Source: Deuterostichococcus epilithicus
Taxonomy: Eukaryota > Chlorophyta > Trebouxiophyceae > Prasiolales > Stichococcaceae
Reading direction: 5' to 3'
Assembly: GCA_033439295.1 (NCBI GenBank)
Contig: JAVTLE010000005.1
Location: 3,584,501 to 3,648,500 of the forward strand
DNA: 64,000 bases
In this document: positions 1 through 64,000 of the stretch, piece after piece
Layout of the letters: each line of letters opens with the position of its first letter
Position numbering within the stretch: position 1 is the stretch's first letter
Translations under genes and position numbers: made by a program
The notes under the pieces: generated by a model
Database searches by the model: none
What the model was told of the DNA's origin: nothing
The model's input: the letters and a program-made list of their open reading frames with translations, nothing else

Positions 1-1371
1 GCTGCTGAGTTGCTGCGGTGGCGGCAGCCGCAGGCTGCGCTGGCCAGCGGAGGTGGCTGCGTGGGCTGTCCGGGCTGCGCATGAGGAAGAGAGGCCCTCA
101 TTATGGCATGCGCAGACTGTTTGGCACAAGCACAAAGGTGCCACGAAAGACAAAAGTTTCCACAGGGAGGCCATGCAAAAGGAACAGACAGTCGTTGTGC
201 TGCCGGAATAACGTCAGATTCGTGACACTACTCGTGGGCAGGCGAGTGTTCTGTCTCTGTCCGTCCCAGTGCAGGGTGCCGGCACAGTCCCCACCTGTCA
301 TGTGCACCGACTGCAGTGGCGTGCGACACGGTGGAATGGTGGGAGTGCTGCGACAACGCCGGCTGGCCCTTGCCGCCGTTGGTCGCCTGCCTGTGCCGGC
401 CCGCCCCCGCGCCGGCAACGATGCCGGCTGCCTGCAGCTCCCGCCCGAGCGTGCGCAGCTGCCCGCTGTCATCGCCTGCAAGGGTGCTGCCCGCCAGGTT
501 GGAGTCCGCCCCGCCGCCGTGGGGGCTGTCGTCTGCAGGGCTGTCCGCGCCGCCGTGCGGCTGCGCCGGCTGCTGTCGCTGCTGCTGCTGCTGCTGCCGA
601 GCCGCCATCTGGTGCACCGCGGCCGCCTGCTGCTGCTGGTGCTGGTCAGTGGGCATGCCGCCATGCTGCGCCAGCGCCTGCAGCATGTGCATCGCAGCGG
701 AAGTCTGCGCGGCCGCCTCGCCAGGCGGCGCTCGTCCGGCGGCCTGCGCCGTGGCATTTGCACCGTGCGCCTCCAGCAGCATCGCCCGTGCCGCCAGCTC
801 AGCCTCCAGCCGGGCGCAAAACCCTTCCCGGGCCGCCATCGCCGCCTCGCGGCGCTCGACGGCCGCCAGGCGGCCCGCCAGCTCCTGCTGCGTGCTTGCA
901 ACCGCAGCCTCCAGGTTCTGCGGCATCATCGCACCAGCTCAATAATCAAAGCCTGGCAATCAGAAGTTCGTTGAAGGGAAGTGTGCCATGATAACCAGCA
1001 GGTAAGCTCTGTTGCTCCAGCCGGGGCACGGGTGCGGCATAAAACACATCCGTCTGATAGACGGCCAGGAGGGCGCACCAGCTCCGGCGGCATGGGGCCA
1101 GGTACGCAAGGGTGACCTTGCACACGCAAGTTGCACGCCAGCGCTGGTGCAGATCCCCACGATGGCCGACCAAAGATCCCGCTTAGAGCGCGCACAGGCA
1201 GGGCGCACTCACCTGCCAGATGATCTGCGACTGGCTCACGGAGCCTCCGTCCAGGCCGGTGCGGCGGCGCTTGCACTGGGGCGGGAACACCGGCGCCTTG
1301 GTGTCTTCAAAGACGGCGACCTCATAGTCGCCCGACGGCGAGTGCTGCATCGCGTCGTTGGTCGCTGCCAT
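1..1371 (-). CDS. Unrecognised Gln-rich coiled-coil protein, 5' part (gene runs off the left edge)
   Basis: I do not recognise this protein. The start ATG is at 1371. Exon 1 (1371-1213) codes 53 residues, begins MAATNDAM and ends in a CAG|GTGAGT donor. Exon 2 probably starts at 917 after a CAG acceptor and continues in phase with a run of heptad-like Ala/Glu/Arg sequence (LAAVERREAAMAAREGF), predicted to be coiled coil. Poly-Gln and Ser/Asp/Gly-rich segments follow. Exon 2 may end at a donor at 295, with exon 3 starting at 74 behind a pyrimidine-rich acceptor; those phases agree. If that donor is not used, the frame stays open to a stop at 228. The gene is divergent from UTP20. The Gln-rich low-complexity tail would suit a regulatory or scaffold protein, but that is inference only. 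Confidence 0.6.
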
Positions 1372-2533
1372 GCTGTGCTGCAGACAAGAAAAAAACAATT
1401 TAATGAAGCTCAACGGCCCCAGGGCGCGTTGGAATTTCTTGCCTTGGTCGCCTCGCCTCCAACAACACGTACTTGCCTGGCCTTACAGAGGTGCAATGGA
1501 TCCTGCAGCGCACGCGGCCCTCACCGCCAAGATCGTCATCATACTGAATACAGTGTACGCGATGCAACAAGCTCCTCTGGCGAGGTTTGGCAGCAGAAAG
1601 TTCAAGCCGTGTGTGACTGCGACCAGCTTCCAGAAAGTTGACACCCGGTGAACCGGCGCAATGGCCGCAAGGAGCAGGCTTTAACGAGTACGATCGATCA
1701 GGCTCGAGCAGCGTTGTGCCAAGCTGCCGGCAGATCCTCAGATCAGGTGATGCGGGGGCACAAGCGCGAAGAAAAGAAGCCGAAGCGGTGCGTGACTGCG
1801 CTGGCCCCGGCGACTGCTCTGCCGGCGCCACAGTAGTGTGGAGTAGCAATACAAGCGGCTGGTGCTTGCAGACGGCAGGGCACAGGGACGTCCAGCAGAC
1901 GAGAGAGGGGTCTACACCTTCCGAGGTGAGGCTGGCGCTGGCTAGGACGCCAGCGCCGCAGGCGGCAGCATCGGACGCTGTCAGCGAGCGAATGTCGAGG
2001 TTACAGGAGTAGAAGTCACCAGCGACGGAGTAGCGGATGATCTGCGGCAGCTACGCCTCGACGAGTCAAGAGTCAGACTGGCTGTGAAGTGACCGTGCCA
2101 CCTGCACCGCTCTGTCGTCAACACCAGTTGGTCCTGGGACGGAGCGAGGAAGACATTCTACCGACGACGAAAGGGGGCACCGACAAACCAGAACTGCCGT
2201 GCGTTGCCCGGCCTCGATTGGACACACTTCGACGACTCGAGACCTCCGATTACCTAACCTGCGAAGAGCCTCCCTTTTGTTGGCCGACGCATCCCCGGCG
2301 TTGCATCTTGCATATCGCATTTCGGAAAAGACCTCCACAGGTTTTCCTCAGAAGTGCCCTGAAGCGCGTCCGCATGACATGTGCCTGCTGCACCCAATGT
2401 TCCGACACCGGAGACCAACTCGCATAGCCGCACTAGGCTCTCTGACACGCAGTCCGGGGCAGAATTGACACCCAGCGTTGAGTCAGACCTGTCCAAGATG
2501 ACCTGCGGCTGGGACACCGAGCTGTAGGCCGAA
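1372..2533. promoter_or_regulatory. Divergent intergenic region between the coiled-coil gene and UTP20
   Basis: About 1.16 kb separates two divergent start codons, so both promoters and 5' UTRs should lie here. Short open frames on both strands have no family resemblance and no splice support. I see no TATA box, repeat or RNA gene that I can defend. Confidence 0.4.
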
Positions 2534-5500
2534 ATGTCGTCCAGCGATTCGGATGACCAGGGCGGGCCGCCAGTCAAAAGGCAGCGCCGCTTTGCGTTCA
2601 AGACTCTGCAGCAGCGCATCTCAGAGGTGAGCGATACACGTGCGTGCGTAGTGCTGCGGGAAGCACCGTTTTTCCCTGGAGGCTTTGGTGGTCGCCATGC
2701 ACGGAAAAGGGTGTTCCGCAGCGACTTCTGCATACGAGGCGAATTCTCTCAGCGTCGTGTCGGATCAGATGAGAGCAGTGGATCCGGCTGACATCCTGCA
2801 TGGGAAGCCTCAGCACGTGCGCCAGACTGCCCACCCGATGCCGGCGGCCGACCGTGCCGCTGTGCCGTCGGCCTCACCAGATGCCCATGCAGAAGCCCCC
2901 TCAGCCGTCAGATCGCCTTCCACTTGCATGCGTGAGTCCTACAAGCCGCTTGTGCCGCACACACGCCGGACCTGACATCACCCGCCTCAGCGCGGGTGCG
3001 GCTCGGGCAGCCCACGGTCGTGTGTCAGCCTGGTTCTCAGTTTCCAGTCCCCCACGCCCCTGCCACGCAGGTCGATGTGGATGTGTACCGGCGCGCTGCC
3101 GGTGCGCGCCAGGCGCCGCTGCCGGGCACCGCCAGCTTTACGGCGGAGGCGCTCGCCGCATGGCGGGAGCTCAACACGGCGGCGGACTTCACGGAGGTCG
3201 CCGGCGAGCTGCACAACCTCGTGCACAGCCTGCCGCTGCTGCTGCATCACCAGGTGCGACCAGTGTTCTTGGATCAGGTCGAGACAGGCGTGCAGGAAGA
3301 ATAGCGCCGATGGCCGCCGGCGATTGCTCACCGGCTGCTGCCGGGAGATGAGGAGGGAGATGTCGCGTCGGGCTGCACTCGCAACTGGCCTGGTCAGCCA
3401 GCAAAGAGGCGGAAAGGCAGCAAGGACCAAGGGGCCATGGGGCGGGGCGTCTATCCCAGCGCATGTGGTATCTGCATGCAAATATCTGGAGGAGCCACGC
3501 CCACCTGCATGCAAATGGGGCTCTGAACAAGCTGCGATGCCCGCCCAACAGGAGGAGGTTCTTAACGCGCTGCTGGCGCGGGTGCACATGGGCGCGGCGC
3601 TGTCGCTGGAGCCGGTGCTGGCGCTTGTAGGCACGCTGGCGCGGGACCTGCAGGCCAGCTTCCTGCCGCTGCTGCCGCGAGTGCTGGCGCGCCTCACCAA
3701 GCTCGTGGACTCCGGTGAGCTGAGCGGAGCCCGCATCGAGCACATCAATGACATGCAAGAACGAGGCACGCTGTGCCTGGCACCCTGATGCGACTCGGAG
3801 CTCGTGTCCGCCGCCGAGCAGAGTAGAATGAACAGGGTGACTCAATTGAATGGGGCGCATGAACGAGCACATGCATGCACGAGTGTCTGACGCGAGCAGG
3901 CTGGCGTGCCCTGCGCCTCAGCATCTCACTATGTACGGCACCGACCCTTTGTGCAGAGATGTTCCCCGTGATCAGCTGGACCCTGGCACATTGCCGCTCA
4001 GAGGGCCACACCAGACAGCAACCCTGGTCAGCAGCATTGCCGAGGCTCTCAGTTGGACCAGTCAGGTTGTCGGGAAGAGGCTGCCTGAGCTGGCAACCCA
4101 GGCCCATCAGGCCGTTGCAGACTATAACTCCTGTGCCCTCGTCAGCTGATCAGCTCATACTGGACCATCACCAGTCAGGGCACGCATGTTGACATCACTC
4201 CAGGCATCGTTGCCTTCCAATCGAACCATCGTACTCAACGAACCTTCGTTCATGTCGCGGCAGGCGGCGCCCGTCAGCCGGAGCTGATGCAGCATGCCTT
4301 CACCTGCATCTCCTCCATCTGCAAGCACCTGCAGAGGCCGCTGGCCGCGGACATACCCACGGTGCGCTGGTGTCGAGTGGTCCATCAAGCGGTGGCATCT
4401 CGCTGGCAGCGCCGACCTGACACGCCACCACCTGCGGGTGTGGATGGCCAACACCGCATCGAGTGCGGGCGCGGACCGAATGCGCTTGGTCTGCATCTCG
4501 AGCAGTCTTGAGCCACGGCCTTACCACTCCAAGGCAGCTCCAAGCGCGGCCCTCCCATCAGCAGCCATCGGTAGCCCTGTCCCGCCGCCGACAGGTGCTG
4601 GCGCTGACGGCGCGGCTGCGCTACCACGACCTGCCCTACGTGCGCGCCCTGGCGGGCCAGTCCCTTGGGTTCCTGTTCCGCCACGCCACAGCCCCGAACC
4701 TGCGCGCCGGCGTGCGAACGCTGTCGGCAGAGGCAGCCGCGCGGCCAGCGATTCGCACCCAGCCCGCCGGGGAGCTTCTGGCGGCGGCGGTGCGCGGAGC
4801 GGACTCCGGACTGCACTCGAAGGCGGCCGACGTGTGGCGGCTGCTGCTGCGGCCGGACCTGCTGCGGCCGAAGGACTTCAAGAATGCGAAGGTGGGCGGC
4901 CAGCGGAGGACTCGCTGGTTGATGTTTGACTGATTGGTGCAATTTCAGTTTCGGGCTGCGGGCTACAGTAGCTGGGGAAGTGCGGCTTCAACATGTGGCA
5001 GCTGCTGCTGCAGCACTCGTTGCGAAGCCCCTGCAACCGGGATCTCACATGCCTCATCCGCGGGGGCGGCTTCAGGACGTCCGTCACGCGCCGCCAGGCC
5101 GTGTGCTGGCACGCCCTCTCTGCACCCAGCCAAGGCTGCCATTGGAAACAGTAAACATGGTCCAGAACGAGGTTTTGAACAACCCACTCACCGCCTGCAG
5201 GCGCGCGCAAAGCTAGGCCCCGAGGTGCTCTGCGCCCAGTCCGCTGCGCTGGCCGCCGCGTTCGTGGGGGCGCTGCTGCGCCACGCCAAGCGCGCCGCGT
5301 GCAGCGTGCTGTGGGCCGAGGCGCTGGCCGAGACGGAGCAGCGCCTGGATCAGTACCAGGCGGCGGGTCCTGCAGGTATTGCTCTGTCTGAACGAGTGCA
5401 CGGCAAGCGATGCTTCTGAGGGGCCTAGCCGGAGAGGTGCAATGCACAGTTGGTGTCAGTGTCCCCACTTGTTGCGCTGTGGCCAGAGAGGCGGATGAAT

Positions 5501-8500
5501 GCTGCAACAGGCTTTCAGCACCTTTCATACCCTTTCCGGCACACGGTGCAAAGCCACAGTTTGTCGTGCCTTTGTGAAGTATTCGTCCGTGGCCGGATCC
5601 GTGGCAAGGGTTCACCCGCCAGCTGCAGGTGCGGTGGAGGCGCGGGCAAATGTGGCTCTAGCAGCCAGTCTGGTCGCCGGCATGGCGTCGTTCCGCCATG
5701 GCGACCGCGTCAGCGACTGGGGCTTGCTGTGCGAGCTTTCCAGCCGGCTGCTGGCGGCGTCGCTGCCAGCGGAGCCGCCCGCCGAGGGCGATGCCACAGC
5801 CGCGCAGCCTGCGGCGGCAGGCGCAGAGGCGGCGGCAGAGGAGTCGGCCCCGTTGGAAGCTGCTGTGGTGCACATGGTGGGCGACGGCGCCGACGCTGCG
5901 GAGCCAGCGACACCCACAGTTGACGAGACAGCGGACCTCATGGCACAGGCGCTGCGGCTGCTGCAGGCCGTGCTGATCGGCCATTGCCAGGTTGGTTTCC
6001 TCGAATGATCTCGCAGCCTTATAGCCGTCTGCAGATTGGTCTTGTATGAGGTTGTGCCCTCTCGCATCATGCAGCCGCGCAACTTCTTCGGATGTGCCTT
6101 TACTTTCAGTCTTCTCTACGCAAATTTGCGGCCTGGAGCTTGTATTGTGTATGTGATTGTGCATGGCCCTGCATTGTGTGCCGTAGACCTGACGCCTGCA
6201 ACACACGCTCCTGCCGTCTGTGCCCCTGCAGGCAATCGGATCCAGTGACGGCCTGGCAGCGCTGCGTCCGCACCTGCCGGCGTGGGGCGGCGCCATCGGG
6301 CGGCTGCCAGCACGCAGCGCGTCGGACTTTGCCGCGCCGCTGCTGCGGCCGCCGGCGGGCGGTCTGCTCGCGCAGGTGGGTGAATCGACCATGTCTTCAC
6401 TAAAGGTGCGGTCCCTGGTCCGCCGAGTCGGACCTGAGGCCTGCAGTTTTTGGGTGCGTGGTCGGGCCCGTCGCACGTGCGGGCGCCATGCATCGCCTTA
6501 TAGCGCCCTGTGACGCCGAGCGGAAACCTGCCCGCTGCCAGATTGTCAGACTGTCCTGGGGACGTGCCATGAATGTGCCCCACAGCCCCTGGAAAGCGCC
6601 AGCGGCGACAATCACAGCCGAAGGCAGCTGTCGCGGCTCCGCGGCTGGAATTCGTTGCCGATGGCGCTTTCTGGCAGACCGTCCTATCACAACGGAACAT
6701 GCATGGCACATGCCCTGGCCAGACGTTGACACACCATGCTACTGGTGTCACCATGCGGTGGGCTCGAGCAACTCGCATGGCTCAAGTTCCTGTTTACGAT
6801 CAGACTGTGAGTGGTTCGTTCAGCCTTCAACACGTGACGTGAGTGCCGCTGGAGGGACAGCCGCTGGAGGTGCCTGGGAGGCAACATGAGCCTTGACTCC
6901 GCTCAGCAGCTGATTCGTGATCATTGTTAGCTCTGACTCTCACCATCGGCAGTGTCGAGCCTTCACAAAACCGGCTGTCTCTCATGTTGAAGGCTCTGGC
7001 GGCGGCGCTGACTGGCGCCCTGGGACGGGCGGTGCTGACAGGCAAAAAGCCGGTCGTGGCGGCGGCTCTGCCGCTGCTGGTTGACGCATGCCAGTTTCAG
7101 CGGCCTCAGGTGCGATGCCCAAACCTGGCATGACATGGACGTCGTGGTCGGACAGCGTTCTTGTGGTATGTGAGGGTATCGCGCGCCACTCTTGCGAGGC
7201 TGCTGTGAGGCTGCTGCCACTGCCACGAGAGAAGAATGTGGCAGCTGCAACGCCTCACTCGTAGCATCAGCAGGAGTCGCGAATGCACGGCCACTGACCC
7301 CGAGCCGCCTGCTGTGTCCCGTGCTTTTGCGCCTGCTCTTCCGCACGCCGCCCTCAAGGGTGTGGGGATTTTGCCCAGTCCGACCCAGCATCACATGCAC
7401 CGCAGGGACAGATACAGGAGCTCCAGCACAAGTGTGCCGGCAGATGTCGCCTGCTTTGTGCCGACCTCCAAACCCTCCATTGAAGCTTCATACGCCTGTG
7501 CAGATGGGTCATGAGCCGGCGTTGCAGACGGCAGATGGCTGCGGCGAGGCGCTCGCGGCGGAGGTGCGCCGCATCGTGGAGGCGGGACCCGCGGCGCTGG
7601 CGGCGGCGGCGCCAGAGCGGCAGCAGGAAGCGGCCGCGATGGCATGGGAGGCGCTGAAGCTGCTTCCTCACGCATGCGCGGGGCCGCTGGAGGTATGCCG
7701 CGCCTCACATCTCCCTCTTGAAACCCCCAGGGAAGACCCTCCATGCTGAAGCAGAACAGTATCGTTGGCCAGAGAACAGTGAGCATCTGAGCAGAGCATT
7801 GTGGCTGCGACACGCCCCGCTGGTGCTTTGCCAGGGGCAAATCGCTCAGTCCTGGCACTGTTGGCGGGTCCACAGCATCGTTTCGGGCTAGTCTCGGCAG
7901 CTTGACCGTGGTAGTAGCACTGGCTGCTCAGCTCTGTCGCTGCACGAGTGTGCCAGTGTTGCACAAGCGATGCATCGCTGCCATATCAAGGTGCTGTAGA
8001 GCTGGGGAGCGGACGGCTTGCTGCAGACATGCAGAGGCATTCGAGCACTCAAGATGTGTTGCACGATGAAGCACTCCAGATGTGTTGCACGATGAATGCA
8101 ATGGCAGTGGCTGCAGCAAAACTCATATGAATGATATGGCCCGTGACTAGCCACAAGACATATTCGGTGCCATGCACAAGCTGTGGTAAGGGTTCGTGCG
8201 GAGCCAAAGAGGCTGGCAGCGGTTGCAAGCCCTGGAACGTCACTGCATGCACAGCCTTTGCCATACGTGCCCCTCTCAATTTGCACGACTCGTGCGGATT
8301 TCTTGGTCAGCAAGCCCAAATTATTGTTTCCCTCACACATTGTGTGGGGCAACAAGCTGCAGCGCACCAGTCCGCTCACATCCTACTTTGTAGTGCACAC
8401 GGCCTCTCGATCCCATTTGCCCACCTGCAGGTGCTGGACCGATGCATCACCTTTGCCGCCGCCTGCAAGGAGCCTGCCACTGCAGATGCTGCCGCTGCCA

Positions 8501-9848
8501 ATGGCGTTACGCCGCCCGCCACCCTGGAGCCTGCAGTGGCGCTGCTGCGGGCAGAGGCGCTGCGCCTCGCAGCAGGTACGGAGCTCATTTCTGCGTCCTG
8601 TCCCCATGTGTCTTGGCGAGGGACTCGAGTCCCGCACACCGGCAGCCGCGCCATTTCTCCGTTGCTCAGGCGCTTTTCTGTCACTGGAGCACGCATGCTG
8701 GGGAAGGGTCTGAAAGCACCTGCAGTAGCTGTGCTGATGAGCTTGCATGGGGCGCAAGGACGGCGTCCAATTCACATCCCATGTCTGATCACTTCGATCA
8801 GCGACTGAAGGGCCTTTTTGCTCGGTGCCGGTGCTTTTCAAGCTGCAGACGTCCTCCAGCTGTCCACGGTTCTCAGAGAAACAAAATAGATACAGACACG
8901 GCAACACAACAGCAAGCCATGTGCTCCACAGGCGCGGCGTCCATGGCGGCGCCAGGCCGGCTGCTGGGCGTCGCGGCCGGCGCGCTGGCGGCGNTGCGGC
9001 GGCGGCCATGGGACTACCACGCCGTCGGCGCCGCCGCTGCCATCCTTGGCGGCCCAGGCGTGGCAGCGCTCACCGACGCCGAGCTGCCTGTGAGTTGCTG
9101 CATTCAACTATGGGCATGGTTGCTTGCGATTGAGGTTATCGAGAGCCCTCCGCGCCTGCACGATGTAAGCCCACTGATGCAAGTCCATCAGTCCAGATGT
9201 CTGGACGCTCTTCTTTGTCTGTTCATGCATGCACACAGACTTCAGAGGCGCACACACTTGTATGCAGCAGGCGCTCCCGTGGTTGTGTGTGAGTTCTTGT
9301 GAAGGAGCAATGCAGGAGGACTCTACGACCTCTATTTACATTAGGTTGAGTACTGATTTTTTACTAGACAAATCAAATATATGTAGGAGGACCTACTGGC
9401 ACTGCTGGCACCAAACCTGGCGGACCGCTCGGCGGCGCTGCGGCGGCAGACGCTGCGGCTGCTGTGCTGCTTCCGGCAGCCGCCGCTTCCGCTCGCGGCG
9501 CGCAACCTCACCGCTGATGACGCCACAACCATCGCGGCGCCCGGCATCGTTGCGGACCCGGCGCCGGCCAGGCCTGCAGTTGCAGCCCCCGCCGCTGCCG
9601 GCATAGCGGCTGCAGCTGCATCCGGCAGGAACCCGGCAGCACCAGCAACGATGGCGGCTGCTGCTGCTGCGGCCGACCCGGCGGAGATCGACATCGAGGA
9701 AGACAAGGATGATGGCGTGGAGGTGGTGGCACCAGCCGCGGTGGAGGCTGGGGAGCGGAAGCAGGAAGCGGACGTGCAGCGCAGCGATGTGCTGCCGCTG
9801 CTGCTGACGCTGGAGGAGGATGATCCATCCCTCGGGCTGGGGCGCCAG
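2534..9848 (+). other. UTP20: UTP20 exons 1-13 (coordinates)
   Basis: Exons: 2534-2626, 3071-3253, 3552-3714, 4264-4361, 4595-4891, 5201-5375, 5629-5990, 6232-6375, 6993-7109, 7504-7692, 8431-8575, 8932-9089, 9387-9848. Exon 1 ends QQRISE before GTGAGC. Exon 2 carries the AWRELN signature of the UTP20 N-terminus. Exon 5 continues with YVRALAGQSLGFLFRHA, matching the HIRNFAAESFTFLMRK region of animal UTP20. Exon 9 has a weak acceptor (TTGAAG) but is fixed by phase. Exon 13 is the longest (462 nt) and carries an Ala-rich then acidic low-complexity insertion. Confidence 0.85.
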
Positions 9849-12800
9849 GTGAGAGCTCTGAACCCCAATACCAGGGTGGAACATTCCTTACAAGGACAGA
9901 ATTTTTAGACTGCATAACAGAGGCTTTCTGCCCGCTAGCGCGAACCAGGTTGGCAACTTGTCGGCTGACAGCCGCTGCTGCGGACAGGACGATCCCACCG
10001 CTGGGCCTGCTGTGATGGAACTGGGGCGCATTGAGGTCATGCCATCACAGTTTAAAGTTTGGCAAGCCTGGCAGGCGACGTTAGGGCTGGCCATGATGGC
10101 TAAATGCTGCAAACCGAAAACCATGTCACGACACATGCCTACACCTTCATCCCGGGGCCGGTTCGTGAATGGCTTTCGTTGAGCAGCCGTTCTTCATGAT
10201 GGCCAGCCCTAAAGTGGCCTACCAGGCTTGCCAAATTTCAACTGTGATAGCATTAAAGGTGTAGGCATGCCTCAGCAGCCTGGCTGCATCTGCATGACAT
10301 GGTGCATACGCGTATGACCTCCACCACAAGGCCTGCTCAGGGGTGTCTCCGGCAGGCTGCTGTCTGTCACCACCCTCGATGGAGCACCATGCTTCTCGTT
10401 TGTCTTCCGTTTGCAGACGGAGGTGATGCTGCGGCGCACGGGCTGGTGTATCACCACCGCTTGCCAGATGCACGTTCCTTGTCAGCTCCTGAAGCTGATG
10501 AGATTACCAATAATACCAACATTCCCATCATCGCAACGCCATTGCTTTTTTCTGTTTCATCATGCAGTCAGCGGTCGCGCTGCAGCGTATGGGCAATCAT
10601 CTGCAGGCTCGCCACCAGCTGGAAGATGCAGAACTTTGACCAAGTTTCCACAAAGTCGGCCACAGCAATCTATATGACCAGCAACTTCGCTCCTTGCCGC
10701 AGTCTGCGGTCACGCTGCGGCGCATGGAAACAAGAAGATGTGTTAGGGGTCGAAGAAAAACATGCGCCTGTAGTGTGGCCGCGTGCCGGAGGCAGTCGCA
10801 AAGACAAGAGTCGCATGCACTCACACATTCGCGTTCCCCCCCGCAGTCGGCGGTCACGCTGCGGCGCATGGGCACCTACCTGGAGTATGGGCGGGTGCCG
10901 GAGGTTCTGCTGGTGCCGCTGGTGCATGCGCTGCTGGGCGCGCTGCACATCAGGCAAGCAGGGCGTGCCGTGTCCCGGCCTGCCGCTCGACTGACCTGCT
11001 GCTGCATGGGAGGATCCCGAAGCGCCACCTTGTGCGGCTTGCCTCACCCCACACCCCCATCGCAGGCTCCCACAGGCCATCGCTGCGCGCGCCTTGCTGC
11101 GGCAGGGCCCGCAGCAGCGCGCTTCAGCGCCGGCCGCAGTGGCACTGCCACTGACCGGGCCGTTGCCCTGCATTGCTGGCTCCAGACCTGTTTCGCAGCA
11201 CCTGACCGGGTGCCGTGCACCAGGCGTCTCCACGTTCCCCTTGCAGGCTGTCGTCACTGTGGGCCCCCACGGGCGAGGCGCTCGGCAAGGCGCTGGAGCA
11301 CGCGCCGGGCGTGGCGTGGCCGCTGGCGCACGCGGCGCTGGCCGCCACGCAGGCCGGCTTCCTGTCGGGCGCCGACCGCGGCGCCGCCGCCCTAAACATG
11401 TGCGTCGGGGGGAGTGGTCGGTTCGAACCTGCCGAAATAGCATTTGGAGACGGCCGTGGCATGGCCGCCGGTGCTCGGCTTGCTGGTCTTGTGTCGGCAG
11501 CTTGTCGCTGTGCTGGCTGGAATTGCAAGTGGCGGTGCCGCCGTGAAGCAAGGGCCTTGGCTGACATGAACACTGGACTACTTCCTGCATGTGTGGACTC
11601 TGTTGGGCCTGCTTCACGCTGGCTGACGACTGTCAACCAAACCAGCCTGCATGAGGCTTCCCTGGTCGTTTGCGCCTCGCTTTGAATTGGTCCCTTCGAC
11701 AGCGAGTTGCATGCCGCAAGTTCGTCTGCAGTAGCTGGCGTTATGGACGATGATCAGTTGCATGCTGCTTGCTGCCCTTGAACTTTATTTGCGCTGAAGA
11801 ACATCTGGGATGCGTCAGGCTGTACCCGAGCATCAATCGCTGAAGGGCAGCGCGCGACTGAGCTGAGGCTCGACCCTGCAGAGACGATGATGAGATCAGC
11901 GCCGCGCAGCAGCAGGAGCTGGCTTGGCGATTCGCTCGTGCGCTGGCATTGGGCAGCCCTGGCGCGCATGGCGGCTGCACCGACGCCGCTGTCCGGCTCA
12001 GCCACCTAATCAAGGTGGGCCCCCACATTTCTTTGAGATCAAGCCCGTCCAATCGAGTGCTCTGGCACATGCATAGGCGGAATGCATGCCACATCAATGC
12101 CGCTGTCAGCCACGGTCGTTGATTCGGCGCCAATGATTCACAAGCTGCTTGGTCTGCTGTTGCTGCCGTACTTGAGGCTCACAGACTGCTGCGCTGTGAC
12201 GATGCGACCGTCGGGGCGTGCAGGCCTGCTCAAATTTTGTGTAGTACGCCTCAAGCTCAGAGGGGCTGAAGACCTCTCGCACGAGCTGGTTCCCGTTCCG
12301 AACCCTCAGCAGCCATGGCAGGGCCAGCTCGGTGCCATGCTGTCAACACGTGCCATCCGAATGGGGCTGTCGAATGGGTCGTGCTGGACTCGCCATCCTG
12401 ACAGCACTCGCACTGAGCAGTGCTGCCGTCAGGTCCCTATGGTTTTCGTGCACCCATTCGGCGTTTGCATACAGGATGCCGAACAAATTTGCTGGGACCC
12501 GACGATCCTTTCTGCCCGAGTTTTGAAGGCACTCATCCATTCGAGAGCCTTGCTGCATCAACTTGCCGCGCTTTGGTCTGGGATGGAGTGCTGTGATGTG
12601 CACATGAGAATCCGATGCTGAACAATCAATGCACAATCTGCAGGATGTGTGAACCGAGGCAGCGCCACCACCTAAACCTGATCGCGAGTGGAAACCACCA
12701 CCAGGCTGAACCTACACCGAGCCGTTGACGTCGCCGGCATGTACTGTGCTTGCGTCAGGCCCTCGCCAAGGCGCCGGCAACACTGTTGGAGAGCCGCTCG

Positions 12801-15800
12801 CGGGACTGGGTGCCGCTGCTGCTGGCCTACGCTGCCGCCAAGTCGAGCGGCGAGGCTGAGGCGGATGCGGCCACCGACAGGGCGCGCAGCGGCGCCGGCA
12901 GCGTGGACGCTGACGCTTCAGACTCGGACGGTGATGATGCGGATGCTGCGTTGCCGGCGGTGGCGGCAAGCGTCGTAGCGCCAGCTGATGCAGGCGCTGC
13001 TGCGCCAGCGGCCGACGGCGCGACAGCGGCAGCGGAGGCGACTGGCGGCGGTGCGCTGGCGTCGCACATCGGCGGCCAGGCCTGGCGGGCGCACCTCAAG
13101 GTAGATTGCCATGAAAGATCGTGTGGCGAGCTGCCCCGCCATCCTGCATCCACGGGGCTGCCCTCCTTTGCTGCAAGCTCGTCGACCTCTGCCACGCCGC
13201 CGGCTGCCTGCGGGGTGTCACGCCTGCTGGGGAAGTGTGCTGCGCCAGGAGTGCGCCAGGCTCTGGAAGCTCTGCCTCTCGCGTGTCAGGATGTTGAGGA
13301 TGACCTGAGAGGATGACTGTCCTCACAGCCTCGTCATGCCCTGAGACCCCAAACCCTGCTATGCGAGCAGGAGTGGCTGGCGGTGGTGGGCGGCCTGAAA
13401 GGCGCCAAGGGGCTGGCGCGGTGGCAGGAGGTGCGGCGGGCGGTGGCGCTGCAGCTGGGGGACATCGAGCCTGGCGTGCAGCAGGCAGCGCTGAAGTGCA
13501 TGAAGGTAGGGCCGTTAGGGTTTAGGGTTCAGGGTTTGTGCATGGCCGGGGCGCCGGTGCACCCTAAAAGCAGCTCTTGTGTTCCTGTGTGGCAGCTGTG
13601 GTATCGGGTTCAGCGAGGAGACTTGAAGAGACTCGAGCGTGCTGAACTGGTTCGCACTTTTCAGTGCGCAGTGTGATATGCACACCAGGACGCTCCGGCG
13701 CCCTGGTGCCCATGTCGGCGCTGCGCTCTGGCAATTCAGTCACCATGCACAGTCAGCAGATGGCAGGTCGTCCCAATGCCATAACAGTTTCTAAGCTGTT
13801 GTGGGTTATCAAACCCTAAGGGATCGTCCCCACAGGCGTTCAAGGTCCGGTTCGTGACGGCCTACATGGAGCGGCTGCTGCGGCTGGCCGACAACTCGAC
13901 GCTCCGCTCGGAGCTGGCGCAGTTCCCGCTGGCGGTGGACGCCGAGGACGCGGTCCTGCCGGAGCACCGCGCGGGTGCGTCTGGTGTGATGGGCGTGAGC
14001 AACAGCCTAGTGCGAAACTGGATGTCGTGCAAAACTGCCTTGTGTTGTGTACAGGCGCCCCTGAGGAAGGGCGATCACCGTCCCCTGTTCAGACGCGATG
14101 TCCGTGAACGCAGTGGTTGCATTTCAAGCTTGCCTTGCGGTTGCTCTGACATCACAGTTGCTGCTCGTGGCAGCACTCCCATCCAAAAAGCGGCTCTGTC
14201 AAAAGGTGTCCGCTCCGTTTCAATGCCCCTCCATCCGAAAGTGTGGGAGGAGTGAAGGGAAGTTGTTGCTGCAACCTCGAGACCGCGGCGCTGCACTTGC
14301 TCACCGCTGCCAGGACAGCCCCATCACCGCATGCGGGATTGCCTGCTGGAAACCATACTGCTCTCCCATACTGCAGCTGCTCGACTGCTGAGCACGGTCT
14401 CCGCTCGAGTCTCGCAGGAAAGCAGGGATGACTGTGTCGGGCCCTGTTCCCGCAGGCCTGGCCGCGGTGCTGGCGCGGCTGCTGTTCCCCAAGCTGCGCA
14501 AGCGCACTGGGCGGCTGGGCGGGCGCGGCGCCCCCGGCTCCGCCCGCGCCGCCATCCTCAACTTCTTCGCCGCCGCGCCGCCGGCCGAGCTGGCGCCGCT
14601 GCTGCAGCTGTTCCTGGAGGCGCTGGCGCCCGCGTTCATGCGGCCCCAGGGCGCCGGCGGCACCGACGGCGAGCCAGTCGATGACACGAGGTGGGCGCTG
14701 TGGGCTTAGGGTTTGAGGTTCACTGTCACCACTGTGCCTCCAGCTCTGGCAATTGGAGCATTCCTGGCCCAGAGGTCCCAGCCTACTCCATGCCTACCAT
14801 GTGCCTGCGGCGTTGCAGCTGCCCTCTCGGGGTATCTGGCGTCGTGAGGAAGGGCTGAAGGGAAGGTGGGGCCTAGTGCAGCGCTTTCGAGGTGTCTCCG
14901 GATGCTCGGGATGACTTCTGGCACACTGACAGCCGCTTGTGTCAATGCAATGGGCGTCCAGCTCCCCAGGCCCACTGCGGATTGGCTCATCTCAGTGTGC
15001 TGCATGGGCCCCCTGCATGGCGAATAGTGGGCTGAGACCGCTGGCAGGTTCCAGCATGACGTCTTGTCGTGCAACGTCACCCTGTGTCCCATTCGGCAGA
15101 CTGGTGGAGGCGCCCTGGTGGGCGCCCGCACTCGGCAGCCGCGGCCTGGCCTGGTGGCTGGCGGCTGTGGATCCGCGGGCGCTGGCAGGCCAGCCGCTGC
15201 GGCGGCGTGTCGGCTTCCTGCACGCCGCCGCCGACCTGCTCAAGCACCTGGGCCACCAGCTGCAGGTCTGATTGCGCGGTGATGGGTGGCGGAAGCGCTC
15301 TGCTGTTGTGTTGTAAGGCTTAAGGGTTTAGGGCACAGGAGGCATCTCCCCTGTGGGCTGCAAAAGCGTTTTCTTGCCCTGCCTGCATGCACCGTATCAT
15401 CAGGTGGCAGACTGCACCTCGCACGAGGTGTCATGCAGCACGAAAGCCGAGCGCGTCTCTGCTGCTTGTCACTCTGGGCCAGGCACATCCCATCATGTTG
15501 GGATGCTGAAGTTTAGCATGCTGCAGACACCTCCTCCTGAAGTGGTTTCCTCCTGAGAGAGCAAGCCTCAATTGTCATCTCACAATGCATGGCACACGAT
15601 TCTTGATCGCTGACGCAGCGGCATGCCGTCACCACCTCGCACTAAACCGTCGTGCTGCTCCCGCAGGCGTACCTGCCTCCGCTGCTGGCGCTGGTGCTGG
15701 CGGTCTTCGAGGAAGCGGCCGCCCCCATCGCGGCCGCAGCCAAGGTGTGTACCTGCCACCATGTCAATCAGGTCATCTGTTTTGGAGCATTCCCTAAGTA

Positions 15801-18800
15801 TGATGGTGGCGCTGCATTGCGCTGATTGCTAGCTAGGATGCTGACAGCTGCGCGCCTAAGCAACGACGCCCTGGAGCACATCACGGAGGTTGTGCATTCG
15901 AACATAGTCGGCTCTTGTCTTTCCACTGGCTGCATTGCACTCAGTTGCTGATGTCAGTGCAAGCCCAATGTGGTTGCGGCTGTGGCGATTGCCCTGGATC
16001 CACAGTCGTGGCTGCAGTTGTCTTCCCTCGTTGCCAATAGCAGACATCAGCGGGTACAACTCCTCGCCACTGCTCTGGATCGAACCTGCCCCAAAATCAC
16101 CGCGATGGTGCAGTCTCGGCACCATTCTCACAGACTCGCTTCGTGCTTTCGCTCACAAAACCCTCGCTCAAGTGGAATGTATTCGGTCTGCGTGTACATC
16201 GGAGGCACTGCCCCCCCGAAACACAGGCTGCCTCACAGAACCCGCATCTGCCTCACTGAGTGCAGTCCGGGGAGCCGGAGGCGGCGGTGGAGGGCGCCCG
16301 TGAGCTGCGGGCGGGGTCCCTGGCGCTGCTGGCGAGCATGCTGCGGCGCTTCCCCGCTGCGACGGACTACGCGCCGATGTGGCCGCGCTTCTTTGCGGCG
16401 GCGGAGCCGCTGCTGCCACGCCTCGTTGCTGAGGTAAGATTTTCCCGAAAGTTTCATGGGATGAGCAACCTTGTGAACCATCTCATGGGCGGGCTGCATT
16501 TGGTCTTGTCACCTCCTGTGCACGGGACCTGCTCTGGCTGCTGTGCCAGGCGATTGTGTCAGCGCACGAAGTGTCGTCGAGCTTGGTGTCGCAGTTCAGC
16601 CGATTGTCATGTTGCAGGGTTGAGGTCATATCTGCAAATCTTGGTCTTGTAAACACGACTCACACGCTGAGTGTCTCCGCTGGCTCTCCAGGGCCTCGAT
16701 CCTCCATTCTCGTGCAGTGCACTCAGAGTGCAAAGTCGTCCTTGTCAAAGCAGCAGTGAACTGACGCCGTGCGGCGGTCTGGAGCGGACTTCACAGCCAG
16801 CAAAAGGCAGGGGACCAGGTTTTACGCTCCGCGTCGAATTTTGTGTCTTGCTGCTGCCGCGCAGGCGTCAGCGGACCGGGCGCCGCCGCTGCTCGAGGTG
16901 GCGGCAGCGATTGCCGCGGCGCCTAACCTCGCGCCGCTGCTGGGCAATCAGGCGCCTGGCGGAGCCGACGCTGTCTGGGCATCAGAGCAGCGCCTGGGCT
17001 CCAGGTGCGCCACTGCACACAATCTGCGGCCCAGGCGGCGCTCACACACAAGACGCCGTCAAAGTGTGCAGTGAAGCGACCTGTGCCTAGTGAATTCCAC
17101 CCTCGGTCCCGCCCAACAGTCGGACAGTGGTGCACAGATTGATGTGCAGCCACTGATGTTGGCTGCAAAGCATGGTGCAGGCCTGCGGCGGGCAGAACAT
17201 CTCGTGCATTTTATCCTGCTTGAGATCTCGAAGCAACGCTGCTGGACGATTACATAAGTTCTGGTGCAAGGACGGCTGCGCCCTGCCTGGTCAGCTGGAC
17301 GATCAGTGTTGCTGCGGTAGACTCGCTGTCATGCGTCGGTGCAGATAAGCACGCATCTCGGGGATGCCCCGCAGGCTTTGTGCACAGGCCCCAATGCATT
17401 TTGCCTGCCCACGGCGTATGCCCTGAATGCAGGAGGTCGGCAGTCGGGGCCCAAACTGCATGATGATGAAGGTGCTTGTCGGAGCCTGCCGGGTCGAACT
17501 AGGCCGGCATGACTCAAAGAACATGTGCACAGGTCTTGCAATCGGCCATTTGAGCCTTCGTCATTTCAGCAGGAATGCCACAGGCGCATCCCTGCGCACC
17601 GCTGTGCAGCCACAGCTCGCAAGGGGTGCCTGTGCTTGACTTCTGCCTCACACACAAGCAACCTCTCTGGGTGCAGGCTGCTGGGCGCGGTGGTGGCTGC
17701 GCTGGGGGCACCGCACTGCAGCCCCCCGGCGCGCGACGCGGCGCTTTCCATCGTCGAGGCACTGCTGCAACACCAGGAGGATGCCGCGATGGTGGCGGGC
17801 CCCGGCGCCTCCGCTGCCATGGGGACGGACGCGCAGCAGGAAGGCGCCAGAGCTGCGGCGGCGGCAGCAGCGGTCCTGTTGCCCCACGGGGGCGCGCTGC
17901 TGACTGCGCTGCGAGCGGTAGTGCTGAGCGCCACCGGCGGCGGCGGCGGCGGCAACAAGGTGGGCGACCTGGAGGCTGTGGCGCGTGTCGTCAAGCAGCC
18001 TGCCATCTGCTTGGCGTCGAACTGCAAAGCTTCTTGCATGGCTGCACGCCAAGTCGAGCCCCGAAGCAGCGGCTGAGTGTACAGTTGGCGGGTGCATCGA
18101 CAATCTTACCAGAGTGCTGCAGTTTGTGTGTCTGAGGGCGTTCTGCGTCCACCCGGCCAGCCTGGCAAACGGTTCCCAGGAATGTCGCCCTCCATGTTTG
18201 CAGGCCGCCAAGCGCCCCAAGCCCGCCGCCGTCAGCGGCCGCGGCGGCCGCGGCGCCAGGCCGGCAGCCGCCGGCGGGCGCAGGGTCGCGCTGCGGGCGC
18301 TGGCGGTCCTGGAGGCGCTCGCGCGGCAGGTGGGCGGCGACGCCGACGCAGCACAGCAGCTCGCGGGCGCGCTGCTGCCGCTGCTGTCGGCGGGCGGTGC
18401 TGCCGGCGGCCAGAGGTGAGCTTGAGCCAGTTTTGGCTCTAGGGTTCATTCCATGGATCCTGCAGCCAGTTTTGTAATCGTTGGGGCAGCAGGCGTGCGG
18501 CTTCTTCCCAACCGACAGAGCCAGAGTTCTGTGCGGCTGTGCGGCAGCACCTGTGATGCAATGCATGTACAAGCCACTGTGCATATCCGTTACACCCTGA
18601 GTCCATCACCATGACGAGACTGAGCATTCAGAGCGTGCAGGGCTAGGCACCTTTGCAGTTGGGGTCGTCTTGAGTACTTGGCTTCGACGCTCTTTCTCGT
18701 ATGCACCCGAAGTCCAAACCATTATTCTTTGGTACAAAAAAGTTGCCTGCCACTGCACGCGCAGAGACAGCCTGCGCTGCAGGACAGGACAGAAAGAGCG

Positions 18801-21134
18801 CTGACCCTGGGCCACTCGAGTTTCCCTTTCGGTCAAATTTTCGTTGGCCCTAACTCGAGACACCTGAAGCGCAGGCGCAAGGGCAAGGGCCTGGACGAGC
18901 CGGCCGCGGCGCGCGTGCTGTCGGTGCTGGCGGCCCTGTGGCGCCGTCTTCCTGCTTCAGCTTCCTCTGCGGCGGCGGAGACCGGCAAGCCGGCAGGCAG
19001 TGAGGACGCTCTGGCAGCGCATCCGCGCACGCTGCTGCTATCCTATGTGGCGGCGCTCTCGCCGCTGGCGGGCAGCCTGACGAGCCGGGAGGCGCGGCTG
19101 GGCCTGGCGGCAGCCGTCAGTGCCCTGGCAGCGGGCCCGCTGCCGGAGCTGCGGCAGGCGGCAGACCTGCTCGCAGGGCTCACCGCCATGTCGGCGAGCG
19201 CGGTGAGCTGATGCAGAGCAGTGCGGAACTCGTCCTGCTGGTCGACCCTGCCACTTATGTTCTGCATGCGGACACCTGGCTGTCGATGCAGGTTGCGAAC
19301 CTTGTGGTTTTGCAGCTGGATCTGCGATGAGGCGGTCGCAGGGTCGAAGTGTGGCTTGCCAAGGCAAGCAGGTGTTGCGAGCAGTAGTTCACGCATGAGC
19401 GCTCGTCATGCATCTCAAGGCTCAGGCTTTGCAGTTGCTGTGTGCAAACCGGGGTCGTTGTAGACCGCTCATTGGCTGCGCGCACACCGGGCCGTGCATC
19501 TGGGCAGTCGCCGCTTGCAGTGGTTGCATCGTATGCCCTACAAGCACCTATGGAACACACAGAGTCCGATCAATGCCAGCGCAGGGGAAATGTAACAATG
19601 CCAGCTGGCGGACGAGGAGAACCGTAAAGCATGGCTGGCGGGGTGCGGACCACCTGCTGTGGTGTTGCAATTCAGGACTTGAACCACGAGAGTGAACCAC
19701 GAGACCTGAGCGATGCACACCCTACAACGTGTGGCGGTTCCCTTCTTGTCAGGTGGACGAGGCAGACTACGACGCACGGCTGGCAGCGTATGGGCAGCTG
19801 CTGCCGGACGCCTGGGCGGGGCTGCCGCCGTGGCAGGCGGCGCCACTGGCGCACGCGGCGCTGGCCGACCTGCGCAACCCGGACGACATTGCACTGCGCC
19901 ATGCCGCCGCTCAGGTGGGTTTAGGGTTTAGAGTTTGGGGTTTGGGGTCTCGGTCTGGGGCCTCGACTACCCAATCGGCAAGGCTTGCGGCAAACAGCCC
20001 AAGTGACGATGCGCTACATCATGTTGCCGTCTCCGTGGGCTTTCATTCAACTATGCAATGCTGACGGCACAAGGCAACCGCGCTCATCTTGGGGCGGATG
20101 GCCCGGACGGCATTGTGCTTTCCATGCCTCCGCGGGGGTGCTCACCGCCAATGAGAAACTTTGATCCCCGCGCAGCCATTGGTCGGATCAGAGGGTGGGC
20201 AAAGCTTCTCATCCCCATGCATGCTGGTCGACTGAAGCACGCACTACTTGGCCACCTGCCCACCCTTGAAGTAGCGGCATTCCGGTGTTTAGAATGCGGC
20301 AATGGTGCAGCAGATTAGACACCATTTTGCCGCAATGGCAAAATAGTGTTTGCAATGCGGTGATGGTGCGGCATCCTAGACGCCATTGTGCCGCAACTTC
20401 AAAGGTGTTTTGGTCGCCAAGTGGTGCGAAGACGACGAGCAGACTCTACGTCTGCATATGGGGATCGAAACTGCACCATCCAGAATTCCGGTATCTGTCT
20501 GCCTGACCCGCATCATCCAGACAGGAACAACGCGCCGAGGAGCGCGAGCATCATGGTTTTATTGCCCCCAACAAGGAGGCGCTGGCAGCGTGCCCGCCTC
20601 CCGAGACCTGCACATAGGGAACACTGGGGCAGCACAATGCGCACAGTGCGCTGACCGCACACAGAGCCTTCCTTCCTACCATGCAGTGCCTATCCCTGCG
20701 TCTGCCAGGCTTTCATCTCATGCTTCATCTCGGTTCGCGATGCGCAGGCGCTGGAGCGTCTGGTGGACGGCGCGGCAGCGGCACTCGCGGCGGCGGCAGC
20801 GGGTGCCGGAGACGCGGCCGGCGNGCTGGGGGCGGTCGTGGGGGCGGGGGCCGAGGCGCCGCCCGGCGGCCAGCATGTAGCGCAGCTGCTGCAGCGGCTG
20901 CTGCTGCCGCGCATCAAGGCAACGCTCGGCGACGCCAACCTGGCGGTCCGGCAGGCAAGCATTGAATCATCTCATTATTCATGTCGTCGTCATGCATTTT
21001 GGTGGGCTGGCCTCTGCCTGAGTCTGCCGCCAACAAGGCATGTCGTGTGGGGAGGTGGGTGCCGCAGCGCAGTGTGTGGCTTCTTTTGCTGCTGAAGCTG
21101 CTGCTATCTTGCGGCACGAGGGCCCTTCAGCCCC

Positions 21135-21200
<66 letters not shown>

Positions 21201-24200
21201 ACCCAGGGTGCACGGAGATCATGCCCAGAGCTCTTATTATAAGAAATCCTCAATGGTCTGGCGGAAGGCTGTTGCTTTCGGCGCGGCATCGGAGAGGCAG
21301 CCAGCGTACTGCAAGTCCACAACCCTTTGCACGTTTCTTCCAGGCGGTGCCACGGATGGCATCTGTTGATGTGCAAACGCTGTGGTTCTGATATTCGCGC
21401 CCGAAGCAATGCTCATCAGCCCTAAAGTGTCCATGTCTCTGCCTGTGTCACACGCTGCTGCCCTTGGCGCGGTATCAGAGAGGCGGGCAGCGTCCTGCGC
21501 CCGCAACCCTTTGGACAATTTCTACAGGCAGCGCCTTTGGCGGCAAGCGTTGATGTGCAAACGCTGTGGTACTGAAGATCGTGCCTGAAGCGATGCTCAC
21601 AGCCTGTTGCCGTCCATGTCTTTGCCTGTTTCCCATGCCTGCCGCGCTGAGCTTCAGGCGCTCAGCGCGACACACATCCATTGCCAATGTTGTTTCGAAC
21701 TTCTGCTGTGGCGTCACCAGCAGCGCTCGGCGTCACGGCAGCTGTCCTGGCATGCCGCCATGGTGGCAAGGCCTACCTGCCCGCCAAATATATAATTTCC
21801 ATCAAGCGATATGGGACGGTGCCGCAGTCTGCTTCGGGTTTCAGGGCTTTGCAGCGCGAACGATACCCCATGCTGTCGTGCGACAGGAGCACCTGGCGCT
21901 GCTGCGGCGCATGGCGGTGGCGCTGCCGGGCACCTTCCCGGAGCTGGCGGCGCTGGCCGATGCGGACGAGGAGCGCGACTTCTTCGCCAACGTGGCGCAC
22001 CTGCAGCTGCACCGCCGCACGCGCGCCCTCGCCCGCCTGGTCAAGGTGCAGTATGAGGAAATACGAAAACAGAGGACATGCAGCTGTTGCCGGCTGGCAG
22101 CATCATTCCGGCAAATGGCCATGCAACACCCTGCGCCCGCAGCTGCGCCGCCCGCACGTGCGGCCCTTGCCCGCCTTGTCAGGACGGTGAAATGATGCGC
22201 AAGTCCTGTGGAGCACCACGTGCCATCGCAATGCATGGAAGGCAGTCGGGCTAGGATGTGGCTCTGCCGCAATCCGGACATCTCAAGATCCCGTCTTGTG
22301 AAGTCGTGAAAGCTTTCGGCCGGCTGCGCATGCGAATCCCCTGTCGCTGCTTGAGCACGGCTTGCTGTCTGCTAGCAAACACGCAGTCGGGGGGCCCGTT
22401 CCCCAGCCGCCACAGGGGAGTCGTGTGGCTCACACAGCGAGACCGCGCAGCTTCTGTAGGGACAATTTGCATCGTATCGTGGCAGCCCCAGCAGCAGCAG
22501 CCGCGGTGTCTCGTGGCGGTGTCAAGCTGGCCGGCTCCAACTGCGCCCTGCGTTCATAAGCCAGGGAATGGAACGTTGGACACCGCGCGTCTGCGCCATG
22601 TTTCAGGTGATCGGGCCGGGTGGGTCGGGCGGCCGGCGCCCGGTCCTGGTGGTCGTCGTGCTGGGCGTCAAATCACATTGTGTTGATTTCACACGAAAAC
22701 CCCGCAACTCATCCATTGGTCCTCGACAACTGCCAGCGCCTTCGCGGCGGCGTGCTGCTCGCCATCGCGGTGCCGCTGTACACACCGCTGCGCGCACACC
22801 TGCTGCAGCATTTAAGGTGCATAAAACTCGATCCTTCCAACCGGCAGGTCGTGCAAGAGGGGGCGCCTGGCGGGCAGCGCCTGGGCGTGGGCGTGCTGCT
22901 GGGCGTCGCGGTGCCGCTGCTGCAGCAGGCGCTGGTGTCGGGGCGCGCGGGCGAGGGCGGCGGCCACGACTTCAAAGACTCCGACCGGGACCGAGAGGCC
23001 AACGTGGTGGCGGCGGCGGCGGCGGCGGCGGGCGCCGTCGCGGGCGCGCTGCCGTGGCCGGCGTACAGCCAGCTGCTCGGCCGCTTCCTGCGCCTGCTGG
23101 CGGCGCACGGGGAGGAGAAGAAGGTGCGAAGTCAATGGCCTTGCTTGTTGCTGTTCACTGCGATAGAATTTCGGCACTGTGTACCTGTTTTGACACTGCT
23201 CAGCATGTGCTGACTCCTGACGCTTTACGCGTATGCCGCATCCTCGATGTCGAATGGCATGGTCGTTGGCAAGTCAATCACTTCACCTGCTGTCAAACTG
23301 TGCATCCACGCCGACGATGCAGTTCAGACATGTGCAGAAAACTTGGCTGTGCCAGAACAGCATGGGTGCTCTCCTATGCCAAGCATGATATCTGTCAAGC
23401 TCGTCCAGTCGGGTGCACCACTTGCACACCATGGTAGGTTGCCACGACATCGGCAACCATGTGCAATTTCTGACGCAGGGCGTGGTGCGCGCGGTGTGCG
23501 CGATCATCGACGCCTTCCACTTCCTGCCGCCGGCGGAGGCGGCGGCCACTCCTGATGCCGCAGCGCCCGCCGCCGCGCCGGCGGCCGACGTGGCTGAAGC
23601 ACAGGGCCACGGCCCCGAGGCTGCGGACGGTGTTGACGGGGCGGAGTCTGACGACGAGGCGGCCGAGCTCGCCGACGGGGCTCCAGAGGGGGCGAGAGCG
23701 GCAGCAGGCAGCCGGCAGCAGGAAGCAGAGGCTGCGGCGGCGCAGGCGGCGGACATCCGGGCGGCGCTGCTGAAGCGGGTGCTGCCGGGCCTGTCGGCGC
23801 AGCTCGTCAGCAAGGGCGACGTGAGTTGGTGTTCGGTTTCACGGCTGCTAAACCCACCTCTGGCGCGTGCCTTGCTACTGCGCCAAGCTGCTGTGAACCC
23901 TGCAGTCGCCACGGTGGCACCTGCTCCCAGGGTTCACAGCCCTGCAGCTGCACAGCCGGCGCAATGGGGCTAAGGTCGCTTCCGACTTTCGCTCCGACTC
24001 GTGTGACGCATGTGTCGTGCCGTGCCCCCATTTCAGCGCCGCGCCAAATTGCATGCACTCTGTGCGTGCCCCAGTGGGCCTGGCGGTGGTCGAGACGCAG
24101 CGCCTGGTGCCAGAGGAGGACTGCTTCCACGGCTTCCGCTGCTTTTGCTGGATTCCACATGTGCATGCAATTGACTGCAGGCGGTGCGTGCCCCGGTGGG

Positions 24201-27200
24201 TCTGGCGGTGGTCAAGGTGCTGCGCCTAGTGCCGGAGGAAGATCGCCGGGCGGCGCTGCCGGGCGTGCTGCAGGCCGTGGCCAACCTGCTCAAGTCGCGG
24301 CAGCAGGGCGTCAGGTGCGGGAATACACCATTGTCGTTCGAGAAGTAGCTTCGTAATTGTTTGAAAGTGGAGTGCGAGGCCCTGGCAACCGGGTTCTAGC
24401 GACCGCAGTAGTGATCCTGGGCACCCCTGATATCCTGCCGATCAGTCCCCGCGCCCTGAAGCAAAACTCAGTCCTGGGCAGTCAATTTTTCGAGGACTGC
24501 TTGCAGTGCTCAGGGGTCTGCTGGCGAAGCTACCCCGTGGGTCTCTCCCATGCACGTCGTTCCTGCCCAACATCCCGCCGCTGAGGCAGACGACTCACGG
24601 CCTGCGGTACCTGCACAGGGACGAGGCCCGCGCGGTGTTCGTCACCATGGTCGCGGAACTGGGCGCGGGCTATGCGTCCTACGCTGCCGAGGTGCTGCGG
24701 GGGGCGCTCCCTGACCGGGGGTACACGGCGCAGGTGCTGGGCTACACGCTGCACGCGCTGCTGGAGGCGCTGTCGCAGGTGTGCGGTTCTGGGCGGTCTC
24801 ACCCAAGAGTGTGCACTCTCGAATCAGACACGTGCATGGTCGGGCGGCTGGAGAGGCTGCTGAAGAGTGTGCATCGTCTGATCTGACACATGCATGAATG
24901 GTCCTGCATGTAGGGTCTTGCATCGCGCTCCCGCCCATGTGGTCGTCATCGCGTAAAGTTATGGCTGTGCACATGGGGAGAGGTCATGGATAAGCACTTC
25001 CAGGGGCCTGCTCGATGCTACATCAACGACACATTCACGTGGTTGATAAGCTGTCAGGAGCAGAACCAGGCCTGCTGCAACAGCAATCAACTTCATTACA
25101 GCAGCAGTACTTGCGGCTTCGTAGAGGGCAATGGAACAGCACTCAGTCACACCTGTGGTTGCTGTTACTGCAGCTCTTCAGACGCCCCAAGGGCCACCGT
25201 GCTGTAGTGATGTTTTCTTGCCAGGGCTCTTGGAAAGGTGCCGAGCTGTTGGCCATGTTGCAGGGGCGGAAAATTTGGTGTAGACCCTGGCAAGGTTAAT
25301 GTGAATTGGAAACATGCCGAAGGCGATAAGTGTGTGGACGATGGGAATGTCAAATCATGAACAGGATGTGTACAAACGCACCCTGCTGCCACGAATAACA
25401 CTTGCCTGGCGCAGGCCCTGCAGTCATGCAACTGGAACGGCTTCTGATGTGCTGCTGGAGTGCGACCTCTCTCGGCGCCGTGCCAAGTGCTCTCGCAAGA
25501 AATTCCACAAGGTTCTTAAGCCCTCATCGCTGGTGATTGCGCAGGACCTGGCGCCAGGCGGCTTTGACGAGGCGCTGGGCGTGCTGCTGGCACTGCTGGA
25601 GGGCGACCTGTTCGGAGCAGTGGCGGAGGCCAAGGAAGTGGCGGCGGTCGCTGGCAGCTACAAGGAAGCCAAGAAGCAACGCGCATACGACAGCTACCGG
25701 CTGCTGGCGCAGGGGACCACCTTCCGCTCCCATGCCGCCTTCCTGCTGTCGCCGGTGCGCATATCTGTCAGAGCAATCATGCAGTTTTGCACTTTCGTCC
25801 GTGCAGAGGCGGTGCAAACTGCCAAAAGAGAGCGTAGGGGCGAGCGTCTCGTGGCCGCGCTGCACAATGTTGCGGCTGTGGAAGTGGCTCCGACCGCAGC
25901 ATGCAGAGGCCACCTGAGGCCGTAATGCTGCTGCGCGGCGTCTCTGCAGCCGCTGCATCTGTGCATCCGCCCTGGCCATGCAGCAAGAGAGACTGCACCC
26001 TCGCTGCAGCTATGTCTCTGCTTCCCGCTGGCACATCAAGGATACTCTATGCGTGGCCAACCGCCTTCACAGCTGGGCTTTCGAGCCCAACCATTGTAGG
26101 TCGTCCGTCCTATGGCAGCCGCAGACAAACAGCGCTTGAACCTGTATTCGGTGCGTCAGCACTACCTACTATGGAGCTCCGAGCTGTGGAGGCTTGGCAT
26201 TTGAGCCTGCTCCCTCATGCTGACTACATAAGCTCGAGTCGGTCATGTAGATGCCAGGAGCGCAGCGGACACCGACAAAGCCGTGCGCAATTGAGCGCCC
26301 CTGCCCAGTAAAATTAGCTCCAGTCCTGCCAGGAGTCACAGGCGGCTACCATAGTGCCCGGGTCGCAGGCTGTTCAACGCGCCTACGCAACACCGATGTG
26401 AAATAACACCTCCTCACCCAGTGCTGCCTGCCTAGCACTCAGCTCTCCATGATCGACTCTGATTTCCCAGGTGCGTCGGCGGCTGCCAGAGGCGTCAGAT
26501 TCGAAGATACGCAACAAGCTGGCGGCGATGCTGCAGCATGCGGCGCGCGGTGTGGCGGCCAACCCCACCGCCGGCCCAGCGGATGTGCTGCTGTTCTGCC
26601 ACTCGGTGCTGACTGATGGTACGGCTGGTCTCTGGTGATGTCATACATGTTGCTGCTTCACGCCCGTAGTACCCCCAATCGCATTGCATGCTTGTCGTGG
26701 TGCTGTCTGCTGCGTCTAAGCGTTGCAGTATCAGCTAGCGTGCCGCTTTCAATGCTGCAGGGGTTCGATGTGCTCCTGGTCAGTCATGCAATGCATTGTG
26801 CTGCATCCTTGCAAGCATCAGCTGTGGTCAAGCTCACTGTGGATGCGCAGAATGAGCACCGACAGATCTAGCGGTTTGATGTGGCCTTAATCCCCGTTTT
26901 AGGCCTGGCTGCGGAGGAGGCAGCAACAGCGGCATCGATGACTGCGGCCGCGGCGGCGCTGCCGCGAGGCGAGGGTGATGCAGACGGAGGCCAGCCACCG
27001 CCGGGCGCCGCGCACGAGTACCTGCTCGTCGAGTTTGCACTGACGCTGCTGCACAGGTGAGACCCTCTGACTTCGACAGCCCAAGCTCTTGTGATGTCGA
27101 GGAAACCCATGTCGAGCTCAGCTCTCGCATGGTTTGACTGTCTCCAAAGATAATGTGTTGTCATCAGATCCTTTGCAGCGCTGGTGTTGCAACCTCGGTT

Positions 27201-30200
27201 GTAGGGATGCGAGTATCGCTGACAGCATTGCTTATGTGTCTGAATACAGCGGTTTGAAGCGGGGCAGCCTGGGCGGGCGGACGCCGGAGGCCGTTGCACA
27301 GCTGGACCCGCTGCTGCCTCTGCTGGCGCGGGCGCTGCGATCGCGGCACGCGACCGCGGCGTCGCTTGCGCTGCGGTGCATGTGCCACGCCGTGCGGCTG
27401 CCGCTGCCAGGTCAGACTGCGCTCCGAATGCACGGTTGTCAGATGAGGCACGCAGCAGTAGGCGGCATCGCACCTTGGGCAGGCACGCCGTCACACAGCC
27501 TGAGGCGACCACAGCTGCATGTCCTGGTCTTCGAGCACCCAAATCCTAAACCCTACATGCTTGTGATCCCCGCTTGGCGCCTGAAGCTGCCATTTCTCTC
27601 AGGACTCTGACGCCTGCAACCGCAATGCACCAGCAGGCTGCAGCGCTAGCAGATTTTATGTCTGTGAAGATGGATTTCCTGGCGTGCAGGCATGCTCGAT
27701 TGACGCGCTCAAGCAGGCTGTTCTGCGCTCACCACAAAGACACGCGTGGTGCTGCATTGGTTGATATCGTCACTGTGTGCGGTCAACCAATTCTGCGACT
27801 GGTGTTCACAGATGTTTGCGCTTTGCTGCAAACACAGGCCTCGCGGCGGCCGCCGGGGACGCCGGCAGGGCGGCGGCGGACATCCTGGCCAAGGCGCCGA
27901 CGACGGCGTCGCCGGTGGCGCAGGACTGCCTCAAGCTGCTGGCCGGGCTGCTGGCGGCGTCTAAGGGGTGGGTCGTGGTACTGCATGCGAAAGGTTGTGG
28001 CACATGCCGTTTCGCATCTCGCTCACGAGTCTGGCTTGCGTCTGCAGCAGGCTGACAGATGGCTGTGCTGGTGAGAGCTCGTTCCGACTGTCGTGAACAA
28101 AGGGAAAGGTCAGCTGCATCGGGGCTACTGCCGCCGCGACATGGCTGCACTGCATGTCCTCCGAGTACCAGCTGGGCAATCGAACCTGCAGCTCAGGCGC
28201 ATGCGACCTTAGCAGTCCCTGCTGGCACAGTCAATGCTTCAGTCGATCCGGCCTCTCCCATTCGCCAGCTATGGCCCTCGGCCACCTGTGTGCACGGAGC
28301 ATAACGGCGCCCGCGCTTGTTGGCAGGGCTTGTACTCGTATATGCATGGCATTGGGCTGCAGGGGCTGACGCTCGAGACATGTTCATGTTGGCTGCACGG
28401 CAGCAGACCTCTGGGTGCTGCAGGGCGACTACATTGACATTGCCTGATGCTGAGGCTCTAGAACCTTCGACCCTAAAACACCGAAACCCTGCGCAGATAT
28501 AAGCCCACCACACCGCAGCTGAGCCGGCTGCTGAAGCTGGCCTTCGACGACATTGAGGAGGCCGCCTCCCGGCAGACCGCCTTTGCACTGCTCAAGGTGC
28601 GCAGCCAGTGTAGCTTTTCCATTCTCCGCCCGGAGCACTCTTGCCAGGGCTTCAGCCTCTGGTTCGGTGCCAGTTTGGCCCAAACAAGCAACGCTGGGCG
28701 GCGGCTGATGGTGGTGGGTCAATAGTAGCTGCTGCTACCTTGTTTTCGTGTCTGCTCTACATCTGCTTTGTTACTGGCCACGAGCACGGTGTGCCGCCCG
28801 GACGGCGCTGGAACACCAGCCGTTCATGGCAGAGGTCTGCAATGTCGTCCGCCGCCGCCGCGTCGATCAGTCCTCCAACCACCCTTACACTTCGCCGAAC
28901 GAGGTCACCTGCATTGCACTGCGTCTGTGCTCATACAGGCGGTGCTGGGGCGGCGGCTGGTGGTGGCGGAGGTCTACGACATCATGGGCCGCGTCCAGAC
29001 GCTGCTGGTGCGCGCACACAGCCCCTCCGTACGCCAACTCGCCTCCTCGGTGAGTCCCTCCCTGAAGATCTCGAACCCTTTCATGTGCTGACTGGCCGGT
29101 GCTGCGGCAGACGATGAACATGCAGCGTCTATCGCCGTGGGCTCAGGGGGAGTACATTGCAACCCCATGTATCGCCGTCGTGTGCTTTTGCCCAGCCCCC
29201 TTGCTGGCCGCAAGGCCAAGCCAGCAGACACGGTCGGCTCCTTCTCGCCCAGTACACATGGTCATGGCGGCCCTTCTGCTTTGCCAGCAACCTCAAGTAT
29301 GGTCTGCTCCCCCAGGCGCTGCTGCAGTCCCTGCAGGACTAGCCCGTCAGCGAGGCATGCTCGCAACGGCACCTGGCGCCTTCCTGAGATCGACTCGAGA
29401 AAGGGCTATGTGCAACCCTTGACTTGCTCTTGTGTCTCGCGCAGACGCTGCTACAGTTCCTGCTCGACTACCCCGTTGGCGAGGCGCGCCTGCAGCGCCA
29501 CCTGGCCTTCCTGCTGGCCAACCTGGGCTACGAGCACGAGGCGGGGCGGCTCGCCGTGCTGGACACGCTCGCCGCCGTCGTCGCCAAGTTCCCGCAGGAG
29601 GCCGTTGACGCCTCGGCCGAGGCGCTGCTGCTGCCGCTGGTGCTGCGCCTCGTCAACGACCCCGCGCCGACGTGAGCGTCCCTCCCGTTGCCCTGCAACC
29701 CATGTGAAGGAATTGTTTCAAGGGAGTGCTGCACGGCAGAGTATTTGCCGCTCTGGTGCTGCGCCTCGTCAACGACCTCACGCCGGCTCGATTGTCCCTT
29801 CTGCAAGCCGCACGTCTGCTAGCCTCAGATTCTGCCTGACACGCAGGACAGCTCGGTTTTCTCTTGCACAGCAGTTGTTCTTTTTTCACGCCTGGAGTGT
29901 GCCCCACTGAATTGACCTGCGCAAGGCATAGAGAGACAGCACCTCCTGTTACATTGTGCTGACGCAAAACCAAAAAGGGAAGATTGGTGACATGACGTGA
30001 GATTGGTTTTGGATCTGTCCGGAGCACTGCTGCAGGCTTTGCAGGGACTTGCCAAACGGTGCAGACCTGTGCGGCTGTTAGTCGTGGCGGCTGTTAGTCG
30101 TGGCAACCAGAGTTTCTGGCTCGTTCACCTAGCCAAGTGCCGCAATACATGCACGCATCTCTCCAATATCGAGTGGGAACCGGGTTCGCATGTTCGGTAC

Positions 30201-33200
30201 AGGGCGCGGAGCGCTGCAGCAGACGTGGTCAAGGCGCTGCTGGCGGCAGTGTCGCCGGAGCGGCTGGAGCGGCTGGCAGCCTACACCCTGGAGTGGCTCG
30301 CCGGCGGCGATGGTCGCCTGCGCCACGCGGCTTGCCAGGTGCCCCTCGCCGTCAGCAAAGCATGCCTGGTCGCCGAGCACTGCCAAGCCCGCCGCTAGAT
30401 ATGAACTACAGACCGCCTTTGCTGTTGGCCCAGCCATTGCCGTCAGGCGGCCGGGTTGGTCACAGATGTCGATCTGCTTGACTCGAAGATTGTGACGCAG
30501 CGATGGCAGATAGAGAAGTCATGTCTCGCAATATCAAAAGTGCGGCCCCTTGCACACAGGTGCTGGGCGTTCTGGCGGAGCAGGAGGGCCGCCGTTTTGG
30601 GCGGCGCATGCCCGCGGCACTGCCGCCGCTGGCGGCGCTGCTTGCGGGCGCCGCCGCTGGCGCTGCGGCGGCCGCGGGCGCTGCCGGCTCGGAAGACGAC
30701 GGCCAGGAGGCCGCTGAGGAGGGCGCTCTCGCTGCGGCGGCGGGCTGGCAGGAGGCGTATGCAGGATTGCTGCTGCTCGAGCGCCTGGCCCGACAGGTGA
30801 CGACTCTGCCTCATCCGATCTTCCATGCGTGCTGGGCTGCATGCCGCAGCGCAGGCCTGGTGATCGTGTGCTGCAGTGGCTCTGCAGCAGAAGACTGGAT
30901 GCACTGCGTCTGCTGGTGTGATTGTCCCTGCCGGCGGTTGAGATGCATCTAATTCACGGAGTGCCAGCTGCAAACTGCGTCTGATTTCACGTCTGCCGGC
31001 CAGTCTAGGTAGTGTGGCAGGCCGTGGTGGAGACAGACTGCTGCCAAACTGCTTTGCCGCCGGTTGCCCGCATCCATCGCTCCCCGCACCAGGCTGCAAA
31101 GGCACGCCATGCGCTCGAACTGCAGTTCGCCACGGACGTGTACATTGCACATGCAGGCTTACCGTCACGAGACTGCACTCACCTTGCGTTCCCAGGTACC
31201 GGTGGACGTCGCATTTGAGGGCGCAGCAGCCAAGTCGGTCTGGCGGTCGACGGTTGCGCTGGGGCTGCACGCACACGCCTGGGTGCGGACGGCAGCGGCG
31301 CGGCTGCTGGGCGCGGCGTTCGCTCACCCCCGCGTCGGTGGGTCTGAACGCATAACATCAGATTTCATGCATTGACGCTATGTTCAGGGCGACACAGTCG
31401 ACCATCCAGGGTCGTGCAGCCGGGCCGAGCTGCTCTGGTCCCAGGACTGCCGGGCATGCCTTGCAGAGTGCTGCCAGGGGTGTTGATCTCCGACTGGAAT
31501 CCGCTTGTGTCACCTCGTGGTGTAGAATCAGTGTTGATTGTGAGCGCTGATCAGAGGTGCTTTGAACAATTGCTGCAGGGCCGACGCTTCTGGCAGTGGT
31601 CGTGTCAGCGGTTGCCTGTATTTCCTTGTAGTTTATTGCTTGCTTCTTTGGTCTCAGTCACCTCACTGGTTTGCTGCAGGTCTGCCGCTGCTGGCGGAGG
31701 AGGCCACCTCGGCAGGTCGGCTGGCATACGTCACAGTGCGGCAGCTGGAAGCACAGGGTGTGGATGCCACGCTCGCAAAGCAGGTCCGGTTCCGACTTCG
31801 GTTTTTGGCTCTCGACAGCTCTTGGATACCCCTTCTTCACCGCTAGGCTACAGAACATGGGTCAGATGAAAAGGAGTGGAACATCAAACAGCATGCATTC
31901 TAGGCTGCAGGCCTTCCGAATTACGATCGGTCGCCGATGCAGCGCGCCCCCGGCGTGACGTTCTGAACCATGCAGCCTGGGACTCGCGAGATACTCTGCA
32001 TGATCAGTGTCCGGTGTCTGCACCTACAATCAAGCGCCACTGCCGAGCTGCACACCGAGTTGGGGTCCTCATCACGATTAGGCGGGGCTCGGATCTAGTA
32101 GACCATGCGCTGACTGTGTGGACCGTGTGTGCTGGACTTGCCTGCAACAGCAGTCCCAAACCACCGCGCACACATAGTCTCCTCATTCTGGCCTGGAATT
32201 GGGCACCGTTTCTGGCACTGTCAAGCAGGCGCTGGCCCCAAGGCCATGTGATGCTGTTGGGATGTCTGTCGGCCCCAAGCACAAGAGTCTGTGTCCCTGG
32301 CTTACATTCTGCCGGTTCTGAGCTGATCCTGCTGTTTGATCGCAGGCCGTCAAGAACGCGGTCTTCCTGGTGGGCCCGCTGACAGACGCCGCAGCGGCGG
32401 CCGCGAGCAGCGCCCAGCCCGCCGGAGAACCGGCAGCGGCCGACATGGACGGAGCGGCCAGCGGGGCAGCAGTGGGGCGCTATCCCGGCGGCGGCGGGGC
32501 GGAATCCAACGAGGAGGATGAGGAAGCAGAGGTGGAAGCGGAGGAAGGCGAGTCGGATGCTGAGGAAGCAGAGGCGGAGGCGGCGGGCGGCCTCAGCGCC
32601 GCGGGTCTCATGCGCCGAATGGCGCGCCTCGCAGACGACAGGTGAGCGACACATGTCAGAGGCGGTCGCAGTTCTCAGTACTTCTGGTCTGGAAGACCCA
32701 GACCAGTGCAAGATCGGATCAGCAGAGCCAGATGGATTTCATGAGAGATAGTCGAGAAAGCGCAAGAAGCCACACGTCCGACCCGAGGGGCGTATGCCAC
32801 TGCATTCTCTGCCGAACTGGCTGACAGAGGGGGAAACGGTAGCATTCCAGGACCGCATCTGCTGCCGGCCCTCCTCTTCAGCCCTGCAATGGCGGAAATC
32901 CTGTGGTTTTGCCCTGACTGGGCGCCTGATCATGTGTGTGATTAGCTTGCTACGGATGCACCTGAGCAGCAATGAGCAGTGCCACTCGAAATCGTCCGTG
33001 CACAGGCCGCGCCTACGATTGTTGCGTTCCTCAGCATGAGCTTAGGATAATCTCGCAACTCGGGTCGAGATGCTGTTGCCTGCACCGCTCCTGGCTGCAG
33101 GGTTTTGCGTCCGTCATACTTTCACAAGGATGCATGACATCGTCGCTGCCGCCGCCGCAGGTCCTACCACCGACAGACGCAGCGGGCGGCGGCTCTGCGC

Positions 33201-34039
33201 TTCATCGGGGCGGCCGCCACGCGGCTGGGCGCGCAGCGCATTGCGCCGTACCTGCCGCAGCTGCTGCGCCCGCTGTACCGCATCAGCGAGGGCGCATCCA
33301 CCAACCCCGAGGAGGTGCGGCGGGGGCGTGTCCAGGGTCGGACCAGCGCCGAATCCCTAGGAGCTGGGCTGCCGCATGCGCTGCTGGGTCGGCTCGGGGG
33401 GTGGGTGGCGGCGTCGCTGACAGGCTGATCCCCTTTTTGACCCACAGGTGCAGACTCTGGGCGCGGAGGTGCTAGCGCACCTGCGCGGTGTGCTGCCCGG
33501 CGACGCGCTGGTGGCGGGCCTCAACGCAGCACGTTCCGAGGTGGCCGCGCAGCGCGCCGAGCGCCGCAAGCGCCGTGTGCTGCAGGTGAGAGCATCGAAG
33601 CAATGCACAAGAGGTCTGGTGGGGCATCCTAGCTCTGAACGAAATAATAAGCATGAAGTGACGCAAGCGCCGCGCTCTGCTGGGATCGCCCCCTTTCCCG
33701 CTGCCCTCCCACCTTGTGTGTCGTGAGTGCCGACAGGGGCCATCAAATTGGACAAAGAGCTGGGTGTCATGTGCAGCCCTGCATGCACCTGGTGTGCAGC
33801 CTGGCCATCTGTTGTAAGGCAAGAAAAATGGTTTGGAGGCTGCTTCTTAAGGCTTACACTTGTCTTTCACATGGCAACAAATGCAGACGATGCTGGACCC
33901 AGAGGCGGTCGCGGCGGAGCGGCAGCGCAAGGCGGCGCGCAAGGCTGCAGGCCGGAAGCGGAAGCTGGAAGACGTGCACCGCCGCCGTGCAGTCGGGCTG
34001 CCGGTCAAGAACCGCCGCAAGGCCCGCGGTGGCGAGTGA
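2534..34039 (+). CDS. UTP20: U3 snoRNP / SSU-processome protein UTP20 (DRIM), 50 exons
   Basis: UTP20 is a very large nucleolar HEAT/ARM-repeat scaffold of the 90S pre-ribosome, needed for U3-dependent 18S rRNA maturation. I traced 50 exons whose phases all agree; together they give 9,246 nt, 3,081 aa plus stop, from the ATG at 2534 to the TGA ending at 34039. Human UTP20 is about 2,785 aa. Matches to the family, from memory, run in the right order: the N-terminal FTAEALAAWRELN segment; DFFANVAHLQLHRRTRALAR (exon 30); GDLFGAVAEAKEV (exon 35); DYPVGEARLQRHLAFLLANL and LGYEHEAGR (exon 42); and a lysine/arginine-rich C-terminal tail. The extra length comes from Ala/Gly/acidic insertions, for example in exons 7, 13, 17, 25, 32, 44 and 47. 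There are 49 introns averaging about 450 bp, two of them with GC donors. The gene has single ambiguous bases at 8994 and 20824. Confidence 0.95.
8050..8102. repeat. Short tandem repeat in UTP20 intron 10
   Basis: The block GATGTGTTGCACGATGAA occurs twice within about 50 bp in the intron between exons 10 and 11. No function is visible. Confidence 0.7.
10036..10269. repeat. Foldback (inverted-repeat) element in UTP20 intron 13
   Basis: The arm at about 10039-10099 is matched in inverted orientation by about 10196-10253, at roughly 85% identity by eye. A shared core is TTTGGCAAGCCTGG. The loop is about 97 bp. A second inverted pair (ATGCCTACACCTT at 10135-10147 against its complement near 10256-10268) extends the structure. 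The size and shape suit a MITE-like non-autonomous DNA element or a local foldback. No target-site duplication was identified. Confidence 0.7.
10417..10880 (+). repeat. Exon-14 echo array: three decayed copies plus the real exon start
   Basis: The start of UTP20 exon 14 (10847, TCGGCGGTCACGCTGCGGCG) is preceded by similar sequences at 10417, 10568 and 10703. Each sits directly after an AG acceptor (TTTGCAG, CATGCAG, GCCGCAG) and in the same phase. Spacing is 151, 135 and 144 bp. The similarity fades within 25-50 bp of exon sequence. Only the copy at 10847 leads into the conserved LEYGRVPE segment, so the upstream ones are taken as decayed duplicates or decoy acceptors. Confidence 0.8.
13515..13537 (+). 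repeat. Telomere-like TTTAGGG motif at the 5' end of UTP20 intron 18
   Basis: Three degenerate units in a row (TTAGGG, TTTAGGG, TTCAGGG) begin 10 nt after the donor at 13505/13506. Similar motifs follow other donors: 14705-14720 (intron 20), 15319-15333 (intron 21), 19915-19950 (intron 28), about 57762-57772, and 61449-61466. Confidence 0.75.
20284..20408. repeat. Two tandem ~62-bp hairpin units in UTP20 intron 28
   Basis: Two units start at about 20284 and 20346. Each contains an imperfect inverted repeat (GCGGCAATGGTG opposite CACCATTTTGCCGC in the first unit). The units are about 75% alike by eye. They could be a duplicated foldback or structured intronic RNA; no named family was recognised. 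Confidence 0.6.
21136..21199 (+). repeat. (AGC)n microsatellite in UTP20 intron 29
   Basis: A pure AGC run of 64 bases (about 21 units) lies in the intron between exons 29 and 30. It does not interrupt coding sequence. Such a run is expected to vary in length between strains. Confidence 0.95.
21280..21660. repeat. ~184-bp tandem duplication in UTP20 intron 29
   Basis: Two adjacent units share blocks at a fixed offset of about 184 bp: GTTGATGTGCAAACGCTGTGG at about 21365 and 21549, and a CCATGTCT(C/T)TGCCTGT block at about 21430 and 21614. The (AGC)n run lies just upstream, and exon 30 begins further on. Confidence 0.75.
22607..22930 (+). repeat. Exon-31 echo array upstream of UTP20 exon 31
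   Basis: The real exon starts at 22848 and contains CGTGCTGCTGGGCGTCGCGG. Decayed relatives begin after CAG at 22607 (GTGCTGGGCGTC shared) and after CAG at 22737 (CGTGCTGCTCGCCATCGCGG). Unit spacing is 130 and 111 bp. Only the last copy joins in phase to exon 30 and to conserved sequence. Confidence 0.75.
24058..24134 (+). repeat. Echo of UTP20 exon 33 in the preceding intron
   Basis: About 75 bp match the first 75 bp of exon 33 (24181 on) at about 80% by eye, including TGCGTGCCCC and CTGGCGGTGGTC, at an offset of 122 bp. The AG acceptor is lost in this copy (ACTCTG where the real exon has ACTGCAG). Confidence 0.85.
29316..29391 (+). repeat. Echo of the 5' edge of UTP20 exon 42
   Basis: The block begins after CCCCAG and matches the first ~75 bp of exon 42 (29445) at about 80%, at an offset of 129 bp. 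It keeps an AG acceptor in phase, but the frame meets a TAG after eight codons, so it cannot code the same segment. Confidence 0.85.
29745..29809 (+). repeat. Echo of the 3' edge of UTP20 exon 42
   Basis: A 24-bp core (CTGGTGCTGCGCCTCGTCAA and the next 4 bases) at 29753-29776 is identical to 29637-29660 inside exon 42, at an offset of 116 bp. Similarity continues, weaker, across the exon end into intron sequence. The GT donor is not kept (GGCTCGATT instead of GACGTGAGC). Confidence 0.85.
30070..30105 (+). repeat. Short tandem repeat in UTP20 intron 42
   Basis: GCGGCTGTTAGTCGTG occurs twice in direct succession upstream of exon 43. It is a simple tandem duplication. Confidence 0.7.
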
Positions 34040-36042
34040 TGCGGCATGAAAGCCGGCGTTGCCAGATGTGCAAGGCCCATTGTGTCGCGGGTCAAGAGCC
34101 AAGCATTTGGCAAGTTGAACTATTGAGTGTGGCTCACTTTGGGCTGTTTGGTCTGTTACTTGGTGTGCTGCCCGGCTTACAACGCCCAGCGGGGCCTTCA
34201 CACATGCCGGACCAGAGACACCATGCGGCCGAACCAGAGATGCCGCCACTTACCCCCCCCGGCACCCCCACCGCCCCCCAGACGATCGCTGCTGCCCTGG
34301 CCTTTGTCACAATGCTCCAGGACCCCACCAGTTGTTCATGGTTCGCTGAGCCTGGGATGCAACGAATGCCGGAGGATGAACATCCAGATTCTCCAGCTGT
34401 ACGGTACCTACACGGCAAGGGCCTGCCAAGCTGGAGCGGACTCACCTGGTCAAGCGCGAGAACCCTTGGTCGACATCTTGACTCCTATCCGGGCGGTGAC
34501 ATGAAATAGTTTGAACTTCGCGGCTTTGCAGTTGCAACCGGCGCCTTGTGGCTGGGGACGGACGGCACGACGAGCGAGCTGCACAGCTGGACCACGCTTT
34601 ATAGCCGTTCACGGTCATCACCTGCGCTACGACCAAATCATGGTGGGCTCAGAAGCTGGCAATGCAACACAATGGCAGATGGAATTCAGTGGAAAATGCC
34701 CAGCTTCGCCTAGGCCTTTCGAGCCTATGACAACCTAGTTAGACAGCCTTTTGGCAGCCGCGCGCGCTAGCGCCCTTGTGATCCGCCTTCGGCACCACGG
34801 CTGCAATAGTTAGTCTTTGAAGGCTGCTGCTGGCTCTCCGATGCTACAACCTGCGAATTTTTCGCATCACGTCTGCCGCGGAGCCACCACGGAAGCCAGA
34901 ACATCCCGACGGGCCGTGCGTTTTAGCTCGCAACAACATTCGGAACTGGTGGCTGCCTGACAATGCAAGACACCTAGGTAGGGACCTTTGGGGCTGCTGT
35001 GATCTCCGAAGCTGGTACAGCTGTCAGGTCGCTTGGTTGCCCTAGCCGGTACCAATGTGCAATTGGCCCCGCGAAGGTGCCAGCTCCTGTTGCACTTGAA
35101 ATTCAATTTGCCGTGTATGCACATGCTGCGGTGCCCAAGTCACAATCACGGTGGCAGGCATGCATGGTGTGACAGGGTGGACGACGCAGCCACAACACCA
35201 CGACAGACAATGCGAGACCATCTTGCTGCGCCGATTGACTGCCGTGAGAATCATCGGCAGCCCTTCAATGCCGATAACGGTCAGGCAGGCGTCGTCCAGC
35301 GTTTTCCTCTGACGACAACCTGACGAAGCCAGCAGGATGGCCAGGCCTGAGTCCTGCCTGTGGGCTACCATAGTAACGCCCCTCTAGTTTAAGACAATGC
35401 CTTCCATTGCTTGCAGGAAGGACCTTCGTCCGCACAACGCCAGCTGGCTCGTTACTGTGTTGCTGGCTATGCGCGGGCCTGTTCCGCCGCCGCTGCCAGT
35501 ACCGGCATAGCAGCACTGCTGGTAGTGCTCCTAGTTGGTGGCACGGCCGCCGCACCCACAACGGGCCTGATCAGCACAGCCAATCGATTGCGCTGGCTCG
35601 CGTGCTGGATCCACACGATCGCAGGGAACTGGCTACGTTGTTGACCGGCGCCGGCGCACTGGACCCTCAGGTGAGGGTTTAAATATGAGCTTGCTGGCTG
35701 CGCATGCATAACTGAGTGCAGCAACTGAGCGAAAAGTTCCGCTTGGAAGGTGTTACGTCAAAGGTGCCTGGGCCACCATCCTAACTGGCAGGTCGACTGC
35801 CTGGGTTGCTGCGGCAGAGCTTGTGTTTGGGTTGTCCGGACCAATCCACGCAGTTGCTGCAACCTTGACAGCAGGCGCCATCATCAGCTCCGCTCAGCCA
35901 GTCATCCGCGGAGTGCCTATGCGGATAGTCGTGCCGATGCCATCGCAGCATGTGCTGTGTTGAGCCTTCATCAGACGGGCTCCGCTGCCATGTTGCCGAG
36001 CACGCACTCGAGCAATGTCGCGTCTGGTGCGTGTGCCTGCAG
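34040..36042. other. UTP20 3' flank and poorly resolved region upstream of the proline-rich gene
   Basis: About 2 kb follow the UTP20 stop. I see no clear polyadenylation signal. Between 35411 and 35690 one frame carries a hydrophobic, signal-like stretch (GIAALLVVLLVGGTAAA), and another frame ends at a CAG|GTGAGG donor at about 35670. The two frames cannot be joined without an unseen intron, so I could not build a first exon for the proline-rich gene. The stretch may hold its signal peptide; confidence is low. Confidence 0.35.
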
Positions 36043-39000
36043 GTGCAACAACTCCTAAGCTCCTGTGCCGCCCAATCCGAGGCTGGGCTAGGACGCTGTC
36101 GGCAGCTCAACCGCTACATACTAGACTGCATCAAGGTAATGATAGCCCCGCTGCCTGTTCTTGGTGAATCGTCCGTCTGCATAGTTTTGAGGGAGCTCTG
36201 GCTTGATCTAATGCAACATGCATGCCAATTCGGCCGCGGCGCACGCCTCAGCCACGCCACATCCTCGATGCTTACTCCTTGCCTTCTCCGTGCTCGCTCT
36301 CAGGCTGAAGGGACGCGATGTCTGCGCTGCACCTTCACCCGAATCAAACACATCAACACGAAAGCGAGCCTCTGCCTTGCTGTGCGCAACCCCGGGCGCT
36401 TCGCCCTCAAGAACGGCACAGCCGGTGGGCTTCCGAATCTTGGCAAGTAGAAGCTTGCGAGACAGCTCATGGCCTCTGGTGCCGGTGCATGCTGCTATGC
36501 TGCCAACAAGTGGTCGACAGCTGTCGTCAACTAGCAAATCCCTCAGCAATGCAACGGCAGATGCAGTGTGCTCCGAGGTTTCGTGGAGAGGGTCAATATG
36601 GCAACTGAGTCGTTGACCTTGCCAGTGTTGTACTGTGCGTGCAATGGCAGGTGATTGTTGGCGGGGTATAGCAAAGGAGGGAATGGCTTTCATGCTGAGG
36701 TGGTGCGGATGTCGACTGCTGCAGTGCCAAAGGCGGGTCTGCAGCCGGGCAGGTCGCCAGACGGCGCGGTGGACTGCCCGGCTGGAACCGCCAAGAAGAA
36801 TGCTGGGTCGTATCGCTGCCCAAGGTGTACGGGAAGGGGATACCAGCCCCAGACAGGTCAAAACCGGTGCCTCGTCTGCCCTAGTGGCTATCACATCAAT
36901 ACCGCTCGCACGGCCTGCGGTGCGCCTCCCAATTGTGATTGAATCCTGGCTACTAACGTTGACGAGTAGTCCTGTCAGTTCTGGTCTATTCAGTTTTGGC
37001 TTGGAGATGGAGTGGGCATGAGCAATGTGTGGGCGAAAAACCTGTGGAGCACATTGCTCTCGCAGTGGAACAAGGGTTGATAGATTGTCACAAGGGTGTA
37101 GTTGCAGGCCGGTTGTGCAGCTGAGGACATGTTGCGTTTGCCGTGCCGCAATTCTTGTCATACATTGTGCCTATGGGAGTTTGTATTGCCATTTTTTCCG
37201 CCGCCCAAACCGCCGCCTGCGCCCCCACAGCACCCGGCTTTGACGCCGCCACCGTTCCCACCGCCCAGCCCCNCGCCTGNGCCTCCATTGTACGCAACTT
37301 CGAAGCCGCCGNCATNACCGCCGCCATCGCCGCCGTCGCCGCCGCCCGGCCCGCCACCTACGCCTCCGCCGTTCCCACCTTCGCCGTCCTTGCCGTCGAG
37401 CCCGCTGCCTGCCATCCCCACCTCCGACGCCACCGCCGTCCCNGCCNCCCAGCNAGCCNCCTTCCCTTCCACAGTCCCCACCTCCAACGGCACCGCCGGT
37501 CTCGCCACCTACGCCGCCACCGTCCCTGCCGCCCAGCCCNCCNCCCGCGCCNNCGCCATTCCCACCTCCACTGCCGCCGCCGTCACCGCCGCCCAGCCCG
37601 CCGCTTGCGCCACCGCCNTCCCTACTTCCGATGCCACCGCCATCACCGCCACCTGTGCCACCGCTTAGCCCGCCGCTTGCACCTTCACCGTCCCGACCTC
37701 TGACGCCGCCGCCGTCCCCGCCGCCCAGCCCGCCACCCACGCCGCCGCCATTCCCACCTCCAATGCCGCTGCCGTCCCCGCCACCCCCTCCACCGCCTAT
37801 GCCTCCACCGTCCCCACCTCCGGCACCACTTGCGATGCAACCACCGTCGCCGCCACCCACGCCGTCGCCGTCCCCGCTGCCCAGCCTGCCGCCTGCGCCA
37901 CCGCCATTCCCACCTCCAATGCTGCCGCCGTCCCCGCCGCCCAGTCCACCGCCTATGCCTCCACCGTCCCCACCTCCGACACCACCTCCAATGCCACCGC
38001 CATCGCTGCCACCCACGCCTCCGCCGTCCCCATCGCCCAGCTCGCCGTCTGCGNNACCGCCATTCCCACCTCCAATGCCGCCGCCGTCCCCGCCGCCCAG
38101 CCCACCGCCTATGCCTCCACCGTCCCCACCTCCGGCACCACCTCCAATGCCACCGCCGTCGTTGCCACCCACGCCGCCGCCATTCCCGCCGCCCAGCCTG
38201 CCGCATGCACCTCCACCGTCCCCACCGTCAAGGCCACCTCCGACGCCGCTGCCGTCCCCGCCACCTTCACCGCCGCCTAGCCCGCCGCCTACACCTCTAT
38301 CACCCCCACCTCCAACGCCGCCGCCGTCCCCGCCGCCTACACCTCCGCCATCCCCACCACCTGCGCCGCCGCTGGGCTGCCCCTTGAACCTTGCAACTCG
38401 TGAGTCCAAGGAGCTTGACAAACTGTGCTTCGGCTTGCCGGCGAACTCTGCCCTTTGCTGTTGATGACAATAAATTCGGTCTTTTGTTTGTTTGAATGGC
38501 AATGCTTCTCACAGCAAGTTCTCTGAGTGAATGGCTGCCATGTGCAGGTTGCATGGTCCGCAATGACGCATCAGTGTGCCGCTCCCAAGATGGCTTATAC
38601 TTCTCTGTGAACCTTGAGGTGCGATCTGGCTGTCGTCGGCTGCATCTACGATGTGGAACCCTTGCAATCACGTCAAGCTTGAGCAGTCTCAATGTCGTGT
38701 GAGGTTCGAAACCGAAAACTTCTGCAATCGCTACAGTTGAACGCAACAGCAGAGCTTGCAGCAGAGCTTATGGTGGCATGCCAGGCACCCTACTACGGCG
38801 CTGACACGACACACCCGTTTGGCGCCTTTGAGCTTTGGTGCGTGCGCTTATCTTGCAAACGCATGTGGCTGCTTGCCACCAGATTGAGCCCTTGCATGCT
38901 AAGGGCGGCCTGTAGCTCCATTAGTTGGCTGCCGGCTGCTGAAGTGCTGCTTGCCCGGCACTGCATAATGCGACACCAACATGCAACGCCTTCCAGCGGA

Positions 39001-39453
39001 GACAGTGGGTTTGTCGCTTGCTGCAGTGCTGCGGTGGGCGTAACACGGTGCCAGAACTGGGGGATTGCGGTTGCATTCGTGGGTCCCATGCAGCTGCGCC
39101 CAGACCTCGCCTTTCTGGTAGCGAACTGCGTGGGAGGCTGTGCGGAACTCAACTCAAACGCTGCCCAGTACGTCTGGGAAGGGAGTACTGATCGTCGGGA
39201 TCTGGGCTCCGCCACTAGCGTCCACTACTGCAGCACCTTTTCACCAGGAACTACCAGCACCCCTGCGGCCTGTGCAAATGTTCTTGGTCCGCAGTTTGGT
39301 GAACGGGCATCTGAGGATTCCACGACCCCGCAGACGGTGCTGTGCGCCGTGTGTCCTGCAAACTGCCGCTCGTGCGACCCTCATGTGCCGGGGACGTGCA
39401 GCACATGCATCGTGGGCTTTGCGCCCAACAACGGAGAATGCACTCTCATTTAA
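36043..39453 (+). CDS. Secreted Cys-rich / proline-rich / Cys-rich wall-type glycoprotein (N-terminus unresolved)
   Basis: Probable extracellular matrix protein. Exons in phase: 36043-36135 (ends RYILDCIK); 36745-36919, a GCC2/GCC3- or ephrin-receptor-like Cys repeat (CPAGTAKKNAGSYRCPRC, then CLVCPSGYHINTA); 37121-38399, a long PPSPPP / PPPTPPPFPPP region expected to be hydroxyproline-glycosylated; then 38548-38618, 38737-38837 and 39027-39453, a Cys-bearing domain ending in a furin-like CPANCRSCDPHVPGTCSTC motif and TAA. The proline exon is one base out of frame overall. The slip lies near 37408, in a stretch with several N bases, so an assembly error is the simplest reading. The arrangement of two globular parts around a proline rod resembles pherophorins in plan, but I do not claim that family. 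The first exon is not identified. The Cys-repeat and proline parts could also be separate genes, though phases support one. Confidence 0.6.
37190..38390 (+). repeat. Proline-rich PPSPPP low-complexity repeat
   Basis: About 1.2 kb of CC(G/A/T)-rich sequence codes PPSPPP, PPPTPPP, PFPPPMP and related units. The antisense strand is open as a Gly/Asp-rich frame, which is a shadow. There are about fifteen single N bases between about 37273 and 38056, and the repeat is a likely misassembly site. Confidence 0.9.
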
Positions 39454-41848
39454 TTGACAGGGTGCGAGAGCTTCTCAGCACAGCGCCATGCTTGTCCTTG
39501 CCGTTCGTACATGTCAGGACCCAATGCCGATGTTGAGGGCTGTGGTGGCAACCAATCGTAGCACCATGGTTGATTGCAGGCGTGACGACGGCGCTGAGAA
39601 GTATGCTAGCGGATGATGATGGCCGGCAGATTATGCTTGGGCAATAGAGATGACCGCAAGTAAGACTCTTGACAAAGGCGGCGGCGCCTACTGCAGGACT
39701 GCGGACGAAGCTGTAGGATGGGTGCTGTGATGCCGTCGTCTGGGGCATTGCCCTACGCGCAGACGACTTGAGGGCCGGTCACCTAGTGGAGGCGCCGGCC
39801 AGCGTGGTGCCACCATTGCACCTGAGCAGTAGTTAATCGGAGCGAGCATACGACGCAGCATTCACATCGAGAGATAGACGACCCAGCTTTCCTCTCAATT
39901 CCGTCGAGAATCTCCTCGAAAATGGCGGTTTATTGCTCCGCGAATCCAATGTTTCCGACCACATTCCCGTCTGCCCATGTTGGAAACCCTGTAAACGCAA
40001 CTCCGCCGGTCCCACACCTGCGAACCCCATATCCACTCCTACTTTACACACATTTGCGGCAGATTCCTTCCGCGCACGCACAAGCGCCATGCAGCTACCG
40101 GTCCTCGCCCCACACTCCCACACGTTCCACAGACGGAGCGCCCCGGTGCCATTTACACACCTGTCGCTTGACAGCAGGGCAGCACGCCTTCCATCGGCGT
40201 GGCCAGCTTGTGTTCTCCTTGTTGCTTACGTTGACACCCAAACCACGGTTGGCGGCCTTTGCTCCCTGAGGCCAGGCCCTTGTCTCAGCATGCCGACATT
40301 ATGCTATTGCAAGTTGAGATGAGCTGAATCTTGCACACGGCATCATCATGACGTTCTGCAGCGCGCCGGGCTGCGAGCCAAGTCGCAAATGTGCATATAA
40401 CGACAGGCAAGAGTTTATTTCATGTCTGCAGCCGGCGTACTGGCGTCCTCCTACCATGCGGCAGGCGTCCTCCCGGGCTCAGGAGGCGACGTTAAGCCAT
40501 AGCAGCCCTTCCGCCACCTGGTGAGCTCATTGCTGATCGCAGGCACGTGTGTCTCCTCTGAGATTTCCAATCTGCGGCTGACGAGAGTTTGTGGCGCATA
40601 CCCAGAGCGCAAACAACGTGCGGTTGTCTTGATGATGATCTTGTACTCGTGCAGTCTGCTGATGCTGACGATCCCGCCCGGACTATCAGAGCGCTGGTGT
40701 GCCGGCTGCTGAGCCAGCCAAAGAAGTGCAGACACAGCCACAAGCCACGCACTGCGGCTCGGCTCCTGCTGCTGGTGCTGTTGACCGGTCCGGCAGCGGC
40801 CACTACGCGGAATGATATCATTGTGTCCCCAGTCGGCAACGCGCCTGCTCTGGCTTGACAAACGAATGACCGGGTCTGTGACGGTGTTTTCATTCTTTCC
40901 GTTGGACAACCGGTGGGTTTGCCGCACGCCGCAATTCGGCAATTGGCAGCTGCTCCGCAGTACTAGCCGATGATGCGTTGCAGATTTATCATCTGTGAGT
41001 CGAGCAAGCCCTGATTTGACTGCTCTCTGAAGCTTTGGACTCCATGATGCCTCGTTAGATTACTGCCACGCTCTGAAATGCATGTGCGCTGCAGCACTAC
41101 TTGGGATCATCCATCTTATTGTGGGGTAGCACTGCCTAACGAATCGGGTTTTAGGCATCGGGAACGATCGAGTGTAATCACTGAGCATCTTAATCGCTTG
41201 CGAATGAGCCCTGGCTATGGTTTGCAGACTTGCCGCGCCGCCCTGCAACCAAACGGCCCGGAGTGCATCGATAGCTTGACAACTTCTTACGGGGCCACAT
41301 AAGCCGTTGTAGTCGAAAAGCGTTGCGCAGCCGCATCTGCTGACTCGCTCGGAGGGGCGATCCGACCTCCCAGAGATCAGTCCCGTACACCCTCAGTACA
41401 CTGTGACTTTCACTAAATCCCATCCACAAACCGTAGCAAGACCGCAGGTCTGTGTTTGCTTGAAAGTTGAGGCGCCAATATATCTTGCAGTTGACTGAAG
41501 ATGAACGCAGTGCTGCACCAAAATTTTGAATCAGTCCTCGCAGCCATCACATCTGACCGAGAAATGTGCTCGGCGCCAACAGCTGCACTTCTGACTTCCG
41601 TGTCTCTGTAGCTCGCTCAGCTGGGGGCGGCGGCATCTTGGAGCTGTCACCCCGGGTTTCTGCTTAGAATCGCCGTGCTATGGATGGCAGGACGACATTT
41701 TAAATGCCATCGCCTCGTTGCTCGAGATTGAAGGCCTAAAGCTTGTGCGATTAGTGCTGTAACGAGATAGCCGCACACCGCGCGTGGTCATGGCCAACTC
41801 GGTGGCGACGACCCGCTGACGCCACGGTGCCGGCCCGAGTTGGGACAG
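39454..41848. other. Intergenic stretch before gamma-tubulin; nothing firmly supported
   Basis: About 2.4 kb. A TGTAA motif at 39990-39994 could be the polyadenylation signal of the proline-rich gene, though it is over 500 bp from the stop. A frame at 40589-40858 ends with a hydrophobic stretch (ARLLLLVLLTGPAAA) that looks like a signal peptide. It has no following exon and no recognised family, so it is not called as a gene. The gamma-tubulin promoter should lie in the last few hundred bases. Confidence 0.35.
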
Positions 41849-44800
41849 ATGCCACGCGAGGTGGTCTGCCTGCACGTCGGACAGTGCGGCAACCAGATCG
41901 GCAGCGAGTTCTGGAAGCGGGTGAGGCTGCAGCTGGTGTGTCCGCAAGTCTGCGCGGGCTGGCGTGCCGGTGTGGCTGGTGCCGCGGCAGCTGTTGTCTC
42001 GTGTGTCCCTCAAAAGTGCTGTCCCACATGGCTGCAGCTGTGTCAGGAGCATGCGCTGGCGAATGACGGCACGCTGCAGGACAGCGCCACAGAGGTGGGA
42101 CGCTGCCTTCTGGGCGAACACCGCTCCCGCGCGCGGCCACGACCGGCCGCTGCACCTGCTCGTCACTCGCCTGCTGCTGCAGGCTCGCGACTGCGGCTGC
42201 CACGACCTTCCAGGACCTCTGCTGCGCCACATCGCCTCACAGGCGTGCGGGGTTGCTTGCACAGGGGCAGGACGCAAGGGATGTGTTCTTTTCAGAGTCT
42301 GACGACGGCCGCTACACTCCCCGCGCCCTGCTGTTCGACCTGGAGCCAAGGTGACTCGCTCCCATCCGCCTCTCTTGAGCATCTCAGTGCGGTCCGTCAC
42401 TTGTGCATGGTGTCTGGCACGAGACGGGACCGCCTTGGCAGCGCAGCCTCCCGAGCAGGTTGCGAAAGGTAGCAGAGGTAAAGCTCGATGTTGCTGCGCT
42501 TGAATGCGCGTGGAGGCAGGCAACAACGTTCATGCTCAGGCAGGCGCAGGCGGCGGTCGCCGGGAAGAAAGTAGGTGAAAACATGTGTTGGGAAAGCAGA
42601 AAGAATCGAGTTTCGCTGCTGAAACCTGAATACAAACACCTGCCCCGACCTGAGGACAGGCAGACTCCTCTGGAGTCCATTGTGACTGCAGCAGTCGTGC
42701 AGCATTTACTCATCTTTCCACTGACCTCCAGGGTGCAGGTGGGAACACTGGAGAATCTGATCAGTCTGGCAGTATCCATCTTCCTTCCAACACAATAGCA
42801 CAGTTTTGTGCGCCCTGCGCAGGGTGATCAGTGGCGTGCAGGCCGAGGAGCTGGAGAATCTGCTCAATCCGGCGCGGCGTCCATCTTCCATTTGGTGCAA
42901 CAGCACAACGTGTGTGCGTCCTGCACAGGGTCGTCAATGGCGTGCAGGCGGGGGAGCTGCGGGGGCTGTTCAACCCGGAGTCCATCTTCCTGTCGACTCA
43001 CGGCGGCGGCGCTGGCAACAACTGGGCGTCGGGCTACGACCAGGCGGCCAAGTCGGCGGAGGACATCCTGGACATGCTGGGTGAGGGTTTTGTGAAGTGT
43101 TTGAGCCCTAAGTTTGGAGACTTGGGATACCCAGGCAAGTTTGAGTCGGCATGTCGTTCGCATGCTGGGAGTGCCGAAGGAAGGTCAAGGTGAGGGTCAT
43201 TGGAAAGGTTTCTACAACGCCTTGCAAAATGAGCCGCCTCCGCGGCAAGCAGGCTGGGAATGAAGCGCCACACCCCTCGTGGCGGCGGGGCACCATGAGC
43301 ACGCGTCCTGTTGCTGGGCCTCGGCTCCATTTCCATGTGTTTCAGGCGAAAACTGCAGGGCGGGAGGCACGCACCGGCGCCAGCCTGCAGGTTTCATGTC
43401 AAGCCCTCTCTTTTCATGTCGGCCATGGCAGCACGCTACTGCATTCTTGGCGCTTCTTTGCTGCGGTATTGAAGCTGCTGCTCTTCCGGCCCACCTGCAG
43501 AGCGGGAGGCGCGCAACAGCGACAGCCTGCAGGGTTTCATGCTGAGCCACTCCATCGCTGGCGGCACCGGCAGCGGCATGGGCTCGCTGCTGCTGGAGAC
43601 GCTGAGCGACCACTTCCCCAAGGCGCTGGTGCACACCTACAGGTTGCCGCTTTCTCGCACACTGCAGTGCTTGACACTCCGAAAGTCAGTCGTGATCTCT
43701 GCCGCAGGCTGGGTCACACGTCATTGGAGCTGTCCGCAGTTCAGGCTCTGAAGAGACCAGCGTCACCATGCTGCATCGCGCCCGGCTCGAACACAGAATC
43801 ACATGTCGTGCTGTGGATCTGCTCCGCAGCGTCTTCCCGCACCGGAGCGACGACGTGGTTGTGGAGCCATACAACTCGGTGCTGACGCTCAAGCGCCTGA
43901 AGCACCACGCAGATGCCGTCACGGTGCGGCCCCGCCGATTCATAACAAAGCATCGCAGAACCGGGGGTCTGCGAGCGGTTTCTGCAACCTCACATCGTCG
44001 CAGGCTGCGGGGCTGCTGCAGAAGAGTTTCCGGGAGCAGGGGGTCACAGGCTCTGCCCGCTGCAGTGAATCGATCCTTGATTGGGCAAGGATGACAAGCC
44101 ACCTGTCCCTGATCTCGTGCTACACAGACGTCGCAGGGAAAGAGTGCAACACTATAGAATGACAGAGCACGTCTGACCTCGATCGCAGGTGCTGGACAAC
44201 CCTGCTCTGGATGCGCTGGCGCACAAGCAGCTGGGCTTCAGCAACCCCACAGTGGCGCAGATGAACAGCCTGGTGGCCGGCGCCATGGCGCTCACGACCG
44301 CGCCGCTGCGCTTTCCCGGTGTGCCTGTACAGTCTCTTCTCTTTCCTGTGCCCTGGCGACTGCCGTTGTGCAGGAGGTGCGGGCTTGCACCTTCCGCAGC
44401 GCCGTCGGGTGTAACATGCCAGGGGTGCTGGTGATGCCTTCACGCCCCTGGACAGCCTTGCACGCCCGCATCCGAAACCCAAGGTGCATGCAACAGCCCT
44501 GCCCGATCACGCCAGCGCCACACACATGCCCGTGCCTGCCGCTGCCGCCCGCCACAGAGTCCTTTTGCGCAACCACCCGCACAGGCCCCATGTTCAACGA
44601 CATGGCCGACCTGCTGGGGCTGCTGGTGCCGGCGCCATTCGCGCACTTCCTGCTGGCGGCTGCCGCGCCGCTGGCGCCGGGCGTGCGCGCCAGCAGCGTC
44701 CCGGACGTTATGCACCGCCTGCTGCTGCCTCGCAACCTGATGGCCAGCCCGCCGGACGCCGCCGCCCTGGCCAAGCAGCCGCCGCGCTTCCTGGGCGCGG

Positions 44801-46198
44801 TCGACATCCTGCAGGCGCGCGGCCGCTCACAGTCTGCAGCGTGCAGGCAGGGTTTGCTATCAGATCGTTCAGCGCCTCGCTCCTGGGCAGGACATGCTGT
44901 GGATGCGTCGCATGTATGGACAGGGCTGTATTTTCGGGGTGCTCAGTGAGGCGTGCACCTCCTGGTGTGTGCTGCGACTGCACCGGCGGCACAGGCTCAT
45001 GACTTGCAGCATGGACCAGGAGGCGGGCGGATCTGGGACTGAGGCACCCGGCGTCAATAGAGCGGGAGGAATGAATTACACGCGCACTGTGGCGCAAGCA
45101 TCCCGCTGTGGGACGCCGTTCAGCTGTAGCACCCTGGTTCACGGCATGTGAAGGGTGGCCTGCTGCCGTCGCGGCGCCGGCTCACAAGATGCTGGACCGA
45201 AACCCTACACTATCTGCTACAGGGTGAGGTGGACCAGACAGGGTGGCAGAAGGGTTTAGCGCAGCTGCGTGAGCGGGGCGGCCCACCCTTCGCGCTGCCG
45301 CATGCTCAGCTGCAGGTGAGCTTGCGTGATTCGTGTCTGTTGTCGCACCCCTGCACACAGTGCTCCTCATATAGGGTCTACACCCTCGTCATTACGGCGC
45401 GCCGCATGTGGAGCCCGGCTCTGCTGTGCCGCGCAGCCGATGCCGTCGGCGCCTTTCCTGTGAGCATGGTCCAGTCCCAAACTTCGGACAAGCCGCTTGG
45501 ATTGCCAGCGTCCCTGACAACGCTGCACATCATGTTGCCATGCAGCTGGTCAAGGCACGGGCGTCGCCGTACAATGCGCGGCACCACCGCGTCTCCGGCC
45601 TCATGCTGGCCAACAGCACCTCAGTGCGGCACATCTTCGACCGCACCCTGGGCCTGTACGATCGCCTCATGGAGCGCAAGGTGAGCTGGGCGCTGCCCCT
45701 CTGGAGCTGCTGACCGTGCACCCAGCAGGGGTGCGCGGCTGTCTGGTGGAAGTGGCCCCCGCATGTGCAAGTTCTGGCTTGCCGCGCCTCCGGCTACGCG
45801 GCGGGGTGAACCACGCTGATGTGATGCACGCCCTGGTGCGCGCTGCGAACTGCATGTGCCCAGACTGCGCGCAGCGGCACACCGTGCCCACCTCAGAGCA
45901 CTGCTGCAGCCGTCCTGGCTCGCACACGGCAGCCTGTGCCTGCGCCTGTGCACATGCAGACGGCAGGCCGAAGCCTGAACCCTATGATGCCTGCACCTTG
46001 GCAACTGCAGGCGGCAGGCTGAAGCCTGAACCCTGTGTGATGCAGGCGTTTGTGGCGGAGTACGAAAAGTTCCCCATGTTCCACAGCGGCGAGGGGCGGC
46101 GGCGGGTGGCCAACCTCGACGAGTTTGACGACTCGCGGGAGGAGGTCGCGTCGCTGTCGGCGGACTACAAGGGCTTCGAGGCGGCGTCGGAGGCGTGA
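41849..46198 (+). CDS. TUBG: Gamma-tubulin, 11 exons
   Basis: Gamma-tubulin nucleates microtubules within gamma-TuRC at centrosomes and basal bodies. Exons: 41849-41920, 42038-42094, 42271-42350, 42929-43080, 43501-43642, 43830-43923, 44189-44318, 44585-44814, 45223-45315, 45546-45680, 46046-46198. All phases agree, giving 1,338 nt, 445 aa (human 451). The N-terminal [12 protein letters not shown] is at residues 11-22. The tubulin signature [10 protein letters not shown] is at about 140-149. VINGV-type, [29 protein letters not shown] and [12 protein letters not shown] segments identify the gamma class rather than alpha or beta. The C-terminal part ([17 protein letters not shown]) is also gamma-like. 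Intron 8 has an atypical CAG|GCGCGC donor, which should be checked. Exons 4 and 5 have decayed copies in the preceding introns. Confidence 0.95.
42732..43000 (+). repeat. Exon-4 echo array in gamma-tubulin intron 3
   Basis: The real exon starts at 42929 after GCACAG. Copies start at 42823 (after GCGCAG) and 42732 (after CTCCAG). They share GGCGTGCAGGC, GAGCTG, CTGGAGAATCTG and CCATCTTCC blocks. Spacing is 91 and 106 bp. The units include the intron 3' end as well as exon start (GTGTGCGTCCTGCACAG against TTGTGCGCCCTGCGCAG). The first copy carries a deletion. All three AG acceptors are intact. Confidence 0.85.
43359..43410 (+). repeat. Echo of gamma-tubulin exon 5
   Basis: Starting after AACTGCAG, about 52 bp match the start of exon 5 (43501) at roughly 80% (GCGGGAGGC, CAGCCTGCAG, GTTTCATG), at an offset of 142 bp. 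One base is missing after CTGCAG, so the copy goes out of frame. Confidence 0.85.
45958..46045 (+). repeat. 52-bp tandem repeat ending at the acceptor of gamma-tubulin exon 11
   Basis: GGCAGGC(C/T)GAAGCCTGAACCCT occurs at about 45962 and 46013. The second unit runs into the real TGATGCAG acceptor; the first runs into TGATGCCTGC, where the AG is lost. This is another duplicated splice-site region. Confidence 0.75.
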
Positions 46199-46733
46199 CG
46201 CCGACCATCAACACCGTGGGTGGTGGCCGAGGGCGGAGCTGTGGCTGGCCCCGCGATTGCTGCAGCCTTTGTATAGAGTGGTCAAGCTGCTCGTTTTGTG
46301 GCGCGCTCTGCCTGCGCCAGATGCCCAAATTGGCCAATGAAGGGACTGCTAGATGTCACGCAGCGCTAGACGCTGGCACGAACACGAGTTGCAACGTGCG
46401 GTAGAAGCCTCGAAGCGGTCAGGCAGTCTCGAGGCAGTTAGGTTTGGGCTTGAGGAATTTGCTACAGAACAGCACTTTGCGCTCGAACGACACACAAACA
46501 GATGGCGGTAGGCAATCTACTGTTGCATCCTGTCACTGAACCAGTTTAAAAAAACTAAGTGGTCCCGGTTGCCTTTCTATACTGTCACAACCGTCATGCG
46601 GCGTTGGGACCACGTCGGTTATATCAGATTCTTCAATAATCTGCACAGTCCGCCCGTAGCTGCAGCAATGGAACGCTCACTGTCAGAAAAAAACCGGTCG
46701 TGGTGCAAGCACAGCAAGCACTTGTCGAAGGCT
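46199..46733. other. Convergent intergenic region (gamma-tubulin and rhodanese 3' ends)
   Basis: About 535 bp between the gamma-tubulin stop and the last plausible end of the minus-strand rhodanese gene. It should contain both 3' UTRs. I see no further gene or repeat. Confidence 0.4.
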
Positions 46734-48990
46734 TCACACCGCCACGCTCACGACAGTCCTAGTACCGCAGGCGCACACTGTCAGCCATGACACAAATGTC
46801 AGTGGCGACAGCTGCAGGAGCTGCGGCAGCAGGTCTATCTGGCTGCTTCGAACCATGCACATGGCGTAGCTCGAGGTCGCAAACGCTACCCACCTGAAGA
46901 TCTGCTCCTCCACTACAAATAGCATGCGGCCCACGCCGGCAGAGTCATACTGCCCATCAAAGGGCAGCCCGTCCATGTGCCAGCCGTACATGCCGCGCTT
47001 CAGGTGCGCCACCTGTATCTGTACCTGACCACCAAGCGCCGGTCAGCAGGTGTGCTGGCTGATCCTGGCCGTGTCAAGATCGTGTAAACAGGGACAGCCC
47101 CCACGCAGGCTGGTCAGGAAGCCGAAGGAGCGGTGCGTCTAGCGGTTGCCAGTGGTTGGGGGCACCTGCCAACATATGTGCATGTCACTCGCATGCTGTA
47201 CTGGCTGACTGCTGCAGAGGAGCAGCTCGAATCTTTGACAAGTCTATATAAGCACACGGTTGCATCGTGCTCCTCCAAATTGAAGAGGGCGTCTGCAAAC
47301 ATGACCAGCTGCGCGCCTTCGTCAGGGGGAAGCCGCTGTCCAGGTTGCCTGCCAGATTGTACGCCGCCTTGAGCGACCGGCTGATCTTGCTGCTGGAGAA
47401 GTTCTCGTTGGGGATGAACGTCTGCAGGGTACGACAGGTGGGACTTGGCCTGAGCGGCTGCAGTGAAACCATTGTCGTGACACTTGCAGACGTCAGCCAG
47501 CAAGGCATTGCGGCGCATTGTTGCTCGGCCCAGCCTCTAGCATTTGCAGCCTGACGCCATTAAACTGCTGGACGACAGACAGGAACACTGTGTGCGTATG
47601 CTTGCCACTTGGAGAAGGACCAAGGACGAGAACGCACCCCGCCAATGTCGCACATCAGGTTGACGCCAGGGCCGCCTGCGTATTTTGCAACTGTGGTCTA
47701 GGCATCGTGGTGCTCAAACCGGGCCTCGCTCAAACATGCACTGCGTCCCCACAGAGTCCCCCAGGTCGTCCAACTCAGATTGTGTTGCCCACAACATCCG
47801 CGAAGACCTGGCATGGGCGCAGCTGTTTGCGCTCGTCTGACCCAGCAACATCTTGCCCTGGTTTGTTGTCGACGAGCTGCTTTTGCAGATGAGAAACATT
47901 TGGACAATCAAGTTCAAAGCGCAGCGCCCACCCGGCATCGCACGGCTCCTGCATGAAGGCCTCGTTAGACTCCACCGGCTTGACGCCCATGCTCTGAAAG
48001 CAGGCCGCCCGGATCCACGCCTTCAGGCTCGCGCTCTTTAGGTCCGTCTGCGGGCAAAGCAAGACCACAGGCTCGCTTATTACAGCACCTGCTTGCGTAG
48101 GAGAAATTGATTTTGGTGCTCTTTTGTGTGCAGAAGCCAAAGGCTTTGTGTGTTTGTGCTCTCGGTTGATGATATGAATGTAGCACAGCGGGATTCCTTA
48201 TCAGCAATCAGGTCTGACGGCGCCAAAAGGTTGTGTCTCCCCAAAGCCTGCCATCATGTGTACTACCAACGATTTATCAGGCATCCTGGCAGTCCGTCAT
48301 GTACCTAGTCATTCTGGCATGCAGACTGGCACGCAGCGCAGCCTGAGGGCTTGCACAGTCGGCTGCCAACGCTGGAGGGGTGCATATTGCCGCATGGCCG
48401 CAAGGGCACGCGAAGCCAAAGTTGAACACGTGCCTCTCTATACAGCGGCACGTTGATCGCACCGGAGGGGTGCGCCACGTACAAGCGCGATGTTGGGCGC
48501 ACGTCTTCAAACAGTACCCACTCGCCCGTCTTTACCGCCTGCTCCGCCATCTTCGGCGGCAGGCTCTCAAATCGCTGCATGAGCGGCGAGTTGTGCATAT
48601 CAAGTCGCCGTGATCGGACACTGTCAGAAATACTTCCTCACGCCGCCGCCGCAGAGCAGACAGCAGCACATTGTCTGTAAACCTTCCTCAACACGCCGCT
48701 GCCGCAGAGCAGACAGCAGTAATGTGCGCCAAGTGTTCAGGCACAACGGATGCGCCTCTGGCGGCCCGTGGACGCACCTGGCTGGTCAGCCACTGGTGCA
48801 TCATGGGCCAGGTCGTCCTCCGTTGGTTCCATGCACGGTCTGGATCCAACTGCACCTGCCGCGCTTCATTTTTGGTGCAGGCTGCGGTTGCTGCCGTTCT
48901 GACGGCCGCTGCCCGCCGCAGATGCCGCGACGCCGGGGTGCGACCGAATCGAATGGTCTGCAACGGTCGCAGGAGTGTGCACGCGGGGCA
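46734..48990 (-). CDS. Rhodanese-like domain protein, probably chloroplast; exon model incomplete
   Basis: Sulfurtransferase-fold protein. Recognisable minus-strand exons: about 48990-48778 (Ala/Arg-rich, transit-like, ends PMMHQWLTSQ before a GTGCGT donor); from 48574 (RFESLPPKMAEQAVKTGEW, FEDVRP, HPSGAINVPLYR), the classic first half of the fold; from about 48048 (LKSASLKAWIRAACFQSMG); 47675-47638 (VNLMCDIGG), which supplies the Cys of the active-site position; from 47421 (TFIPNEN, SRSLKAAYNLA); and 47024-46894 (VAHLKRGMYGWHMDGLPF), the end of the domain. The order matches plant chloroplast rhodanese-like proteins. Some joins do not agree in phase, so short exons or unusual splice sites are missing. 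The start codon is not found and probably lies in an upstream exon. The 3' end is either the open-frame stop at 46734 or a spliced terminus nearer 46835. Confidence 0.75.
48632..48721. repeat. Direct repeat in an intron of the rhodanese gene
   Basis: A block of about 40 bp containing GCCGCAGAGCAGACAGCAG occurs twice, about 52 bp apart, between the two N-terminal exons. It is a tandem duplication with minor differences. Confidence 0.8.
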
Positions 48991-49508
48991 CACAATGAGT
49001 CTGTACGAGTTGAAGTACTACAACGCGGAAAAACCAGGCTCGCAGTTTCCAGGCTCGAAGGCACAAGAGCAAAAAGATTCTGTTCCAAGAATTGACGGAG
49101 CAATGAGCGTGGTCCTGCCGTTCGATGGACAGGCCCACTCGGACTCTGCTGACCTCGCTTGGTGACGATCTCATCATAACGATGTGACAATGAGGTGACG
49201 CAAATGACGTTGCCACCATCGGCTTCGACTCGAAACGCTGGCACGTAAACGAAAGCGTATGTGCGGGCTTCAGGGTGCAGCTAGACGCACGACGCTGCTT
49301 GGTTTGCGACCGCAATCTGAAGCAGCCGCAATCTGATCGCACGTGAGTGTGAGATCAGAGATATTTTGGAGCTTTTTCGTGTCGGGCACTACCTCTTCTG
49401 AAGTATTGAAACGGACGGAACGCAATCTAAACATACGACCAGTCGCGCGGCATCGTACATTCAGAGAGGCAGAGGAACATGCAGCTCCCGCTGGGCCGCC
49501 ATGTCGCC
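48991..49508. other. Region between the rhodanese 5' end and the VPS2 3' end
   Basis: About 520 bp. It probably contains the first exon and promoter of the rhodanese gene. A minus-strand open frame with an ATG near 49342 is a candidate but has no decisive support. It also holds the VPS2 3' UTR. Confidence 0.35.
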
Positions 49509-51952
49509 CTACGACTTCCGCAGGTTGTTCAGCCGGGCTTGGAGGTCGTCATCAATGCCATCCCCCTCTGACACCCCCATGCCGCCACCGCCGCCGCCAC
49601 CTGCACTGCCGCCACCACCACCATAGCCGCCAGCACTCCCGCTGCCGCCCGCAGGAGGTCCGCCGCCGCCATGGCGTGGGCCGCCACCGCCGCCGCCGCC
49701 GCCCGCTGACTCTCCAAGCGGCTCTGCCATGGCCTCCTGGATGACAAGAGCCACAGCGTTTCAGAAGATCACAGCTTGTGCGGGTGGCCACGGTGCGATG
49801 GCACAGCATGGCAAAAGCTGCCCTGACGGTAGGATCGCGGGAGACCACAACATACCAACAATAAGGCCAGCAGGCCACGATGCACGCCAACTTGCAATTC
49901 TCTCCCTTTCCACATCTTGCTCTGCCACTGTCCAGACAGCAGCGGGCAACGTCACCGGCCTGCTGCACAGCCGGTGCTGTGGTATGCCCTGGCGCATTAA
50001 GCAGTGTGCTGTTCCCTGCTTGTGCTGGCTCTGCTTCGAGCACAAGCAGCAGGCAGCCCACATCACTGACCTGACGAACTGGCTCTGCTGCGGCGCGTCC
50101 GGGCGCCGTCAGCAGCGTGCTGTTGAGGTCGATGCCAATCTCGTCCAGCACCGAATTCACCAGTTCGTCTGTTTCGCCCTCTTCGTCCTCGCCCTGTTGC
50201 AAGATGAAGAATTGATCACATCTGAACTTGCTTGTCGAGATCAACGCGTTCAACTGATGACCAGCTGTGATGATGTACCACCGCAGAACATGGACGGGCA
50301 GAGGGAGAGTTTGAACAGCTGGTCATCGGTTTTAGTCTGCTGATGCTCTGCTTGCACCCCGCATGCATTCTAAGCCCGACTGGAAGGCTGATGCGTTAGC
50401 CCGACTTCAGCGCAATGCAGGCTGGCTACAATCGCCGGCATGCTGGCTGCATCAGACTTGCGTCGGCTGCAGCTGCCAAGGGACTCATCCTCATCTTCAG
50501 GCAGCAGCCTGTTTGACATTCCTGCAGGCGCCTCACAGGCACTATCGAAAGCAACTTATGACGCCGCTGTTCATGCATTTGATCTAATTTGCAGTCATTA
50601 CTGTTTGCACCTCGAAGGCGTCATCGATTGCGTCGCCCATGACGTCGCTGGTCATCTCCATGCGCTCGTTCTGCATCTCAAAGTCCCGCATGATCTTCTG
50701 CAGCGCCGGCATGTTCATCTGTCGGTTCATCGCGCCCATCGCCTGCAAGAGGGCAAACAGGCCAGCCGTGAGTGCCCTGATTGGATGGTCGCGGGTGGCA
50801 GAGAACTGACGAGGCGATGAAACCACCTTCACAGCTTTCCTGTGCAAGCCACAGCCAGCTGGCAGTAGCAGAGCAATGTGCTGCACGTGCAAGGCCCGAA
50901 TGCAGGAATGTCTGGAGAGCTCGGCCCAACGGCCACGTCAGTCGAGAACGCTCACCCTGGTGGCTCCTCTCATGGCCTCTGACATAGCCTGCGTCGATTT
51001 CAGCGTCTGCAGGTACAGAACCACCGTCAGCAAATGTGCTGGCTGAACATCACCCGCATTCGAAAGCAGCAGCTGCGCGGCACGAGCAGAGGCGGCCCCA
51101 CAGCTGTCGAACATGCCATTGGCTGCATGCCGAGACATACATTGCCCTGCAGGTGGTGGCGCGTTCGACGCCACAGCAACAATAGATGTGTGCGCGCGCA
51201 TCCATGGAAAAAGGTTTCCAGATGTGATCGCAACCCACCGCCATGCGTAGCGACACAGCCTGCAGCTGCGACTTGAGCTGGTACATCTTGGTGATGGCGT
51301 GCCGATTTCGCACCATCGACTTGGCCATCACCTTTACCGACTCCTGCTCGCACACACAGGTCAAGACTCAATGGAGGTGCAATTGCGACTGCAGCCCGAG
51401 AAAACAGCCTATGGTCCCTCTGAGTGTCGCACCAACTCGCGGCAGGGCTTGAAGCAGCACTCGGTAATCCCCTGTACACCCCCAAGCCGAGCTGCAGCGG
51501 CCACCAGGTGCAGCTCGAGTCGCAGCAAAATGACAAGCCGGCTCCGGAGCGCCCACCATCTGGTTGGCTTTGGCCATCTTCTTGATCTCCGCGATCAGCT
51601 TCTTGTCCTGATTCTGCAGCCCCATGCGCTCGCGGTCCAGCTCCCGAATGGCCTTGTCCAGCATGCGCTTGTTCTCCCGCAGCAGCTCTGTGCAAGGACA
51701 GGCAGACGGACGGTGACTTATAGTGGGGCTTCTTCAATGCGCGGATATGCAACGGTGGTCATGATTTCAGTGCACGACAGCTCAAATGAGCAGGAAGCGT
51801 TCGTAGAGCCACCGTCGATGCAAAGCCTGGCAGCAGGATAACGTGCGTCCATGTGTGCGCTGAATGGCATGTGCAGACGGCAATTGGCAGTGTGAGCGCA
51901 GGGTTCTCATCCAACCTGCCGGCGTCTTCTTCTTCTTGAAGAGGAACGACAT
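49509..51952 (-). CDS. VPS2: ESCRT-III subunit VPS2 / CHMP2, 7 exons
   Basis: Core ESCRT-III filament protein acting with VPS24 in endosomal sorting, cytokinetic abscission and membrane repair, disassembled by VPS4. Minus-strand exons: 51952-51916, 51687-51557, 51343-51239, 51006-50956, 50742-50611, 50193-50071, 49736-49509. Phases all agree: 807 nt, 268 aa. It starts MSFLFKKKKTP, the typical basic amphipathic N-terminus. Then come ELLRENKRMLDKAIRELDRE, AKSMVRNRHAITKMYQLKSQ, STQAMSEAMRGATRAMGAMN and DVMGDAIDDAFE. The C-terminus LQARLNNLRKS fits the MIM1 motif that binds VPS4 MIT domains. A Gly-rich linker of about 45 residues between helix 5 and the MIM makes it longer than human CHMP2A (222 aa). 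It is divergent from Psb27. Confidence 0.95.
49943..50015 (-). repeat. Echo of the 3' edge of VPS2 exon 6
   Basis: On the minus strand, the exon end coding NSTLLTAPGRAAAEPVRQ is followed 111 bp later, inside intron 6, by a decayed copy that would read NSTLLNAPGHTTAPAVQQ. Similarity continues past the donor into intron sequence (SDVGCLL against GDVARCCL when translated). This copy has CAGGCCGGT where the real donor is CAG|GTCAGT. Confidence 0.85.
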
Positions 51953-52413
51953 GATGCTCGACCGTGTGTGACAAGGGCCTGACGCAGTGCCTAGTTCAAG
52001 CTGACGCTTGCTTGACCTCAGACGACAGTGTGCCTTGCGGAGCAACTCGTTGCCCTCCGCTGCGAGCTGTGCGATATGCAAGCCACGATACAGCTATGTT
52101 ATATTTCACAAGCTCTTCTGCGAGTCCAGACCAGAGGGTGCAAGTTACAGTCAGCGGTCAGATCCGGGTTCGAGCTGACACTACAATTGCTCGGCACAAA
52201 CCAGGCTGCGCAGTAAGGTGGTGCAGAAGCACAGCAATTGAATGCAACTCTCTTCTTGCAGCGTTCCGAAAGTGCCCCAGCGCTCCCCAGCTTCCTTTGC
52301 AACATCTGAATGGGACTCCAGATTCACCGACATGGTTTCCGGAAAAATCCCAAGAAATTTCAGAGATCGCACTGTGTTGTCTTGAGCAGTAATTACCTGC
52401 AGCACGTACCGAC
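51953..52413. promoter_or_regulatory. Bidirectional promoter region of VPS2 and Psb27
   Basis: 461 bp separate the two divergent start codons. No TATA box was confidently found. Light-dependent regulation of Psb27 would be expected to act here, but no specific element is visible. Confidence 0.45.
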
Positions 52414-54238
52414 ATGGCAACGGCGACAATGGCCTCAAACACTGCAGCCTGCCGCTTCAGCGCTCCAAAAGCGTTCACATCGGGCAGGATAAGTGGTGCT
52501 GGCACCCGTGCACCGCGTCTCGCCGTGAACGCCGCAGCAGCCCGGGCCAATGGTGCTGAGGTGATCAGAAACATGTGCATGGCGATTGCAGTGAGTCTGC
52601 ACACCCATAGCGACCGGATTCTGAGAAGTTCTTTCGTGCATCTGAGCAGCAGCTGACACGCTGCATGTCGCTGCATACAAGGCAGCACTTCCCCGACAAA
52701 ACGCGACGTGAAAAGGCTGACTGTGTGGAACAGGCAGTCTGGTCGGGCAGCGTTTGCACTGCGCAGTCGCCGTGTGCACAACCTGTTCCAGGCCGATGGG
52801 CGCTGCGTTTGCACAAACGGACCAGAGGACAATTTCCTGACGATTTTCTGCTTTGGTGCTGCAGAACACGCGGCAGTCATCTGTGTTTGCACGCCGTCCC
52901 CTGCTCGGCATCGCTGCGGCAGCGGCGGCGGCGTTGTTGGCGGGCTCGGGCCCTGCCGATGCGGCGTCCCGCACCGCGCTGTTCCAGCAGGTGCATAAGA
53001 TCCACAAGCCGTCGAACATGGCATGATAAGGCCTGCAAGCAGCTCTGAGGTCGACAGCACAACCTTTGCGGCTGCTGCATGTGTTCTACCTCTCGCACAC
53101 TGAAGCATCTGCTCGTTTGCTGCGTAGTATTACGACAAGACGGACGAGATCCACGGTGGGTGCCTCTCCCCCAGAAATTTCCCCGCATCGCATCGTACAC
53201 TGTCGAGCTTAAACAATGCCAATGCGCCTGCGCAGTAGAACAGCAGCAGAAATTCTGCATGCTCACAGCTGCTGGACAAAGGGCACTGCACTGGTCTGTG
53301 TGGTGACCTCCTCGCACTTGAGAGCCACAACAAGGGCAGTCGTGCTGGCGGCGCATCAGGCTGTGCTGAAGTTAACATGGCTGCCTGCCCTCGCAGCGGC
53401 GCTGCACCGGGTGCTGGAGGTGGACCCCGGTAATGCAGACAATACGCAGGCTCTGGACAATGTGGCGCTGTTCCGGGACGAGGCTAACGAGTGCGTTTTC
53501 CCCTTGCATTCAATCTTCCCTGCAGCGCTTATTTCACAGCATCCCTGCCTTGCAGCCTGCTCCATGTCGAGTTTCTCATGCACCCCACCCTCCTGCACCC
53601 TGCCCTGCTGCGCCCCGGACCAATTGTGCATCGTTCTTGTATCACGGGCCTGTTGCAACGCCTGCAGCTGGGTGGGCTCATACCGGGGGACGATGAGCGT
53701 CGGCCGCAAGTCGTTTGCGGAGACTTACGGTGAGGGCATTGCCGCAAAGGCGTAGGCTGGCAGCATGCCCGAACAGTTGCGTCATGCCCATGTGTGCAAC
53801 CTGACCACACGACATACACAAGTTGCAACTATGTTCTGCATGTTTCTGCATCATGACCCCTCGGGCCTGACACTTTTTGCAATGATGGCGTGCAGCGGCA
53901 ATCAACACCGTCCAGGGGCATTACACCTCACGAGGCTCAGATGTGCACAAAGTTTCTTTTGTCCTTGAAGCCAGCAACTCAGGGACTGCAGCCTACCGCC
54001 TGCGTCATGTTCGTAGTGCACACAATGTCGCATCTGACACACATGCAACAGGGTTCATTTGCTGGCTAATGTGTTATGAGGAGGATTGCGAAACTGCAAA
54101 ATGGTAAACTATCTTCTTCTGCAGGCGCCACTGCCCACGAAGACGAAGGCATCCGCCGAGAAGAAGCTGGCGTCTGCGGAAGCGTTTCTGAAGCGTGAAA
54201 AGGCAAAGGACGCCACGCCGACTCCCAAGGGGAAGTAG
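52414..54238 (+). CDS. PSB27: Photosystem II assembly protein Psb27, thylakoid lumen, 7 exons
   Basis: Psb27 is a small lumenal four-helix protein that binds CP43 during PSII assembly and repair. Exons: 52414-52560, 52865-52990, 53128-53155, 53397-53490, 53668-53729, 53896-53942, 54125-54238. Phases agree: 618 nt, 205 aa. Residues 1-~58 form a Ser/Ala/Arg-rich chloroplast transit peptide. A twin-arginine lumen signal follows (ARRPLLGIAAAAAALLAG, RR at 59-60) with an ADA cleavage site near 79-81. The mature part reads YYDKTDEIH, ALDNVALFRDEANDWVGSYR, RKSFAETYAAINTVQGHYTS, then APLPTKTKAS and a Lys-rich end, in the same order as YRRxx...SYxxMYSALNAVSGHYxSFG..PIPxK in known Psb27. Exon 6 is only 47 nt but carries the conserved GHYTS, and without it the motif is lost. 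The C-terminal tail after FLKRE is longer than usual. Confidence 0.85.
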
Positions 54239-55266
54239 AGGGCAGTTTGATTTGCGCAATCTAGTTACTGCTACGAACTCGTTAACCTCGACACCAATCG
54301 ACACCAGTCGGCATAGTCTTCTGCCGGCAGCGATGCGATTGGCTCACATCGCTACCTAGTCGGCTGCGCCAGGCAGCTTGAGGTGGCGATTGAGAGGCGC
54401 CCAATATCTAGCATGAGATTGCTTGGACCACCGCACTGGCCGCATGAAGCCTGCTGCAGCCGCCACTGATTGGCTTATAGTTGGTCATGCTCGGACGTAG
54501 TATTGGGTGGTGCCGCGGCGGCAAGCAGTGGCAGTTTTGTACGGGTACCTAGCTGGGTTTGCAATTCTGTAAACTGTTCTAGTGCATTGTTGGAGTGACA
54601 GTGCTCGCTCCGACGTAAAGGTTTAACCTAATATACAGCGATTCGACCATGCCATGACATCTAATTTGATTTGATCCATCAATCGACCTGGCGAGAAGCT
54701 CCCTCGACTATTCGGTGGACCCCGGCACAATGCAAGTTCCAAGCCAGATCGACAGCAGAAGCCCTTGACCAGTTCCTCAAAGCCGTCAGTGACAATTGTA
54801 CGTTTGTGGGGCGCAGTAGCTCTCTGTTGTGGCCAAGAGGTTGTTTCCAGGTGGGTGTGTTCGACCCAGCTGCACGGTAGCGGTCCACTCTGCTCTCTCT
54901 GGGGCATTGCATGCCGTCTCGACGCAATGACCTCACGGATCACATGGAGTAACACGCCTGAGACACCTTGCGACACAGCTCGCGAACACGCATGGTGATC
55001 TAGGCATCAACTTTCGGAACGTTGTCCGGTCCTCAGACTGGCGAATAGCAGCAGCTGGGACAATTCTGATTATCCAAGTCTCGACAGATGCAGCTGTGCA
55101 TGGCAGCCTAGTCGACCCCGCCTCGGAATGAGCAAGCTTTCAGGCAGTGCTGTGACGCAGGCCAATCCGGTTAGCTTGAGGCCGACGTCTGCCATGTGCA
55201 TTCCTGCACAGCATGAACACGCCATGTCGGCTGTGCGCAGGCTGTGAAGGCGTTGCACCCGGTGCG
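54239..55266. other. Intergenic: Psb27 3' UTR and upstream region of the next gene
   Basis: About 1 kb with no recognisable gene. A TGTAA motif, the usual green-algal polyadenylation signal, lies at 54568-54572, about 330 bp after the stop and well placed for Psb27. Nothing else was identified. Confidence 0.5.
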
Positions 55267-58200
55267 ATGGCTACGCCATGGGGGGGTGGCAGCGCCGCCA
55301 ATGGCGGCAGCAAGGACGGCAGCGCCAGCAGCGGGAGGTTTACGAGCCCCCGCGCCGGCGGTAACGGCTTTGGGCGGCGTGAGGGAGCGCCTGCCCAGGG
55401 TATTGCTGAGCTGGCAAATGCGGCGCGTGAGCAGATGCAGCAATTGTTTGGCAGGTGGGTGAATGGACACACAGCCCATGCCATGGCCTCTGGCTAGGGC
55501 ACGTGTGAGCAAGCGTAGCGGGGCAGCCGATAGGGCAAGGTCATGACATGCTTTGTTCCTGCTGCAGCAGCTGCAGCAGAGCCCCACCATGCTGGAGCAT
55601 GACAAACGCTTCTGCGTGTTTTTTGGTTGTGGGGAGTGGCCGTCACTGAAGCAAGCTCGTGCCGAGGGGTGCTTTCTGGGCCCGCGGGAGTTCGTGACCC
55701 TGTCAAAGACACCCTCCTAACAAGCAGTCGGAGGGACTGCAAATGTTTTGACCGTGACTGCCGCCTGTCTGCACGGGGTTTGAACTGGTTTCATGTTTCA
55801 AGCGCAGGCCGTCCGCAGCGGCAGCTGAGCCGCCCACGCTCGCCACTGAGTCTGCGCCGCAAGCGGCGTCCACCATCAGCCACACTCCAATGACCATCTC
55901 CCCCTCCAACAGTCTATCTGAGGCGCTGGCCCTCGATGTGAGTAGATGCGCAAGCCTTTCTGGTGTCGGGCAACACCAATCGAACTATCCCTGCAGCACA
56001 GACTGCATGAAGCCGCTGTCCCGAGAACAGGACTAGTGTGCGGGAGCTCGGAGAGACAAAGGCCAGCAGCAGGACCCGATCCTTTACGTGTACGCGCAGA
56101 CGGAGGAGTCATCGCTGACATTTGCCCGCGCCGCCGCCGCTGGCACCGGCACCGACAGGGCAGTGCTCGACGCCCAGACCTCGCCTGTTGCCGTGCCGCC
56201 AGGCGGCGTTGCAGCTGCTGCGACACCAGGACTTCCAGGGCTGAGCGCGGCGGCGGCCTTTGGCAGCCCCGCAGACGGCGAGGGGGCGGCGTCTCCGCAC
56301 AGCCTCGACACCGCTGCCTGTGCAGGTGCGCACAACCTTTGTCCTGCCCTCCAGGAGGACAGGCTGCCTGTGGTGTGGCAGCACTGTCTGACGGCCACGG
56401 CTTGAAGGCTGGGTGCCGGAACTGTCGAGTCAGCTGCCTCGGCCCTGTGCGGCATGCGACGTGCTGCGCACGCCGCCGCGCACACGTCCGGCGTGCATGC
56501 CTGAGATGCAGACATTGCTGCGGCAGCGTCAACCGTTGTGTCACCTGCTCCTGCAGAGGTGGAGCGCAGCGGCGCGAGCGCTGCTGTGGACGGTCTGCGG
56601 CAGCTGTTGGGCGACCAGGAGCGGCTGTCGCAGGTGCAGAGCAATCGCTGTCAACCTAGGATCGGACAGCAAACGTTGCCTGTGACACGAACCTGGTGGT
56701 AGTATGGTCAGTCAAGTCTGAAAGTTGCAGCACGCAACAGCCTGGGGGCTGGCAGCTGTTTGCCCCAATCCTGGCGCTATGTACAAACCTGCCAGCAGGC
56801 CCTTGCGGTGCTGGGACTTCACTGTCACTGTCGAGGCAGACTGGCCCGATCGTGGCATGGGTTGCCGCCCAGAGTCAAAGCGCCACAGTGTGGTCACGGC
56901 CTGACTCGTCCTGCCTCAACCTTGCCTCGAACTTCTTTACCTCCTCCCCAGGCTGCGTTGGAGGCACGGAAGCAATGCACAATCAGCTCAGCCTCCACCA
57001 AACCCAATCCGGGTCTCACAACCTAAAGCATACATCCCTGGCGAAACCCTCCGCCAGGTGCTGACGGAGCGGCGGGAGGCGATGCGCAAGCGAACCTCGG
57101 CGGGCTTGGCGGCAGTGGACGCTCTTGGGCCGGGCGCCACGCTGCTGCTGCTGGCGGTCGCGAGCGCAGCGCTGGCGTGGAGCCACGGTGGCGCGGGCCT
57201 CCACTTTGCCGCCTGGCTGCTGAGGTGCGCTCTGCCACTGAGCTTACCTTGTGAGGGGAGACGGGCTCCGCTTCTGCCGCTGCGGCTGCAGTTGCTGGGC
57301 ACGCCGCGGTCTCTACAGCTGCTGGGCACCGCCAGGGCTTGCAGCAGTGCAGGGTCGTGGCACTGTTGGCTGAGCCCCTGCCACGATGGTGTACAACCGC
57401 ACGAGGCCCTGGCGGCGGCGGCACCCGCTTTGGCATGCAGCCTGCACACTGCCAAGCAAGCGCGGCGCTTTGCTGGCGCTGCCAGCAGAGCCTGGATCTG
57501 CCAAACCTGCGACACAGCGGTGCTGGGAACCCTTCCGTCATTACCTCAGCAATCTGGGCAGAAGCAGTGCACAGCGACAGGCTGCACATCGCACAGACGA
57601 CAATTCACGCCGCGGCGCTTACTCACTGCGGCAGGGACCATGGCGCGGAGGCGGTGGCGGCAGTGTGCCTAGCGATCGTGGCACTCAAGGCGGCGCTTGC
57701 CGCGCACCTGGACACCCGACTGCGCAACTTCCTGGACGGCATGGACGACATGCAGGTGGGCGAGGGTTTAGAAGGTTTCCGTGGCTGGCAGCTGTGCAGC
57801 TGCTCCCCTTGTGGCGTCGCTTTGCTCACGGTGCTGCCGGCCGGGGCTTGCCCGCAGGAGCTGGTGTAGAGGAGTCGTGATGTGCGCAGGGGGACCCTGA
57901 GCAAGTGTGGCCTGAACAGCCGGACCGCAGGAGCAAGCGACCGCGCTGCATGCTGCGGACCAGCATTCAGGCGCACATAGGACATGCACTCCTTATTGTC
58001 GCTGCTAGCTGTCAAAGGTGGTGCGCACTGCCTGCAGGCGTCGGTCAAGCTGGTGCAGGTGATGCAGGAGGACGTGCACACCATGCGCGTCATCATCGAG
58101 CGCATGCAGGCAGGCCAATTCATCTTGGGGTTTCTTGCATGCCTGGTGTGATGCGTGGTGCGGCTGCAGTTCTGTTCACCTCTCGGCTTGCCTTCTGACC

Positions 58201-58391
58201 TCATGGGGACATCGTTCGACGCCTTGCCCGCAGCACAGCGTCACGGCTACGTGGGTTGCTACACCAGCCACACCGAATTTCTGCTGTGCTGGCTGCAGGC
58301 AGACCTCGATGCGAAGACCGCCTGGATCCCCACCGGCATCAAGCCCCCCACCTGGCTCCCGGGACAGAAGGCTGCTGCCGCCGCAAGGTAG
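55267..58391 (+). CDS. Unrecognised protein with two probable membrane segments, 8 exons
   Basis: I do not recognise the family. Exons with agreeing phases: 55267-55454, 55808-55937, 56100-56325, 56557-56633, 57058-57224, 57635-57755, 58038-58109, 58299-58391; 1,074 nt, 357 aa. The first ~200 residues are Ser/Ala/Gly-rich and probably disordered, then VERSGASAAVDGLRQLLGDQ. A basic stretch (ERREAMRKR) precedes hydrophobic segment 1 at about 234-248 (ATLLLLAVASAALAW). Segment 2 is at about 268-285 (AVAAVCLAIVALKAALAA). A short coiled coil follows (QVMQEDVHTMRVIIERMQ), then a tail with TAWIPTGIKPPTWLPGQK. The last intron needs a GC donor at 58110; if it is not spliced, the frame stops at 58151 instead. 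The layout suggests a membrane protein with both ends on one side. A TGTAA motif at 58632-58636 may end the transcript. Confidence 0.65.
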
Positions 58392-58414
58392 CGCTACCTT
58401 GCGGCGGCAGCAGC
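58371..58414. repeat. Perfect 44-bp palindrome spanning the stop codon
   Basis: Bases 58371-58392 (GCTGCTGCCGCCGCAAGGTA plus GC) are the exact reverse complement of 58393-58414, with no spacer. The TAG stop of the preceding gene model (58389-58391) lies in the left arm. The transcript could form a 22-bp hairpin at the end of the coding region. Confidence 0.98.
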
Positions 58415-58992
58415 GTTCTTGGGGTCTGCTGGCTCTCTAGAGGACATGACTCTCCGGTCGTCGCAGTGCATCGGTCCGTGTGCAGGCCACATGATGTTCG
58501 GCGCACACCTGCCCAGGCGCTGATCTGCCGACCGGGCGGCTCTGCAGCCGAACGCACAACGCGCGAGGACATCTTCCCTTTTTTGCCAGGTCATTCACGG
58601 TAGTGGTGTGGATTGTACCGAGGCTCGCACATGTAACATCACGCCCTGGAATGACACGATCTGCGCTGCGCATGCTCTGCCAATGGTCGCTTGTTCACAT
58701 CAGGCCCACGCATCAGTCAAATTACTCTCGCATTTCCCGCAAATTTATGCTGCTGGTATCCACTGCGGCAGCACGGGCATCGTTCTTGCGCTGCCAATGA
58801 GCCGAGGACTCAGTTGGCATCGGCTGAACCCAGACTGTACACGCGTCCAGTAGGTTGCCTCATCTCGCTTCAGCAGATAAATTGCCCACTCACAATCAGT
58901 AACTGTGCTGCTCGCTGTTATTCTATGACGTGCAGCTGATCGGCGAGCATTCGGGACACCAATTTAAACCCAATCGCCCCGCACTCAGCCAC
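58392..58992. other. Intergenic before the G-patch gene
   Basis: About 600 bp. It begins inside the 44-bp palindrome, carries a TGTAA motif at 58632-58636, and should hold the promoter and 5' UTR of the next gene. No other feature was seen. Confidence 0.45.
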
Positions 58993-61900
58993 ATGGCTGC
59001 AAGCGAGCTCGAGGCAGCGGAGGCCGAGCTCGCTGAGCAGCTGGTGCAGCACGAGGAGGCTCTTCAGGGCTTGCAGGACGCCCTACACCTGGATCGAGAA
59101 AACGGCGAGCTGATCGAGGTGGCCGCACCGCACAGCGCATCCAGCCAATTTACCACAGCGCTGCTCCTGCAGGCTCACCAGAGCTTCGCAGTGTGCTGAG
59201 AAGAAGACTGAGCTACGACACATGCTGCATTCGAGCAGTTTCCACGGCCTACTGCAGGGTAGTTGCGAGATCTATACCCAACGCCATGTGCGAAGCCGCA
59301 AATTCAGCTGGTTTTGGGCACTGCACAGGCAGAGAGGGACCTGGCAGCGGCGGTCTCGGACATAAAGTCCACCCTGCTGGAACTGAAACGGGAGCGGCTG
59401 CTGGCAGAGCTCGCTGGCGGCGGCGGCGCGGGGAGTGGTGCTGGTTCATTGCCGCAAACGGCAGCTGATGGTGGGCAGTTGCAACAGGCGGGAGCTACAG
59501 CGCAGGACCTCGCAGCATCCAGCGGCGTGCCAGCTGTGGCTGCCGGGGTGCATGGCCCCGTGCTCATTGGTACGCACCTTGCCGGGCTGCGAGACAAGTT
59601 GTTAGACGCAAGGCCTTCTGGCCCGCACAATGCAATGAAAGTGTGTCCATCAGCCGAACTCCCAAGAAGCCGATCCTCGGTGCAGGGCCCGCTTCAGCGC
59701 GGCAGGATTGCCGAGGCCGCAGCTTTGGCTCAGGCTCAGTTCAAATGATAAGCATCGTGGCGGCCTTGTCCGCAGGTGGGCGCTACCGCTTCCGCTTTGT
59801 GGACGGCCACTGGCACGCCGGCTTGGTCGTGGCGCTGCATCACATAGAGTCACAGACGCCACTGGCAGCCGCAGCAGCAGCCGGCGTCAGCGCCCAGACG
59901 CTGGCGGCATCAGCTGCGGGCGGCCAGGCACCCAACGCACATACAGAAGCCGTCGTGCGCTTCCTGCATCCCACGCAGCGCCAGATGCTGGGCGGCGTGC
60001 AGCTCCCTGCTTCCGCGCTGCAGCCCGACCATGGCCGGGCGCACGACCTGACGAGGCTGCGGCCCGGCGACGTGGTCTTTGCGCAGCTGGGCGGCAGTGC
60101 AGCTGTCGGCGGCGGGCATGGCACTCAGGAACATCCGTCAGACGCTGACCAGCTGTGGCAGGAGGTCAGCATTCTCAGGTTCCAGCATGGCGGTCGGAGC
60201 GTCGACGTGGCGGCAGTGGCGGACCCCGGCCGGCTGGCCAGCCTGGCCGTCGGCGATGTCGTACCGACGCCCTGGGCAGACTCGTCAGACAGCGAAGATG
60301 GGGATGCGTCTGGCGGCGAGGCGCCTGAAGGCGAGGCAGATGGGAGCGGCGGCGGCGGCTTCGCGGCAGCGGGCTCGTGGGCGGCAGCCGGGCCGCCGCG
60401 GGGGCAGGACTCCCGGCAGCAGCTGGCCGGCATTCCGCCGGACGACGATGCGCAGCCGGACCCTCGGCGCCTTGTGGCAGCGGAAGCGGCCCGGGCGGAG
60501 GCTGCGGTCGCGGTGGCGGTCGCCGCCGCAGCGGGGCGGCAGACCGACACTGTAGTTTTCACGGACTGGGAGGTGGGCAGGACAGGAGCCGTCCGCTCAC
60601 CCCAGTGTGTGCTGCCAGCTCCGGCGCCGCAGGCGGCGGCCGCTCCGGTCTTGCCGCAACCGCTCGCATGACATCGCCTGGCGCTGTGGCGGCATGCATG
60701 CGAAACGAAAGCAACATCCACTCTGCAACGGCGGTCACCGATTGACTCGCCATCCTGGCCGCAGGCGCACGAGCGGGGCATCGGATCCAAGCTGCTGGCG
60801 GCCATGGGCTATGTTGCTGGCACCGGGCTGGGCCGCGGCGGCTCTGGCATTGTGGCACCCATCCAGGTAAGCATGCTCCCCAATGCCGCAAGTGCGCCTG
60901 CCTTGGCATTGTGTTCCATCGGCCGAAATTTGTAATGACTGGCAGCCCACATTTCGGCCCCGCTCATGCTGGAGTGCGTTCGGCAATTCGTTTAGTTCGG
61001 CCCCGCTCATCCTGTAATGCTGTAGTGCGTTCTTTGCTTTGGCCATGTCCACAAGAGGAAGCCGCTGGATGGTTCAGCTCTGTCTAAGCTCCCTCCATCC
61101 ACAGCAGCTGCGCACGGCTTCAATTGTGGCACTTGAACTTGGTATCGCCAACAGGTGACGGCGCTGCGGCCGGGCGCGGGGCTGGGGGTGCTGCCCAACA
61201 ACACCACGGAGGGTGCGGCGGCCGCGAAGAAGCGGAAGCGCGGCGGCAAGCGTGCCCGACTGCGCAAATTTGCCCAGACGTCTCGTGCCGGCAGGTGCGC
61301 GGTGCCGCATGCTCCTTTATGAAGAGAGCGAGGTTTGCGTGCTCTGAACACTGGAAACAGCAGCTGCGTGTGGACAGTACACGCTTCAGCATGCTGTTGA
61401 TCACGGCGTTGCTTGCCGGAGCTTTTGTGTACGATTCATCTTGGTCGCTTTAGGGTTCAGGGTTGCAAGTCGCAGTAGAATGAAGAGGTGCTGGGCTCGT
61501 AATCTGCCTTCAAGATTTGTTACACCTATGTATAAGCCAGCCATTTCATGCTGCAGCAACAAACAGTGCATGCGATTGAAAGTCCATAGAACTGGAAGTC
61601 GCAGGGAGAACGCTCGGGATGCCGGCGCGGCTGCAGAGGCCGCCGCCGGCGCGCCCGGCCTGTTTGGCTTCATCAACAACAGCCTGGGGGACGGCTCGGA
61701 GGCGGCGGCGGCAGTGCGCAGCTCCCGCGGCGGCGGCGGCGGTGGCGACGCGCGACCCTCGCGCTTTGGTGAGTTCAGGACTTAGTGGCAGTGGTGCCAG
61801 CGCAGCTGATACTCTTCCGAGATGGTCTGCCATATATAAAGGGTCCAGTGCTATCTGCAGATCGCTTGTACCTCTGGGCCTGGGCTGTCTCGAGAGGCTG

Positions 61901-62291
61901 GGTTGTACTTACGAAATTGGGTTGTACAGAGCGTCGAAGTGGCAGACAGTGAACATCAGTGCAATGAGACAGACATGCAAAGGGTGCTGCAGAGCTATCT
62001 CTGATGATAATTAATTGGCCTTCAGGCGGCGGCGGTCAGCCAGCGGCAGCCGCGCCCGACAGCAGGCAGGCGCTGGTCAGCCGGCAGCAGGAAGCGGAAA
62101 AGCTGCGTTCCAGGGTAGTGCACCTGCAGCAGATGGCGGCGCGGCACTCGCGGGACAAGGTCTTGGCGCCCCAGATCGCGCGGAAACTGGAAACGGCTCG
62201 TGTGGCGCTGGCCGCCATTGAGGGGCAGCACCACTCCGCGCTCGCGTCGATCCAGGCAGCCGAGAAGCAGAAGCGGTGGACCAAGTTTTGA
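58993..62291 (+). CDS. Tudor-like / G-patch RNA-processing protein of the ZGPAT family, CCCH finger absent, 7 exons
   Basis: Exons: 58993-59118, 59308-59569, 59776-60572, 60765-60866, 61155-61294, 61605-61768, 62026-62291. Phases agree: 1,857 nt, 618 aa. Residues 1-~75 form a coiled coil like the start of ZGPAT and plant CCCH/G-patch proteins (EEALQGLQDALHLDRENGEL, LLELKRERLLAEL). Residues ~130 on give a Tudor-like GGRYRFRFVDGHWHAGLVV. The G-patch is at about 396-429 (GIGSKLLAAMGYVAGTGLGR). Then come a KKRKRGGKRARLRK basic run, LFGFINNSLG, and a C-terminal coil ending AEKQKRWTKF. In relatives a C-x8-C-x5-C-x3-H finger follows the Tudor-like part. Here the single exon instead reads HPTQRQMLGGVQLPASALQP, with no Cys. 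G-patch proteins usually activate DEAH helicases; that role is inferred. An acidic Ser/Asp-rich and Ala-rich linker lies between. Confidence 0.85.
60954..61031 (+). repeat. Short tandem repeat in intron 4 of the G-patch gene
   Basis: TTCGGCCCCGCTCAT followed by a GCTG(G/T)AGTGCGTTC block occurs twice, about 45 bp apart. It is a local tandem duplication. Confidence 0.75.
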
Positions 62292-62753
62292 AAGGCAATG
62301 GTTTGTGCAGTTTTTTTGGCAGACGTTGCAAACATTTGTCGTGGGGATTCTGCTGGAGCACTTGTGCCAGCTCACCATGAAATTCGTCAACAGGCTTCGC
62401 GCATGGTGTCATTGCAAACATATTGGATGCATTTGCAGCCACCGCTGTGCCACCAACCGCTGCGCAAATAGATATTCAGCTGGTAGAAGCACAAGCAGCG
62501 TCCTCTTCTTATCCCAAAAACACTAGTGGTAGCATTGTACGTTGCACCAGCACTGGCCGAGAAAGGTCTAGCTGACCGTCGTTGGAAAGAGGCTGCACCA
62601 TTCCTGGGGTGTCTCTCACATTGGACACCCACAAGCTGTCGCCAGGCTGCTCGCCGCCGCAGCAACGGCCGCGTGAGACTGTGCACTCTGCCCTGTCCGA
62701 GGGCAGTCCTCTAGCGCCGCCCTGCGGCAGCGCCGCCCTGCCGCGGCGCCGCA
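62292..62753. other. Convergent 3' region between the G-patch gene and the TPR gene
   Basis: About 460 bp between two convergent stop codons. It should contain both 3' UTRs. No repeat or further gene was seen, and no clear TGTAA. Confidence 0.4.
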
Positions 62754-64000
62754 TCAGCCTCCCCCACCCTGCAGCAGCTGCTGGAACCACGGCTCGTCCC
62801 GCACCCCCGCAAAGTCCGCGTCCCCGGCCAAGTCCTCTGCGCTGACGTGCCCGAGTGCCAGCAGCCGCCGCAGCGCCGCCGCGGCATCGCCGCCGCGCCC
62901 GCACCCCGCCGCGGCGCACGCAAAGTTGTAGCGCACATCGCAGCGCTCGGCAAACAGCCCCAGCGGCTTGGGCTGCGCGGCAGACGGCATCCTGTTCTGC
63001 CACACCAATGCCAAGCCAGTGCCGCAGGGTGTGTGCGCGCTTGTTCGACAGTATGCCCGCGCAACTTCTGTCCTGCCCCTCATGCTTTGGACTTGAAGCA
63101 ACTGCTGCAGTGCTGCCGCCGCCTACCTGCCGCCGCCGCCGCTGCATCAATTGCCGGCTGCAGGCAACACGCTGGCTCGCCCCCGGTCCCGTGACACGCC
63201 CACGCACCATGTGGGGCTGGAACCGCGCTGCACCAGGCCCGGCAGCTGGCAAGGGCACAGGGAGCTGGAGGAGCACCCTCACCTGCGACAGCGCCGCGGC
63301 GTAGGCGTCCGCTGAGGCGCAGAAGTGCTGCACTACTGCGTCTAAAGCGCCGCCGGCGGCGCGCGCCACACCACCCAGGTGAGCGTGCGCCTCTGCAGTG
63401 CCCACCTGCGGATCAGTTACAAAGCAAGTTTCCAGATGGTTCCGGCGAAGTCCCGCCAAGGTGGCCAGGCATCTGTGTCCCACGCATGGCGTTAGTGTTG
63501 TGTCTCCGCCAGCGAATCCAGAGGCGCAGCTTCACGGTTTCGGTGAGGAGCACGGACCACGAGGTTACGGAACAAAAGGAGGAGTGAAGCTCACCAGTGC
63601 GTCAGAGTTGCCGGCGTGTATGGCCAGTGCCGCCGAGAAGCCTTCCGTCAGCGCAGCCCGTGCGGCAGCGGCCGCCGTCGCAGGATCGCCTGCTCGCTCC
63701 GCCTGGTATGGAAGAAGCAGTTCATGGAGCAGGCTCAAAATGGAACGCCTGATATTTACAGCGCCAAGCAGGCACTGCGGTGCGGCCAGGGGGCCGTGAC
63801 AGCCACTGGTGCAGCCTGCTGCCAAGTAAAGCGTTTCCAGCAGCTGCATCCCGCAAGGTCATCTCCGGGCGCCACTGCGCCATGCTAAAGCCTGCCAGCC
63901 TCCCGCTCCGAGAAGACACCAGATCAGCCTCCGCACGGTGACGAGGAGCTGCAGGGCCCTGGGGCAGTCCTAGGTTAGGGCAGTCCTGCAGCAAGATGCC
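62754..64000 (-). CDS. TPR-type protein, C-terminal part (gene continues past the right edge)
   Basis: Minus-strand exons with agreeing phases: 63702-63595 (AERAGDPATAAAAARAALTE, HAGNSDAL), 63405-63283 (GTAEAHAHLGGVARAAGGAL) and the last exon 62996-62754, ending LLQGGGG before TGA. The last exon has a typical terminal TPR pattern: RYNFACAAAGCGRGGDAAAA, RRLLALGHVSAEDL, then DADFAGVRDEPWFQQLL. This matches many bacterial and plastid TPR proteins. Two helix-turn-helix TPR units are visible in these 157 residues. Sequence from 63703 to 64000 probably contains another exon, but its splice sites are not clear. The protein's partner and cellular location cannot be told from this part. Confidence 0.7.

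Follow-up and report, generated by a model that had tools for sequence, protein, structure and literature searches.

Tandem exon duplication with mutually exclusive exons is a known system, and it resembles the feature described here in that copies of exon sequence lie in tandem within an intron. Unlike in that system, the copies found here ("echoes") are of exon edges, cover 31–109 nt of the edge in 53 of 57 cases and carry frameshifts. The genome paper of Chlorella variabilis NC64A may mention exon-like repeats in introns.

In potato, a single duplication across an intron–exon boundary created a new intron. The duplicated segment crosses the boundary, as here, and comprises a putative branch site, a pyrimidine tract, the 3′ splice site and the start of the exon; in the present case, by contrast, existing introns have mostly been lengthened, both exon edges are involved, 55 of 501 sampled introns (about one in ten) are affected and the copies are old. 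The Rogers/Hellsten model starts from an AGGT-bearing exonic segment that is duplicated in tandem (PMC3443670, PMC4974935). There too, exon sequence is duplicated in tandem and the spare copy turns into intron, but here the unit crosses a junction that was already present, and as a rule its length is far below that of the intron. Break repair is also described as a source of small tandem duplications (PMC8355091; Vaughn and Bennetzen 2014 cited there); compared with such "patch-mediated" duplications, the breakpoints here are too decayed for microhomology or filler signatures to be read. The kind of mutation is already known, and the notable part is its frequency, its narrow size and the scarcity of recent examples. 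A search of titles and abstract openings on intron and exon duplication, green algae and duplication mechanisms, with subscription literature mostly outside it, found no description of exon-edge echoes as a genome-wide feature.

Exon-edge echoes in the window and in 23 further loci

The sample comprised the window, that is, the whole 64-kb stretch of DNA analysed, and 23 loci picked by coordinate, with 501 introns and 1002 exon edges of an intron-rich and GC-rich genome, probably that of a green alga. Each exon edge was used as the query against the adjoining intron, with a score threshold of 95 and low-complexity sequence unfiltered. The gene models behind all exon edges were predicted from sequence, and in every step any exon shorter than 45 nt was counted as part of its intron, so that echoes taken for exons by the gene model are hidden (several such cases). 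Two of the 57 raw echoes, both in one intron of a Gly-rich gene at 37–38.6 kb, were dropped; that intron was still included in the intron-length comparison and the clustering counts.

The results showed a same-strand match to the adjoining intron at 55 of 1002 exon edges. In the four controls, matches were found at 9/5010 edges for shuffled introns, 19/5010 for unrelated introns, 6/1002 for reverse complements and, in the remaining one, 8/2792. Expressed as rates, the shuffle, other-intron, same-gene and reverse-complement controls gave 0.2–0.8%, and wrong-side introns, which reached score 95 at 12 of 874 edges, gave 1.1–1.6%, compared with 5–6% for real edges. Exon-edge echoes are a real feature of the sampled genome, and the expectation that they would be commoner than in shuffled introns was borne out across the window and the 23 loci. 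As to the genome-wide habit that had been proposed, occurrence beyond the window was confirmed (42 echoes in 405 introns), whereas a present-day habit of duplication is unsupported because young copies are nearly absent.

Acceptor and donor edges were affected about equally (30 and 25 echoes), and at score 115 there were 99 direct and nine inverted close pairs. Offsets among the 57 raw echoes ranged from 77 to 284 with a median of 116; 46 lay within 77–148 and 52 within 77–193, and 13 were divisible by three, which is no excess. Echo counts were over-dispersed per locus (P = 0.01) and not per gene (P = 0.12), and over 36 genes no relation was found between echo count and exon GC, intron GC or mean intron length. 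At least one echo, on the donor side in locus L018, is a CAG-rich stretch.

In the window, decayed same-strand copies had been claimed for introns of UTP20, gamma-tubulin and a VPS2-like gene, and all were recovered (Table 1), none of 200 shuffles of the respective intron equalling the score of any copy named. The predicted VPS2-like protein matches Pfam Snf7 (8.4e-40), and the Pfam UTP20_N match (1e-25) covers residues 265–419 of the 430-aa predicted stretch starting at exon 14, i.e. later exons. Two positions had to be corrected: the inner exon 31 copy, given an offset of 111, aligns at 141, and the exon 42 donor is put at 29671/29672 by the gene model. From 22737 the gene model continues in frame across the inner copy of exon 31, so that the true start of exon 31 is uncertain. 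The nearest exon 14 echo is split by an insertion (10703–10731, then 10767–10792; BLAST 96.8% over 31 bp), and the 5′ echo of exon 42, read in the frame that the exon has in the predicted protein, contains a stop codon. Retention of AG in the 5′ echoes held for exons 14 and 42 of UTP20 and for the inner exon 4 and the exon 5 echoes of tubulin, but not for exon 33 (AC), inner exon 31 (CA) or outer tubulin exon 4 (CC). Weaker echoes missed at first belong to the acceptors at 19753 (score 97), 25545 (123) and 28939 (105), and an intron-internal duplicate pair lies at 21268–21462 and 21454–21643.

Table 1. Echoes and related functional exons in the window
Feature	Position	Strand	Offset	Score	Shuffles equalling score	Remark
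UTP20 exon 14 start, outermost echo	10418..10443	+	430	94	0/200	AG at edge
UTP20 exon 14 start, middle echo	10568..10627	+	279	120	0/200	AG at edge
UTP20 exon 14 start, nearest echo	10703..10792	+	144	118 + 94		AG at edge
UTP20 exon 14, functional	10847..11031	+				gene model
UTP20 exon 21887–22045, donor-side echo	22133..22206	+	136–138	154		missed at first
UTP20 exon 31, outer echo	22618..22669	+	241	124	0/200	
UTP20 exon 31, inner echo	22730..22778	+	141	164		open in frame with exon
UTP20 exon 33 start, echo	24060..24124	+	122	217	0/200	no AG at homologous place
Exon 28939–29007, weak echo	28803..28859	+	137	105		missed at first
UTP20 exon 42 start, echo	29317..29386	+	129	205		AG at edge
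UTP20 exon 42, functional	29445..29671	+				gene model; echo on each side
UTP20 exon 42, donor-side echo	29732..29787	+	116	164	0/200	
Tubulin exon 4, outer echo	42731..42794	+	209	102	0/200	
Tubulin exon 4, inner echo	42823..42889	+	106	163		AG at edge
Tubulin exon 4, functional	42929..43080	+				152 nt, equal size in two paralogs
Tubulin exon 5, echo	43360..43432	+	142	179		AG at edge
Tubulin exon 5, functional	43501..43642	+				142 nt, equal size in two paralogs
VPS2-like (Snf7) exon 50071–50193, donor-side echo	49960..50013	-	111	117	0/200	

Decay of the copies and intron length

Identity of at least 90% was found in one of 55 echoes, and the copies differed from the exon by 12–32% (5th–95th percentile). 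Mismatch rates at the three codon positions were 0.206, 0.226 and 0.261, and 81 of 90 gaps were 1 or 2 nt long, indicating that the echoes are not coding and drift like non-coding DNA; a coding or alternative-exon function was ruled out on the same grounds. Mutually exclusive or whole tandem exon duplication was likewise rejected, given these gap lengths and the far exon end being reached by two of 57 copies. Decay by methylation or a RIP-like process was also rejected, as transitions (355) and transversions (350) were nearly equal and GC-to-AT changes (0.142 per site) were rarer than AT-to-GC changes (0.243).

The median length of echo introns was 360.5 nt (56 introns, the Gly-rich one included) compared to 241 nt for the others. 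With the offset subtracted, the median was 238 versus 241 nt (P = 0.79), a comparison that carries the caveat that long introns are easier to score. The extra length of echo-bearing introns is thus close to one unit. The claim that introns had been enlarged is upheld by these medians and by the tubulin paralogs, which are shorter where an echo is lacking: intron 3 measures 578 nt with echoes and 321 and 219 nt in the paralogs without, intron 4 measures 420 and 465 nt with an echo and 215 nt without, and intron 5 measures 563 nt with an echo and 342 and 187 nt without. The inner exon 4 echo was sought in both paralogs and was absent (scores 45 and 46). At junction 4, there are 21 sites at which exon 5 of the window differs from the paralog in locus L003, and the window's exon 5 echo agrees with its own exon at 19 of these and with the other exon at one; the junction 4 echo of the other paralog shares 13 of 19 diagnostic sites with its own exon and three with the other, indicating that the two echoes are separate events. 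The junction 4 echo of the window is equally near the exon of L002 (0.775) and its own exon (0.764), which blurs its timing and is counted against the origin proposed below.

Origin of the echoes

The echoes are probably relics of ordinary DNA-level tandem duplications, mostly of 75–150 bp, that chanced to span an exon–intron junction. A segment crossing the junction would be duplicated in tandem, and the splice site of the downstream copy at an acceptor, or of the upstream copy at a donor, would presumably be used, since only the splice site beside the complete exon leaves the mRNA unchanged; the other exon fragment, with its splice site, would turn into intron. The intron would grow by one unit per event, the spare copy would drift unconstrained, and recurrent events would leave two or three echoes in a row. 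As for the duplicating step, close nicks on opposite strands would most likely have led to breaks that were repaired by fill-in and end joining. Exon-edge echoes are conspicuous because one copy is fixed by selection; after duplications within introns both copies would diverge, and their similarity should fade earlier. Under a neutral tandem-duplication model in which events are old, copies of exon edges should remain recognizable for longer than copies within introns, so a process aimed at exon edges is not needed. Tandem duplication does not by itself account for the narrow unit size or for the dearth of young copies.

Simulations of old events reproduced the identity, the gap density, the survival of splice dinucleotides and the excess of edge over intron-internal pairs; the first two agreements are not independent, as age and indel rate had been set with identity and gaps in view. 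Steady-state neutral duplication was rejected. Under steady birth, about 27% of echoes should be at least 90% identical, against the one in 55 observed, and there should be about two edge pairs for every intron-internal pair, whereas few internal pairs were observed (12 direct versus nine inverted at score 95, and seven versus one at score 120, with exon-like stretches masked in the real data and unmasked in the simulation). Hence the simulation backs tandem duplication only with almost no recent events. Recent copies born divergent through error-prone copying were rejected by argument: their intron and exon parts would be similarly alike, and they are not. Most events appear to be old, so that their rate would have fallen or they would have come as a pulse. 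More tentatively, and with considerable doubt, an ancestral genome-wide pulse of 75–150 bp tandem duplications, followed by a near stop, may have contributed a measurable fraction of the intron length seen today (of the order of one tenth or more, allowing for undetected events) and left thousands of fossil splice sites, as scaled from the sample, with the exon-anchored echoes as its dated record.

An unlikely alternative source is exon-templated copying, in which an exon edge with a few bases was inserted into the intron, e.g. from an RNA or template-switch intermediate. In its favour, 34 of 57 alignments start no more than 1 nt away from the exon edge, but with an exon-only query none could start outside the exon. 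Also in its favour, the ungapped identity of the intron part drops to that of the controls from about 8 nt past the edge onwards. At 6–17 nt it was 0.34, 0.29, 0.28 and 0.26, compared with 0.42–0.34 or 0.35–0.30 in burst simulations; the similarity of the intron part is below expectation even for old events, which counts against tandem duplication, although simulated old tandem duplications give nearly equally low values. Against copying from the exon stand the anchored extension into the intron, with a mean of 19.8 versus 10.7 in the control (P = 2e-5; 43 testable echoes), the intron homology past the splice motif in the tubulin exon 4 echo (about 24 nt) and the VPS2-like donor echo (38–46 nt), and the splice dinucleotides. 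At the homologous place, AG persists in 14 of the 29 echoes on the acceptor side and GT in 8 of the 26 on the donor side, together 22 of 55 (0.40), compared to a background of about 6% and 0.32–0.39 in old-event simulations. The unit may have been contiguous across the junction; its intron part is mostly undetectable. The retention of AG/GT and the non-coding drift support the original reading that the tandem copies include the splice site and that one copy stays functional while the other drifts.

It is very improbable that the echoes are maintained for a function in regulating expression, as decoys or as alternative splice sites. Echo sites with AG or GT still present (15 acceptors and 12 donors, at most 2 nt off) scored higher than intronic sites taken at random (P = 1e-4 and 2e-5), but copies of real sites would score high without selection. 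Moreover, AG/GT is missing at the homologous place in 33 of 55 echoes, the gaps, the codon-position mismatches and the offsets show no coding constraint, and echoes are absent at some junctions of the tubulin paralogs. The decoy splice sites proposed earlier are supported in part: judging from the sequence, they may exist at the echoes that keep AG or GT, and would be lost in the majority.

Still less probable is intron creation from an AGGT-bearing exon segment, with the whole intron as one duplicated unit, because most echo introns far exceed the offset (medians 360.5 versus 116) and the tubulin intron positions are common to paralogs without echoes there, even though offset and intron length nearly coincide in a few introns (456 and 456 in L015, 284 and 293 in L006, 103 and 100 in L008). 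It is hardly credible, either, that the echoes are artefacts, whether of codon repeats, of misassembly or of base composition: there are scattered N in the window, and some reverse complements and wrong-side introns reach the threshold, but composition is excluded by the control rates, and copies that differ by 12–32% do not come from doubled reads. An indirect, edge-based test speaks against an introner or transposable element, matches to unrelated introns being little above shuffles (19/5010 and 9/5010).

The growth of introns is difficult to date for want of a fixed reference in their sequence. An echo supplies one: selection holds one copy in place, and from the divergence of the other the age of the event and the size of the unit can be read. 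If the pattern is genome-wide, it would allow a direct count of intron-lengthening events, would show that duplications across a junction are commonly tolerated, and would point to a change in the duplication rate over time. Gene finders can mistake echoes for exons, as was seen for the tubulin echo at 43359–43397.

Copies of exon edges in adjoining introns

The analysis covered the window (C5:3584501-3648500 of a 46.8-Mb genome in 21 contigs, probably that of a green alga) and 23 stretches of 10 kb, picked by coordinate before inspection. Genes were predicted from sequence with a self-training Viterbi gene finder, which yielded 502 putative introns flanked by exons of at least 45 nt in 65 gene blocks. 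Predicted exons and introns had GC contents of 69% and 59%, and predicted splice sites resembled CAG|GTGCG at donors and TGCAG|G at acceptors. Three window genes gave Pfam matches to Tubulin (3.9e-50), Snf7 (8.4e-40) and UTP20_N (1e-25); we take the first to be gamma-tubulin and the second VPS2. The first and last 80 nt of each exon were aligned to the adjoining intron with low-complexity sequence unfiltered, and a Gly-rich gene was excluded from the main counts.

The results showed that edge copies (echoes) are real and exceed chance. Same-strand copies scoring at least 95 were found at 30/501 acceptor and 25/501 donor edges, compared to 9/5010 in dinucleotide-shuffled introns, 19/5010 in length-matched other introns, 6/1002 in reverse complement, 8/2792 in same-gene introns two or three positions away and 12/874 in the wrong-side intron. 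At a score of at least 115, 36/1002 edges had a copy, against 1 shuffled, 3 other-intron, 1 reverse-complement, 2 same-gene and 1 wrong-side. From the control rates, some 2-6 false positives are expected among the 55 echoes. The original prediction had named copies at seven exon edges in the window and expected an excess over shuffled introns; each named copy beat 200 shuffles, and the excess appeared in the sample (55/1002 edges versus 9/5010). Its extension beyond the window was also borne out, by 42 echoes in 405 introns outside, so the choice of window is not the cause of the echo count. Counts per locus were over-dispersed (P = 0.01).

Offsets ranged from 77 to 284, with 46/57 within 77-148. 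After detection correction by simulation, birth density per start (arbitrary units) was 83-134 between 70 and 150 bp (four bins) and 5-16 between 150 and 300 bp (four further bins). No echo was seen below 70 bp, where a flat density would give about 4-5, reckoned from simulated efficiencies. An annotation-free scan, which by design disfavours offsets below 60, placed 46/99 direct pairs at 100-150 bp, compared to 9 inverted pairs over all distances.

The outer copies are drifting non-coding sequence, because mismatch rates were nearly even across codon positions (0.206, 0.226 and 0.261) and gaps were mostly short (1 nt in 62/90, 2 nt in 19/90). Median identity was 0.78 (5th-95th percentile 0.68-0.88), in line with the drift originally proposed. 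AG was retained in 14/29 acceptor echoes and GT in 8/26 donor echoes (chance about 6%); the original proposal had many 5′ echoes keeping an acceptor AG.

Probable age of the duplications and similarity of their intron part

Intron-internal pairs were rare. At score 95, 12 were direct and 9 inverted; at score 120 the numbers were 7 and 1, with 3 at an offset of at least 77. On its intron side the copied unit was mostly unrecognisable; between 9 and 20 nt beyond the edge, ungapped identity was 0.24-0.29, the same as controls, though anchored extension into the intron was above control (43 echoes tested).

Steady-state neutral tandem duplication was rejected, as its simulated edge:internal ratio (281 versus 131 pairs), share of echoes with identity of at least 0.9 (27%) and intron identity (near 0.5) were unlike the data. 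Simulations in which all events were old (about 0.4 changes per neutral site) came much closer. Their age and indel rate were chosen with identity (0.77) and gaps (0.031-0.040 per base versus 0.029 observed) in view, and the remaining agreements are predictions: splice dinucleotides retained at 0.35-0.39 (22/55 observed), edge:internal pairs of 585:141 to 498:54 at score 95 and 430:44 to 333:10 at score 120, and, starting 6 nt past the edge, an intron identity of 0.42-0.29 or 0.35-0.25, the observed 0.34 down to 0.19-0.31 lying slightly under. Edge specificity therefore seems largely a matter of survivorship: in a duplicated unit the exon copy would stay fixed while the intron copy is free to change, leaving edge pairs in view.

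Under a constant rate, young copies should be at least as many as old ones, because each old copy was once young. Only 1/55 echoes and 1/67 annotation-free pairs (offset 70-200, score at least 115) had identity of at least 0.90, and Tandem Repeats Finder gave two arrays (period at least 60, matches at least 80%) in 294 kb outside the Gly-rich gene. Either the rate dropped or the assembly lost near-identical copies; we would not expect such loss at 90-95% identity. The narrow unit size, like the scarcity of young copies, is not predicted by a constant-rate duplication model. Break repair, an established route to short tandem duplications according to passages of PMC8355091, is a candidate source of the echoes, whose breakpoints are old.

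Intron growth and tubulin paralogs

The original prediction that existing introns are enlarged was supported. Median length was 360.5 nt for echo-bearing introns, 241 nt for others and 238 nt for echo-bearing introns minus the offset (P = 0.79), a comparison that alone is no proof, since long introns give more room for a detectable copy. The tubulin family offers a cleaner comparison: its two paralogs L002 and L003 match the window gene in exon sizes (86, 152 and 142), making three related copies. At intron 3, the window gene has 578 nt and two echoes, the paralogs 321 and 219 nt and no echo. Intron 4 measures 420 nt in the window gene, where there is an echo, 465 nt in L003, which has its own, and 215 nt in L002, which lacks one. 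The echo in intron 5 of L003 goes with a length of 563 nt, versus 342 and 187 nt in the two genes without it. At junction 4, the window echo carries its own exon's base at 19/21 sites differing from the L003 exon (and the L003 base at one). The echo in L003 carries its own exon's base at 13/19 diagnostic sites (window base at 3), so the two arose as separate events. The window echo is 0.775 identical to the L002 exon versus 0.764 to its own, which speaks against simple dating. L002 has its own echo (score 125, offset 130), and the intron that holds it measures 159 nt, so echo introns are not always long. Among other tubulin-matching loci, L004 had one acceptor echo (score 112) in six introns and L005 none at score 95 in eight.

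Of the 155 kb of intron covered, the 55 echoes, at about 120 bp each, make up roughly 4%. Simulation puts detection in the main size range at about one half; if internal events that went unseen are about as numerous, echo-type duplications may plausibly have built around a tenth of intron length or more, a figure that depends on the simulation.

Related systems and candidate new introns

The Chlorella NC64A genome paper reportedly mentions exon-like repeats in introns. No genome-wide description of the echo pattern was found in the literature searched, most subscription papers lying outside its coverage, and such repeats go unmentioned where the Coccomyxa genome paper (PMC3446292) speaks of introns or exons. 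Tandem duplication is described as a source of intron gain in Drosophila (PMC2891723), and the AGGT model places the duplication inside an exon (PMC3443670). Potato RdRp shares the echo geometry, a unit crossing the intron-exon boundary, but there the duplication created a new intron (PMC4974935).

Four introns whose two ends are alike, offset by the intron length or nearly so, are candidates for creation by tandem duplication. Five pairs with both copies wholly or partly modelled as exons are probably further echoes or potato-like new introns. The intron-internal duplication in the window is one of few strong such pairs in 294 kb.

Coordinates of loci and sequence features
Feature	Location	Strand	Detail
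Tubulin paralog L002	C5:3549781-3552924		about 77 kb from window tubulin gene, same contig
Tubulin paralog L003	C11:354406-357559		
Echo-rich locus L009	C3:300001-310000		8 echoes in 17 introns vs 1.9 expected
Intron, ends alike	L015 ~5497		
Intron, ends alike	L006 ~9233		
Intron, ends alike	L008 2566	minus	
Intron, ends alike	L009 ~4556		
Exon-modelled pair	L025 9164-9469		
Exon-modelled pair	L025 5632-5794		
Exon-modelled pair	L028 5009-5246		
Exon-modelled pair	L009 5611-5861		
Exon-modelled pair	L007 7147-7336		
Intron-internal tandem duplication	window 21266-21652		~200 bp, offset 186, 75% identity
AGC repeat (poly-Q), UTP20 exon per gene model	window 21136-21199		perfect, 21 copies
Gly-rich gene, predicted	window 37158-38645	minus	156-bp period, scattered N calls
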